NCBI GenBank assembly: GCA_949775045.1
Contig: OX459104.1
Coordinates: 7,853,427 to 7,917,426 of the forward strand
Length of the DNA stretch: 64,000 nucleotides
From: Metridium senile
Taxonomy: Eukaryota > Cnidaria > Anthozoa > Actiniaria > Metridiidae
Direction: 5' to 3'
Position numbers and translations under genes: made by a program. The first letter of the stretch is position 1. Every line of letters begins with the position of its first letter. Below the pieces are notes generated by a model, which did no database searches, was not told the DNA's origin, and saw only the letters and a list, made by a program, of their open reading frames with translations. Shown in pieces: positions 1 through 64,000 of this stretch.

Positions 1-103
1 AGCTTTGTTTGACCACGTGCTAATGTCGCAAAGAATCCTGGGTGTTATCGCCTCGGTTTGAAAATCTTCGACGTGGAAACCAAAGACGGCGTTGCATTTT
101 AAG

Positions 104-134
104 ACTCGTGCCGGCCATAGGCCTGGGCACGAGT
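104..134. repeat. Short palindrome, also present at 5515-5545
   Basis: A 31-bp near-perfect hairpin begins ACTCGTGCC and ends GGCACGAGT. The same hairpin, preceded by the same GTTGCATTTTAAG, recurs at 5515-5545. It probably marks the end of a dispersed element. Confidence 0.6.
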
Positions 135-139
135 AATTA

Positions 140-588
140 AAGCAAGTAGTTTACGTCTAGATTCTGGACGAATCTCACAGGCAAGCACTTCAGCATAACC
201 TTCAAGATCACGACGTCGTAAACGTTGTGTATTATTTCTCACTGCAATCATTTCTCCTCGACCGGTTCTTGTTTCTGTCCTTTCTGTGTATTGTGAAGTC
301 TAATCCGGGGAGTAGCTCACTATTCTGAATGTTAGGTTTTAACCAGGTTTCGCAAAGGAATATAATATCCGTTCCTCTCGACGTCAGGATCTGGAGTTCG
401 CACATTTTGTTTACAATACTCCTAGCGTTCATGTACAAGCATTTAATACTTGAGCAAAAGGTTTTGTAGTTTGTAGAGTTGACTGGTCCTGGCAGCGGGT
501 GAATGTCTCCACTTAGGTTACATTTTATAATTTGTGGGTTGAAAGAAGCCGTGGAATTTGCGTAATATTTGAGTCGTCGTTTCAACAA
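140..588 (-). pseudogene. LINE endonuclease N-terminal fragment (CR1/L2-like), frameshifted
   Basis: The minus-strand reading from 588 gives 118 residues that include LSGDIHPLPGP followed by LYMNARSIVNKM and DIIFLCETWL. These are the start of the apurinic-type endonuclease domain of non-LTR retrotransposons. After FTIHRKDRNKN the frame breaks; the neighbouring frame continues with a stretch containing RRRDLEGYAE and LACEIRPE, which is the expected continuation, to about position 140. The GDIHPLPGP block resembles the degenerate 2A-like motif seen ahead of this domain in some CR1-type elements, but the key asparagine is absent. No reverse transcriptase is present, so this is a dead 5' fragment. 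Confidence 0.75.
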
Positions 589-842
589 TCGGAATTAGAT
601 TGGTCATGAATGACATCGTGTAAGTTGCAGAGTGACATTTAGCCCAGGTATCTTAACAGTGTTGCCTGCTTTACTAATCAATTGCAAAGCGTGCGTAGAT
701 TCATATTTGAGTGAGTTTTGATGTAGTGACTCTTCAGTTCTAGTAAGTAAGATATGAGCAGAACTTTACAAAATATTAAGAGCCACAGTCTTCCCTGGCC
801 GACTCGCTTGAATGCCATTATTAAAATAGTCTGAAGTTGTCT

Positions 843-2093
843 TTAACGGCCAATCAGCTCTTTCAGAACTTGTCGACATGCATGACGAAGATCTGTAAAT
901 CTTACGACATAAATGACAGGATTCGTACATGAGTTTATGCAAAAAACAAATAGCGAAAATAACATGAAAAGAGAAGATGCCTTAGTTATTCTATTAATAA
1001 TCAAGCCTGCACACAACAGTGGTATGTAACAAAGGAGTAACCATCCCATAATAATCAACATTGTGTTTAGGGATTTTTTGTACTTGACAACATCAAAGTT
1101 GTCGCGTGATGAGTTGGGTTGCTGGGCGTGTACTTGTGCTGAGTTGGCTTGATGGGCGTGTACTTGTGGTGAGTTGTGTTGCTTGGCGTGTACTTGTGAT
1201 GAGTTGTGTTGCTGGGCGTGTACTTGTGGTGAGTTGGATTGCTGGGCGTGTACTTGTGGTGAGTTGGCTTGATGTGCGTGTACTTGTGGTGAGTTGTGTT
1301 GCTGGACGTGTACTTGTGATGAGTTGTGTTGCTGGGCGTTTACTTGTGATGAGTTGTGTTGCTGGGCGTGTACTTGTGGTGAGTTGGCTTGATTGGCGTG
1401 TACTTGTGGTGAGTTGGGTTGCTGGGCGTGTACTTGTGATGAGTGGGGTTGCTGGGCGTGTACTTGTAATAAGTTGGGTTGCTGGGCGTGTACTTGTGAT
1501 GTGTAACGATATAGAGCGTTGAAAGACTTGACGTAAAAAACGCAGATCATCAACAATATCAGAAATCCCAAAATCCCGCTTATCATGTCATAATAAATAA
1601 GGAAATTCTCGACGTTCATCACCGTCAATGTGTAGAAAAGCACCAGAATCCATGCCAACAGGACTAATCCAATAACCCTTCTTCTAGTGACAATCAATCT
1701 GTAACGTTGCTTGAGAGTAAGAGCCAAATATCTGTCGATACTTATCAATAATGACATGACGAAAGACATGGAGGCCAGATAAAGTCCTAATATATATGTC
1801 GCACTACTAGTACTGCAAATATCATCTATACTTATCTGCAGATAGAACACTTGCCTTACAATAGTTAAACCACTGTACACTAAAGCAACCAGAAAATCTG
1901 TGAGCGCCATGCTTGCGATCAACAAATAGGAAGGTTTATGTAGATTGGGAGATTTCAAGATGGCGACGACGATGAGAGCGTTTCCAAGTGTTGCAAGAAT
2001 AGAAACACATACATGTAGACATATCATTGCAATTAAAGGCTCCCTTAATATATCAATGTGTTTTAAAATAAATTGCGACAAAGGCTTTTGCAT
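843..2093 (-). CDS. Class A GPCR, cluster gene 1 (13 ICL3 repeats)
   Basis: This is a 416-residue seven-helix receptor without introns. Class A landmarks are present: GN in helix 1, TDF (D2.50) in helix 2, IDRYLAL at the end of helix 3, W in helix 4, CYIP in helix 6 in place of CWxP, and NSCTNPVIY in helix 7, followed by helix 8. Extracellular loop 2 is very short and has no cysteine, and helix 5 lacks proline; both recall the melanocortin/cannabinoid/S1P (MECA) group. The third intracellular loop holds 13 copies of a 10-residue repeat (1107-1496). The paralogs start MNASEYCKQ, but here a small deletion puts the ancestral ATG (2097) out of frame, and the open frame starts at the ATG at 2093. 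The N-terminal Asn sequon and Cys7 of the paralogs are therefore lost. Ligand unknown. It may be functional or newly compromised. Confidence 0.88.
   Translation of the reverse strand: MQKPLSQFILKHIDILREPLIAMICLHVCVSILATLGNALIVVAILKSPNLHKPSYLLIASMALTDFLVALVYSGLTIVRQVFYLQISIDDICSTSSATYILGLYLASMSFVMSLLISIDRYLALTLKQRYRLIVTRRRVIGLVLLAWILVLFYTLTVMNVENFLIYYDMISGILGFLILLMICVFYVKSFNALYRYTSQVHAQQPNLLQVHAQQPHSSQVHAQQPNSPQVHANQANSPQVHAQQHNSSQVNAQQHNSSQVHVQQHNSPQVHAHQANSPQVHAQQSNSPQVHAQQHNSSQVHAKQHNSPQVHAHQANSAQVHAQQPNSSRDNFDVVKYKKSLNTMLIIMGWLLLCYIPLLCAGLIINRITKASSLFMLFSLFVFCINSCTNPVIYVVRFTDLRHACRQVLKELIGR
1107..1496 (-). repeat. 30-bp coding minisatellite, 13 copies, in GPCR gene 1
   Basis: Thirteen in-frame 30-bp units encode variants of QVHAQQPNSS, including forms with QANSP, QHNSS and KQHNSP. 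The period is a multiple of three, so copy changes never shift the frame. Equivalent arrays in the paralogs are at 8874-9125 (8 copies plus two EL insertions), 15379-15468 (3), 18891-18980 (3), 21704-21943 (8), 26042-26131 (3), 31629-31838 (7) and 36340-36489 (5). Confidence 0.95.
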
Positions 2094-2133
2094 TCATTGT
2101 GCCTTTTACAGAGCAGCAATCCAATACAATAAA

Positions 2134-2206
2134 CGTTGTAGCTCAGTTGGTTAACGCGGTGCTTTCGGAATGAGAGGTCCCAAGCTCATTCCGGCCCAGT
2201 GACCTC
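2134..2206 (+). other. tRNA-like sequence, antisense to GPCR gene 1, upstream of its start
   Basis: TAGCTCAGTTGG at 2139-2150 matches the RNA polymerase III A box exactly. It is followed by TTAACGCGGTGC and a B-box-like region around 2180-2195. The anticodon arm does not fold well, so this is a decayed tRNA or the head of a tRNA-derived SINE rather than a working tRNA. It points away from the receptor gene. Confidence 0.5.
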
Positions 2207-2462
2207 ACACTTGGTTCGACGTCTTTCCAATCTGTGTAGCTTTGATAACCTTGAAATATACCCGTAAAACGGAGAAAAGCGCACCTCGGCTTCCTGAGAG
2301 ATCAGCTTACTTCTAGCTGAAGGAACTACCGCTAATTATTAGTGCTTTTCCTATTTTCTTTTGCAGTTCTTTGGTGTGATTCTCGTTCACTTTGGATGGA
2401 CAGGTGCTACAAACTGACAAATGAAACAGTTTCTATAAACTCTTCAAAGTTTTTTCCAGTAT

Positions 2463-2733
2463 TTACAGTGCGACAACTGAAACCACTGCCAACCAAACAA
2501 ATTTTAAAATAAACAGTTTTTCAGATCAAACCAAAAACTTGTAGAGGGTTCTCACAGGCTGAAATGTTTCTTATTCAATCTTGATCTATTCCGTTCACAA
2601 ATAATAAGAACTATTAGCATTTTAAGCAGAAAAGTCAAACATTTGTAAGGATTCTATTGTTCATATTCTCGATCGTGATTGCATGGATAATTATGTTTAG
2701 GTGGTGCTGGTTCCAGTAGTCGCACCGTAATTA
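2463..2733. mobile_element. MITE, TTACAGTGCGAC family, 5' of GPCR gene 1
   Basis: The ends read TTACAGTGCGACAACTG and, inverted, CCAGTAGTCGCACCGTAA. The element occurs at the same place upstream of every intact receptor gene in the cluster. It has no coding capacity. Confidence 0.7.
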
Positions 2734-5514
2734 CTTTTAGTGTAATGACCTAGCTATAATAACGCAGGTGATTTTAGAAAATCGCGCTAGCTGATTGGTT
2801 CGCAAATTTCGGGCTTTTTTCAATAATCGCTTACAGCGTATTAAATATACTAAATAATTAATAATTTTTGTTTGAAGCCGAAGATGTCTTTTTTACACAA
2901 TCAACTGTGTATTTATACTAAAAGAAAAACAAATGGATTCTTGTACAGTTTGAAAAGATATCACTTGTCGCAGAATTAAATCAAGATTTTTAAATTGCAC
3001 CCGCCAGACGGCTTTTTAACATGCACTTGCTATAATGCTTTCAAAGTGCACTCGAAACCCTTCGATTAATTTCCTATACAAACACTGACGCATGCAAACA
3101 TTGACCCAAGCAGTTCAAACTAATCTAACCGCTATTTGTCGTTGTTTTTACTGAGAAACATGGCAACAAAGCAGACCATAATGATTTTCAAAACCATAGT
3201 TATATAGAAATACCGATGCAGTCCACACTAGTCATACTGCCAGTTATCGTATATTTTTTTTAACTCCAAACACTGGTGCAGTTCACTCTAGTCTAACCGC
3301 TAGTTATCGTACATTTTTACATCAATTGTTTTTAGCTTTACAAACACTGTTGCAGATCACACTATCCGCTAGTTATCATACACTACAATAACGGTCCAAC
3401 ACTTTTTTTTAGTTTAAGTCAGGTTTTACTCAATATATTGAGTACATTTTGTGCATCTACATTTAGGTTTATCTTTATCATGAGTTTGGATTACTCACTA
3501 CTATAAAGTGTCATCCTGGGTACAATGATTGACTCGGTATTTTGAATTGTATCTACTCAAACGTATTTACAGTGTACATCTTTAATTATCGTATATTAGA
3601 ATAACTTTATAGGGCATTGAGGCGCATTTTGCGGGCTAAAATGAACAAATCAGAGCCGCTCAGATTAGATTGTTTCTCTTCTGAATGAATTAAAATGATC
3701 CTTTTTGGCTTAATAAAGAGTTGAGGTTTATGCGCGTAAAACCCATGCCTGCGAACCTCAACTCTATTGTTTTATTGTAAGTGCTTGCCTTAGCCTGACA
3801 TTACAAACATCTATTTTAATACACAAGGAAGTTTGGAGACATTTAAAAGGGGATGTGTGACGCCAAAGGTCTAGAAACCTGACTCTATTTAATAAGTAAC
3901 TAGACTCGGCTGCAGGGTTTACTCGTGCCCTTGATCTGGCTCTTAATTATGGAGAGATGCTAAATAGCTAGGAACAGTTGATTATAGTTAGGGACAGATT
4001 ATCATAGGTATAGAAAAACTAACTAGACCCTGGACTCCAGAGTTAACTGGGCTACCAGGTTGTGGCAGTTGTTTCTATGTACCAGTATTCCTGTGTTGCG
4101 AAAAAACATTATTATGAAATTGTTCTTGACAAAAAAACATCACACAAATAAGATGGGCAGTTACTGTGTGATTTTTGGCTTGTACAGAAACCTACCAGAC
4201 ATTTGTTTCTATGTAGTGGGATCCCTGTATCACCAAGTGTTGACATTTCTGCCCCCTCCCCTCCCCCCAAAGCGCTAGTTTAGTATCCGAGAGCTTGAAA
4301 ACTGCCTCAGAAAGAGTTTTATGAAGTTGTTCTCGAAAATTAAACAAAAAATTAAGAACAAGAAAGATAGATAGTTACTAAGGCAATATGTGTGATTTTT
4401 GAAGCAATTTGTGCTGTTTAGAATGGTTTCCAGACAGGCGGATTTGAGATTTCCCACGCCGCGGTTGAGTTCGCTTGGTTTCGTGAAGAAAGCCGTCACA
4501 TTCTCTGACATTGCACATTAATCAATATAAACTCAAGTTTTCTGTTTGAAAGTGCTAGATAATATGCCGTAGCGAATACAATTTTGCTGCCACATCTCAG
4601 CTTCTGTTTTGTATTGTACTCAATCGCTCAAGGTGGTCTTCGATTTAACACATTCCGGCGAAGATTTCCTAGTGTTTTTCAAAAGGTCAACCCTTTTGTA
4701 CAGCAATGATAGGGAATGTCTTGGTGATATATAACCATTATTTTCAGCGGGATCAGAATTAAACGAGCATGTAAAGAGAATAGGATTATCTAAAGATATT
4801 AATATTGACTGCTACATACAAAGACCCACAAATGATCGATTCACACAATGTTATTTACTTCAATGAATTAGGTTCGTTTGAAAATACGTATGAAAAATTT
4901 TGAAATCCTATTTTGATATGTTTACCATCATTAAGCAATTGTTCTTTTACCGAAGTATGAAGCTTGTATATCCATGCATATCCTTAGATGAGACGATTTT
5001 CCACATGGTATCGAAAACCTCAATATACGATCGAAGTCCCTCAAATGCATTAGTTGAATATTTCACTATTTTGAAACGAAAATGGCGATGAACATGAAAA
5101 CTAATACTCCAACTACGAACTTTGATGAATAAAAAGCCAAACTGCACGATTTTTAGTGACGATTGCGACTTTTAACCGCTTTTCAAGCCATTTTACCAAG
5201 ACCGTTTTTGAGTTGTGCTATATATTGCGCCATCTTGAAGTTGACCGGAGAGTAATCGGTATTCACGACTTCATGGCGAAGCCAAAAGAACTTCTGAAAC
5301 GCAAAAATTAGATGTGTCTTCTTGTGTGTTGTGTTTTTCTTTGCATGTCTGTTAAGTTTGAGGACATTTACTTCAATATTGAGCGATTTATGGGTTGTTT
5401 TTGGTGGTTAATCGACAACTTCGTAACATCTTCGTACATCTTCGGACTTTCCGAAGTACAACTTCTGACATGGAAACCAAAACTGAATAAAAAAAACACG
5501 CGTTGCATTTTAAG
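2734..5514. other. 5' flank of GPCR unit 1, no gene seen
   Basis: The part up to about 3650 is homologous to the unit 2 flank at 10274-11200. It includes diverged copies (about 3150-3400) of the satellite monomer that is amplified at 16.2 and 33.2 kb. From 3650 to 5514 I see only AT-rich sequence and short spurious reading frames. Confidence 0.55.
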
Positions 5515-5545
5515 ACTCGTGCCGGCCATAGGCCTGGGCACGAGT
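5515..5545. repeat. Second copy of the ACTCGTGCC hairpin
   Basis: Same 31-bp palindrome as at 104-134. It is followed directly by the 3' flank shared with other receptor units (AATAAGACACT...). Confidence 0.6.
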
Positions 5546-5638
5546 AATAAGACACTCAATAGTACTGAAATATCCATATTCTAGACAAATCGAAAACATC
5601 GATCGGCTCTATTTAAGAGAATTTGAATCATACATAAT

Positions 5639-5780
5639 GGTAATTGAACTGAGTGGAGTGCAATTTGGTCTAAAATCATACGAGTGATTACAAAATTGCA
5701 CGACCGCGCAGCGGGAGTGCAATTTGTTAATCACAAGTATGATTTCAGACCAAAATTGCACGACACGAAGTTCAATTACC
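5639..5780. mobile_element. Short inverted-repeat element (142 bp)
   Basis: The arms begin GGTAATTGAACT and end AGTTCAATTACC. They pair over about 50 bp with scattered mismatches (GTGCAATTTGGTCT against AGACCAAAATTGCAC). It lies immediately outside the terminal repeat of the Crypton-bearing element. Confidence 0.6.
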
Positions 5781-6109
5781 ACTTAATTATATCCATTTTC
5801 AAATCTGCAATGATAATACTCAAACTACAAATAGATATCTTTGAAATCAAATGAAATATTTATTAGTTGACTTTCGAGTATTTCAATCGTTTTTAATACA
5901 TTATTTTTAAAATTAATACGATACTATTTTGTAACCGGAAATCAAATGTTATTATGAAAATGTTCAAAAAATGGTCACGTGATGATTACATAACCATACA
6001 CGTCACTGGCACATGGTAATAAAATGTCATTACAAAATGGCTGCTCACGACATCAAGTCTAACGTTCTAAAAGCAGTCAAAAATGCTGCTTCTGAGAGTC
6101 TCTTTTTAA

Positions 6110-7882
6110 TTAGTCTTCATCATCTGACTCCAGGATAAATGCATGTCTTCTCTTCTTGGTTGCCGGTTCTTTGTGATCGTTTTGATAGTATACGTATACG
6201 TAGTTGTTAATTGTGCATCCTGAGTAGTTTTGACCTGGGGTTGACATGACCGCCATTCTCTGATTAAACAACATGGGATCAAAGGTCTGCTGCACTGGAA
6301 ATGACGGCAAACCAGCATTGAAGTTTGGATAGAACTGGCTTTGATAATTAGGAAAGGAGACCAATGTAGAACAATTCTGCAAAGTACTGATATTGGCTGC
6401 CGCAGCTCGAGGGACCACATTTTGTACTATTGACTATAATGGCATTCGTTGCTCGGTGCTACTACTCGATGTTGTTGTTGCTTGGGGAGCTTCTTATCCG
6501 CTGATGATGTGAGATATTTCTCTACGCTGGAAATCATCTACTTCATCATAGTCGTCAAGTGAGGATTCACGAGCATGACCTGTGATTTCTTTGATAATGT
6601 GGCGGGGATGGCCAGCTTTCTTGAGTTTTGACACCAATGTTTTTCTCATGCTGTCATTTGTAAGCTATTTGTCTGTTACCAAACAAGCTGCCAACGTCTT
6701 GACAATCTTTCCAATGGTATTTTCGCCCATTCGGACTTTTGAATACCAAACATCAGGAGATTTAGGGCGCTGAATGATCCCAAGATACAAAGGACCGTTG
6801 TCTTTCATGCCGTGCGGACGCTTTGACAGCCAGTCTTACTGGATCTCTCTCTCCTCCGTCTGTGGACCACATTATCTGCTTAGTTGTTCGACGTTTAATT
6901 GTAAGGCCGCCACTTCTTGTCTTCGTTGGGTTTTCTTCAAATTGTACATGTTCACTGCCATCTTCCTGTCTCCTAATTGCAAAGTCCTCGACATAGGCAT
7001 CATAATGTTCCTGTCTTCCTCGTAGTCCGAGCTGCTCTGTTAAGTTCTTAAAGTTTGTACTGGTTAGCACTCTGGCATTGCTATCCCCTAGCTGTCCTTT
7101 AGTCCATAGTGTAGCCTTTTCATCAGGATTCAATGGCTGTGATTTGTTTGGTCTCTTGCCCTTTCGTTGGAGGCGTAGGGAGATGGCTTTTGCGTTGAGG
7201 ATTTGCTGTGAATTGTTGAATTCACGTCCTCTTACGATGCTTAATGGATAGTTGTTGTCTTTCAGGTGTCGTTCAATGGCACTTTGCATGATCTTCAGAG
7301 ACTCTGGCTCGTAATCTTCACCATCTTTACGTTTTATTTCGGCGTAAAACTGTGCTAGCAGTTTATCTAGGTCTGTGGGCGCCATGTTGAACTTCAGATT
7401 TGACAACGAGTACGAGATTGAGTACAAGTACAAGTTTTTAAATTGGCCTTCTGTGTGTTGTTGATGATGAATTATAGTCTTGTGTATAGATTGAGACACC
7501 AAATATATAAAAGGACGTGTCCAGAATGTAATTCAGTATCAACAATACACAAAAGGCCAATTTTAAAACTTGTACTCGTACTCAATCTCGTACTCGTTGT
7601 CAAATCTGAAGTTCCCTATTAGGGAATGTCAATTTCAAGATGGCGGGATTGAAGCCACTTTCTGAAAACGGAAAGCCACTGTTTTGTTGAGCGACTGGTA
7701 TTTTTGTTGATTGCCACTGCCTTGAGTTCTGTAATATCATGGCTTGTGTAAACTGGAAAGCGTGACTGGTCTGGCCTTTGAACTGGTGTTGTTGACTCGT
7801 CACTCGTTGTTGTTGTTTCAGTTTCAATTAATTCTGCGTCAAAATCAATTTCAAAAGTTGGAAGGCTGGATGCATCAAACAT
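6110..7882 (-). pseudogene. Crypton-type tyrosine recombinase (DUF3504-like), decayed
   Basis: Read on the minus strand, an N-terminal piece (7882-7619, with INKNTSRSTKQWLSVF) is followed across an inserted MITE by a catalytic piece (about 7390-6762). That piece contains LGLRGRQEHYDAY, the Arg box, then KTRSGGL. A one-base shift near 6800 moves the reading to a frame with IIQRPKSPDVWYSKVRMG, then SMRKTLVSKLKKAGHP, HIIKEITGHARESS and the tyrosine region DDYDEVDDFQ. At least three stops interrupt this part. The histidine expected before SMRK is aspartate. The tail (6418-6110) has a basic PATKKRR stretch and an acidic end. The family is the Crypton-derived domain also found in ZMYM, QRICH1 and KIAA1958 proteins. 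This copy is not functional. Confidence 0.8.
7392..7613. mobile_element. MITE inserted in the Crypton gene, ~65-bp terminal inverted repeats
   Basis: GAACTTCAGATTTGACAACG at 7390-7410 is matched in inverse by CGTTGTCAAATCTGAAGTTC ending at 7613, with pairing continuing for about 65 bp. The recombinase reading ends ...LEIDIP on one side and resumes NMAPTDLDKLL on the other in a compatible frame. The element therefore interrupted a continuous gene. Confidence 0.85.
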
Positions 7883-8098
7883 ATCTGCTGCTTGAAGAAG
7901 TATATCATTATTAACCTAAAACTGTAAGCCTGTGTTAAATATTTCATCCATTTTCTTCTTGTGAGTCTTTTTTGCCTAAAGATTTTCCATGCAAATCACC
8001 TCAATTTTTTTTACCATACATTGTGCTTGCATCATTTTTTCTGTAATGTGATTGGTTTAATAATGAGTATTCTGCAATGTCATTGGCTGTTCAAATTG

Positions 8099-8200
8099 GT
8101 GCGATTTGAAACTCAAAATGATGCGATTTAGACTAAAAATGGTGCGATTTAGACCCAAAATGCTTGTGCGATTTAGGCTGAAATCAAGCTGTAAGGAACC
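8099..8200. repeat. Degenerate GTGCGATTTAGAC direct repeats
   Basis: Four copies of a roughly 20-30-bp unit built on GTGCGATTTAGAC. They lie between the Crypton gene and the right terminal repeat, so they are probably part of the element's subterminal sequence. Confidence 0.5.
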
Positions 8201-8609
8201 AATCAGACTGCAGGATTCACTAGTGATTTAAAAATGGATATAATTAAGAGTGTTAAAGAGTTCAGTTCAAAGTTATTATATTTCACCGCTCGCCCATTAA
8301 TTTCTCTCCCCAATTTCGTAGTTCAGATCAAGGAGGGGACAGTGAGATCGAAGTTGAGTGAAGACAAATATGGTGACCATTGAAAGTTTTGTTAGTTTTT
8401 GTAAAATGTTCGCACAGATGGACAATATACCATTACATTAAAAGAAAAGACAATTGAACAATTGTTAAATAAGTGCCTCCCTAGAATAAGGGCCGCATTT
8501 GAAGCGCAAACAACAGTTAATACGGTGTATACCTGAGTGGATATGACATATATCAACCCTCAGCTTTGCCCCGGTATATAAACTTTACTTCTATTTTCTG
8601 AAGTTGTCT

Positions 8610-9752
8610 TTAACGGCCAATCAGCTCTTTCAGAACTTGTCGACATGCATGACGAAGATCTGTAAATCTTACGACATAAATGACAGGATTCGTACATGAG
8701 TTTATGTTAAATACAAATATCGAAAATAACATGAATAGAGAAGATGTCATAGTTATTGTATTAATAATTAAGTTTGCACACAACAATGGTATATAACAAA
8801 GGAGTAGCCATCCCATAATCATCACCATTGTGTTCAGGGATTTCTTGTACTTGACAACAGTAAAGTTGTCGTGTGATGAGTTGGGTTGCTGGGCGTGTAC
8901 TTGTGATGAGTTGGGTTGCTGGGCGTGTACTTGTGATGAGTTGGGTTGCTGGGCGTGTACTTCTAGTTCTGATTGGTTGGATTGCTGGGCGTGCACTTGT
9001 GATGAGTTGGGTTGCTGGGCGTGTACTTCTAGTTCTGATTGGTTGGATTGCTGGGCGTGCACTTGTGATGGGTTGGGTTGCTGGGCGTGTACTTGTGAAA
9101 GGTTGTTTTTCTGGGCGTGAATTTGTGATGTGTAACGATGGAGAGCGTTGAAAGACTTGACGTAAACAACGCAGGTCATCAACAAGGTCAAAAATCCCAA
9201 AATCCCGCTTATCATTTGATGATAAATGAGGAGTTTCTCGACGTTTAACACCGTCAACGTACACAAAAGCACCAAACTCCACGCCAAGAGGATTATTCCA
9301 ATAACCCTTCTTCTAGTGACAATCAATCTGTAACGCTGCTTGAGAGTAAGAGCCAAATATCTGTCGATACTTATCAATAATGACATGACAAAACACATCG
9401 CAGACAGATATAATTCTAATGTATAAAACGCATTACTAGTACTGCAAATATCATCTATACTTATCTGCAGATAGAACGTCAGTTTTGCAATGGCAAAATT
9501 ACTAAGCAATATACCAACAAGAAAATCAGCGAACGTCATACTTGTGATCAACAAATAGGAGGGTTTATGCCGTAGATTGGGTGATTTCAAGATGGCGACG
9601 ATGATGAGAGCGTTTCCAAATGTTGCAAGAACAGAGACACATACATGTAGGCATATCATTGCAATTATTGGCTCCCTTAATATATCAATGTGTTTTACAA
9701 TAAAATAATGATGCATCAAAGGCTGTTGCTTGCAGTATTCGCTTGCATTCAT
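8610..9752 (-). CDS. Class A GPCR, cluster gene 2 (8 ICL3 repeats)
   Basis: I choose the ATG at 9752 (MNASEYCKQQPLMHHYF), which is the start shared by the paralogs and gives 380 residues. The frame also opens upstream to an ATG at 9803, but those 17 residues derive from flank brought close by loss of the tRNA-like segment. Helix motifs match the family: ADF in helix 2, IDRYLAL, CYIP, NSCTNPVIY. One extra Arg sits in intracellular loop 1 (SPNLRHKP). The ICL3 array (8874-9125) has eight 10-residue units, and two of them carry an in-frame EL insertion that is unique to this gene. The 3' flank is the type shared with genes 4 and 6. Confidence 0.9.
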   Translation of the reverse strand: MNASEYCKQQPLMHHYFIVKHIDILREPIIAMICLHVCVSVLATFGNALIIVAILKSPNLRHKPSYLLITSMTFADFLVGILLSNFAIAKLTFYLQISIDDICSTSNAFYTLELYLSAMCFVMSLLISIDRYLALTLKQRYRLIVTRRRVIGIILLAWSLVLLCTLTVLNVEKLLIYHQMISGILGFLTLLMTCVVYVKSFNALHRYTSQIHAQKNNLSQVHAQQPNPSQVHAQQSNQSELEVHAQQPNSSQVHAQQSNQSELEVHAQQPNSSQVHAQQPNSSQVHAQQPNSSHDNFTVVKYKKSLNTMVMIMGWLLLCYIPLLCANLIINTITMTSSLFMLFSIFVFNINSCTNPVIYVVRFTDLRHACRQVLKELIGR

Positions 9753-10033
9753 TGTGCTTTTTGTGACCTCGGTGACCTCACACTTGGTTCGACGTCTTTC
9801 CAATCTGTGTAGCTTTGAGTAGCTTGAAATACCCGTAAAACGGACAAAAGCGCACCTCGGCTTCCTTGGAGATCATCTTACTTCTAGCTGAAGGAACTAC
9901 CTCTAATTATTAGTGCTTTTCCTATTTTCGTTTGCAGTTCTGTGATGTGATTCTCGTTCACTTTTGATGGACAGCTGCTACAAACTGACAAATGAAACAG
10001 TTTCTATCAACTCTTCTAAGTTCTTTCCAGTAT

Positions 10034-10273
10034 TTACAGTGCGACTACTGAAACCAGTGCCAACCAAACAAATTTCAAGATAGTTTGTGAGATGAAACAA
10101 AAAAGAAATTTGTAGAAATTTCTCACAGACTAAGATGTTTCTTACTCAATTTTGATCTATTCTGTTCACATGTAATAAGAACTATTAGCATTTTATGCAA
10201 AAAAGGCATACATTTGTAGAGATTCTATTGTTGATATTCTAGATGTTTTGTTGGCCCCAGTAGTCGCACTGTA
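10034..10273. mobile_element. MITE, TTACAGTGCGAC family, 5' of GPCR gene 2
   Basis: Ends TTACAGTGCGACTACTG and CAGTAGTCGCACTGTAA inverted. Same family and same relative position as in the other receptor units. Confidence 0.75.
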
Positions 10274-11700
10274 ATTACTTTTAGTGTAATTACCTAGCTA
10301 TAATAACACAGGTGAGTTTTAAAAAATCGCGCTAGCTGATTGGTTCGCGAATTTCATATTTTTAAAAATACTAAATAATTAATAGTTTTAGTTTGAATCC
10401 GAAGGTGTCTTTTTTACACAATCATCTGTGTATTATACTAAAAGAAAAACAAGTGGATTCTCGTACAGTTTGAAAAGATATCACTTGTGCAGAATAAAAT
10501 TAAGATTTTTAAATTGCACCCGCCAGACTGCTTTTTAACATGCACTTGCTATAATGCTTTCAAAGTGCACTCGAAACCCTTCGATTAATTTCCTATACAA
10601 ACACTGACACATGCAAACACTGACCCAAGCAGTTTAAACTATTCTAACCGCTATTTATTGTTATTTTTACTCCAATTGTTTACTAAGAAACATTGATTCG
10701 AATTACATTAGTTAAAAAAGTATTACATTAAAACAACTAGTTATAGTACCTTTTTACTGCTGTTGTTTCTTGAGAAACCACAAAGCAGACCAAAATGATT
10801 TTCAAAACCCATTATCATACATTTTTACTGCAATTGTTTCTTTACAAACACTGGTGCAGATCACACTAGGCTAACAGCTAGTATTGTACACTGCAATAAC
10901 GCGTTGATCCAACACTTGTTTTTTTAGTTAAAGTCAGGTTTTACTCAATATATTGAGTACATTTTGTACATCTACATTTAGGTTTATCTTTATGATGAGT
11001 TTGGTTTGCTCATTACTATAAAGTGTCATCCTGAGTGCAATTATTCACTCGGTATTTTGAGTTGTATCTACTCAAACGTATTTGCAGTGCACATCTTTAA
11101 TTATCGAATATTAGAATAACTTTATAGGGCATTGTGGCGCATTTTGCCGGCTAAAATGAACAAAATTAACGGGCTAAACTATATTTTAGCCCCATCAGAT
11201 TAGATCGTTGCATTACGTCATGTGTTATATCGAAACAACAATAGACCCATAGATGGAAAAGGTAAACCTAGACTCAGGCTCCACTGCGGGGTAGTCTGAG
11301 TAATAAGACACTTGAGAGTACTGAAATATCAATATTCAAGATAAATCGAAAACATCGACTCTATTTATGGGAATTTATATCTCACAGAGTGTTAAAGATA
11401 TCTTGTATTTTAAAACAAATATCAGAGCCCTATCCGGCTAAAACACAGAAACATCGAACATTCTAAATCCTTGGAGTAAAACTAAATTGTTCAAAAACAG
11501 TTTCCACTTGACAATGAACTACATAATAGGACAAAGAATCTTATCCCTAAAGATTTGAATTGGGTAGAAATATACATAGCAACGAGTTAACCGATATACA
11601 TATAGCAACGAGTTAACCGATTTGGTCTATGTATACCCAGTTCAAGACAGCAAGGCCAAAGCTCTAGGGCATACTCGTATATATGGCAAATACAGTCATT
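10274..11700. other. 5' flank of GPCR unit 2 and spacer, no gene seen
   Basis: Up to about 11200 it parallels the unit 1 flank. At 11280-11400 a block (AATAAGACACTTGAGAG...) matches 3' flank found near 5530 and, inverted, near 19650. A short tandem pair containing GCAACGAGTTAACCGAT lies at 11577-11625. Confidence 0.5.
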
Positions 11701-12122
11701 TGAAAAAAAACATTGTCGCCGACCAGCTCCGCGACTACGTGACTAGCCCAAGCGGGAGTATGGGTAAAAATCACTGAAGCAATAAATAGTTAGCATGCAG
11801 CTGCGCTAAAGAATATGCTGAAATATGTAGCGAGTACATGAATGAATATGTGCCTTCGCGTTCTGTGCAAAAAATAAACCGTTGTATAGAGCGTGGAGAT
11901 ATCGACAAGTAAATAACCACTTCTCTACTTCTTCAGTTTTCATGCAGAGGATTGTTGTCATCCAAATCACTTGCCAGCGTAAACTCTAATAGAAACAAGG
12001 CACTGAGAGCTCAATATGTTTATAATATATGCAGCTAACTGCTTCAGTGATTTCTACTCATACTCCTTTTAGGTTTAGTCGCGTAGTCGCGAAGCCCGTC
12101 GTCAACAACGTTTTTTCATATT
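11700..12122. mobile_element. MITE with ~75-bp imperfect inverted ends
   Basis: The left arm (AACATTGTCGCCGACCAGCT..., including CGCGACTACG) and the right arm (CGCGTAGTCGCGAAGCCCG...) pair over about 75 bp, down to TCACTGAAGCA against TGCTTCAGTGA. No coding sequence. Confidence 0.7.
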
Positions 12123-12178
12123 GGATAACCATCAGGGACTAGCAGGGAGGTGAGGCTAGTGGCCAACACCAAGAGGTT

Positions 12179-12284
12179 CAGTGACTTCATAACCTTTCGC
12201 CTGAAGGAACTAATTAGAGAACAGTTTACATATTGGTTGCCCGTCTCTCTAATTACTCTTGCTTGGCTGGGGTTATGAAGTCAC
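12179..12284. mobile_element. Very short MITE (106 bp)
   Basis: TCAGTGACTTCATAACC at the left is matched by GGTTATGAAGTCACTGA at the right. The ends are perfect over 17 bp. Confidence 0.7.
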
Positions 12285-13260
12285 TGAAAAATCCTTAATT
12301 ATTTAATTATTTAATATTCAATAATATCTATGTAACCAAATATATATTAATATTAATTGTAACTGTAATGATTTAGCTGACCTCCACCGAATTCAGTCGT
12401 CAGTCTGCAATTGTAGTTGAATTAAACATATTATTTTTATTGTTACCATCCATGCAACACCCCAACCACACCACTCCCTCCCCCCTCGGGATTATAGTAC
12501 AAAAAATACTAGCAGTGAAGCTTCTTTAGGAAAACCACATTGAAAATCTATTTTTATATTAACTACGTGATATATGCGTGTACAAATACAATCTAGCTGA
12601 GAACAAGCTTGTCTAATTACAAGGAAATATACTGATTTCTTTAATTACATCTTAGCAGGTTACTGTAAAAGTACAAAAATAATTTCTTCACTTTTGGCGG
12701 AGACTTCAGTAAGAACGCTCTTATTTTCGTTATATAAATTACGTAACAATATTTTCCTCCGACATTTAAAATTTTAAAGGTCAGTTAGCAACTATTTCTA
12801 TTTAATTTTGTGGATAATTAGGTTTACTCCAACGAAGGATAAACTCCTGCAATGTCAGTAAGTGGCACCACTTTCTTTACTGTGTATAAATTAAACAGTT
12901 TTCTTCGATGTTTCAAAGGTCAGTTTGCAACTCTTTCTATTTAAGTTTGTGTAGAATCAGTTTGCTCCAGTTGAGGATAAACTATTGGCACCAGTCTCTT
13001 TACGTACAGTGGGTTTTTGATATTTTCTTTTATATATATACATCTTTTGAGGCAGAAAACGAATTTACTGCACAACACCAGCACCATATAGTAAAGAAAT
13101 CCTTAGAAATTGATGAGACTGTCCAGAAAAACGCTAGAATATGTTATATGCGTAACCACAATCGCTTACGGTCGTGCAATCGACGTTCGCCGTGTCCACC
13201 CTTTTTGAAATAAGTGTATACCGACCTGTGTGATTATGAGATATATCAACCCTCAGCTTT
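12285..13260. other. 3' flank of the truncated receptor unit, no gene seen
   Basis: Contains sequence homologous, in inverse, to the 3' flanks of genes 3, 5, 7 and 8: a 40-bp segment near 13080-13120 and a terminus near 13190-13220 resembling ACCCTTTTTGAAATAAGTGTA. An ATG-initiated 101-codon frame at 12908-13213 is a by-product of this flank. Confidence 0.5.
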
Positions 13261-13376
13261 GACTTCAGTTGTCTTTTTAAAACCGCCAATCACCTCTTTC
13301 AGAACTTGTCGACATGCATGAGGAAGATCTGTAAATCTTACGACATAAATGACAGGTTGCGTACATGAGTTTATAC
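13261..13376 (-). pseudogene. GPCR 3'-end fragment (helix 7 and helix 8 only)
   Basis: The minus strand reads INSCTQPVIYVVRFTDLPHA and then CRQVLKEVIGG, the last ~35 codons of the family. The NPxxY asparagine is changed to glutamine. An insertion at the end removes the normal stop, so the frame runs on. Everything 5' of helix 7 is missing. At 13376 the sequence switches to satellite monomers that belong to the upstream flank of plus-strand gene 3. Confidence 0.9.
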
Positions 13377-13640
13377 AAAAAAAAAATTGCTGTAAAAATG
13401 TACGATAACTTGTTGTTAAAATAGTGTGAACTACACCAGTGTTTCTAAGAAAACAATTGATGTAAAAATGTACGATAACTAGCGGTTAGACTGGAGTGAA
13501 CTGCACCAGTGTTTGGTGTAAAAAATGTACGATAACTGGCAGCTGTTTGACTAGTGTCGACTGCGTCGGTGTTTCTAAGAAATCAATTGCAGTAACAATG
13601 TATGATATATCATAACTATATGGGTTTTGAAAATCAAAAG
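13377..13640. repeat. Diverged 70-bp satellite monomers upstream of GPCR gene 3
   Basis: Three or four degenerate copies of the monomer containing CAATTGATGTAAAAATGTACG and ATAACTAGCGGTTAGAC. They are the unamplified form of the arrays at 16.2 and 33.2 kb. Confidence 0.7.
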
Positions 13641-14114
13641 AAACAATGAGAGTAAATACAACGATAGATAGCGGTAAAATTAGTTTGAACTCCTTGGGTC
13701 AATGTTTGCATGCGTCAGTGTTTGTAAAGGAAATTAATCGAAGGGTTTCGATGAGTTCAGTTTGAAAGTATTATAACAAGTGCATGTTAAAAAGCCGTCT
13801 GGCTGCTGCAATTTAAAAATATTGATGTTGGCGGGTGCAATTTAAAAATCTTGATTTTATTCTGCACAAGTGATATCTTTTGAAACTGTACAAGAATCCA
13901 CTTGTTTTTCTTTAAGTAAAAATACACAGTTGATTGTGTAAAGAAAGACATCTTCGGCTTCAAACAAAAATTATTAATTATTTAGTATTTCTAAAGGCGC
14001 GCAAAACGTTGTAGGTGATTATTGAAAAAAGCCCGAAGTCCGCGAACCAATCAGCTAGCATGATTTTCTAAAATCATCTGCGTTATTATAGCTAGGTCAT
14101 TACACTAAAAGTAA

Positions 14115-14348
14115 TTACAGTGCGACTACTGGGGCCACCAAAACATCGAGAATATCAACAATAGAATCCCTACAAAGGTTTGACTTTTTTGCTTAAGATG
14201 CTAATAGTTTATATTATATGTGAACAGAATAGATCCAGATTAAATAATAAATATCTTAGTATGTGAGAAACCTCTACAAGTTTTTTGTTTTATCTTACAA
14301 ACTATCTTGAAATTTGTTTGGGTGCACTGGTTTCAGTAGTCTTACTGG
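14115..14348. mobile_element. MITE, TTACAGTGCGAC family, 5' of GPCR gene 3
   Basis: The left end is TTACAGTGCGACTACTGG. The right end is decayed (TTTCAGTAGTCTTACTGGAA). Confidence 0.65.
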
Positions 14349-14643
14349 AAAGCTAAAGAACTTAGAGGAGTTTAAATACTGGAAAGAACTTATAAAAGTT
14401 TATAGAAACTGTTTCATTTGTCAGATAGTATCACCTGCCTATCCAAAGTGAACGAGAATCACATCACAGAATTGCAAAAGAAAACAAGAAAAGTACCAAT
14501 AATTAGCGGTAGTTCCTTCAGCTAGAAGTAAGCTGACTCCCAGAAAGCGGCGAGGTGCACTTTCCATCCGTTTTACGGGTATATTTAAAAGTAATCAAAG
14601 CTACACAGATTGAAAAGACGTCGATCGAACCAAGTGTGAGTTA

Positions 14644-14712
14644 ACTGGGGTTCGAGCTCGGGACCTCTCACTCCGAAACTGACCACAGCGCTCACCATCG
14701 ATCTGAGCAACA
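14644..14712 (-). other. tRNA-like sequence antisense to GPCR gene 3
   Basis: The inverse of GGGTTCGAGCTCGGGACC gives a B-box-like core, and a decayed A box lies near 14700. It is the same element as at 2134-2206, placed about 40-110 bp before the receptor ATG. Confidence 0.45.
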
Positions 14713-14751
14713 AAGTTTATTGTTTTATCTTACGGCAGTGTAAAAAGCACA

Positions 14752-15732
14752 ATGAATGCAAGCGAATACTGCAAGCAAAAGCCTTTGATGCATCCGTATT
14801 ATCTTTTTTTAAAAGATATTGATTCATCTTTGGAGCCAATAATTGCAATGATATGCGTACACGTATGTGTTTCTATTCTTGCAACATTAGGAAACGCTCT
14901 CGTCATCGTTGCCATCTTTAAATCACCCAATCTACATAAACCCTCCTATCTGTTGATCTCAAGTATGGCGTTCGCTGATTTTTGTATTGGTACAGTGCTT
15001 AGTTGTTTTTCCATTACAAGACTGACGTTCTATCTGCAGATAAGTATAGCTGATATTTGCAGTAGTAGTAATGTGTTTGAAACATTAACACTATATCTGT
15101 GTGCGATGTGTTTTGTCATGTCATTATTGATAAGTATCGACAGATATTTGGCTCTTACTCTAAAGCAACGTTACAGATTGATTGTCACTAGAAGAAGGGT
15201 TCTGCGAATAGTCCTGTTGGCGTGGATTCTGGTGCTTTTCTACACGTTGACGGTGATTAACGTCGAGAAAATCCTCATTTATTATCAGATGATAACCGGG
15301 ATTTTTGGATTTCAGATCTTGTTGATGACCTGCGTTTTTTACGTCAAGTCTTTCAACGCTCTCCATCGTTACACAGCACAAGTTCACACCCAGCAACCCA
15401 ACCCATCACAAGTACACGCCCAGCAACCCAGCTCATCACAAGTTCACGCCCAGCAACCCAACTCATTGCTCGACAACTTTAATGTTGTCAAGTACAAGAA
15501 ATCACTAAACACAATGGTGATTATTATGGGATGGTTACTCCTTTGTTATATACCATTGTTGTGTGCAAACTTCATTATTAATAGAATAACTAAGGCATCC
15601 TCTCTTTTCATATTATTTTCGATATTTGTTTTTCGCATAAACTCATGTACGAATCCTGTCATTTATGTGGTACGATTTACAGATCTTCGTCATGCATGTC
15701 GACAAGTTCTGAAAGAGCTGATTGGCCGTTAA
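14752..15732 (+). CDS. Class A GPCR, cluster gene 3 (3 ICL3 repeats)
   Basis: 326 residues, single exon, starting MNASEYCKQKPLMH with a good initiation context (CACAATG). Residue 2 is an Asn sequon (NAS), the only candidate glycosylation site in a 25-30-residue N-terminus. N48 lies in helix 1, D76 in helix 2, DRY at 130-132, W158 in helix 4, CYIP at 265-268 and NPVIY at 301-305. Extracellular loop 2 is about nine residues with no cysteine. The ICL3 array has three units (15379-15468), the first beginning QVHTQQPNPS. The N-terminus and helix 2 (FCIGTVLSCFSITR) are the most diverged parts. It is the first gene of the plus-strand run. Confidence 0.92.
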   Translation: MNASEYCKQKPLMHPYYLFLKDIDSSLEPIIAMICVHVCVSILATLGNALVIVAIFKSPNLHKPSYLLISSMAFADFCIGTVLSCFSITRLTFYLQISIADICSSSNVFETLTLYLCAMCFVMSLLISIDRYLALTLKQRYRLIVTRRRVLRIVLLAWILVLFYTLTVINVEKILIYYQMITGIFGFQILLMTCVFYVKSFNALHRYTAQVHTQQPNPSQVHAQQPSSSQVHAQQPNSLLDNFNVVKYKKSLNTMVIIMGWLLLCYIPLLCANFIINRITKASSLFILFSIFVFRINSCTNPVIYVVRFTDLRHACRQVLKELIGR

Positions 15733-16240
15733 AGACAACGTCAGAAAATAGAAGTAAAGGTTATATACCGGGGCAAAGGGTTGATATATCTCATATCCAC
15801 TCAGGTATTCACTTATTTCAAAAAGGGTTGACACACTGAGAATGGTGATTGCACGACCCTTAGGAATTGTGGTGACGCATACAACATATCCTAGCGTTTT
15901 TTCTAGATTGCTAAGCACAGTTTCATCAATTTCTAAGGTCTTCTCTACTATATGGGGCTGTTTATGTGTAGCAAATTCGTTTTCTGCCTCAAAAGATGTA
16001 TATAAAAGAAAATATCAAAGACCCACTGTACGTAAAGAGACTGGTGCCGGTAGTTTATCCTTCATTGGAGTAAACTGTACTGATTCTACACAAAATGAAA
16101 TAGAAAGAGTTTAAGAAAAATATTTAATTGATACACTGTAAAGAAAGTGGTGCCACTTACTGACATTGCATTCCATCGTTGGATTAAAACTGATTCTCCA
16201 CAAAATTAAATAGAAAGAGTTGCTAACTGACCTTTGAAAC

Positions 16241-16890
16241 GTCTTAGAAAACAATTGATGTAATAATGTACGATACTAGTGGTTAGACAATTGTGGACTG
16301 TGTCCATTATTCTTAGAAAACAATTGATGTAAAAATGTACGATAACTAGTAGTGAGACAAGTGTCGACTGAGTCCACGTTTCTTAGAAAACAATTGATGT
16401 AAAAATGTACGATACTAGTGGTTAGACAAGTGTCGACTGCGTCCACGTTTCTTAGAAAACAATTGATGTAATAATGTACGATAACTAGTGGTTAAACAAG
16501 TGTGGACTGCGTCGATGTTTCTCAGAAAATAATTGATGTAATAATGTACGATAACTAGTAGTGAGACAAGTGTGGACTGCGTCGATGTTTCCAAGAAAAC
16601 AATTGATGTAATAATGTACGATACTAGTGGTTAGACAAGTGTCGACTGCGTCCACGTTTCTTAGAAAACAATTGATGTAATAATGTACGATAACTAGTGG
16701 TGTGACAAGTGTGGACTGCGTCCGTGTTTCTTAGAAAACAATTGATGTAATAATGTACGATAACTAGTGGTTAAACAAGTGTGGACTGCGTCGATGTTTC
16801 TCAGAAAATAATTGATGTAATAATGTACGATAACTAGTAGTGAGACAAGTGTGGACTGCGTCGATGTTTCCAAGAAAATAATTGTATTAA
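16241..16890. repeat. 69/70-bp satellite array, ~9 copies
   Basis: The monomer contains TTAGAAAACAATTGATGTAA, TAATGTACGATAACTAGTGG and TAGACAAGTGTGGACTGCG. Units are 70 bp, or 69 bp where GATACTAG replaces GATAACTAG. Two 69-bp units are spaced 209 bp apart (16411 and 16620), the same higher-order period as in the larger array at 33.2 kb. It lies between the 3' flank of gene 3 and the 5' flank of gene 4. Confidence 0.95.
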
Positions 16891-17656
16891 AAATTTATGA
16901 TAACTGTTTTGAAAATCATCATAGTCTGCTCTGTTGTCATGTTTCTAAAGAAACAATTGCAGTAAAAAGTTACTATAACTAAATGTTCTAATCTAATGTT
17001 TTTTTTAATAATTTAAATTGAATCAGTGTTTCTAAGTAAACAATTAGATTAAAACTGTACGATAACTTATATGGGTTTTGATAATCATTATAGTATGCGT
17101 TGTTGTCATGCATGCTTCTAAATAAACAATTGCAGTAAAAAAGTACTATAACTACATTTTCTTATGTAATTGGTTTTCAACTTATGTTAATTGATTCAGT
17201 GTTTCTAAGTAAACAATTGGAGAAAAAACAACGATAACTAGCGGTTAAATTAGTTTGAACTGCTTGGGTCAGTGTTTGCATGTGTCAGTGTTTGTATAGG
17301 AAATTAATCGAAGGGTTTGGGATGCAGTTTGAAAGCATTATAACAAACAAGTGCATGTTAAAAAACAGTCAGGCCGGAGTGCAATTTAAAAATCTTGAAT
17401 TTAATCTGAACAAGTGATAACTTTTCAAACTGTAAAAATAATCCTTTTTTTATTATTTTAGTATAAAGACACGGTTGATTATTGTGTAAAAAAAGACAAT
17501 TTCAAACAAAAATTATTAATTATTTAGTATTTCTAAAGGCGCTCAAAACGCTGTAGGTGATTATTGAAAAATTGTGAAATTTGCAAAACCAATCAGCTAG
17601 CGCGATTTTCTAAAATCACCTGCGTTATTATAGCTAGGTCATTACACTAAAAGTAA

Positions 17657-17892
17657 TTACAGTGCGACTACTGGGGCCACCAAAACATCGAGAATATCAA
17701 CAATAGAATCCCTACAAAGGTTTGACTTTTTTGCTTAAAATGCTAATAGTTTATATTATATGTGAACAGAATAGATCCAGTTTGAATAATAAATATCTTA
17801 GTATGTGAGAAACCTCTACAATTTTTTTGTTTCATCTTACAAACTATCTTGAAATTTGTTTGGGTGCACTGGTTTCAGTAGTCGCACTGTAA
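17657..17892. mobile_element. MITE, TTACAGTGCGAC family, 5' of GPCR gene 4
   Basis: TTACAGTGCGACTACTGG at the left; TTTCAGTAGTCGCACTGTAA at the right. Both ends are well preserved. Confidence 0.8.
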
Positions 17893-18156
17893 ACACTGGA
17901 AAGAACTTAGAAGAGTTTATAAAAACTGTTTCATTTGTCAGATTGTAGCACCTGTCCATCCAAAGTGAACGAGAATCTAATCACAGAATTGCAAAAGAAA
18001 ATAGGAAAAGTACCAATAATTAGCGGTAGTTCCTTCAGCTAGAAGTAAGCTGACTCCTAGGAACCGGCGAGGTGCGCTTTCCATCCGTTTTACGGGTATA
18101 TTTCAAGTTAATCAAAGCTACACAGATTGGAAAGACGTTGAACCATGTGTGAGTTC

Positions 18157-18226
18157 ACTGGGGTTCGAGCTCGATCGGGCCTCTCACTCCGAAACTGACC
18201 ACAGCGCTCACCATCTAAGCAACAAA
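18157..18226 (-). other. tRNA-like sequence antisense to GPCR gene 4
   Basis: The inverse strand carries the conserved TGAGAGGCCC...GAACCCCAG block and a weak A box. A small change (CTCGATCGGGCC) damages the B-box side. Confidence 0.4.
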
Positions 18227-18263
18227 GTTTCTTGTTTTATCTTACGGGAGTGTAAAAAGCACA

Positions 18264-19244
18264 ATGAATGCAAGCGAATACTGCAAGCAACAGCATATGA
18301 TGGATCCTCATTATTTTATTGTAAAACACATTGATATATTAAGGGAGCCTATAATTGCAATGATATGCCTACATGTATGTGTGTCTATCCTTGCAACATT
18401 CGGAAACGCTCTCGTCATCGTTGCCATCTTTAAATCACCCAATCTACATAAACCCTCCTATTTGTTGATCACAAGTATGGCGTTCGCTGATTTTCTTGTT
18501 GGTATATTGCTTAGTAATTCTGCCATTGCAAAAATGACGTTCTATCTGCAGATAAGTATAGATGATATTTGCAGTTCTACTAATGCGTTTGATACTATAG
18601 GAGTATATCTGACTGCGATGTGTTTCGTCATGTCATTATTGATAAGTATCGACAGATATTTGGCTCTTACTCTCAAGCAACGTTACAGATTGATTGTCAC
18701 TAGAAGAAGAGTTATTGGAATAGTCCTGTTGGCGTGGATTATTGTGCTTTTGTTTACGTTGACGGTGTTGAACGTCGAGAAACTCCTCATATATTATGTG
18801 ATCATAATCGAGATTTTGGGATCTCTGGTCTTGTTGATGACCTGCGTTTTTTACGTCAAGTCTTTCAACGCTCTCCACCGTTACACATCACAAGTACACG
18901 GCCAGCAATCCAACCCATCACAAGTACACGGCCAGCAACCCAACCCATCACAAGTACACGCCCAGCAACCCAACTCATCACACGACAACTTCGATGTTGT
19001 CAAGTACAAGAAATCCTTGAACACAATGGTGATTATTATGGGATGGTTACTTCTTTGTTACATACCATTGTTGTGTGCAAACTTAATTATTAACACAATA
19101 ACTATGGCATCTTCTCTTTTCATGTTATTTTCATTATTTGTTTTTGGCATAAACTCATGTACGAATCCTGTCATTTATGTCGTAAGATTTACAGACCTTC
19201 GTCATGCATGTCGACAAGTTCTGAAAGAGCTGATTGGCCTTTAA
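18264..19244 (+). CDS. Class A GPCR, cluster gene 4 (3 ICL3 repeats)
   Basis: 326 residues, single exon, start MNASEYCKQQHMMDPHYF. All family landmarks are at the positions given for gene 3. The ICL3 array (18891-18980) has three units, two with glycine (QVHGQQ). From residue 57 onward it is almost identical to gene 6; before that it differs (ALVIVAIFKSP against ALIIVAILKSP). The last residue is Leu, not Arg. The 3' flank (19245-19560) is shared with genes 2 and 6. Confidence 0.92.
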   Translation: MNASEYCKQQHMMDPHYFIVKHIDILREPIIAMICLHVCVSILATFGNALVIVAIFKSPNLHKPSYLLITSMAFADFLVGILLSNSAIAKMTFYLQISIDDICSSTNAFDTIGVYLTAMCFVMSLLISIDRYLALTLKQRYRLIVTRRRVIGIVLLAWIIVLLFTLTVLNVEKLLIYYVIIIEILGSLVLLMTCVFYVKSFNALHRYTSQVHGQQSNPSQVHGQQPNPSQVHAQQPNSSHDNFDVVKYKKSLNTMVIIMGWLLLCYIPLLCANLIINTITMASSLFMLFSLFVFGINSCTNPVIYVVRFTDLRHACRQVLKELIGL

Positions 19245-19559
19245 AGACAACTTCAGAAAATAGAAGCAAAGTTTATATACCGGGGCTAAGCTGAGGGTTG
19301 ATATATGTCATATCCACTCGGGTATACACCGTATTAACTGTTGTTTGCGCTTCAAATGCGGCGCTTATTCGAGGGAGGCGCTTATTTAACAATTGTCCAT
19401 CTGTGCGAACATTACTACCAGAACTTTCGATTGTCAACATATTTCTCTTCACTCAACTTCGATCTCACTGTTCTCCTCTTGATCGGAACTACGAATATTG
19501 GGGAGAGAATTTAATGGGAGAGCGGTAAAATATAGTAACTTTGAACTGAACTCTTTAAC

Positions 19560-20448
19560 ACTCTGTGTGCAAAGTCCCTTTTAAAAAAGAGGTCGATGTT
19601 TTTCGATTTAATTGTCTTGAATATGGATATTTCAGTACTCTTGAGTGTATTAATATTTTATTAACCGAGCGCGAGGGCCTGAACGAATGGTATTGTTCGT
19701 CAAAAATGTAATTTTGAGCACATTTTTGTTGAAAAAGACTACCGAATTGATTTGAAAAGACTGAAAAAACTGAAAAACGCATAAAATTAAAATGACAACA
19801 ACTCCATTACAGCATAGTTACATTTATATTTACTAACATTTTCTACTTACAGAGAAGTAATATCCATTTTAATTGATAGTTTATCCATAAACTTGTTTTT
19901 AAAATCCTTTTTTGATGAATAAACTTTGTGTCGATCGATGCATGACAACTTTCCTCGCTTTCGCTAGCCGTGAATATTCTTGTACTTTTCATTTTGTAAT
20001 TTCAGTCTTGAGGGGATTGAAACCTGAGGAAGATCCTCAGATTTCAGGTTTTCTTTGCCAGGTGTTTTGTTTCTTTAACTTTTTTTTCAGCGAAGATCGT
20101 CTTTTTACTATAAATATTTGGATCGAAAGTTTACGGAAAAGTTCGGAAGTTACAAAATCCAGCGCACGGAAGTATAGCGGGGGAAGCCAATTTTTACGTT
20201 CAGGAGAAGGGTTAGGTGTTTTGGCGATACTAAAAATATCTCGAATGTGAATTAACATGGAGCGCGAGCTAATATAGGAGTTTCGCTCTCTTATTTATCC
20301 TCTCTTGTTATTTAATATTTCTAAAGGTGCACAAAACGCTGTAGTTGAGTATTGAAAATTAATAGCTCGAAGTTCGCGAACCAATAGGCTAGCTCGATTT
20401 TCTAAAATCACCTGTGTTATTATAGCTAGGTCAGTACACTAAATGAAA
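19560..20448. other. Spacer between GPCR genes 4 and 5, no gene seen
   Basis: Positions 19915-20448 are repeated at 24268-24790, upstream of gene 6, with small differences. A block at 19665-19690 (TTAACCGAGCGCGAGG) is a partial copy of the hairpin element at 22.8 kb. Confidence 0.55.
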
Positions 20449-20711
20449 TTGCAGTGCGACTACTGGGGCCACCAAAACATAATTATCTATGCAATCACGA
20501 TCGAGCCGTGAGAATATGAGCAATAGAATCATTACAAATGGTTAACTTTTTTGATTAAAGTTAATAGTTTTCATTATTTGTGAACGGAAAAGATCGAGAT
20601 TGAATAAGAAACATCTTAGTCTGTGAGAACCCTCTACAAGTTTTAAGTTTCATCTCACAAACTATCTTGAAATTTGTTTGGTTGGCACTGGTTTCAGAAG
20701 TCGCACTGTAA
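20449..20711. mobile_element. MITE, TTACAGTGCGAC family, 5' of GPCR gene 5
   Basis: The left end reads TTGCAGTGCGACTACTGG; the right end reads AGAAGTCGCACTGTAA. Same family as the other units. Confidence 0.75.
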
Positions 20712-20971
20712 ATACTGGAAAGAACTTAGAGCAGTTTATAGAAACTGTTTCATTTGTCAGTCTGTAGCAACTGTCCATCAAAAGTGAACGAGAATCACAT
20801 CACAGAACTCAAAAGAAAAAAGGAAAACCACTAATAATTAGCGGTAGTTCCTTCAGCTAGAAGTAAGCTGATCTCCCAGGAAGCCGAGGTTCGCTTTTCT
20901 CCGTTTTACGGGTATATTTCAAGGTAATCAAAGCTACACAGATTGGAAAGAAGTCGAACCAAGTGTGAGTT

Positions 20972-21037
20972 CACTGGGATATAAGCTCGGGACCTCTCAC
21001 TCCGAAACGGCGCACCGCGCTAGCCATCGAAACAACA
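20972..21037 (-). other. tRNA-like sequence antisense to GPCR gene 5
   Basis: The inverse of CTCGGGACCTCTCACTCCG and CACCGCGCTAGCCATCG gives the same tRNA-like block as in the other units. It lies 40-105 bp upstream of the receptor ATG. Confidence 0.4.
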
Positions 21038-21076
21038 AAGTTTCTTGTTTTATCTTACGGAAGTGTAAAAAGCACA

Positions 21077-22207
21077 ATGAATGTAAGCGAATACTGCAAG
21101 CAACAGCTTATGATGCATCCACATTATTTTATTGTAAAACACATTGATATATTAAGGGAGCCTATAATTGCAATGATATGCCTACATGTATGCGTGTCTA
21201 TCCTTGCAACATTTGGAAACGCTCTCATCATCGTTGCCATCTTGAAATCACCCAATCTACATAAACCCTCCTATTTGTTGATCACAAGTATGGCGTTTGC
21301 TGATTTTTGTATTGGTATAGTGCTTAGTAGTTTTACCATTGCAAGACTGACGTTCTATATGCAGAGAGGTATAGATGATATTTGCAGTACTAGTAATGCG
21401 ATTGATACATTGGCACATTATCTGTCTGCGGTGTGTTTCGTCATGTCATTATTGATAAGTATCGACAGATATTTGGCTCTTACTCTCAAGCAGCGTTACA
21501 GATTGATTGTCACTAGAAGAAGGGTTATTGGAATAATCCTGTTGGCGTGGACTTTGATGCTTTTCTGTACGTTGATATTGTTCAACGTCGAAAAACTCCT
21601 CATTTATTTTCAGATGATTAGCGGAATTTTTGGATTTCTGGTCTTGTTGATGACCTGCGTTTTTTACGTCAAGTCTTTCAACGCTCTCCATCGTTACACA
21701 TCCCAAGTACACTCCCAGCAACCCAACCCATCACAAGTACACGTCCAGCAACCCAACCCATCACAAGTAAACGCCCAGCAACACAACCCATCACAAGTAC
21801 ACGCCCAGCAACCCAACTCATCACAAGTACGCGCCCAGCAACCCAATCCATCACAAGTACGCGCCCAGCAACCCAACTCATCACAAGTACGCGCCCAGCA
21901 ACCAAACTCATCACAAGTACACGCCCAGCAACCCAATCCATCCCACGACAACTTTGATGTTGTCAAATATAAGAAATCTCTGAACACAATGGTGTTTATT
22001 ATAGGATGGTTAATCCTTTGTTATATACCAGTGTTGTGTGCAAACATAATTGTTATTAGAATAACTAAGGTATCTTCTATTTTTTATGTATTTTCGATAT
22101 TTGTTTTTCGCATAAACTCATGTACGAATCCTATCATTTATGCCGTAAGATTTACAGATCTTCGTCATGCATGTCGACAAGTTCTGAAAGAGCTGATTGG
22201 CCGTTAA
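21077..22207 (+). CDS. Class A GPCR, cluster gene 5 (8 ICL3 repeats)
   Basis: 376 residues, single exon, start MNVSEYCKQQLMMH; the sequon at Asn2 is kept as NVS. The ICL3 array (21704-21943) has eight units, three with QVRAQQ in place of QVHAQQ, which makes the loop more basic. DRY, CYIP and NSCTNPIIY are intact. Helices 2-3 (CIGIVLSSFTIARLTFYMQRG) and 6-7 (PVLCANIIVIRITKVSSIFY) are more diverged than in genes 4 and 6. A polyadenylation signal (AATAAA) lies 430 bp downstream at 22636. Confidence 0.92.
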   Translation: MNVSEYCKQQLMMHPHYFIVKHIDILREPIIAMICLHVCVSILATFGNALIIVAILKSPNLHKPSYLLITSMAFADFCIGIVLSSFTIARLTFYMQRGIDDICSTSNAIDTLAHYLSAVCFVMSLLISIDRYLALTLKQRYRLIVTRRRVIGIILLAWTLMLFCTLILFNVEKLLIYFQMISGIFGFLVLLMTCVFYVKSFNALHRYTSQVHSQQPNPSQVHVQQPNPSQVNAQQHNPSQVHAQQPNSSQVRAQQPNPSQVRAQQPNSSQVRAQQPNSSQVHAQQPNPSHDNFDVVKYKKSLNTMVFIIGWLILCYIPVLCANIIVIRITKVSSIFYVFSIFVFRINSCTNPIIYAVRFTDLRHACRQVLKELIGR

Positions 22208-22255
22208 AGACAACTGAAGTCAAAGCTGATGGTTGATATATCTCATATCCTCTCA

Positions 22256-22506
22256 GATATACACCTATTTCAAAAAGGGTAGACACGGTGAACGTCGATT
22301 GCACGACCGTAAAGATTTGTGGTTACGCATACCGGCATATCCTAACGTTTTTCTGGATTGCTAAACACAGTCTTATCAATCTCTAAGGTTTTCTTTACTA
22401 TATGGGGCTGGTGTTGTGCAGTAAATTCGTTTTCTGCCTCAAAAGATGTATATAGAAAATAAATATCGGACCCACTCTGTCAACCTTTTCTGAAATACGT
22501 GTATAT
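22256..22506. mobile_element. MITE-like 3' flank of GPCR unit 5 with TACACCTATTTCAA-type ends
   Basis: The left end is TATACACCTATTTCAAAAAG and the right end TTTTCTGAAATACGTGTATA. Related ends bound elements at 37.4, 37.7, 54.5 and 63.2 kb. Corresponding but diverged tails follow genes 3, 7 and 8. Confidence 0.55.
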
Positions 22507-22635
22507 ACTTGTTATACATTGCTTTCGAGTGGCATACCGTGCAATATCCAACAATTCACTTGTATTTTCTAGTATACACACGAGCCTTTAGACCAGAAAA
22601 ATATATTGAAATACAGCTAATTCTTACGTATTTGA

Positions 22636-22641
22636 AATAAA
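22636..22641 (+). promoter_or_regulatory. Candidate polyadenylation signal after GPCR gene 5
   Basis: AATAAA in a block (22560-22680) that is conserved downstream of gene 8 at 39950-40040. A conserved position after two paralogs suggests a real transcript end, but this is unproven. Confidence 0.4.
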
Positions 22642-22821
22642 GTTTCTTTGTTAAAAATTGATTGAGTTTTCTTTCGATCTTAACACTACATGATATTTGT
22701 ATTTTGTCTGATTTAATTAACTTTCTTGTATATTTCCTTAGCTTATATAATAAATCAGCAACATAAAGAATAGGGGCTAACTATTCAAAGAGTTTTCGAG
22801 GCCTTACTGTCCGCTCAATGA

Positions 22822-22974
22822 ATAAGAGGTTATTAACCGAGCGCGAGGTCTGTATGGAAAATATCAGACCGAGGTCTTGACAGTACGGAACGAGCGCAGC
22901 GATGTCCGTACAAAAAAGACCGAGGTCTGATATTTTCCATATAGACCGAGCAAGCGAGGTTAATAACTCGTTTA
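22822..22974. mobile_element. Hairpin MITE with GACCGAGGTCT motifs
   Basis: The arms begin GAGGTTATTAACCGAGCGCG and end GCGAGGTTAATAACTC. Inside them TATCAGACCGAGGTCTT is matched by AAGACCGAGGTCTGATA. The whole 150 bp can fold back. A related hairpin is at 53.3 kb. Confidence 0.75.
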
Positions 22975-23226
22975 TTATATGGCTATTTTAAAGAGAGAAA
23001 GTAACACATTTTTTGATATTTTACGACGCGCGTTGCTTTCGAATGGCTTCCCAGTAGTTTTACTGAAAAAGAGCGAGATGAAACCTGTTGAAACCGGTTT
23101 TCATTCAGCATGCATGTGACGGCTGTTTCAACAAACTTACAGAAATTTTAATGCCAAAATATTTAAATTACTGCAGCTTTCTCCATCATTCCAAATCAAA
23201 GATCATTTAAAGACAAAGGGTTTTGT

Positions 23227-24330
23227 TTATATCTCAACATCAAAGAAAGTCAAGAAACAAAAAACAAGTTTTACAGAGAATTTTAGCTGACATAAGCAAG
23301 GGAACCACGATGGATGTTGAAACGAGTTGAAATTGAAGATGCTCTCCCAGTTAATTGAATTGACTTCATTAATTAGAAGCTCTTCGTTGAGCTTTGAAAA
23401 GTCTCTCCTAAAGTGGTTGACTTTCTCAGAAGTGACCATTAGCTTATTGATAATAAGAAAATTTGGCATGTGATCAGATATGTCAGAGAGCAAGTTCCCA
23501 CTTATAGTATGATATTCTAGAGAATTAAAAAAAATATTATCAATAAGTGTAGCTGAATGCTCAGTAATCCTGGTTGGGTTTAAAATTTGAGGAAGAAAAT
23601 TGTAAGACCCTAAGGTATTGACAAAGAGCTCAGTGTCAGGATGACTATCAAAATTCAAAAGATTTATATTGAAATCACCCATAAGTATACAAATCTTATT
23701 TTCTAAAGAAATTTTATCAATAGTATTGAAGATATAATTCAATGTATCCTTAATTTTAGAATTTGGGTGTCTATAAAGAATTCCACATATGATATTTTTT
23801 TCAGACTTGTTATCAATTTCTAACCAGAGTGATTCGTGACTAGGGTCACAAACACTGAGGTCACTTCTTTCTAATGCTGAGAGGGTATCATCAATATAAA
23901 CTCCTACTCCACCAGCATTTGATAAGGAATCTTGGTGAAAAAATTGATAACCAGGAATATCTATATTAGAGACAGGAGCTACATCTTTACTTAGCTTAGT
24001 CTCAGATATACCAATTATAGAAAAATGATGATCCATATCACTTAGTAATTCATTTAGTGAATCCAAATTGGATGACAGACTTCTAGTGTTGCAATGTATA
24101 GCAGAAAAAGATTGTCCTGATTTCAACATTTGAATTTTAGCACTAGAGTGAAAATCATGTGCTGAGTAGTAATTAAAATTAGTTTGAGATGGAAGTTGAC
24201 CATCAGCATCAACATCAGTAATTATAAGACCATGAGACTTACTGATTTGATTATATAAATCAAAAAAGTGTGTCGATGCATGACAACTTTCCTCGCTATC
24301 GCTAGCCGTGAATATTCTTGTACTTTTCAT
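23227..24330 (-). pseudogene. LINE endonuclease fragment, truncated before the reverse transcriptase
   Basis: A 367-codon open frame shows the apurinic-type endonuclease domain in order: IHCNTRSL, IIGISETKL, GGVGVYID, GILYRHPNSK, ILMGDFNINLL, DNIFFNS and SDISDHMP. The catalytic Glu, Asp/Asn and Asp-His positions look intact. No reverse transcriptase follows, because the frame runs out at 23227. The first ~20 codons (MKSTRIFTASDS) come from host flank that matches sequence near 19930, so the annotated ATG is not native. It is a 5' portion of a non-LTR element, open by chance or recent age. Confidence 0.85.
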
Positions 24331-24791
24331 TTTGTAATTTCAGTCTTGAGGGGATTGAAACCTGAGGAAGATCCTCAGATTTCAGGTTTTCTTTGCCAGG
24401 TTTTTTGTTTCTTTAACTTTTTTTTTCAGCGAAGATCGTCTTTTTACTATAAATATTTGGATCGAAAGTTTACGGAAATGTTCGGAAGTTACAAAATCCA
24501 GCGCACGGAAGTATAGCGGGGGAAGCTAATTTTTACGCTCAGGAGAAGGGTTAGGTGTTCATTTTGGTGATACTAAAAATATCTCGAATGTGAATTAACA
24601 TGGAGCGCGAGCTAATATAGGAGTTTCGCTCTCTTATTTATCCTCTCTTGTTATTTAATATTTCTAAAGGTGCACAAAACGCTGTAGGTGAGTATTGAAA
24701 ATTAATAGCTCGAAGTTCGCGAACCAATCAGCTAGCGCGATTTTCTAAAATCACCTGTGTTATTATAGCTAGGTCATTACACTTAAAGTAA

Positions 24792-25058
24792 TTACAGTGC
24801 GACTACTGGGGCCACCAAAACATAATTATCCATGCAATCACGATCGAGCCGTGAGAATATGAACAATAGAATCCTTACAAATGGTTAACTTTTTTGATTA
24901 AATGTTAATAGTTTTCATTATTTGTGAACGGAAAAGATCGAGATTGAATAAGAAACATCTTAGTCTGTGAGAAACCTCTACAAGTTTTATGTTTCATCTC
25001 ACAAACTATCTTGAAATTTGTTTGGGTGCAATCACTGGTTTCAGTCGTAGCACTGTAA
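24792..25058. mobile_element. MITE, TTACAGTGCGAC family, 5' of GPCR gene 6
   Basis: The left end is TTACAGTGCGACTACTGG. The right end (TTTCAGTCGTAGCACTGTAA) has small changes shared with unit 8. Confidence 0.75.
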
Positions 25059-25309
25059 ATACTGGAAAGAACTTAGCAGAGTTTATAGAAACTGTTTCAT
25101 TTAATTGTCAGTCTGTAGCAACTGTCCATCCAAAGTGAACGAGAATCACATCACAGAATTGCAAAAGAAAACAGGAAAAGTACCAATAATTCAGCTAGAA
25201 GTAAGCTTGTCTCCCAGGAAGCCGAGGTTCGCTTTTCTCCGTTTTACGGGTATATTTCAAGGTAATCAAAGCTACACAGATTGGAAAGACGTCGAACCAA
25301 GTGTGAGTT

Positions 25310-25376
25310 CACTGGGATATAAGCTCGGGACCTCTCACTCCCAAACAGGGCACCGCGCTAACCATCGAAACAACAA
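25310..25376 (-). other. tRNA-like sequence antisense to GPCR gene 6
   Basis: Same block as in unit 5 (inverse of CTCGGGACCTCTCACTCCC and CACCGCGCTAACCATCG). Confidence 0.4.
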
Positions 25377-25414
25377 AGTTTCTTGTATTATCTTACGGAA
25401 GTGTAAAAAGCACA

Positions 25415-26395
25415 ATGAACGTAAGCGAATACTGCAAGCAACAGCTTATGATGCATCCGCATTATTTTATTGTAAAACACATTGATATATTAAGGGAGCC
25501 TATAATTGCAATGATATGCCTACATGTATGTGTGTCTATCCTTGCAACATTCGGAAACGCTCTCATCATCGTCGCCATCTTGAAATCACCCAATCTACAT
25601 AAACCCTCCTATTTGTTGATCACAAGTATGGCGTTCGCTGATTTTCTTGTTGGTATATTGCTTAGTAATTCTGCCATTGCAAAAATGACGTTCTATCTGC
25701 AGATAAGTATAGTTGATATTTGCAGTACTACTAATGCGTTTGATACTATAGGAGTATATCTGACTGCGATGTGTTTTGTCATGTCATTATTGATAAGTAT
25801 CGACAGATATTTGGCTCTTACTCTCAAGCAACGTTACAGATTGATTGTCACTAGAAGAAGAGTTATTGGAATAGTCCTGCTGGCGTGGATTATTGTGCTT
25901 TTGTTCACGTTGACGGTGTTGAACGTCGAGAAACTCCTCATATATTATGTGATCATAATCGAGATTTTGGGATCTCTGGTCTTGTTTATGACCTGCGTTT
26001 TTTACGTCAAGTCTTTCAACGCTCTCCACCGTTACACATCACAAGTACACGGCCAGCAATCCAACCCATCACAAGTACACGGCCAGCAACCCAACCCATC
26101 ACAAGTACACGCCCAGCAACCCAACTCATCACACGACAACTTTGATGTTGTCAAGTACAAGAAATCCCTGAACACAATGGTGATTATTATGGGATGGTTA
26201 CTTCTTTGTTACATACCATTGTTGTGTGCAAACTTAATTATTAACACAATAACTATGGCATCTTCTCTTTTCATGTTATTTTCACTATTTGTTTTTGGCA
26301 TAAACTCATGTACGAATCCTGTCATTTATGTCGTAAGATTTACAGACCTTCGTCATGCATGTCGACAAGTTCTGAAAGAGCTGATTGGCCGTTAA
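25415..26395 (+). CDS. Class A GPCR, cluster gene 6 (3 ICL3 repeats), chimeric
   Basis: 326 residues, single exon. The 5' flank and residues 1-56 match gene 5 (MNVSEYCKQQLMMH, ALIIVAILKSP). From about residue 74 to the 3' flank it matches gene 4 (ADFLVGILLSNSAIAKMTFY, QVHGQQ repeats). The switch lies between 25582 and 25636. Landmarks: N48, D76, DRY 130-132, W158, CYIP 265-268, NPVIY 301-305. One private change is V100 for Asp in the otherwise conserved IDDICS before helix 3. Confidence 0.92.
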   Translation: MNVSEYCKQQLMMHPHYFIVKHIDILREPIIAMICLHVCVSILATFGNALIIVAILKSPNLHKPSYLLITSMAFADFLVGILLSNSAIAKMTFYLQISIVDICSTTNAFDTIGVYLTAMCFVMSLLISIDRYLALTLKQRYRLIVTRRRVIGIVLLAWIIVLLFTLTVLNVEKLLIYYVIIIEILGSLVLFMTCVFYVKSFNALHRYTSQVHGQQSNPSQVHGQQPNPSQVHAQQPNSSHDNFDVVKYKKSLNTMVIIMGWLLLCYIPLLCANLIINTITMASSLFMLFSLFVFGINSCTNPVIYVVRFTDLRHACRQVLKELIGR

Positions 26396-26739
26396 AGACA
26401 ACTTCAGAAAATAGAAGTAAAGTTTATATACCGGGGCAAAGCTGAGGGTTGATATATGTCATATCCACTCAGGTATATACCGTATCAACTGTTGTTTGCG
26501 CTTCAAATGCGGCTCTTATTCGAGGGAGGTGCTTATTTAACAATTGTCCATCTGTGCGAACATTACTACCAGAACTTTCGATTGTCACCATATTTCTCTT
26601 CACTCAACTTCGATCTCACTGTTCTCCTCTTGATCGGAACTACGAATATTGGGGAGAGAATTTAATGGGAGAGCGGTGAAATATAGTAACTTTGAACTGA
26701 ACTCTTTAACACTCTGTGTGCAAAGTCCCTTTTAAATCA

Positions 26740-29470
26740 AAGGCCACCTATGGCCAACTCGTGGATCACTGTTAGAACATTTTGAAGGCGCTTAGTTTTT
26801 AGACCACTTTTAATGTTGACTTTGTTGGATATAACTTAAAAAATCTCAGAACATTATGAAAATAATGAATGTTTGCAAATTGAAAAGACAAGGAATTGAT
26901 TTCAAACAAATAAAACTTTATTTATAACAGATTTGAAATTTATGTATAAATCTTAATTGTAAGGCCACAAGTTCCTAACCTCTATTAAAGGAGATCTTTG
27001 GCGATGTTAGGCGATTTTAGCAAAAAGCTCTTAAATTCTTAGGCGATGTTAGGCGATTTAAGGCGTTCTGGGCGAAATGAACCGCCTTCTGAAATGAACC
27101 GCCAAAAAATAGCACAGCAGGCTTTGGAAGACGGGGGGAGATACGCATAAATTAGAGAATGATAAAACACCCTTAAAAGCGTTCAAATTGTAATTGTGCC
27201 AGCACATATCATTTTGTCAAAGATCAGTAGATTTCGAAAATGTCCATCTGTACAGATGTTCTGACAACACGTTTATTTTCAATATGAAAATAGCGTGATA
27301 ATAACTGAGTCTTAATTATTTTTCATTGATAATTATCTAACAGTGATATTTCCTGTACTGATCAAACGTTTACGTAATTTGATATTGCATTTATCTTTAC
27401 ATCAAAAACAAATAAGATAAATGAATAAATACATCATTAGATGGCTTCCCCCTAATATAAGCAGCTGAGATAGCAGGAGCTGCGAACAAACGTCTCAGTA
27501 AGCTTTATGAAGGCGCACATCCCTGCAAAAGTTTACCGAATCGAATCACGAATGTGGTAAGTGTATATGAAATGATATGCCCCTGAGACCAGACTTTTGT
27601 ACCGGGATAAAAAACCCTACTCTTAGCGAACAATACATGCTATTTTACGTCCACCTTATATAGGAATATCTAGAGCGAAACAAACGGCTTTACGTCCTTA
27701 TCCGAGACGACGAGGTACTGAGATCGAGAGCAAATTAAATTGTCTTGCTTGTCACTTTACGCCGCTTGCGTCTCATTAAAAGAGCTATCCGTCGTGAGTG
27801 CTATATTGGGAAATTTACAAGATTGGGGGAGAGAAATTTAAGAAAAACGCATTTTTTATAAGTAGAATATAACCACAGGGAGCCCATCCAATACACAGGG
27901 ATCTCATCGGCATATTAAGAATCAATCTAAATGATGTCACGTCAAAAACTAGGTTTATATGCTTGGAAAAGGATAGTATATCAATGATAGTTAGTATATA
28001 TTCTCATACAATTTCATTATAGACGAGTTTGTTTACAGGATTTTAATTTAGAGCCTCGTGCTGTAGGATTGTAATATGGGTAATACCTCAGCTTCTGTAG
28101 TGAGTTGGAGCTAGTTCCATATCCAATTCTGTTAGTTATAAGGAAATGTGTCATGATGAAAAGTTTTATTCTTTTATTATTAGTTTGAACGATTTAGTCC
28201 TTCGCAGCCGGCTTACTAGCTGGAAAACACGAGGAAGGTCGTTTAAGGCTACTGTGAACCTTCGCGGGTACCTTTATGAGTTAAACAATTATTTTCGCGT
28301 TGCGTTGAATAATATTTTGTGATGTTATACATCATGTTAACGCTTTTTTTTTTTGCTGTAAAAAAATTATTTGTAGTGCGTGAGAAAGACTCTATTGAAG
28401 TGAAATCGGGTGTCTTTGTTTGAAAGGATAACGATGCAAAACTGACCGCCTTTTGCTTAATGTATCAGGATACAAAATGGACCCCTATGTGCGCGAATTT
28501 AAATTAAGCGTACTCTTTTCGTCTTAACTAAGTAAAAGTATATATTTTCTGAAAGCTGAATAAATGTTGTGTTTCGTAGTGAAGTTTGATTTTAATGATT
28601 TTTAAAATTTCAGACGTTATTAGGCAAGAAATAAAATTTGACCGTACCTTATTCAAAATGTTCGATGTTAAGAAGTACGCACTCTATGACGCTGAAAATT
28701 ACAGCAACACATTTAAAAGATAACGGGCTTAAAAACGGTGTCTGCGTTTTGTTATATCTGCCTTTAAATGAGTGTAATAATTCATTTTAAATTGCGTTAA
28801 TCAAAAATCGCAAACACCGTCTTTTACATAATGATTTTTATTGTAATCCATTGAAATCGTCTTGACATCGAATTCTTTAAAGTGGCGAAGTTGATCGAAA
28901 TAAGAAGACGAGATAAACGCACTAGTTTGTTAACAGTTTCCGGTCTTTATTAAGTCACAGATTTTCTTTTCTTTAAATTTTCGATCAAAGGAAAAAGTTT
29001 TTTAATTTTTGTTTTGCATTGAAATAAAAGATTAAGATATTATCTTTCCGAAGATACCAAAAAGGTAATTTCGTGAAAAGAGGTCGGAAATTTGTATCCT
29101 GATACCTTAACTTGCATGCATAATGTTTGTCAGCATGTGTTGACCTCCAAAACCGTATGAGCGTTTCCTAATATTTTACTTAGTTTAGAAGTTATTTAGA
29201 CTTTAGTAACAAAACGTGAATATTCACGGATTTATTTTTGATGAGTTGAGTAGTGTTTGTGCTAACTTCGAAAAATCTCCGACCGGCCATAGATTTTTTC
29301 AGGTTATCCTTTTAAAGTTCACTAGTGTGCTCAATATACAAAGCTAGAAATTGTGTTTCTAAGGAGCGGACCATTTGACTTTTAGGGGGGTGGGGGTGTG
29401 GTGGGAGTTGGATTATTTTGAAAAAAACATTCTGCAGCCGTCTGAGCAAGTAAAAAAAATCGTACAGTAC
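26740..29470. other. Intergenic spacer between GPCR genes 6 and 7, no gene seen
   Basis: AT-rich, without open frames above 60 codons. At 26996-27110 short GGCGATTTTAGGCG-like repeats occur. At 28463 and, inverted, near 29095 the sequence GTATCAGGATACAAA forms a possible pair of element ends. A block at 28238-28262 (AAGGCTACTGTGAACCTTCGCGGG) resembles one end of the fold-back element at 32.5 kb. Confidence 0.5.
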
Positions 29471-29476
29471 AAGTAA

Positions 29477-30634
29477 TTATTGTACGACTAAAACCGAAGC
29501 CACCAAAACATAATGACCCAATCACGATCGAGAATATAAACAATAGAATCCCTACAAATGTTTGACTTTTTTGCTTAAAATGCTAATAGTTTTCAATATT
29601 TGTAATATAATAACGGAGTGCGAGTTTTTTGTTTGATCTCAAAAACTATTTATTTTGACATTTGTTTGAGTGGCCACGATGGTCAGAAATGGTATAATTT
29701 CCTCCCACTGGGTCTATTTCTTTGTTTAACTTTGTGGACAATTCTCTATACGTAACCAAATTTGACAAGAAGATAGTTTGAGGAAATCCGCATTTAATGG
29801 CATTGATGTCTCACTTGTGATTGACAGGATGACGTCATAACTGACGTATGAATTTGGCGCCAAAATTTAGAATTTTGAAATTGATTTCACAAAGTAACTG
29901 AAAATGTTCTCAACACGATGCATTTTAGTGAAAACCCCATCTAAATCCGATGAATGGTTCCAAAGTTATCACTAATTAAAAAAACTCAAATTTCCCGCCA
30001 AATGTGAAAGAATGTAACAAAATGACCATATATGGTCAAAATTAAGGGTATTTACACAGCTAATACTATAAACATAGGAAACAAAGTGAGTAATGCATTA
30101 AAACAAATTTGTATTTTTTTTGACTTTTTGACGCTTTACACCTTTTGTCACGTGGTGGATTACGTCATTATTTTATACTTATGACGTCATTATGTACCTC
30201 ATGACGTAATACACCACGTGACAAAAAATTTCCTAAGTAAAAAAAAATACAAATTTGTTTTAATGCATTACTCACTTTATTTCCATCTGACTATGTTTAT
30301 AGTATTAGCTGTGTAAATACTTTTGAACCATTCATCGGATTTAGATGGGGTTTTCATTGAATGCATCGTTTTGAGCATAGAACATTTTCAGTTACTTTGT
30401 GAAATCATTTTCAAAATTCTAAATTTTACGCCAAATTGATGCGTCAGTTATGACGTCATCCTGTCAATAACAAGTAAAACACCAATACAAATTGAATGCC
30501 GATTTCCTCAAACTATCTTCATGCCAAATTTGGTTACATTTAGAGAATTTAACACAAAGCTATGGACCCAGTGGGAGGAAATTATACCATTTCTGACCAT
30601 CGGGCCGGCACTGGTTTCAGTTGTCGGGCTGTAA
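29477..30634. mobile_element. MITE, TTACAGTGCGAC family, 5' of GPCR gene 7, split by another element
   Basis: A decayed left end (TTATTGTACGACTAAAACCG) and a right end (ACTGGTTTCAGTTGTCGGGC) are separated by the insertion at 29678-30601. Without it the copy would be about the same length as in the other units. Confidence 0.65.
29678..30601. mobile_element. 924-bp fold-back element with ~400-bp arms
   Basis: It starts GATGGTCAGAAATGGTATAA and ends with the exact inverse TTATACCATTTCTGACCATC. The arms pair through most of the element, including AATGCATTACTCACTTT near the centre. Three perfect TGACGTCA octamers occur at 29830, 30182 and 30451, with further ACGTCA half sites. No coding sequence is present. 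Confidence 0.85.
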
Positions 30635-30903
30635 ATACTGGAAAGAACTTAGAAGGGTTGATAGAAACTGTTTCATTTGTCAGTTTGTAGCACCTGTCCA
30701 TCCAAAGTGATCGACAATCACATCACAGAATTAACTGCAAAAGAAAACAGGAAAAGCACTAATAATAAGCGGTAGTTAAAGTTCCTTCACCTAGAAGTAA
30801 GATGATCTCCCAGGAAGCCGAGGTGCGCTTTTGGCCGTTTTACGGGTATTCAAAGCTACTCAAAGCTAAACAGATTGTAAAGACGTCGAAACAATTGTGA
30901 GGT

Positions 30904-30968
30904 CAACGAGGATCAAGTTCGGGAACTCTCGCTCCGAAAGCACAGCGCTAGCTAACTGAGCTATAACG
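30904..30968 (-). other. tRNA-like sequence antisense to GPCR gene 7
   Basis: The inverse of GCGCTAGCTAACTGAGCTAT gives ATAGCTCAGTTAGC, an almost perfect A box. The B-box side is AGTTCCCGAACTTGATCC. This is the best-preserved A box after unit 1. Confidence 0.45.
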
Positions 30969-31004
30969 TTTCTTGTATTAGCTTACAGAAGTGTAAAAAG
31001 CACA

Positions 31005-32102
31005 ATGAATGCAAGCGAATATTGCATGCAAAAGCGTTTCATGTATCGTTATTTTATTGTGAAACACATTGATATATTAAGAGAGCCTATAATTGCAATG
31101 ATATCCTTATTCGTATGTGTGTCTATTCTTGCAACATTTGGAAACGCTCTCATCATCGTCGCCATCTTGAAATCCCCCAATCTACATAAACCCTCTTATT
31201 TATTGATCACAAGCATGGCGTTCGCTGATTTTCTTGTTGGTTTAGTGTTTAGTGGTTTTACCATTGCAAGACTGACGTTCTATATGCAGATAAGTATAGA
31301 TGATATTTGCAGTACTAGTAATGCGTTTTATACATTAGGATTATATCTGTCTGCGATGTGTTTCGTCATGTCATTATTGATAAGTATCGACAGATATTTG
31401 GCTCTTACTCTCAAGCAACGTTACAGATTGATTGTCACTAGAAAAAGAGTTATTGGAATAGTCCTGTTGGCTTGGATTCTGGCGCTTTTCTACACGTTGA
31501 CGGTGTTTAACGTCGAGAAACTCTTCGTTTATTATCAGATGATAAGCGGGATTTTGGGATCTCTGACCTTGTTGATGACCTGCGTTGTTTACGTCAAGTC
31601 TTTCAACGCTCTCCATCGTTACACATCACAAATTCACGCCCAGAAACTCAACCTTTCACAAGTACACGCCCAGCAACCCAACCCATCACAAGTACACGCC
31701 CAGCAACCAAACTCATCACAAGTACAGGCCCAGCAACCAAACTCATCACAAGTACACGCCCATCAAGCCAACTCAGCACAAGTACACGCCCATCAAGCCA
31801 ACTCATCACAAGTACACGCCCAGCAACCCAACTCATCACGCGACAACTTTGATGTTGTCAAGTACAAGAAATCCCTGAACACAATGGTGATTATTATGGG
31901 ATGGTTACTCCTTTGTTATATACCATTGTTGTGTGGAGACTTCATTATTAATAGTTTAACTAAGGAATCTTCTCTTTTCATTCTCTTTTCGATATTTGCT
32001 TTTTGCATAAACTCATGTACGAATCCTGTCATTTATGTCGTAAGATTTACAGATCTTCGTCATGCATGTCGACAAGTTCTGAAAGAGGTGATTGGCCGTT
32101 AA
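31005..32102 (+). CDS. Class A GPCR, cluster gene 7 (7 ICL3 repeats)
   Basis: 365 residues, single exon, start MNASEYCMQKRFMYRYF, one residue shorter at the N-terminus than its paralogs. DRY, CYIP and NSCTNPVIY are intact. The ICL3 array (31629-31838) has seven units. The first (QIHAQKLNLS) is like that of gene 2, and two units have HQANS as in gene 1, so array variants are shared between genes on opposite strands. Helix 7 has an unusual start (SLTKESSLFILFSIFAFC). It ends KEVIGR, as gene 8 does. Confidence 0.92.
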   Translation: MNASEYCMQKRFMYRYFIVKHIDILREPIIAMISLFVCVSILATFGNALIIVAILKSPNLHKPSYLLITSMAFADFLVGLVFSGFTIARLTFYMQISIDDICSTSNAFYTLGLYLSAMCFVMSLLISIDRYLALTLKQRYRLIVTRKRVIGIVLLAWILALFYTLTVFNVEKLFVYYQMISGILGSLTLLMTCVVYVKSFNALHRYTSQIHAQKLNLSQVHAQQPNPSQVHAQQPNSSQVQAQQPNSSQVHAHQANSAQVHAHQANSSQVHAQQPNSSRDNFDVVKYKKSLNTMVIIMGWLLLCYIPLLCGDFIINSLTKESSLFILFSIFAFCINSCTNPVIYVVRFTDLRHACRQVLKEVIGR

Positions 32103-32509
32103 AGACAACGTCAGAAAATAGAAGTAAAGGTTATATACTGGGGAAAAGCTAAGGGTTGATATATCTCATATCCACTCAGGTATTCACATATTTCAAAAAG
32201 GGTGGACACTGAGAATGGCGATTGCACGACCCTTAGGAATTGTGGTTACGCATACAACATATCCTAGCGTTTTTCTGGATTGCTAAGCACAGTTTCATCA
32301 ATTTCTAAGGTCTTCTCTACTATATGGGGCTGTTTATGTGCAGCAAATTCGTTTTCTGCCTCAAAACATGTATATATAAAAGAAAATATCAAAGACCCAC
32401 TGTACGTAAAGAGACTGGTGCCGGTAGTTTATCCTTCATTGGAGTAAACTGTACTGATTCTCCACAAAATTAAATAGAAAGAGTTGCTAACTGACCTTTG
32501 AAACGTCTT

Positions 32510-33225
32510 TAAGGTTACAGTCCACGTTCGCGGTGTGCTTTCACATGCTCTCAGTTAAAAGTGTGTTTACCGCGTCATTTTACAATAATAATAGACATAT
32601 TATATATCATTTAAAGCTTATATAACAGAGAATAAGACTGTGTATGTTTTGTTATATACAACAATTTTCTGTAAGGTATGCTCTTCGAAAAACCTCAAAA
32701 TTAACCGCCTTCAATGCGAGTTTTTTAAAAACGTATAAGTCAAAAAGTTCATACTGCTTTGCTGTCATTTCTTCGTTATGTCAATCAACACATATTGGTC
32801 TTTAAAACCGTGTCCAGTTTTTTTGATAAAATGCTTAGTTTTAGAGTTATGGCCCATTTTGTTATTTAACTTGAAGTTTTAACAATGAGTCGACTTTGAA
32901 ACACATTTATTCAAGAACGTAGCATTTTATCGAAAAAACTGGACACGGTTTTGAACACATGTATGTGCTGATTGACATAATGCAGAAATGACGGCAAAGT
33001 AGTAGGAACTTTTGGACTTATACTTTTTTTAATGAAAGCGTTCGATTTTGAGGTTTTTCGTGGAGCATTGGTTAAAGATATTCTTTTTCTTACAAAAACT
33101 TACATAGTCTTATTCTCTGTTATATAAGCTTGAAAATGATATATGCTTTGTCTATCTTTATTGTTAAGTGACGCGCTAAGCAATTTTTAACTGAGAGCAC
33201 CCCGCGAAGGTGGACTGTAACCTTA
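32510..33225. mobile_element. 716-bp fold-back element inserted at the edge of the satellite
   Basis: The left end TAAGGTTACAGTCCACGTTC and the right end, ending CTGTAACCTTA, are inverted. The arms pair over about 330 bp (TGTCCAGTTTTTTTGATAAAA near the centre matches its inverse). The equivalent site after gene 3 (16241) reads straight through from CCTTTGAAACGTCTTA into the satellite, so the insertion is younger than the unit duplication. Confidence 0.85.
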
Positions 33226-34492
33226 AGTTAGAAAACAATTGATGTAATAATGTACGATACTAGTGGTTAGACAAGTGCATGTGGACTGCGTCGATGTTTC
33301 TTAGAAGACAATTGATGTAATAATGTACGATACTAGTGGTTAGACAAGTGTGGAGTGCGTCCGTGTTTCTTAGAAAACAATTGATGTAATAATGTACTAT
33401 AACTAGTGGTTAGACAAGTGTGGAGTGCATCCATGTTTCTTAGAAAACAATTGATGTAATAATGTACGATACTAGTGGTTAGACAAGTGTGAAGTGCGTC
33501 CGTGTTTCTTAGAAAACAATTGATGTAATAATGTACGATAACTAGTGGTTAGACAAGTGTGGAGTGCGTCCATGTTTCTTAGAAAACAATTGATGTAATA
33601 ATGTACGATAACTAGTGGTTAGACAAGTGTGGAGTGCATCCATGTTTCTTAGAAAACAATTGATGTAATAATGTACGATACTAGTGGTTAGACAAGTGTG
33701 AAGTGCGTCCGTGTTTCTTAGAAAACAATTGATGTAATAATGTACGATAACTAGTGGTTAGACAAGTGTGGAGTGCATCCATGTTTCTTAGAAAACAATT
33801 GATGTAATAATGTACGATAACTAGTGGTTAGACAAGTGTGGAGTGCATCCATGTTTCTTAGAAAACAATTGATGTAATAATGTACGATACTAGTGGTTAG
33901 ACAAGTGTGAAGTGCGTCCGTGTTTCTTAGAAAACAATTGATGTAATAATGTACGATAACTAGTGGTTAGACAAGTGTGGAGTGCATCCATGTTTCTTAG
34001 AAAACAATTGATGTAATAATGTACGATAACTAGTGGTTAGACAAGTGTGGAGTGCATCCATGTTTCTTAGAAAACAATTGATGTAATAATGTACGATACT
34101 AGTGGTTAGACAAGTGTGAAGTGCGTCCGTGTTTCTTAGAAAACAATTGATGTAATAATGTACGATAACTAGTGGTTAGACAAGTGTGGAGTGCATCCAT
34201 GTTTCTTAGAAAACAATTGATGTAATAATGTACGATAACTAGTGGTTAGACAAGTGTGGAGTGCGTCCATGTTTCTTAGAAAACAATTGATGTAATAATG
34301 TACGATACTAGTGGTTAGACAAGTGTGGACTGCGTCCGTGTTTCTTAGAAAACAATTGATATAATAATGTACGATAACTAGTGGTTAGACAAGTGTGGAC
34401 TGCGTCGATGTTTCTTAGAAAACAATTGATGTAATAATGTACGATAACTAGTGGTGAGACAAGTGTGGACTGCGTCGATGTTTCCAAGAAAA
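33226..34492. repeat. 69/70-bp satellite array, ~18 copies, with 209-bp higher-order repeat
   Basis: Monomers are as in the array at 16.2 kb. The 69-bp variant (GATACTAG with GTGAAGTGCGTCCGTG) recurs at 33468, 33677, 33886, 34095 and 34304, exactly 209 bp apart. Each is followed by two 70-bp units (GATAACTAG). The array lies between the 3' flank of gene 7 and the 5' flank of gene 8. Confidence 0.97.
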
Positions 34493-35098
34493 TAATTGTA
34501 TTAAAAATGTATGATAACTGTTTTGAAAATCATCATAGTCTGCTCTGTTGTCATGTTTCTAAAGAAACAATTGCAGTAAAAAGTTACTATATTTGAATGT
34601 TCTAATCTAATGGGTTTTTTAATAATTTAAATTGAATCAGTGTTTCTAAGTAAACAATTGGATTAAAGCAACGAAAAATAGCGGTTAAATTAGTTTGAAC
34701 TGCTTGCGTCAATGTCTGCATGCGTCAGTGTTTGTGTACTGAAGAGATTAATCGAAGGGTTTCAAGTGCAGTTTGAAAGCATTATAACAAGTGCATGTTA
34801 AAAAGCCATCTGGCGGGTGCAATTTAAAAATCTTGATTCTAGCTATTCTGCACAAGTGATATGTTTTCAAACTGTACAAGAATCCATTTGTTTTTCTTTT
34901 AGTATAAATACACAGTTGATTTTGTAAAAAGACACCTTCGGCTTCAAACAAAAATTATTAATTATTTAGTATTTCTAAAGGCGCGCAAAACGCTGTAGGT
35001 GATTATTGAAAAAAGCCCGAAGTTTGCGAACCAATCAGCTAGCGCGATTTTCTAAAATCACCTGCGTTATTATAGCTAGGTCATTACACTTAAAGTAA

Positions 35099-35345
35099 TT
35101 ACAGTGCGACTACTGGGTCCACAAAAACATAATTATCCAATCACGATCGACAATATAAACAATAGAATCCCTACAGATGTTTGACTTTTTTGCTTAAAAT
35201 GCTAATAGTTTTTATTACATGTGAACAGAATAGATCAAGATTGAATAAGAAACATCTTATTCTGTGAGAAACCTCTACAATATTTCTCACAAACTATCTT
35301 GAAATTTGTTTGGGTGCAATCACTGGTTTCAGTCGTCGCACTGTA
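35099..35345. mobile_element. MITE, TTACAGTGCGAC family, 5' of GPCR gene 8
   Basis: The left end is TTACAGTGCGACTACTGG; the right end is TTTCAGTCGTCGCACTGTAA. Confidence 0.8.
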
Positions 35346-35608
35346 AATACTGGAAAGAACTTAGCAGAGTTTATAGAAACTGTTTCATTTGTCAGTTTGT
35401 AGCACCTGTCCATCCAAAGTGAGCGAAAATCACTTCACAGAACTGCAAAAGAAAACAGGAAAAGCACCAATAATTAACGTTGGTTTCTTCAGCTAGAAGT
35501 TAAATAATCTCCCAGGAAGCCGAGGTGCGCTTTTCTCCGTTTTTCGGGTATATTTAAAGCCACTCAAAGCTACACAGATTGGAAAGACGTCGAACCAAGT
35601 GTGAGGTC

Positions 35609-35676
35609 ACTGGGATTCGAGTTCGGGACCTCTCACTCCGAAACTTAGCACCGCGCTAACCATCTGACCAACAAAG
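35609..35676 (-). other. tRNA-like sequence antisense to GPCR gene 8
   Basis: The inverse strand reads TTGGTCAGATGGTTAGCGCG, then AGGTCCCGAACTCGAATCCC. This is the best-preserved B-box side in the cluster. The anticodon stem does not pair, so a working tRNA is unlikely. Confidence 0.5.
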
Positions 35677-35712
35677 TTTCTTGTAGTAGCTTACGGAAGT
35701 GTAATAAGCACA

Positions 35713-36753
35713 ATGAATGCAAGCGAATACTGCAGGCAACAGCCTTTGATGCATCCGCATTATTTTATTGTAAAACACATTGATATATTAAGGGTGCCTA
35801 TAATTGCAATGATATGCCTACATGTATGTGTGTCTATCCTTGCAACATTTGGAAACGCTCTCATCATCGTCGCCATCTTGAAATCACCCAATCTACATAA
35901 ACCCTCCTATTTGTTGATCACAAGCATGTCGTTCGCTGATTTTCTTGTTGGTACAGTGATTAGTGGTATTGCCATTGCAAAATTGACGTTCTATCTGCAG
36001 ATAAGTATGGATGATATTTGCAGTACTAGTAATGCGTTCGATACATTAGGAGTATATCTGACTGCGATGTCTTTAGTCATGTCATTATTGATAAGTATCG
36101 ACAGATATTTGGCTCTTACTCTCAAGCAACGTTACAGATTGATTGTCACTAGAAGAAGAGTTATTGGAATAGTCCTGTTGGCGTGGATTCTTGTGCTTTT
36201 GTTTACGTTTACGGTGTTGAACGTCGAGAAACTCTTCATATATTATCTGATCATAATCGGAATTTTGGGATTTCTGGCCCTGTTTATGACCTGCGTTTTC
36301 TACGTCAAGTCTTTCAACGCTCTCCATCGTTACACATCACAAGTACACGCCCAGCAACCCGACCCATCACAAGTACACGCCCAGCAACCCAACTCATCAC
36401 AAGTACACGCCCAGCAAACCAACCCATCACAAGTACTCGCCCAGCAACCCAACTCATCACAAGTACACGCCCACCAACCCAACTCATCACGCGACAACTT
36501 TGATGTTGTCAAGTACAAGAAATCCTTGAACACAATGGTGATTATTATGGGATGGTTACTCCTTTGTTATATACCAATGTTGTGTGCAATCTTATTTATT
36601 AATACAATAACTAAGGCATCTTCTCTTTTCATGTTATTTTCACTATTTATCTTTTGCATAAACTCATGTACGAATCCTGTCATTTATGTCGTAAGATTTA
36701 CAGATCTTCGTCATGCATGTCGACAAGTTCTGAAAGAGGTGATTGGCCGTTAA
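35713..36753 (+). CDS. Class A GPCR, cluster gene 8 (5 ICL3 repeats)
   Basis: 346 residues, single exon, start MNASEYCRQQPLMHPHYF. The ICL3 array (36340-36489) has five units, with private variants QVLAQQ and HQPNSS. DRY, CYIP and NSCTNPVIY are intact. In helix 3 the usual AMCFVMSLLIS is AMSLVMSLLIS. Body residues are closest to genes 4 and 6 (LGVYLTAM) but the C-terminus (KEVIGR) is as in gene 7, suggesting mixed ancestry. It is the last receptor of the cluster. Confidence 0.92.
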   Translation: MNASEYCRQQPLMHPHYFIVKHIDILRVPIIAMICLHVCVSILATFGNALIIVAILKSPNLHKPSYLLITSMSFADFLVGTVISGIAIAKLTFYLQISMDDICSTSNAFDTLGVYLTAMSLVMSLLISIDRYLALTLKQRYRLIVTRRRVIGIVLLAWILVLLFTFTVLNVEKLFIYYLIIIGILGFLALFMTCVFYVKSFNALHRYTSQVHAQQPDPSQVHAQQPNSSQVHAQQTNPSQVLAQQPNSSQVHAHQPNSSRDNFDVVKYKKSLNTMVIIMGWLLLCYIPMLCAILFINTITKASSLFMLFSLFIFCINSCTNPVIYVVRFTDLRHACRQVLKEVIGR

Positions 36754-36947
36754 AGACAACGTCAGAAAATAGAAGTAAAGGTTATATACCGGGGCAAAGC
36801 TAAGGGTTGATATATCTCATATCCACTCAGGTATTCACTTATTTCAAAAAGGGTGGACACGGCGAACGTCGATTGCACGACCGTAAGGAATTGTGGTTAC
36901 GCATGCAACATATTCTAGCGTTTTTTCTGTATTGCTAAGCACAGTTT

Positions 36948-37316
36948 CATCAATTTGTAAGGTCTTCTTTACTATATGGGGCTCGTGTCATCAATTTGTA
37001 AGGGTTTCTTTACTATATGGGGCTCGTGTCATAAATTTGTAAGGATTTCTTTACTTTATGGGGCTCGTGTCATCAATTTGTAAGGGTTTCTTTACTATAT
37101 GGGGCACGTGTCATCAATTTGTAAGGTCTTCTTTACTATATGGGGCACGTGTCATCAATTCGTAAGGTCTTCTTTACTATATGGGGCTCATGTCATCAAT
37201 TTGTAAGGTCTTCTTTACTATATGGGGCTCGTGTCATCAATTTGTAAGGTCTTCTTTACTATATGGGGCTCGTGTCATCAATTTGCAAGGTCTTCTTTAC
37301 TATATTGGGCTCGTGT
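36948..37316. repeat. 41-bp tandem repeat, 9 copies, 3' of GPCR gene 8
   Basis: The unit runs from CATCAATTTGTAAGGTCTTC to TTTACTATATGGGGCTCGTGT. The same segment occurs once after genes 3, 5 and 7, so it was amplified only in unit 8. Confidence 0.95.
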
Positions 37317-37448
37317 CGTGCAGAAAATTCGTTTTCTGCCTCACAAGATGTATATAAAAAATAAATATCAAAGACCCACAATTCCTTTTGGTCGTACACG
37401 CAATCGCATTCACCTTTCACTCCGTGAACCTTTACTGAAATACGTATA

Positions 37449-37708
37449 TACACCTATTTCAATTAACGTTGTCCATCTGGAATGGTTGATCTGAGACCGA
37501 TAGGAATTATGGGAGCTTGTTAAACTGCAAATGCACTATTGTAATCACGCTTGAATATTAATGTTTACTTCTGAAATACTGTTATCTGTAATTCAGCACC
37601 ATTCAAGTGTGATTAAAACAATGTATTTGAAATTTAATGAACTCCCACAATTCCTATCGGTCTCAGATCAACCATTCCAGATGGACAACGTTAATTGAAA
37701 TAGGTGTA
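37449..37708. mobile_element. MITE, TACACCTATTTCAA family, copy A
   Basis: The left end TACACCTATTTCAATTAACG and right end CGTTAATTGAAATAGGTGTA are perfect inverses, with pairing continuing through GGTTGATCTGAGACCGATAG. A near-identical copy is in NUP50 intron 5 (54.5 kb). Confidence 0.9.
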
Positions 37709-37957
37709 CACCTATTTCAAAAAACGTTGTCAGAAGGAGATCTGAATCTGCAATCTGAGACTGAAATGAATAGGTCCTGTTTTTTTGCGCTTTACACCTT
37801 CAGATTTATATTTACCATCGCCATATATCCGAAGCCAGAAAGTGCAGGCAAACGAATTTTTAATGAGACAAAACTGCCGTACCCCAGAATTCATTTTGGT
37901 CTCAGATTGCAGATTCAGATCTCGATCCCTCTGACAACATTTTTTGAAATAGGTGTA
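37707..37957. mobile_element. MITE, TACACCTATTTCAA family, copy B
   Basis: It abuts copy A and shares a TA. The ends are TACACCTATTTCAAAAAACG and TTTTTTGAAATAGGTGTA. The interior differs from copy A (GAATCTGCAATCTGAGAC and its inverse), so it is a different subfamily with the same termini. Confidence 0.9.
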
Positions 37958-38044
37958 CACTAGTTTCGAGTGGCATACCGTGGAATATCTCACGAGTCAC
38001 TGTTTTCTTTTCTTTTTTTTAATTTTAATTTTCAGTATTTTTTG

Positions 38045-39934
38045 TGCTATTTATAAAATACTGAATATCAATTAGGTGCTATTAAATACTGAATATCAAT
38101 TAGGTGCTATAGAATACTGAATATAAATTAGGTGCTATAAAATACTGAATATCAATTAGGTGCTTTAAAATACTGAATATCAATTAGGTGCTATAAAATA
38201 CTGAAGATCAATTAGGTGCTATAAAATACTGAATATCAATTAGGTGCTATAAAATACTGAATATCAATTAGGTGCTATAAAATACTGAATACCAATTAGG
38301 TGCTATAAAATACTGAATATCAATTAGGTGCTATAAAATACTGAATAGCAATTAGATGCTATAAAATACTGAATACCAATTAAGTGCTATAAAATACTGA
38401 ATATCAATTAGGTGCTATAAAATACTGAATATCAATTAGGTGCTATAAAATACTGAATATCAATTAAGTGCTATAAAATACTGAATATCAATTAGGTGCT
38501 ATAAAATACTGAATACCAATTAAGTGCTATAAAATACTGAATATCAATTAGGTGCTATAAAATACTGAATATCAATTAAGTGCTATAAAATACTGAATAT
38601 CAATTAGGTGCTATAAAATACTGAATACCAATTAAGTGCTATAAAATACTGAATATCAATTAGGTGCTATAAAATACTGAATATCAATTAAGTGCTATAA
38701 AATACTGAATATCAATTAGGTGCTATAAAATACTGAATATCAATTAGGTGCTATAAAATACTGAATATCAATTAGGTGCTATAAAATACTGAATATCAAT
38801 TAGGTGCTATAAAATACTGAATATCAATTAGGTGCTATAAAATACTGAATGTCAATTAGGTGCTATAAAATACTGAATGTCAATTAGGTGCTATAAAATA
38901 CTGAATATCAATTAGGTGCTATAAAATACTGAATATCAATTAGGTGCTATAAAATACTGAATATCAATTAAGTGCTATAAAATACTGAATATCAATTAGG
39001 TGCTATAAAATACTGAATACCAATTAAGTGCTATAAAATACTGAATATCAATTAGGTGCTATAAAATACTGAATATCAATTAAGTGCTATAAAATACTGA
39101 ATATCAATTAGGTGCTATAAAATACTGAATACCAATTAAGTGCTATAAAATACTGAATATCAATTAGGTGCTATAAAATACTGAATATCAATTAAGTGCT
39201 ATAAAATACTGAATATCAATTAGGTGCTATAAAATACTGAATATCAATTAGGTGCTATAAAATACTGAATATCAATTAGGTGCTATAAAATACTGAATAT
39301 CAATTAGGTGCTATAAAATACTGAATATCAATTAGGTGCTATAAAATACTGAATGTCAATTAGGTGCTATAAAATACTGAATGTCAATTAGGTGCTATAA
39401 AATACTGAATGTCAATTAGGTGCTATAAAATACTGAATGTCAATTAGGTGCTTTAAAATACTGAATGTCAATTAGGTGCTATAAAATACTGAATATCACT
39501 TAGGTGCTATAAAATACTGAATATCAATTAGGTGCTATAAAATACTGAATATCAATTAGGTGCTATAAAATACTGAATGTCAATTAGGTGCTATAAAATA
39601 CTGAATATCAATTAGGTGCTATAAAATACTGAATGTCAATTAGGTGCTATAAAATACTGAATGTCAATTAGGTGCTTTAAAATACTGAATGTCAATTAGG
39701 TGCTATAAAATACTGAATATCACTTAGGTGCTATAAAATACTGAATATCACTTAGGTGTTATAAAATACGGAATATCACTTAGGTGTTATAAAATACGGA
39801 ATATCACTTAGGTGTTATAAAATACGGAATATCACTTAGGTGCTATAAAATACTGAATATCAATTAGGTGCTATAAAATACTGAATATCACTTATAGGTG
39901 TTATAAAATACGGAATATCACTTAGGTGCTATAC
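38045..39934. repeat. 28-bp satellite, ~67 copies
   Basis: The unit is TGCTATAAAATACTGAATAT plus CAATTAGG. Variants (ACCAATTAAG, GTCAATTAGG, ATCACTTAGG with TACGG) are arranged in blocks. The ACCAATTAAG variant at 38515 and 38627 recurs at 39019 and 39131, exactly 504 bp (18 units) later, marking an internal segment duplication. The flanks match a short stretch after gene 5 (22540-22600) that has no array. Confidence 0.98.
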
Positions 39935-40011
39935 AGGGGGTGCTTACTACTACTGTATGCACACGAGCCTTTAGGCAAGAAAAATTGAAATACAGCTTCA
40001 TACGTATTTTA

Positions 40012-40017
40012 AATAAA
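40012..40017 (+). promoter_or_regulatory. Candidate polyadenylation signal, plus strand, after the 28-bp satellite
   Basis: AATAAA in the block conserved with 22636 after gene 5. If used by gene 8, the 3' UTR would span the whole satellite. Confidence 0.3.
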
Positions 40018-40076
40018 GCTTATTTGCTTAAAAATGATTGAGTTTTTTCATTTATTTGTACTTGTTTGTTTGTTTG

Positions 40077-42155
40077 TTAATTAATTGTTTTTCTATCTTT
40101 AATACATTTATTGGATTTCTTATTAGTTGCTGTCCGTGTAGATGTCTTCTTTAACTTTCTCTCCACAGCTTTGCAGAAGGTTTTCTTACTAGTTGCTTTC
40201 CGTGTAGATGTCTTCTTTATCGTTCTCTCCACAGCCTTACAGACATCTCGAATATGTTTATTTAGGTAGGTTTTTCTCTTCACTCGAATTCCACAATACG
40301 GACATTGATGCTTTCTTTCACCAGAATGCTTGATAATATGGTTTTTGAGAGTGTTATGCTGTGCAAATCCAATTCCACAGATATGGCACTTGTATGGCTT
40401 TTCTCCGGTATGTGTCCTTATGTGGTCAGTGAGTATGCATTTTTTCGTGAACGCTTTCTCACAATACGAACACTCAAATGGCCTCTCTCCGGTATGTGTT
40501 CTAAGATGATTATTCAAATAGGATTTTTTATTGAAAGAACTTTCGCAGAAGGTGCATTTGAATTTTCTAACCCCCAAGTGTATTTTTAGATGAGAGTTGA
40601 TCGAGCCTCGAGTCTTGTATGTTTTGCTACAAAGATGACATTGAAATTCTCTGTAATCGGGGTGTAGTTGCTTTATATGCTCATCTCGATCACTCATCCT
40701 TTGAAATGATTTTCCACAGTGACATTCAAATGGCATTTCTCCGGTATGCTTCGCCAAGTGTTTGGTATATCCACAAAGGGTTTCATAAGACCTTTTACAG
40801 TATGAACACGGATAGGGTTTCGTGTCTACTTTTCGTTTCTTCTCACGAATTCGAAGACTATTTCCATCTTGAACTAGGAAATCTTCTTCAGCGGCTTTCC
40901 GTTTGTTGATAGTCCGGCTGAACGGTGATGCAGAGCGTTTTACGTTAGTTGTAGACAGATTCCTTCTCTTTTGAAGATAGATACTGTTTTCAGCGCTCAG
41001 TAGTGAACGTTTATGCCCCTTTTCGTGAGCTTTATGAGCTATGTTGTGCTTGAAAGGTCTTTTGCAGTAAGTACATGCATATTTCTTCTGTATAACATTG
41101 TCTTCGAATGCAGAAATATCGGACGCCATACAAAGAGCGTTGCTTTGAACGCAACTGTTGTCTCCTTCACATCTTTGTAACATCTGATATGATGTTTCAA
41201 CTCTCTGAAGTTTATCATTATGATCACCATCATCATTATTATCGCCATCATCATTAGTTTGATCATCAATATTACCACTAACATTACCATCAGCCACATC
41301 AACATCATCATTATCTTCACCATCATTAACATCACCGCCACCACAATCAGCATTACGACCATCATTAACATTATCAGCAACATCTTTATCACCACCACCC
41401 CCACTATCAACATTATGATCATCACCACCACCATCTTCATCATCATCCACATTATGATCACCGCCACCACCACCACCAACATCATCATCAACATTATGAT
41501 CATCACCACCACCACCACCACCACCACCATCATCATCAACATTATGATCATCATCATCACCACCACCACCAACAACATGATCATCAACATTATGATCATC
41601 ACCACCACCAACATCATCATCAACATTATGATCATCACCATCACCACCACCACCACCAACATGATCATCAACATTATGATCATCACCACCACCAACATCA
41701 TCATCAACATTATGATCATCACCATCAACAACAACACCAACACCATCATCATCAGTTTTCCATTTTTTCCTTCGCGCTCTGACAAATCGTTTCAGTGGCT
41801 TCACATCAACATCAACTACACATTCCTCAATCTTGATTGTTTGTTCAATTTGCAGTTCAACTTTCCCAGTTTCTAGTTGTTTCATCGTCTTTACATCATC
41901 ATCTTCACAAGACTTTTCTTTCTGAGCCTTCTTCAATGTACAATGTCTTAACTCATATCGTTTTGTTGGCTTCACATCATACAACTCCTTTTCCAACTCC
42001 AATTCTGGACTTTCTCTCTTTATTCTTTTGCCCCTAACCGCAGCTAAGCTCTGGAGCATTGTCCCAACCTCTGACCATTTTTTCAATCTTCTTTCAAAAG
42101 TTTCGTCCTCGATGCCAGCCTCAGTTGTCCTTTGGTCCATTCTAATTTTCCACAA
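40077..42155 (-). CDS. C2H2 zinc finger protein with acidic HNVDD repeats
   Basis: 692 residues, single exon as seen. Residues 1-134 are charged, with a basic RARRKKWK stretch near 126-133. Residues ~135-310 are a low-complexity acidic region built on DDHNVDDDVGGG, about nine copies, followed by NDDGDNNDD-type sequence. Eight C2H2 fingers follow: 359-381 (isolated), 448-470, 476-498 (ECHC, one residue between the cysteines), 504-526, 532-554, 560-582, 588-610, and a degenerate last one at 616-639 ending in Cys. Linkers TGERP and TGEKP separate the later fingers, as in DNA-binding arrays. The tail repeats KAVERxxKKTSTRxAT. It is probably a nuclear transcription factor; the target is unknown and I recognise no ortholog. 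A minus-strand AATAAA lies about 25 bp after the stop. Confidence 0.9.
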   Translation of the reverse strand: MWKIRMDQRTTEAGIEDETFERRLKKWSEVGTMLQSLAAVRGKRIKRESPELELEKELYDVKPTKRYELRHCTLKKAQKEKSCEDDDVKTMKQLETGKVELQIEQTIKIEECVVDVDVKPLKRFVRARRKKWKTDDDGVGVVVDGDDHNVDDDVGGGDDHNVDDHVGGGGGDGDDHNVDDDVGGGDDHNVDDHVVGGGGDDDDHNVDDDGGGGGGGGDDHNVDDDVGGGGGGDHNVDDDEDGGGDDHNVDSGGGGDKDVADNVNDGRNADCGGGDVNDGEDNDDVDVADGNVSGNIDDQTNDDGDNNDDGDHNDKLQRVETSYQMLQRCEGDNSCVQSNALCMASDISAFEDNVIQKKYACTYCKRPFKHNIAHKAHEKGHKRSLLSAENSIYLQKRRNLSTTNVKRSASPFSRTINKRKAAEEDFLVQDGNSLRIREKKRKVDTKPYPCSYCKRSYETLCGYTKHLAKHTGEMPFECHCGKSFQRMSDRDEHIKQLHPDYREFQCHLCSKTYKTRGSINSHLKIHLGVRKFKCTFCESSFNKKSYLNNHLRTHTGERPFECSYCEKAFTKKCILTDHIRTHTGEKPYKCHICGIGFAQHNTLKNHIIKHSGERKHQCPYCGIRVKRKTYLNKHIRDVCKAVERTIKKTSTRKATSKKTFCKAVERKLKKTSTRTATNKKSNKCIKDRKTIN

Positions 42156-42944
42156 TAACCTGTAATTGATTTATCGTTGAAGATAAAACCTTAGCTGTCA
42201 CTGTTCGTTAGTTTGTTTTCAGGACGCACATTTTATGGCCAATGGTTTGGGAGTTGCACGATTCTGTTCAAATTAGAGACGAAAATGTTAGACCTACTGT
42301 AGGGCTGTCCACAAGTTGCTCCAAAAAATCAAAAACGTTTCTCATAATTTCCCTAAAAAATGCTCAAAGGTTGCTCAAAAAAACAAAAAGTTGCTTAAAA
42401 GTTGCTCAAAAATCTAAAAGTTGCTAAAATAATATAACGTGTTAACATAAATTTAGAATATTTTCTTGGTATTTACAGAAAGGGTTTGTTTTCAAATACT
42501 GTAAAGCCTATTCTCAAACGGTATTTGAATCATTGGAGTAAAAAAAAAATATTTTTTTCTTATTGGGCCTGTTAATTGGTTTGAATTATGTAAATTTAAA
42601 AAATTTAAAAAAAAGTTGCTTGAAAGTGAAAAAGTTGCTCGAAATTGGAAAAGTTGCTCGAAAGAGCAACTTGTGGACAGTCCTAACCTACTGCAACAAG
42701 GTTGATGATGGGGACAAGTTATTGTAAAAAAAAAAAAACCCAGAGAAATTAGGCCTTGTATATGATATGAATAGAGCAAAAACACTACAACCATGAAAAA
42801 AAAAAAAAAAAAGTCACTAACTAATAGTTTCTATTTAGTCACTCATTCAACCAGAAACATCAAATACAAAAGGAAACAATACCTCATTACAACTTTACTT
42901 GTCTTTGATAGTGACTAATAGACACCAAATAAGAACTATTACAC
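42156..42944. other. Spacer between the zinc finger gene and the 51-bp satellite, no gene seen
   Basis: Contains degenerate AAGTTGCTCAAAA repeats at 42310-42430 and their inverse near 42600-42690, ending in GTCCACAAGTTGCTC and GAGCAACTTGTGGAC. It is probably a MITE of about 390 bp (42300-42685). Poly-A tracts follow. Confidence 0.55.
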
Positions 42945-43590
42945 AGTAGCAATTTAATTTTATATCTTGGATATAGTGTTTGCGCTCTATTCCACAGTAG
43001 CAATTTGATTCTATTCCATGGATATAGTGTTTGCGCTCTATTCTACAGTAGCAATTTGATTCTATTTCATGGATATAGTGTTTGCACTCTATTCTACAGT
43101 AGCAATTTGATTCTATTTCAAGGATATAGTGTCTGCACTCTATTCAACAGTAGCAATTTGATTCTATTTCGTGGATATAGTGTTTGTGCTCTATTCTACA
43201 GTAGCAATTTGATTCTATTTCAAGGATATAGTGTCTGCACTCTATTCCACAGTAGCAATTTGATTCTATTTCGTGGATATAGTGTTTGTGCTCTATTCTA
43301 CAGTAGCAATTTGATTCTATTTTATGGATATAGTGTTTGCACTCTATTCTACAGTAGCAATTTGATTCTATTTCAAGGATATAGTGTCTGCACTCTATTC
43401 TACAGTAGCAATTTGATTCTATTTCAAGGATATAGTGTCTGCACTCTATTCAACAGTAGCAATTTGATTCTATTTCGTGGATATAGTGTTTGCGCTCTAT
43501 TCCACAGTAGCAATTTGATTCTATTTCGTGGATATAGTGTTTGTGCTCTATTCTACAGTATCATTTGATTCTATTTCATGGATAGCGTTT
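42945..43590. repeat. 51-bp tandem repeat, ~12 copies
   Basis: The unit contains AGTAGCAATTTGATTCTATT and GGATATAGTGTTTGCGCTCT. As 51 is a multiple of three, one plus-strand frame stays open for 187 codons (43005-43568), but nothing supports it as a protein. Confidence 0.95.
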
Positions 43591-43758
43591 GATCTTTCTC
43601 TCGCTCGTCGCGCCATCTTTTACACTCAGAGTCCCCGAGTCCAGTCCTTGTACATGTCCAATTCCTGACTTTTTATAAGAACTCAAGTTGTTCCATGCTC
43701 TTTTGATTTCAAGTCCACACAGCAATGTATTCTTATATTCATAATGTAATTCTTATAA

Positions 43759-44196
43759 TTACAGCCAAACCTACAGCAGCTACAGAAGTGTTCCTATCGA
43801 GGTTGAAAAACTCGATTTATTCTTCTAAACTTGATTTTAAATTTGTTTTGAAATTTGCATAAATGAATCTTGTAAGTTTCAAAATGCAGACTTCAACCGT
43901 CAACCGATAATGGTCCCGAAATCACGACCTGTGGTCAATAACTGATAATGCTATATATTGTAATAGAATACTTTTTAGTTAGTATTTATAACAATATTTC
44001 TGTAAGCAGACTAGGTTTAGCAAGTTTCCGTTGTCCAAAAAAACATTGACAGTAATGTTTTGATTTGAGGCGGTTTTTGAAACTTACAAGTTTCGATTCA
44101 TTTATGCAAATTTCAAAACAAATTTAAATCTAAGTTTGGAAGAATAAATCGAGCCTTCCAACCTCGATAGGACCGCTTCTGTAGGTTTGGCTGTAA
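43759..44196. mobile_element. Fold-back MITE (~438 bp)
   Basis: TTACAGCCAAACCTACAG at the left and CTGTAGGTTTGGCTGTAA at the right, with pairing through GATTTATTCTTC and TTCATTTATGCAAATTTCAA. A half copy lies at 62860-62995. Confidence 0.85.
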
Positions 44197-44293
44197 ATAG
44201 ACTATAAACAATAGCAATGAAACTGATATAAAATATAAAATCTCAAACTAGATTGAATTGCTCGAGATTTTATATTTTATTGCTCAGTTTCAG

Positions 44294-45321
44294 CACAGGT
44301 AGCCCAAGCTCACTATTTGTGTTGATTTACTATAGAATATATGGGGATTTTTCAGCGTACAATTTTTTGCCTTAATTCTTAATAAAATAAAATGAAACTC
44401 TTACAGTGTCTTTTTGTAGCTCTCATCAACCGTCTGACTGACTTTCAGCGATTTTCGTTGGCATTTAGCTGCCTTTCCCTAACGTGTAGTAAGAGAGAGA
44501 AAGGTAGGAGGTGAAGGCCCCAAAACGGCCTTCGAACTGCTGAACTAATCGCCAAATAATTCCTCGAAAAACACTTCTAGTCCAAATCTTTCTACGCAGC
44601 AGTTCGAAGGGATAAATATTACGAATTACTTGTGATTAAACTCCACACTGAAAGAGAGAAACGGTCGTTTTTTCCCCCTAACATTAATTTTGAATGTCAA
44701 CGTGTTCAGCGTGGTCAGTGATAGACCGACGAAGTACAATAGCTGTCAAGTAATTCGCCCCTGGGAGCGGGGGCGGTTCCTAGTTTTGTCGTACAATTTT
44801 CTACCCTTGCACCCCATGGATAGTGGTTGTTTTTCCTCTGTCCAGTCTCTCTCTGTTTTTTAACGGCTTCGGCTGTCCCAACTCTTTCAGACACAGGTAT
44901 TTTGGTTGTTCGTCGAGCAGTTTTATTCGAACTTCGTGGAGGCTGGCTGCTTCAAAAAAGCCGTTGATTCTAATCCATTGGGATTTTTGCGTGGCATATT
45001 TATCCCTTCGAACTGCTGCGTAGAAAGATTTGGACTAGAAGTGTTTTTCGAGGAATTATTTGGCGATAAGTTCAGCAGTTCGAAGGCCGTTTTGGGGCCT
45101 TTGCCTCCTACCTTTCTCTCTCTTACTACACGTTAGGGAAAGGCAGCTAAATTCCAACGAAAATCGCTGAAAGTCAGTCAGACGGTTGATGAGAGCAACA
45201 AAAAGACACTGTAAGAGTTTCATTTTATTTTATTAAGAATTAAGGCAAAAAATTGTACGTTGAAAAATCACCATATATTCTATAGTAAATCAACACAAAT
45301 AGTGAGCTTGGGCTACCTGTG
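44294..45321. mobile_element. 1028-bp inverted repeat with 326-bp nearly identical arms
   Basis: The left arm is 44294-44619 and the right arm 44996-45321. They match in inverse with only scattered differences, e.g. GCATTTAGCTGCCTTTCCC against GGGAAAGGCAGCTAAATTCC. The 376-bp centre (44620-44995) has no recognisable gene. The outer ends are CACAGGTAGCCCAAGCTC and GAGCTTGGGCTACCTGTG. It lies about 520 bp upstream of the ABHD14 gene. Confidence 0.85.
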
Positions 45322-45845
45322 GTTTCAGTGCTACTTCTTCGGTGAGCATGCTAGAGTGCAAGCAATATAACCGTGAAACAAATAGTGCTGATTAGTACTA
45401 AATAGTGCTAATTAAACAAAAGAAAACAATATAATTAGCATAAAATATCACTATTTAGTACTAATTATGTTGCACACTTTTATTGTTTGTACTCTAGCTC
45501 ATTTTTCGTAAGTTATAAGCTTATACCGTTGCGAAACTATCGAAATTGTGCCACTTTTTAGCCAATTTATGCTCCAAAATAAATCGATAAAGTTCTAGAA
45601 AGCAGCTTTAGACTATAAAATCAATATTATCGAAATTACAAGCGTTTTACCTGAGATTCCTGAACAGAGAAGCTTCGACAAACCAAGTGCCTTTTCCTGT
45701 AACGGTGTAATTTGAAGCGAGTTGGCTGTGCATACAACACAGGAAGCCCGTCCAAAATACTCTGACTTTCCCTATCTGTTTGGGTTCCCTTTGGTAGAGT
45801 GCCGCCATATTGGAATTTGTTCAAGGTCAACATTCCTGAATCTGC

Positions 45846-46613
45846 ATGGCTAACTTACCAATATCTGTGTCTATAAACTGGAAACCTTTCCTACTTGGCT
45901 TTCTCGTCGTTGCTGGATTTATGTACTATTTCTCTGGCTATATACACAATATTTTTCGATTATCCACAAGTACTAAGGCATCGACAATGATAAAAAGTGG
46001 ATATTTTAAATTTGGTGACGTTGACGAAGCAGTTTTTTACCAGCGAATCTCACTCGATAAGCCTAATTTACAGGTCCTTTTGCTACATGGGCAGAAGTTT
46101 ACTTCCGAAAACTGGAAAAACATTGAAACGTTGGAATTCTTGGCGAGAAAAGGGTACGGAGTTGCAGCTGTTGATTTGCCTGGTTTCGGCAAATCAAAAC
46201 TACAAGCAGCCAAATCTCCATCAGAAAATGCGAAATTTTTGAAAGAATTGTTGCAAAAGGTGAATTATCCCAATGTGGTACTTGTTGCTCCTTCAATGAG
46301 CGGATCATTAGCTTTCCCGTTTATATTTGAGGGCGAAAATGTGAAAAGTTTGAAAGGGTTTGTACCGGTTGCACCAGTTGGAACGAAGGCCTTCTCAGAC
46401 GAACAATTCAAAAATCTTACTCTAGCTACAATGGCGATATTTGGCCAGAATGATAAGTTGGGTTTTGTCCCTGGCGCAAAAGAAAAACTTAAATTAATAC
46501 CTGGAGTTGAAATAAAGACTATTGATAATGCAGGACATGCATGCTACCTCGATAAACCTGGAGAGTTTCATATGCTAATGGAGTCATTTCTGGAAAAACT
46601 ACAGAAAAACTAG
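45846..46613 (+). CDS. ABHD14: ABHD14-type alpha/beta hydrolase, membrane-anchored
   Basis: 255 residues, single exon, start MANLPISVSINWK. A hydrophobic segment at 14-30 (PFLLGFLVVAGFMYYFS) is a likely N-terminal membrane anchor, as in ABHD14A; ABHD14B lacks one. The hydrolase fold follows: oxyanion strand LLLHGQKFTSENW (78-90), VDLPGFGKS (109-117), nucleophile elbow APSMSG with Ser150, acid Asp203 in FGQNDKLG, and His231 in AGHACYLDKP. The PSxSG elbow and GHxCYLDKP block are signatures of this family. ABHD14B has been reported to act as a lysine deacetylase; whether this protein does is unknown. The gene is slightly shorter than human ABHD14A (~271 residues) and looks complete. Confidence 0.92.
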   Translation: MANLPISVSINWKPFLLGFLVVAGFMYYFSGYIHNIFRLSTSTKASTMIKSGYFKFGDVDEAVFYQRISLDKPNLQVLLLHGQKFTSENWKNIETLEFLARKGYGVAAVDLPGFGKSKLQAAKSPSENAKFLKELLQKVNYPNVVLVAPSMSGSLAFPFIFEGENVKSLKGFVPVAPVGTKAFSDEQFKNLTLATMAIFGQNDKLGFVPGAKEKLKLIPGVEIKTIDNAGHACYLDKPGEFHMLMESFLEKLQKN

Positions 46614-46910
46614 TGGAAAGTTTTACACTTGTGTTCACCATGGGTATTAATCCACGTTTTCAAAAACATTGTGCAAAAGGAAATCTGAAATGGAACAACG
46701 TTCTTTTGAATGAATTCGCTTTTATCACGGGCCGCCATATTGGTTGAAACAATAGGTTTTGAATCCCTTGGGTCCCCTGGACCTCGCTTTCATGCGTTTC
46801 AGAACATTCCAAACAAAGGTTTTCGCTCTCATGGGAATAAACATGGCCGTTGTGTGATAAAGGCCCATTACAGTGGTCGTAAATTGGCTGAGGTTGGCTG
46901 CAGATAGAGG

Positions 46911-47099
46911 TACAGTGGAACGCCGTGAATACAGCCTTTGAAGGGACAGCCCAAAGTGGCTGTATTAACAAGATGGCCATTAAGTAGGTAAATTTTATAG
47001 AAAATGTATGGCCATGCATTTCGTTGGGACCTAAAAAACTTGCCACATTAACTGGGTGGGTGTATTAAGCGGGTGGCCGTAAGGCGGTGTTCCACTGCA
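46911..47099. mobile_element. MITE with TACAGTGGAAC ends
   Basis: TACAGTGGAACGCCG at the left and CGGTGTTCCACTGCA at the right. The subterminal regions carry GGGTGTATTAAGCGG and similar words typical of a widespread invertebrate element. Confidence 0.75.
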
Positions 47100-47177
47100 T
47101 AGAATACGTATAGGAATAAATTTGGGACTTTTTATTGTGGCCGCCTAATAGAGGGTGACTGCTTAATGGGTGACCAC

Positions 47178-47441
47178 TTACAGTGCTACTACTGAAACCG
47201 GTGCCACCAAAACATGATTATCCAATCACGATCGAGAACATGAACAATAGAATTTCTACAAATACTTGACTTTTTTGCTTAAAATGCTAATAATTTTCAT
47301 TATTTGTGAACGGAATAGATAAAGATTGAATAAGAAACATCTTAGCCTGTGAGAACCTTCAACAAGTAATTTGTTTGATCTCAAAAACTATTTATTTTGA
47401 CATTTGTTTGGGTGGCCCCGGTTTCAGTAGTCGCACTGTAA
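47178..47441. mobile_element. MITE, TTACAGTGCGAC family, outside the GPCR cluster
   Basis: The left end is TTACAGTGCTACTACTGAAA and the right end TTTCAGTAGTCGCACTGTAA, with GGTGCCACC and GGTGGCCCC just inside. The interior matches the copies upstream of the receptor genes. The element is therefore dispersed and not specific to receptors. Confidence 0.9.
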
Positions 47442-47618
47442 AATGTTTCCCAGTAGTTTTTTAATGACCACACTTCCAATTTTCATTTAGCAAATTGATC
47501 AACTTTCCCTGATCTGATCTGATGTATTTTGCACCAGATACAAAGCATAGATTTAAGTTTTGATTGATGTCAATTTCAACTCAATTGGTGTTGCTATGAC
47601 AACTTAAATTAATGTGAA

Positions 47619-48116
47619 ACAAAGATGGCAGAAATAGGTTTTTCTAAAATATCTCGCATTTTCGATGAGCTTCAGAAAAATGACTATATAGGTGATAAAC
47701 TTCACATCCATGCACTATTATTCTGACAATAATTAGGATGTTTGATTAGAGCGATTTCAAATAAATCGCAAACAGAATGTTTTTGCAAATTATTCAAAAT
47801 CGCTCTCATCAAACATTTTGATTAACAGTGCATTAATGTGACATTCACAGTGCTGCTAATTCAACCAGGGCCACCTCAAGTTTATTAGCCAATCACTTTA
47901 ATTTTTCTCCTTATCAGCCAATCAAATTATAGACCCGAATTGACTTGAAGGATCGTCTATGTCTGGTTCTTTTGTTCTTAAGCTCAAACGTGATTGGCTA
48001 ATAAACTCGGGGTGGCCCCAGTTGAATTAGCAGCACTGTAATACCTATAGTCATTTTTCTGAAGCTCATCGAAAATGCAAGATATTTTAGAAAAACTTAT
48101 TTCTGCCATCTTTTAA
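47619..48116. mobile_element. MITE with 70-bp ends, hosting other elements
   Basis: AAAGATGGCAGAAATA at the left is matched by TATTTCTGCCATCTTT at the right, over about 70 bp. Inside are a smaller inverted pair (GGATGTTTGATTAGAGCGAT and inverse, ~47730-47822) and the MITE at 47844-48041. Confidence 0.85.
47844..48041. mobile_element. MITE, ACAGTGCTGCTAATTCAAC type
   Basis: Ends TTCACAGTGCTGCTAATTCA and TGAATTAGCAGCACTGTAA; subterminal GGGCCACC and GGTGGCCCC. It shares its end architecture with the receptor-unit MITE but has a different interior (TTTATTAGCCAATCAC and inverse). Confidence 0.9.
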
Positions 48117-48366
48117 AATGAGAAATTATTATGATAATAGAGATTCATAGGTATATATATATGATTATCATTACAAGAATCTAATGCACAAAGATGTATA
48201 TTTATAGTTTTTAGAACAGTTTCGTATAACCCACTTTTAACATGTGAATGAGCATGTGTAGAATAACATGCTAATGAGGTGTGCATGTTAATGTATGCCT
48301 TTATTTTGCTTCCATGAGCCAAGAGCCACTGATTTAATTTACATTATAAAACTCATGATTGAATAA

Positions 48367-48570
48367 TTACAGTGCGAATCACAAAACCGTGGGCACCTAG
48401 AAATATTTTAGAAATCTTTTTTTGTTTGTTGAACAACTCAGAAAGAAGTTTGACTGATGTGTAGTATGATAAACGTTTTGTAGTTAGAGTTGTTTGTGAG
48501 TTGTTCAACGAACAATAAACGATTTCTTAAATATTTCTAGGTGCCCACGGTTTTGTGATTCGCACTGTAA
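48367..48570. mobile_element. Palindromic MITE, ACAGTGCGAATCACAAAACC type
   Basis: TTACAGTGCGAATCACAAAA and its exact inverse at the other end. The arms pair through GTGGGCACCTAGAAATATTT. Total 204 bp. Confidence 0.92.
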
Positions 48571-48609
48571 TGAGAACTTGACCAAAGAAAACATGACTAT
48601 GGTAATATA

Positions 48610-48820
48610 ATGAAATTTGTAACCCGTAAAAAAATGTTGACTTCACTTTACACTCTGTTACTCGAACGAAGGGCTAAAGCTTGAAACGTTATTTAAGTTA
48701 AGTCAACATTTTTTACAGTGTTTCAAATTTCATTATATTACTTATATATCATTTATATCAAACACCAACGCAGCCTATACTGAGTATATTAGTTTACTCG
48801 CTAGTTTCCATTCATGACGA
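48610..48820. repeat. Dispersed repeat with CGAAGGGCTAAAGC...GAAACGT
   Basis: Contains CGAAGGGCTAAAGCTTGAAA, then CATTTTTTACAGTGT and TTACTCGCTAGTTTCCATT. Related copies are at 51520-51660 and, in both orientations, at 52600-52850. A type of element common in cnidarian genomes; its class is not clear to me. Confidence 0.7.
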
Positions 48821-49493
48821 GTGTTGCTTATCTGATAAAACACTAGTGTTGTATATCCTGATTTGCATAAGTTTTACTTGAAATTTCTAGGCGAGATTTA
48901 CGTTTAATCTTGAACATTTTGGTAAACCAGAGGTTATTTAAGTTGTTTACAACATTCCCTCAGTGTTGTATTGGCTATATACAATCACATGCCTTTGGCT
49001 TGTGATTGTATCTGTTGATACACTCATGCTGTGAACATTATTTCAGCATTCTTATCTATGAGAATTATTACTTACATTACATGTTACATTTTGTATGCTC
49101 CAAAAAGGATAATACTAGGAGAAAAGGGCACTTTATTGCCTATAGCTGCAGTGGCAGATCTAGGAATATTTTAGGGGGGGGGGGGGGGGGATGAATGTGA
49201 AGCATATATTTTGGTATTTGTGCATTGTTCATATGTTACTCATCAAATAAAACACATGAGCTGGTTCTACTAATGACAGATGAAGATAATTTTGTGTGAT
49301 TATGCAAAATAGAAAGTGATTATTTTTGATCGATGAATGAAAAGTAGGCTTTATATAAGTTACTGTCAAGAGTAAAGTAAAATAAACAAATGGAATATTT
49401 ATAAAAATGAGTCAATAAATATACAATTAAATAAATCAATAGATAAAAGAAAAAAATATCTTGGTTTCTTAAACTATATTATTTCTTTTAGTA

Positions 49494-49725
49494 AAAAAGA
49501 GTGAGGGAGGGGAGGAAGAGTGAAGGAGGGGAGGAAGAGTGAAGGAGGGGAGGAAGAGTGAGGGAGGGGAGGAAGAGTGAGGGAGGGGAGGAAAAGTGAG
49601 GGAGGGGAGGAAGAGTGAGGGAGGAGAGGAAGAGTGAGGGAGGAAGAGTGAGGGAGGGGAGGAAGAGTGAGGGAGACAGGGGAGGAAGAGTGAGGGAGGG
49701 AATGGTGAGGGGAAAAAATGAGCCT
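49494..49725. repeat. Purine-rich 19/20-bp minisatellite
   Basis: About eleven copies of GGGAGGGGAGGAAGAGTGAG with small variations. A poly-G run precedes it at 49174-49190. The opposite-strand reading frame is low-complexity and not a gene. Confidence 0.9.
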
Positions 49726-50059
49726 AGTCCCTCTCTTGTAGCAGCACAGGAAACCCAAATCCAAATTAGATTACAGAGATGCCTGTGGAGAAGGCTAGGA
49801 AGATCACAAGACTAAAGTTCAAAGTCAAGACTGAATTTATCAAGATTCTTTTATTTATAAAGGCCTACCTAGACTTGAAACCATTGTTTTGTGATCATCA
49901 AAGCAACCCAGGGCAAACCAGGGCCCTCTCCCCACCCAAAAGCGAAGGGAGAGGGCCTGGGAATAAGGATCATCAAAGCAAATTTGGGAAAGGTCTATTA
50001 TTAATCTTAAACTGTAAATAATGATTTACCAAAAATAAATTACAGACGAGTAATCCTAA

Positions 50060-50460
50060 ATCCTCGTTGGTTTTTGGTCAATAATCCATATCGAGTGGGA
50101 CATTGGGGTTTGCGGTAATGTGGTATTGGCCATTTTTTAATGCGGTAAAAGGAAAAATTCTTTGCGGTAATGCGGGATTTAGGATACCTGCGTTATGCGA
50201 TATTTATCCTTGTTTTAAGCGGTATTTCGGTGAAATAAGCAAAATCTAGCAGTAATGTGGGATTTAGAATTCCTGCGGTATGCGATATTAACGGTTTTTG
50301 TTTTTGGATGTTTTTGGTACGTATGGATGGTGAAAAAAACGAAAACGTTTAATGACCTGTGATTTTAATTAAATGTTGTGCGGTATGTTGCGGTAATGCG
50401 GGATTTTTAAAGAATTTTTGCGGTATTGCGGTATTTCCAACCCAAATTTCCTTTTTCCAT
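50060..50460. repeat. Degenerate GCGGTAATGCGGGATTT repeats
   Basis: About eight scattered copies of TGCGGTAATGCGGGATTT-like words within 400 bp, mostly in one orientation. Origin unclear; I see no coding sequence here. Confidence 0.6.
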
Positions 50461-51197
50461 ATAATAGGACAGCACCCCAGGGAAAATATCAACATAGAGG
50501 GAAGCATATTGAATGTCATGTGATGTTAATAGAATAATAGTACTTTAATCATTTCATTAAAACATTACAAATTATAATATGGCTACGATAGTACGCATGC
50601 TCTGATTGGCTGATTTCTGCTCTGAGATTTTCCCATCTCAGACTGTTACCATGACAACGGTCCAATTTTTGTATTTTTTTCAGACCGGGAAATTCAAAAC
50701 AACTTGTAAAGTATTACAATAAATATTTTGTTACAGTTTTTCATACTAGCTGCAAAGTGTTTGTTTTAGCCAGTTTAGTGTGTGTTTTCCCAATAATAAT
50801 ATTGTCTCCCCTCTCCCTCCCCCAGAGCCAGCTATACATGCTAGTGTACATTTAGCACATATTGTCCTTGTCCAACTAACCACATGTTCACATTGCATTA
50901 TTAGATGGTCAATCTTATCAAAAATAATCAGTCAACACCTTTGATATTGTGATTGGCAGCAGTTAAAAATGGCTTTTACATTGATTTTACAATGTTACTC
51001 AACTAGATTAGCTTTTTAGGGTTTTTTTAGAAAAAATTAATTGTAATTATAATGTATGTACAATTTTTGACAGATTAAGCTGTGAGCATTTATAACTATG
51101 GGGTAAACAATCAAAGAGATGGAGAGACAATCTCTGCAAAAACTAGTTGTTACTGTAATGAGCATGCTTTTTGGGCTTTAAAATTATTTGTTTTTAA

Positions 51198-51238
51198 ACC
51201 CCCCCCCACCCCCCCCCCCCCCCCCCCCCCCCCCCCCA
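51198..51238. repeat. Poly-C tract
   Basis: About 40 cytosines with one or two adenines. Such a run is prone to sequencing error, so its exact length is doubtful. Confidence 0.85.
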
Positions 51239-51519
51239 TGTTAACTGAGTGGGAGATGATAGTGACAAAGTTAAGTTGAATTAGGGTAAAATAGAGAAAA
51301 CCATAAGTGTCTCACTAGTTTTTGCCAAGATTTGTGGTAAAAGAAATATTGAATATTTTGGTTATGGACTTTTTGAATTGTGTTTTTGTCAGAAGAATTC
51401 GAGTTTAACTCAAAATGAGTAAAATGATTAAACTGGGTTGTATTTATAACTTTAACTGAATACACCAGTTTTGAGTTCTGGATAGCACAGCCTAATTAAG
51501 CCTCAAATTTTACTCTTTT

Positions 51520-51660
51520 TACTCCAATGAAGGGCTAAAGCTCGAAACGTCAGTAAAGTTAACTCAACATTTTTTACAGTGTTACAAATTTCATTATATT
51601 ACCTATTGTTTATATCAAACACCGATGTAGCCCATACTAGTTTACTCGCTAGTTTCCATT
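51520..51660. repeat. Dispersed repeat with CGAAGGGCTAAAGC, second copy
   Basis: Reads GAAGGGCTAAAGCTCGAAAC, then CATTTTTTACAGTGTTAC and CTAGTTTACTCGCTAG, as at 48.6 kb. Confidence 0.7.
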
Positions 51661-51870
51661 TAGGCCTCAATTATAGGTAAATTAGTCAAAGAGTAGACCA
51701 GATAAAACCTGTGGATTGTTTAATGTTTGCATTCCTTGCCTTATCACAGGCTGTACTAAATACAAACTAATATATCACATACTATCCGCAGGGCTAATCT
51801 TGAGTAGTGCAGAGTTCAAAACTGGAGTACTGATGCCCAACAGTCCTTTTAACAGTTCTTGTCGAACAAG

Positions 51871-52455
51871 CTCAGCCTCGATAGTGTGTAATATATACTT
51901 TAGACAATTAGCCTTTTTCATATCATGCAAGGGACTGGAATCAAATTTTTCAAAATTAATTTAATTCAAAAATTAATAAACTTCACACGAAAGAACAAAT
52001 ACAAATTAGTAAGAATTGAAAGTTGGAACAAGTTTGCGCAAATTGCAACAAAATTATGGTACTTTAATTTTTTTTTCGAAAATACAAAGAATGTATGGTT
52101 TGGAAGGACGTTTTGGAAGACACCATACATTTCTCTGTAATTTTGGCACACTTTGGATGTTCATAATTTTTTTATTCATTTAGTCAAACGTTCTGAAACT
52201 TGGTCAATGAGCTTATATTTGGTTACTCTCCCATGACACAGGGTTATTTTTTCTGGAACCATAATTAAATTAGTTTTTCACACTCGTACCCAGTCCCTTG
52301 CTCGATATGGAAAAGGCCAATTGACTGCAGTTTGCGATAATCTAAGGAATGTAGGACACCTTATTAAACAATTGCAGCACTTAAGAATTCCTTGGGCTGT
52401 AGTCAAATTCTAAAGAATATGTATTACACTCTATCTAGGCTGAGGTTGATGTATG
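51871..52455. mobile_element. MITE, CAGCCTCGATAG family, split by a second element
   Basis: The left piece CTCAGCCTCGATAGTGTGTA (51871-51908) and the right piece (52319-52455, with GGGCTGTAGTCAAATT and TATCTAGGCTGAGG) are the two ends of one element. The insertion at 51909-52318 separates them. Confidence 0.75.
51909..52318. mobile_element. MITE, GCAAGGGACTGG family, copy A
   Basis: The left end (TTTTTCATATC, then GCAAGGGACTGG) is matched by CCAGTCCCTTGCTCGATATG near the right end. A ~90% similar copy of about 405 bp is at 54748-55153. Confidence 0.85.
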
Positions 52456-52492
52456 AGAACTATGAAACAGTCTATTTGCTAAAAGCTTGGTA

Positions 52493-52983
52493 TTACAGTG
52501 CGGATACTCCAAACCAGGACCACTTCGGCAAAACCGTCCAATTAAAAAACATGTAAACCAGACAGAGATTGAACTGATAACAGCATAAAAAGAAACTAGC
52601 GAGTAAACTAGTATAGGCTGCGTCGGTGTTTGATATAAACGATAGGTAATATAATGAAATTTGTAACACCGTAAAAAATGTTAACTTAACTTTACTAATG
52701 TTTCGAGCTTTAGCCCTTCGTTAGAGTAAAAGAGTTAGACTAAGAGAGATACTGAGTATACAATGTTAAAGCTCGAAACGTCAGTAAAGTTAAGTTAACA
52801 TTTTTTACAATGTTACAAATTTCATTATATTATTATATTACCTATCGTTGATAACAGCATAATATAAGCCAATCAAATTATAGTGTTCTCAAGCTCATAA
52901 CATTCTTGAACTGAAAGCTGCAATATGATTGGTTGATTATCAATTCATTTAAAGTGGTCCCGGTTGGAGTGTCCGCACTGTAA
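52493..52983. mobile_element. MITE, ACAGTGCGGATACTCC type, hosting another repeat
   Basis: Ends TTACAGTGCGGATACTCCAA and TTGGAGTGTCCGCACTGTAA, with GGACCAC and GTGGTCC inside. The middle (about 52600-52850) is occupied by an inverted pair of the CGAAGGGCTAAAGC repeat. Confidence 0.88.
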
Positions 52984-53276
52984 ATTTATAAATAAAATAA
53001 ATTTGAATCTTTTTACTTCTTATGAATACTAGAGTTACTAGAATTGTTTTCTTTAACTAGCTGAAAAATATTATTAATAGACCTGTATCATGCAAGCTTG
53101 ACATTATTACATTTTTGATTTAAAAGGAAAATAATTTACTATCAAATTTGTAACATTGACATTAGTAAAATTGCATATTTTCGTAAAGATTGCCCTTCAA
53201 TTGATGAAGATAGGATTTTTAAGTAAGAATTTGTGTGGAATTTTTGTAAAGAAATGAATATATAGACTGATAATAA

Positions 53277-53410
53277 GCAATTATTGGATGAGGTTGAGCA
53301 TGATATCGTAAATTATCAAGACCGAGGTCTGTGTTATCTGCTGAAGCCTCCTGGCTGAGTCGAGGTCTTGATAATTTATGATATCATGCGAAAACCGAAT
53401 TCAATAATTG
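53277..53410. mobile_element. Hairpin MITE with AAGACCGAGGTCT
   Basis: GCATGATATCGTAAATTATC and its inverse GATAATTTATGATATCATGC bound a loop containing GACCGAGGTCT; the outermost words CAATTATTGGAT and ATTCAATAATTG also pair. Related to the hairpin at 22.8 kb. Confidence 0.8.
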
Positions 53411-53864
53411 TTTTATTATACATTTTTTAAAGTAAAAGTACAATTATAATCAGGCAAAAGAGACAATAACAAGCAAATCTCGCTGCCATTTTCACATCAA
53501 CTCCTGAGAACGGAGAGAGCCTGGGAACTTGACAGTGATAACTATAGATAGTGCAATTATCACTGTCAAGTTCACATGCTACTCAGATTTAGCCGTGTGC
53601 TCTCAGCCAATCAGATTCAATGTAGTTTGTAAAATGTATAATAATGAGAATTGTCGGCTTTGCATATGCCCAGCAACAAACATTTCTTTGCAAACATTTC
53701 TTTGTAAAAAATTATATCTTTAAGTTAATATGATAATTATTATAATTTAATGTAGATTAAGCATCACAAACAATCAAATTCAAAACAACTAAAACTAAAT
53801 ACAAATTATAAACAAAAGTAAAATGTAAACAAAATCAATTTAAAAAAAAAATAAACAACATTTT

Positions 53865-56800
53865 CTACTCTGATCTGATTTCTTCAACTAACTGGAAAAG
53901 TTCGTCGGCAATATCTCCAGTCTTTACCCTTATTAAATAAGTTGCGGGTTTACTATTGTCTCCTTCAGAGGGTTTTGAATACAGCGGGGGGTTCGGTATT
54001 GAAACCAACATCACATTATTTTTTCCTGATCTTGTTACAGGCGTGGTTGAGTTGATGAACACATTAACTAAGATTTTACCAGTAGCAGTATCCGCACGGA
54101 CAAGAAGCTGTGATTTGCCGTCGATATCTTTGATGTTTAGCATACCAACACCCAGTTCTGACCAGGCGTTATTGCGATTGAAGAATAGTTTACATCGGAC
54201 AGAGAATTTGGAGCCCTCCTCGGCAGTAACAACACTACAATAGAAACAATAAGTGAGAAATGTAAGAAATATCAAAAGGCTTGGAACATCATTTGATAAT
54301 TTAGGAATTTGATATACACCTACTTGCAATAATGTTGTCATACAGAAATATAACATTTGTCATATGAAGTAATTTAGTAACAAAGGAATATCATGGATAA
54401 CAAAAGAAAGAGTTCAGCTTGAGTGATCTTCTTAATTAATTCCTTTCCCACTAAATTACAAAAGTCAGGACAATGTTCTTGCAATTAGGTGTACGTGCCT
54501 ATTTCAATTAACGTTGTCCATCTGGAATGGTTGATCTGAGACCGATAGGAATTGTGGGAGCTTGTTAAACTGCAAATACACTATCATAATCACGCTTGAA
54601 CATTAATGTTTACTTCTGAAATACTGTTATCTGTAATTCAGCACCATTCAAGTGTGATTAAAACAATGCATTTGAAATTTAATGAACTCCCACAATTCCT
54701 ATTGGTCTCAGATCAACCATTCCAGAGGGACAACGTTAATTAGCCATTTTCATATCGAGCAAAGGGATTGGAACCAAGTTTCTCAAAATTAATTTAATTC
54801 AAAAATAAACCCATTCACACGAACGAACAAATACAAATTAGTAAGAATTGAAAGTTTGAACAAGTTTGTGCAAATTGCAACGAAATTATGGTATTTTAAT
54901 TGTTTTTCGAAAAATACAAAGAATGTATGGTTTGGAAGGACGTTTTGGAATGACACCATACATTTCTCTGTAATTCTGGCAGAGTTTGGATGCTCATAAT
55001 GTTTTTTCTATTTAGCCAAATGTTCTGAAACTTGGTCAATAAGCTTATAATTGGTTACTCTCCCATGAGACGGGGTTATTTTTTCTGGAACCATTATTAA
55101 ATTAGTTTTTAACACTCGTACCCAGTCCCTTGCTCGATATGGAAAAAGCCAACAACAACAACAACAACAACATTTTATTTCTACCTTGCATGAAATAATT
55201 ACAATATTTTATAAAAATATAAATTAGAATAGATTCTCTTTAGGTAGTGGTCCTAACTAATAACTTGAAGAGTTAATAAGTTGTTAAGGCCATTATCTAT
55301 TGGTATATGTTTATTGTATTTGTAAAGAAGAAAGTGGTTTTTGTAATAAAGAAAAAAAGTTATATTTTAGGCTAACATAACATCACACACGTATATTCAC
55401 ACACACAATACACAATATTATGGCAAATTAGAAGGAAATAAATATCAAATTGCCAATTGAAATAGGTGTATATTACTTATGAGTGATTATCATAATATTT
55501 GGTTTATTGCTTCTTCCTTCATTCCACAGCATACAATGGACAGTGGACCCTGTAGTACATCTGAGACCTGACTGTTGTGCCAGGAGACAATGTGTGCATT
55601 ACAAGATCAAAGGGCATATTTATGGATCCCATAAATTTGGAATAAGAAATATTATATACATCAGTATTAACTCTTGTATTTTTTGAATGGAGATACTAAG
55701 GATACGTTTACATGGAACCAGACGAATTTTTGACCGGTCAAAAAAACATCCGCTTACGGGTTCCGTTCACACGGGACCGCTCTAAACGATCAATAATTTG
55801 GACGCCAAACCGATCAGATATTTGTCTGAACAGGATGGAAATATTGTTCGGTTCCGTGTGAACAGCATGTCCAGGACGATTTTTTGACCGGTTAAAAATT
55901 CGTCCGGTCCCGTGTAAACCTAGCCTAAGAACAAAATAACTAATTATTATTTATTTTAATTTAACAATATCACATGACCCAAAATGCATTTCAGTCTTGC
56001 AATACACAATTCAGTACATGCAGTATTCAGTTTTCAATGTTTTTTGAAATAGCTGTAATTAAAAAAATAAAGATTTAGGTTTAGGTTTTAGTTACCTTTT
56101 TGGTTTTGGTGGCTCATCGCTTGGTTCATCTTCCATTGTTTCTTTTGGTTTTTCTGTCATTGCACTTGCAGCTGCTAAACCTGACAAGAGTAATAAAATA
56201 CAAAATAGTTTTATTGACTGATTATCAATACCCACTAGACCTTCCACAGAACTTTCTCATCCCTCCTTGTCCCCTAACAGGTACGACCACATTTAACATT
56301 TTTTGACACTGTTGCAATATGTATAATCTTAAGTTGAAAACTGACCCTAAAAGGTATGGTGCCAGTTCGAGACCCTAAAAGGTATGTGATGGTCTTATTT
56401 TCAACCCTAAAAGGTCCGTCAAGCATCCCTATCCATTTTTTAAGGGAGTCCCCCTGGTTCTCGTCCACAACCTCAGCCCCAATAGTGTGTATTACATTCT
56501 TTACAATTTGACTTCAGTTTGAGGTAATTTAAGGAATGTACACATTATCAAACCATTGAAGCAAATTGAAACACTTCAAAATTCCAAGGGCTGTAGTCAA
56601 ATTGTAAAGAATATATTACACGCTATCAACCTCATCCTCAATAGCGTGTTATATTTTTACAATTTGACTACAGCTAACAGTAATTTAAGGAATGTAATAC
56701 ATCAATAAATTGAAGCTAATTGAAACACTTCAAAATTCCAGGGGCTGTAGTCAAATTGTAAAGAATATATAACATGCTATCGAGGCTGAGGTTGCTTGAT

Positions 56801-59800
56801 GAGAATCGCAAAAAGGTCTAGCTACATGTATTACATAATAACTGATATATATTACAGTCAAACAAGCTCACGTGTTGACCCCTAGAGTCGATTAATCAAA
56901 TCATTAGTCGATTATTTGTTTTATTTGTGCGAATGGGATTAACTGAATATTACAATATTAAAACAAAGAATCAGTTCGAAATTCGACTTGTGATTTGATA
57001 AAATAAATCAGATAAAACAAAGGTGGGTAAAAACCTTGGAGAAGAAGTATATCTCAAATTTCATGACCATGAACGCTGGAGTTTTTGAGCTTCAATTTCA
57101 ATCACTTGACCAATGTTATCGTTAGTAAATTCCTTGTATTTTCTTCTTCAAGTGTCTTCTAGACTCCCAGTTAGATATTGTTGATTGAAGGAATCAAATA
57201 TCTTTGTTAGATAAACAAGTTCTATTGCTTAGTTAAACGATATCTTGTCGAATAGTATTCGATAAATGCCTTCCTGGCACGTAAACACGGATATATATAT
57301 AAATATTCCTTAGCCGCCAAGCTTTCTTGGTCTTCCTGTGTTAATCGTTAACCAATCAAAATTCGAATATTAAATTTAAATTTGATTTGAATTTTGCACT
57401 CTTCGTTTTCGACGATGCAAAATTCAACTGAAAAATGAAATCGACAATTAAACATTCAAATCATTAATTGACTCTAGGGGTCAACGCGTGAGCTTGTTTG
57501 ACTATAAAGTGAGTGATTATTTGTCGGTAAAAATGGTGTAACTGAGAAAGTTTGTTGGATTTGATTGGTTGATTTATTACAGTCAAGACAGGTGATGTGT
57601 TTTTTGTAAACCAAAATTTGCATTTGTTTTCAAATTGGTATATCAAATGAACTAATACTGGTCCAAAAAATATAATTTGTTTAATCTGACCCTCAAGGAA
57701 TGCATAAGCTGGTTTGACGGTAATAATTAACAATTTTCCAACAAAAGCGAAGTGAGTATCAGTGAAAAATAACCAAGATGGAGTCAAGGTTATTATTATT
57801 CACTGATATTCACTGAGCCTGAGATAATTGTTTTAGTAATATATATATACAATATGAGCGGGATAGCTGTATGGACATTTACCACAGACTAGCCATTGTA
57901 CAGCCCATACAGATCAGACACGAATATTGTATATTACTTATGAAACTCCAAGATTAGTTATTTCATATTTTAATAAAATTATCAAGATAAAAGTAAATCT
58001 GGCTGAGAATTAAAATTCAAGTTAAAACTTATGCAAATCAGGACGAATCTGTATCGGATATACAACCTCCGTCACGGACGTGAATTCTTTTGTCAATTGC
58101 TCATTAATTATTCATAAATGTTATAAGTATAAATATACTTCAAGTGATTATTTCAAAAAGTAAAAATATGCAGCTTTTTTTGAAGAATGATTGTTCATTT
58201 CTTGTTTCTAAAAGTGATGATGCGAAACGCTGTAGGTGTTTATTGAGAAAGTGTGAATTTCTTGGCCAATCACCATGTGTGATTTTCTATAATATTGCTA
58301 ATTATTATTATTAATATATTATCAATTAAAGTGAGAACCATTCCACTTACCAGCAAAGAGTTTTTCTTTATTTGGTTCTTGTTTCGCTTCACTTGTTTGA
58401 AAATTTAAACTTTTGCTACTGATCTGCTCATTTTTACTAAGAGATGACGGTGGGGTAACTAACGGCAACGGCTTCACATCAGGGGACTGTTTGCTAGGTG
58501 TCACTTTATGGTCAATATTAGCTAAATGCTTACGATAGTCATTAAATACTGGCGTTAGATCAACAAATGGATTGTCCTTGAGATGTTTCTGTATCCATGA
58601 CGACACGCTCATGTTGAGAGCTTTAATGCTTTCCAGGTAGGTATCACTGACTTCGTCATTCACAGCTGCCTCATGTCGTGTCTCATCGTTGTTCCCGTTG
58701 CCGTTTGTCCAAGGTTTTTCATTGGATGACCAACTGTTCTTGCTAGTGGTACTTGATAAACCAGCAAAACCAGTAAAACCTGATAAACTGGTGTTGGCAT
58801 CTGGTTTTAGCTCTGCAGTAGTTGAGTCATTGGTAAAACCTGCAAAACTGGTTTTGATAGCTGGTTTAAGTTCTGGTACCACTGATGAATCTGCATCAGA
58901 CTTGCTATTCAAACCAGAAAAACCTGAAAAACTGGATAAGCTGGCTTTGGCAGCTGGTTTAAGTTCTGGTTCTGCTGAAGAATTGTTGGTTGATGTGCTA
59001 TTCAAACCAGTAAATCCAGAAAAACCTGTAAAATTCTTGAAAACACCTCCACTCTACAAAATTGAAGAAATTACCAAAATAAATGTATGATGTCTATCCA
59101 GATATACCTTGTAAATAGTTTTAAATAAAATAAATATTTGATTTGTGGCTGAGTCTGCTGTTGTGTAACTTACCAGTTACAAAGGACAGCACTAATAATA
59201 GAAATATGCTAAAAAACAAAAGGATTTACTCTCTGCTTTTGGATACCAAAACAATATTGTGGCACATAAAGACAAAGCTGTTTGAGTACACAATAACAAA
59301 TACTGCTGTGAAGACAAAATGTAATGAAAACAATAAAAGAACCCTGAATTACCTTTTTATTCTCAGAAGGAATCCTGCGGCGAGCTTTAATTATCCTGGA
59401 TGAAAAACAAACATTTTATAAGTAGAAGCTTAAAAATGTTAAAATACAATCATGTTACAATTAGCTGAAGAGGTCTATTTAAGAACTTGAAAATGGTTTG
59501 CTATCACTTTTTTAACATTTCAATCTCAATCTTAGCCAGACACAAGTGTCCTACTGATTGGGAAGACTAACACTCACTACCAAAATACAAAATACATTAA
59601 ATATTTTAGCACACAACTCTACTCATGTTCACTTTTGTGGAGGGAGGAAAACCGGATAACGCGGAGAAAAACCCTTGTGGCATGGGAGAGAACAACACAT
59701 CAAACAAACTCTATTCACTTGTTGCTAGCTGGGCCGGGAATCAAACCCAAAATGAATGTTTTATTAGAGTTTACTGCTTATACCAGCACTTAACAATATA

Positions 59801-61443
59801 CACTTAGTGGATTCATCCAAGCCAATTATGGCAGAATATTTAAGTTGAGAATTTTATACCAAACAAATAATTTTTTAAATATCTTGAGTCAAAATTAAAA
59901 TGTTGCAGTCCAATAGGTTGCTGTTCAATATCGCAAAATAATGGATCGCCACGTGACTAAAATACGGAGGATTATTTTCAAGGTATAATAATAACTCAAA
60001 TAATGTTAATGTTACAATTACCAATGTCCGTACGTAAAATATGTAAATTTGTTCCTTTATATGTAAAATAATGTAGTAATCTGTGACAAAATTAAAGAAT
60101 CTTGAATATCTTTGAAATAATTAGATTTGTATTATAATGGTAACGGAATCCTACTTTCTCTTGTTGAGGTCTTCTTCACTTGCAATGGTAAATGTTCCAG
60201 CCTGTTAGACATATCACATTATTAGATATCAATTTTATTATTATTATCAGTTTCATCAATTATTATCATCATTTTCATTAACACTACCATGGTCATCATT
60301 GTCATTATTATCATCACCATCATAACTTCATCATCATAATCATCAGTAAGTATTATTATCATCGCATTCATAGTTTCATCATCATCATTAGTAAGTAATC
60401 ATTATCATCAGCATCATCACTATCTTCCTTAGTATTTCTACTTTGCCTGGATGGGATGCTAGTCCGTCCCAGGTAACCCCCAGATTTATGTAATGAGGAC
60501 AAGCGCAAGTATACTGTCGGTCGTCACGGATTAAAGTTCCTAACCCTAAGTATTTTGGAGGGAGTTTTCAACACAATAATCTGCCAGTACACCCAGGCAG
60601 AGAGAGGCATGGTAAGTCTCTTGTCAAGAACCAACACAATGACCCCAGCCAGACTTGAACCTGCACATCCAGCACAACCCGGAGTCCAACGCAGGGAGCA
60701 CAGGCATTTATTTTTAGGGAACAAGGGATATTGCCAAATTATTTTGAGGGAACAAGGGAGCAAAGTATGATAAAACAATAGTTTTTTGGGATCATGGGAA
60801 CATAAGGTAAAACATTTTAGGGAGACAGTTATTTTACTTATGGGGAACAAGGGAGAAAATGCAAAAAGATCAAAGCAGCATAGAAGAACGAAGGAAAGAA
60901 AACAGGCTTAATTTTGTACATGTGTTGTACCATTGTAATTTGATATCTAATCTACGATATGTAGCAAAAACATAAAAAGGGAAACACAAAGACATTTACA
61001 AATTAAATAAATTTTGATCTTGAAATGCAACATTTTTATGCAGTACTAGATGATTTGGTGAAAATTTAAAATTTTGGCGGGTAGTTCGATCTACATTTGA
61101 AAAAGCAAATTCGAAACTAATTTTATTTCGTAAAATAAAACAAACTTCTCTTTTAATAATAACCACAATCCTTTGCAATTTAAATCTAAAAAGTCTTCAA
61201 ATCTTATTCAAAAGAAACAGAATTTTCAAATCGAAAATCAGAAAAATTTCCAGGTCAAAGAATAGTGAATTTTCGTCTTTACATGAAATTGTTACATATT
61301 TCAAACGATATACATTCAAATTTATACTAAAAGATAAGTCAAGGTTTATTTAGACGTGGACTGTATAACTTTACCTCCTCGCCGCCTTCATCTTCGTCCC
61401 AATTATCACGATTCAAGTCAGATTGTGCTCCACGTTTCGCCAT
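53865..61443 (-). CDS. NUP50: NUP50 nucleoporin, six coding exons
   Basis: Joining six coding exons gives one open frame of 438 codons plus stop (human ~468). Exons on the minus strand: 61443-61375, 60201-60155, 59395-59353, 59053-58351, 56180-56096, 54234-53865; every intron has GT and AG. Exon 1 encodes MAKRGAQSDLNRDNWDEDEG, the importin-alpha-binding N-terminus. Exons 2-3 give TFTIASEEDLNKRK and IIKARRR, the basic patch. Exon 4 holds FG-type repeats (GFSGFTGL, SSFSGFSGL, TSFAGF, each near ELKP) and the family block YLESIKALNMSVSSWIQKHL at ~192-211, followed by DLTPVFNDY. Exon 6 is the Ran-binding domain (~318-438), with LLVRADTATGKILVNV and KNNVMLVSIPNPP. The protein acts at the nuclear basket in importin-alpha recycling. 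The TTG-initiated frame inside exon 4 is not a start. Confidence 0.93.
54748..55153. mobile_element. MITE, GCAAGGGACTGG family, copy B
   Basis: Same as 51909-52318 in order and length. The ends are CCATTTTCATATCGAGCAAA and CTTGCTCGATATGGAAAAAG. Confidence 0.85.
55154..55455 (-). mobile_element. Possible LINE/SINE 3' tail with (TTG)n
   Basis: Read on the minus strand, 300 bp of AT-rich sequence ends CATGCAAGGTAGAAATAAAA and then GTTGTTGTTG. This is what a short retroposed 3' end with a trinucleotide tail would look like. Class uncertain. Confidence 0.35.
55690..55926. mobile_element. MITE, GACCGGTCAAAAA family, in NUP50 intron 5
   Basis: GTTTACATGGAACCAGACGA at the left and TCGTCCGGTCCCGTGTAAAC at the right, with TTTTTGACCGGTCAAAAA-type words in both arms. 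Internal GTTCCGTTCACACGGGACCG repeats the theme. Confidence 0.8.
56470..56800. mobile_element. Two tandem MITEs, CAGCCTCGATAG family, in NUP50 intron 4
   Basis: Each has an end of the form CCTCAnCCnCAATAGnGTGT and an inverse end (GGGCTGTAGTCAAATTGTAA, then ACGCTATC or ATGCTATCGAGGCTGAGG). The copies are about 56470-56632 and 56633-56800. The same family occurs at 51.9 and 63.2 kb. Confidence 0.75.
56854..57505. mobile_element. MITE (~650 bp) in NUP50 intron 4
   Basis: The left arm contains AGTCAAACAAGCTCACG and TTGACCCCTAGAGTCGATTA; the right arm contains TTGACTCTAGGGGTCAACGC and GTGAGCTTGTTTGACT. The arms pair for about 45 bp. Confidence 0.8.
57506..58350. other. Rest of NUP50 intron 4, nothing recognised
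   Basis: AT-rich. A short piece at 58215-58290 (AACGCTGTAGGTGTTTATTG, CCAATCACC) resembles the block upstream of the receptor-unit MITEs, so that block is itself part of a dispersed repeat. Confidence 0.4.
59630..59760 (+). mobile_element. SINE core domain fragment in NUP50 intron 2
   Basis: GGAGGGAGGAAAACCGGATA, then CGGAGAAAAACCC, GGGAGAGAACA and GCCGGGAATCAAACCC, match the conserved core shared by many eumetazoan SINEs (Nin-DC or Deu type; I cannot decide which). Confidence 0.6.
60230..60720 (-). mobile_element. SINE-like element with 3' (TGATGA)n tail in NUP50 intron 1
   Basis: The minus strand reads GCAGGTTCAAGTCTGG, a B-box-like word, then TGGGACGGACTAGCATCCCA TCCAGG, a tail common in SINEs and L2-type LINEs, then a run of TGATGA-type microsatellite (60430-60230). 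The head is not clear. Confidence 0.5.
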
Positions 61444-62585
61444 TTTGAATCTTCGGCACCGATACCAGCATGCTTTGCGTGCCTTGTCAAGTAGGTTCTG
61501 ACATGTCCTAAGTGGGGGTGGGGAGAGTAAATATTTTGCATTCATTCCTCCATTTATTCCAACCTTGCTCGCAGGGATTTTCCCATTTTTCCATTCATTG
61601 TTTCATTCATTTTTTTTTGTTTATTTGTTCGTTTAATTATTTATTGATTTTTTTTGGCTTATTTGTGCATGCAGTGCAGATTTGATGTTATTTTTTCAGT
61701 ATTTTCAGTATGGATCCCTGCATTATTTGCGCACCTAGTGATAAACATTCCCACATGCATGCACCTTACCGTACCCTTCACAGAATAGACTAGAAATTTT
61801 TCGATTGTCATAATCGATAGTTTCTTAGTAACGAACTGAGTGGTTAACCGTTTATAGTCTAGGGGTTGGTTCTCTCCCTCCCTAGCTGTTTTTTTGACTA
61901 GCGCGAGTTTTTCTGTCGGGATAGCGCAGATGAGGCCGAAATCTTCATCCTACACGTTAAATCGATTCCATGCTTCAGCTTCATAGAATGTCCTTGAAGA
62001 ATCGTCCCATTTTTTATATTAGTATAGTTTCCCACTTCAGTGTCCAGGGGGTGCAGTCACAAATGAGTGAAAGGCTCGAACCCTGGTGATTCCCCAGTTT
62101 TCTTCCTTTCTTTTATTGTTTTTTTCTTTACTCTTTCCAGGTGATCTCGGTTCAAGAATCTAGCCAAGCGTGCGGTATGAAATTTGATCAGGCAGTCCAA
62201 CATGGCTGACATGCGATGGAATGGTTAACTAATGTTGTTTTACTCTTTTGTGAAACTCTTTGGTCTTAAACATGAAATGTTTTCATAGTTATACATGTCT
62301 GGAAGTTCTTAGGATCTAACTTGCAAAGCTTGAGTGCGTTTGTGCCTTGTAAAAAAAATGTGAAATTGGCAAACTAAGAAACTGGGACTAGCACCGCCTG
62401 ATTTCCTACAACAATGCAGCGTGCGCCGTTTTCCGAGACCACCTGTTTCTCATCACAACGAAAATAGAGTGATGTGGTATTTTTCGCCGATTTCGACTGT
62501 CATCAATATTCAACAATTATTCGCCGAAGGCCGACCAATATTCACGATATTTCGTGCCTTAGATGTATAATTGTTTAGCCTGATC
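61444..62585. other. Upstream region of NUP50, no gene seen
   Basis: The NUP50 promoter should lie directly beyond 61443. A minus-strand frame reaches back to 61545 in phase with the ATG, but its upstream part has no similarity I recognise. No TATA box is obvious. The rest is AT-rich with no convincing reading frame. Confidence 0.45.
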
Positions 62586-62732
62586 AATAGCTGTTATTAC
62601 AGTTATATGCAAATGATTTCAAACAATGGATTCAAATCGAGGCTTTCGGGCAAACCTATTGTTTTCGCCCGAAAGCCTCGACTTCAACCCATTGTTCAAA
62701 ATCATTTGCATATAACTGTAATAACAGCTATT
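62586..62732. mobile_element. Strong palindrome (~147 bp, ~66-bp arms)
   Basis: AATAGCTGTTATTACAGTTA and its inverse TAACTGTAATAACAGCTATT bound arms that also contain TCGAGGCTTTCGGGC and GCCCGAAAGCCTCGA. The loop is about 15 bp. Confidence 0.9.
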
Positions 62733-63230
62733 CAGAAGTGATAATTTCAAAAATTAAAATTAACCAGCGTTTTTTTACGACCAATCACCGCGCGCGCTTT
62801 TCTATAATCACTTGTGTATTCATACTAAACCTTAATTACAGAAATATTGATTTTGGGACCATTATCGACGGTTGAAGTCTTCAGTTTGAACTTTAAAAGT
62901 TGACTCATTTATGCAAATTTCAAAGCAAATGTAAATTCAAATATATTTGCAGCGCAGTAATAAATCGGATCTTCTAGCATTGATAGGAAGGTACATATCT
63001 TGTGCAGATGGGCGTGGCAACACGTGCATATATCTCTTTCATTTATCTGTCATTCTGTTTATTTGTCATCATCTCCTCTTATTCACTGGTAATTAAACAC
63101 CCTTAAAAGTGTCTGCTTTGTTTCTATTGTTACATGTAGGCTTGTGATCCCCGGTTATAAATCACGGATTTTATTTCAGCCCTTTCAAGGAACAGGACCA
63201 CCCCGGATTTTCTAACTCATAGTCCTTTTC
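62733..63230. other. Spacer with half of a fold-back MITE, no gene seen
   Basis: 62860-62995 resembles one arm of the element at 43759-44196 (GGACCATTATCGACGGTTGA, ACTCATTTATGCAAATTTCA, AATAAATCGGATCTTC). Confidence 0.5.
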
Positions 63231-63768
63231 CTCAGCCTCGATATCGTGTAATATACACCTATTTCAAAAAAGGTTGTCATCGCCAAAAGCGATAGGCCAT
63301 TCCAAGACCCAAGTGCACTATGGGTATAATCTAAAAGTATCCACATAAAAGCATAAAGCTGTGTCTTCTGGGCACATTTTCAGTCCTTCGACAAGCCATA
63401 TAACTCTCCAGCGGAGATCGTTGTTTAGTGGAGCTGGCATTATTTAAAATTTCACGACTTGGGATTATACTCATAGTGCACTTGGGTCTTGGAATCGCCT
63501 ATCGCTTTTGGCGATGACAATCTTTTTTAAAACAGGTGTACATAATAGATGAGCATAGTGTTTACAAGTGTTGGTATTATGATGCTAATTTGCCAACCAT
63601 TTTCACAATAGATTTTTTAATTGTTCTAATAACAATGGTTGGTTGACAAAATACGTCACAGTACGTCCACCAATTCTTTACGATTTGACTACAGCCCGTG
63701 GAATTTTGATAATGGGTACATTCCTTAAATTATTATATTACACGTACGCTATCGAGGCTGTCAGAAAA
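63231..63768. mobile_element. MITE, CAGCCTCGATAG family, split by a TACACC-type MITE
   Basis: The left piece CCTCAGCCTCGATATCGTGT (63231) and right piece TTCTTTACGATTTGACTACA ... GCTATCGAGGCTG (63670-63762) belong together. The element at 63246-63542 lies between them, as does unrelated sequence up to ~63660. Confidence 0.7.
63246..63542. mobile_element. MITE, TACACCTATTTCAA family, copy D
   Basis: TATACACCTATTTCAAAAAA at the left and TTTTTTAAAACAGGTGTACA at the right. The arms pair through GTTGTCATCGCCAAAAGCGA and CCAAGACCCAAGTGCACTAT. Confidence 0.88.
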
Positions 63769-64000
63769 TCCCCAAAACACGTGATAAAACTGGTCTCTAA
63801 GGGACGGAGCATTAGATGGTTGTTGGAGGTTTTGCGGTATTCCCCTCCCCTCCCCCCTAAAAATATCGAGCACAGCTTTAACCTTGGAATACAAACAATA
63901 TCGTGCACAACAACAACAAAAAAAACCTGAAAAATATATATCCTACATGGCCTCGAAGGCAAAAGTTATCCTGGACCGAAAAATTACCCAACCCCACCCC

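Follow-up and report, generated by a model that had tools for sequence, protein, structure and literature searches.

Tandemly duplicated class A GPCRs of Metridium senile with an in-frame coding minisatellite in ICL3

What does a coding repeat that differs in copy number between neighbouring receptor genes mean for the receptors that carry it? The question is raised by a 64,000-nucleotide stretch of Metridium senile DNA (contig OX459104.1; hereafter the window), in which the initial annotation had described eight receptors with 3 to 13 copies of a ten-residue unit in the third intracellular loop (ICL3), and had supposed that loop length could tune coupling while ligand recognition is kept.

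A tandem cluster of class A receptors

Between positions 843 and 36753 we recovered eight intact open reading frames, with strands, protein lengths and copy numbers (13, 8, 3, 3, 8, 3, 7 and 5) all as originally claimed, and a separate motif count agreed in 8/8 cases. The genes and a fragment of a receptor copy are the following:

843..2093, minus strand: receptor A, 416 aa, 13 units, array 1106-1501
8610..9752, minus strand: receptor B, 380 aa, 8 units (two of 36 bp), array 8872-9130
13285..13434, minus strand: receptor-copy fragment, best match to 34 C-terminal residues of H (91% identical)
14752..15732, plus strand: receptor C, 326 aa, 3 units, array 15377-15466
18264..19244, plus strand: receptor D, 326 aa, 3 units, array 18886-18982
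21077..22207, plus strand: receptor E, 376 aa, 8 units, array 21699-21942
25415..26395, plus strand: receptor F, 326 aa, 3 units, array 26037-26133
31005..32102, plus strand: receptor G, 365 aa, 7 units, array 31624-31839
35713..36753, plus strand: receptor H, 346 aa, 5 units, array 36335-36490

Protein length had been said to follow copy number. Receptors C, D, E, F and H obey 296 + 10 x copies exactly, whereas A deviates by -10, B by +4 and G by -1 residues; A is short because of two N-terminal gaps, so that ten residues of the family N-terminus are missing, and an out-of-frame ATG overlaps its start. An ABHD14-like gene neighbours the receptors in the window, and ARAGORN detected no tRNA genes.

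Assignment to class A GPCRs was borne out by Pfam 7tm_1, which matched 8/8 receptors with E-values from 1.1e-23 to 4.8e-30 and scores of 84.5-105.3 bits (curated cut-off 30.5). The hallmark motifs of class A, N1.50, D2.50, DRY, W4.50, P6.50 and NPxxY, are invariant in the eight receptors, except for V or I within NPxxY. In AlphaFold2 models the seven helices were confidently placed, and the array lying between helices 5 and 6 had low confidence, in agreement with the proposed placement of the repeats in ICL3. For receptor H the mean pLDDT was 87.4, with most of the array segment (230-258) below 50; judging from such models, the arrays are presumably disordered. Comparison of the H model with the PDB gave class A receptors in all 50 matches listed (beta1AR, alpha1A, A2A, CB1 and others), with TM-scores by query of 0.60-0.67 among them.

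The majority of class A receptors contain a TM3-ECL2 disulfide that links Cys 3.25 to an ECL2 cysteine. These cysteines were absent here, position 3.25 being S or T in 8/8 receptors and the short ECL2, as delimited here, being devoid of Cys. Aminergic and trace-amine receptors are characterized by an aspartate at 3.32. An aminergic or TAAR identity was rejected, as this residue is G, E, T, G, A, G, G and G in A-H, and database names like 'TAAR-like' were not counted as function. Together the eight genes make up a family of class A orphan receptors that is young and arose by tandem duplication.

The repeat unit and its single-copy counterparts

The unit comprises 10 residues (QVHAQQPNSS-like) and is located between helices 5 and 6. 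Tandem Repeats Finder detected a period-30 array in each of the eight genes (scores 152-603), and in array A residues ten apart are identical 91 times out of 122 (z = 17.9). The total of 50 units includes 37 distinct ones in DNA and 32 in protein. The arrays are in frame throughout, as had been expected of a 30-bp unit, but two of the eight units of B measure 36 bp owing to an in-frame 6-bp insertion. Units of F and D are identical in DNA. An exact duplication of a pair of adjacent units in B (66 bp) and a higher-order period of 120 bp in A are signs of recent local duplication. Homogenisation of units within genes was not shown (mean difference 3.30 within genes vs. 3.54 between, P 0.15). A degenerate 24-base array pattern compared with viral contigs gave one match in one contig (L001), which was taken as chance.

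Two protein searches listed 120 of 222 and 120 of 258 matches, among which the nearest named relatives were Actinia tenebrosa proteins. We measured ICL3 from 5.56 to 6.37, as in the mutation analysis of PMC10033409. The set consisted of 58 relatives among the matches listed, the nearest ones that were full-length or almost so; fish and other distant receptors, near-duplicates P0054-P0060, fragments P0061, P0087, P0123 and P0127, and P0126 were excluded, and Actinia P0065 lies outside the set. Loops of 36-44 residues were found in 51 of these 58 listed relatives, the remaining seven having 47, 47, 47, 69, 72, 121 and 220, and the window receptors have 61, 61, 61, 81, 101, 111, 115 and 161. With the motif called at 5 or more of 10 residues identical to the consensus, 32 of the 58 relatives measured among the matches listed contain it once, 26 hold no recognisable copy and none holds it twice or more. 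The 121-residue loop of P0036 showed no significant repeat period (151 of 2000 shuffles reached its best score), and Actinia P0053 (30% identity) has the 72-residue loop, without the motif. The relatives derive largely from contigs, often short, and 30-bp repeats are a frequent point of breakage in short-read assembly; short loops may therefore be over-represented among them, although the loops of six named Actinia proteins likewise measure 39-41 residues. A QVHAQQPNPS-like motif held at most once and a nearly fixed loop length in the relatives measured point to a motif already present in ICL3 that was turned into a 30-bp coding minisatellite, now with 3-13 copies.

The initial annotation knew of no receptor family built in this way. 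Our literature search (open-licence PMC papers) likewise returned no such paralogue family and nothing relevant on ICL3 repeats in one, but human DRD4 does carry an in-frame 48-bp coding VNTR in ICL3 (PMC3164202). A Ciona paper was dismissed as a precedent, the repeats in the part concerned being LDL-A and extracellular. As described in the cited part of its source, the DRD4 exon-3 VNTR resembles our arrays in being an in-frame coding minisatellite in a class A ICL3 (2 to 11 copies), yet it has a 48-bp unit in one gene and varies as population alleles, whereas here a 30-bp unit occurs in eight paralogues of one haplotype. The family further differs from DRD4 in that its unit is a motif which relatives already hold once, and in having no aspartate at 3.32. 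The long-ICL3 gated receptors (beta2AR, M1R, CB1R, V1AR, beta1AR, D1R) also have a loop above ~46 residues beside the G-protein site, but the cited sections of PMC10033409 do not describe them as tandem arrays, and here close paralogues differ in copies of one unit.

In the Nematostella 'dopamine receptor 4' (P0125), also a class A receptor of a sea anemone, ICL3 is repetitive too, with a period of 12 residues reached by 0 of 2000 shuffles; in this one protein, however, the unit is degenerate and not recognisably related (best 3/10), and identity to H is 27%. The Actinia tenebrosa orphans P0014, P0016, P0031, P0042, P0044 and P0048 belong to the same wider family (32-41% identity) and 6/6 carry one motif copy at the 5/10 level, but in loops of 39-41 rather than 61-161 residues. 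These comparisons suggest that an ICL3 minisatellite of the DRD4 kind arose independently here, and perhaps again in the Nematostella receptor. A coding VNTR in ICL3 is known from DRD4; new here is the contrast between a motif present at most once in the measured relatives among the matches listed and 3-13 copies.

Divergence of the receptor body and the arrays

The description of the receptors as sharing nearly the same helices fits their cytoplasmic halves, where 25 of 106 positions vary, but not the extracellular halves, where 67 of 106 do. Over the cytoplasmic side as a whole 28 of 145 positions vary, which differs from the outer helix halves by 0.121 in pN (permutation P 1e-4) and contrasts with 26 of 33 assumed pocket positions. 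Silent divergence, too, was somewhat higher on the ligand side (two-sided P 0.018). As the outer helix halves and the pocket are the most variable, we rejected conserved ligand recognition. To judge from the coding sequences, the cytoplasmic face outside the array is nearly invariant, and the ligand side diverges.

In the arrays, purifying selection was not detected by pN/pS over the 48 units of 30 bp: the ratio was 1.38 (bootstrap over units 1.08-2.09, the units being non-independent). Nonsynonymous changes were not depleted, amounting to 28 of 63 possible vs. 7 of 20 silent (P 0.60), with one of the 28 hinging on the trimming of the 36-bp units. Neutral drift is therefore a serious rival to tuning.

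Possible roles of the long loop

The account that we put forward, as a tentative one and short of probable, is that in this duplicated family the ICL3 lengthened by the minisatellite acts beside the G protein's binding site as a flexible gate whose effect depends on loop length. Copies would be gained and lost in frame through slippage or unequal exchange, and the exact sequence of the unit would be of little importance in a gating loop of 61-161 residues. Passages of PMC10033409, a study using cut and grafted loops, report that loops above ~46 residues gate G-protein selectivity and that a graft into a short-loop receptor altered coupling. Extension past this mark, known from other GPCRs, may have altered coupling selectivity or gain. 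Measured from 5.56 to 6.37, all eight loops exceed ~46 residues, although the threshold may be counted otherwise, and the model therefore predicts no simple switch inside the clade. The array could also be a source of phosphorylation sites missing from the short tail: the 21 residues after NPxxY hold one Thr, and the arrays carry 6-19 Ser/Thr. Arrestin recruitment via ICL3 in receptors lacking a phosphorylatable tail, including D4R, is described in the cited part of a preprint (PMC13105114).

A minisatellite in an insertion-tolerant loop might equally drift in copy number, with only frameshifts purged and little effect on signalling, and we consider this as likely as the gate and likewise short of probable. 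The array pN/pS at or above 1, the lack of depletion of nonsynonymous changes, the presumably disordered loop and the absence of any order of copy numbers along the cluster are all consistent with it. On the other hand, as 51 of the 58 relatives measured among the matches listed keep a loop of 36-44 residues, its length was not freely tolerated there, and 0/8 receptors fall below 3 units, though these are only eight, related, genes. Multivalent docking, in which every unit would be a working ICL3-motif copy binding one partner (G protein, kinase, arrestin or scaffold) and copies would set valency, seems unlikely to us. Conserved positions (V3, Q7, N9) tend to coincide between the 50 units and 26 distinct motifs from 27 of 51 relatives with a gap-free loop among the matches listed (Spearman 0.67, P 0.03, a small test of ten positions). 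The coefficient was 0.64 (P 0.046) with distinct units only and 0.78 in a first run with 31 hand-copied motifs. The V3 codon, moreover, has silent changes in 6 of 48 units, yet the protein has only V or I. Nevertheless, pN/pS is at or above 1 across the whole unit and the motif is not recognisable in 26 of the 58 measured relatives listed; the invariant Q2 and Q7 codons are likewise without silent change, so that recent common origin can account for their invariance.

Conflicting 5' and 3' trees point to exchange between paralogues, and the array might mainly be a recombination substrate shuffling TM1-5 with TM6-7, with length change as a by-product. C and G share the 3' flank (3.4% different) yet differ by 11.9% before the array, and E and F have a common 5' flank (4.6%) but not a common 3' flank. 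Both placed breaks, however, lie outside the array (E/F at about mid-TM2, F/H just past the stop codon), and we regard this explanation as highly improbable. That the genes are silent or dying, being unexpressed or having the array spliced out, is very unlikely. The receptor fragment at 13285-13434, the ten missing N-terminal residues of A and the out-of-frame ATG at its start would fit such decay, as would the absence of the window receptors among the matches listed in the two protein searches, given that the ABHD14-like neighbour was found in a third; yet short-read breakage at 30-bp repeats means that database absence says little. In turn, all eight frames are open, pN/pS in their inner helix halves is 0.26, and when the eight coding sequences were scanned with a simple consensus, none contained a strong donor-like site, although weak ones may be present.

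Returning to the flexible gate, a further version of it strikes us as distinctly unlikely. In growing from one unit (~41 residues) to at least three (61+), the loop would have taken the clade past the ~46-residue gate. Copy number would since have been maintained as a dial open to evolution: every paralogue would combine a different ligand pocket with a loop length of its own, and in-frame minisatellite change would set coupling selectivity or gain gene by gene. The eight receptors form a natural series with a near-identical cytoplasmic surface outside the array and loops of 61-161 residues, graded by about ten residues per unit, which is complemented by relatives with a one-unit loop. Such a series may offer a test of the role of ICL3 length in signalling and of the threshold model as set out in the cited sections of PMC10033409.

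Receptor genes, arrays and other elements in the window

The initial annotation had described eight intact receptors whose third intracellular loop (ICL3) holds an in-frame array of 10-residue units (QVHAQQPNSS-like) between helices 5 and 6, and this was confirmed in the window: genes A–H, lettered in order, are ATG-to-stop ORFs of 326–416 aa, with the reading frame open across the array in all eight. Cutting the arrays into units returned the copy numbers proposed earlier (13, 8, 3, 3, 8, 3, 7 and 5 for A–H; 50 in total), and Tandem Repeats Finder detected all eight arrays. The units, identical between D and F, comprise 37 distinct sequences in DNA and 32 in protein, and are 30 bp long in 48 of 50 cases, the remaining two, both in gene B, measuring 36 bp. 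Receptor A has an N-terminus ten residues shorter than that of the family, and its start is overlapped by an ATG in another frame four bases upstream (2085–2097), which may lower translation. The window contains the following features:

843–36753, receptor genes A–H: A and B minus strand (n = 2), C–H plus strand (n = 6)
upstream of every receptor gene (about 1.3 kb from G, about 280–640 bp from the other seven), copies of a dispersed element, with one site outside the cluster at 47178–47442
16242–16905 and 33228–34519, minisatellite upstream of D and H, built of a 70-bp unit and showing a higher-order period of 209 bp
23227–24330, minus strand, endonuclease-like ORF within the receptor cluster (Pfam Exo_endo_phos, 26.0 bits vs. 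24.5), perhaps a LINE fragment
38052–39933, satellite with a 28-bp unit repeated about 67 times (95% matches)
40077–42140, minus strand, protein with C2H2 zinc fingers and a long repeat, in frame and rich in Asp, Gly, His and Asn; this is a second coding repeat of the window
45846–46613, plus strand, ABHD14-like hydrolase; the protein database contains an identical protein from 9 contigs no longer than 1289 bases, and hence further sequence of the same or a very near species

Our impression is that the sequence directly before several receptor ATGs resembles an antisense tRNA-derived SINE; ARAGORN detected no tRNA, and a box scan was negative.

Origin and turnover of the repeat unit

Searches of a 5.8-billion-protein set (E up to 0.001) found 222 and 258 proteins; among the best 120 of each, the closest named relatives were from Actinia tenebrosa (28–41% identity). 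Loop length, counted from 5.56 to 6.37, was 36–44 residues in 46 of 51 aligned relatives (the other five 47, 47, 47, 69 and 220) and 41–44 in five of seven further ones (the other two 72 and 121), vs. 61–161 in A–H. When at least 5 of 10 residues identical to QVHAQQPNPS were required, one copy of the motif was found in 32 of the 58 loops, none was recognisable in 26, and two copies occurred in 0 of 58; the same count on A–H also yields 13, 8, 3, 3, 8, 3, 7 and 5. In a typical relative, the database protein P0018, the loop RYTSQVHAQQPNPSQGNFDVVKYK is a single unit followed by the exit sequence found in A–H. Per-position conservation agreed moderately between the 26 distinct one-copy motifs and the 50 units (Spearman 0.67, P 0.03, ten positions). 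The simplest reading of these sequences is that the unit predates the array.

Outside the arrays, pairwise dS among A–H is 0.05–0.24. The array of gene B repeats two units exactly (66 bp) and that of gene A has a higher-order period of 120 bp. Between genes, units differ least at the last position (1.25) and most at the first (5.32), and no clustering of units by gene was found (P 0.15). Trees from the 5′ flank plus TM1–5, from TM1–5 alone and from the 3′ part conflict (AU P ≤0.004 in six of six cross-comparisons; by the SH test one of six was not rejected, P 0.06), on rough flank alignments in which part of the 5′ flank of G is unalignable and the 3′ flanks form sets (A; B/D/F; C/E/G/H) that barely align to each other. 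That the 3′ flanks form such sets nevertheless shows exchange among paralogues; neither of the two breakpoints that could be placed lay at the array.

Loop length and signalling

A repeat of the same kind within ICL3 is found in DRD4, whose VNTR (48 bp, 2–11 copies) has reported functional effects according to PMC3164202; here such a repeat occurs in another receptor family and across paralogues. The Nematostella receptor P0125 carries a period-12 repeat in ICL3 (reached by 0 of 2000 shuffles) that is apparently unrelated to the A–H unit, so ICL3 repeats in anemones may have arisen more than once.

Within array units, pS was 0.091 and pN 0.126, giving a pN/pS of 1.38 (1128 pairs, 48 units of 30 bp; bootstrap 1.08–2.09 over units that are not independent), and 28 of 63 possible amino-acid changes vs. 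7 of 20 silent ones were seen (P 0.60). Neither measure shows constraint on the unit sequence, which fits a spacer acting through its length, or neutral drift of copy number. According to PMC10033409, an ICL3 longer than about 46 residues gates G-protein selectivity, and a long loop grafted into a short-loop receptor altered coupling. Most one-unit relatives fall below this mark and A–H all lie above it, provided that 5.56–6.37 is the right count. A preprint (PMC13105114) describes arrestin engagement via ICL3 sites in receptors whose tail cannot be phosphorylated; the arrays of A–H hold 6–19 Ser/Thr, and the 21 residues after NPxxY only one Thr. On balance, we give the long ICL3 as a flexible, length-dependent gate at the G-protein site the same chance as neutrality.

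Receptor class and the variable side

All eight receptors match Pfam 7tm_1, and the PDB matches listed by Foldseek are class A receptors. AlphaFold2 models of H and A, built from 59 aligned sequences, had mean pLDDT of 87.4 and 79.0; values mostly exceed 90 in the helices and fall below 50 over most of the array, which lies between helices 5 and 6, suggesting that the arrays are disordered. As D3.32, Cys 3.25 and the ECL2 Cys are absent from A–H, the adrenergic-like or TAAR-like names in databases were not accepted as function and were set aside.

Comparing positions outside the arrays among A–H, we found variation at 67 of 106 positions in the outer helix halves vs. 25 of 106 in the inner halves, at 1 of 21 in the intracellular loops and at 2 of 18 in the C-terminal part. 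Variation also affected 26 of 33 positions taken as usually lining the class A pocket. The pN/pS ratio was 0.81 in the outer halves, compared with 0.26 in the inner ones. The outer halves differed from the whole set of cytoplasmic positions in pN (permutation P 1e-4) and, to a smaller extent, in pS (P 0.018). The cluster thus looks like a chemoreceptor-type expansion, in which the ligand side would have diversified while the transducer face stayed fixed.
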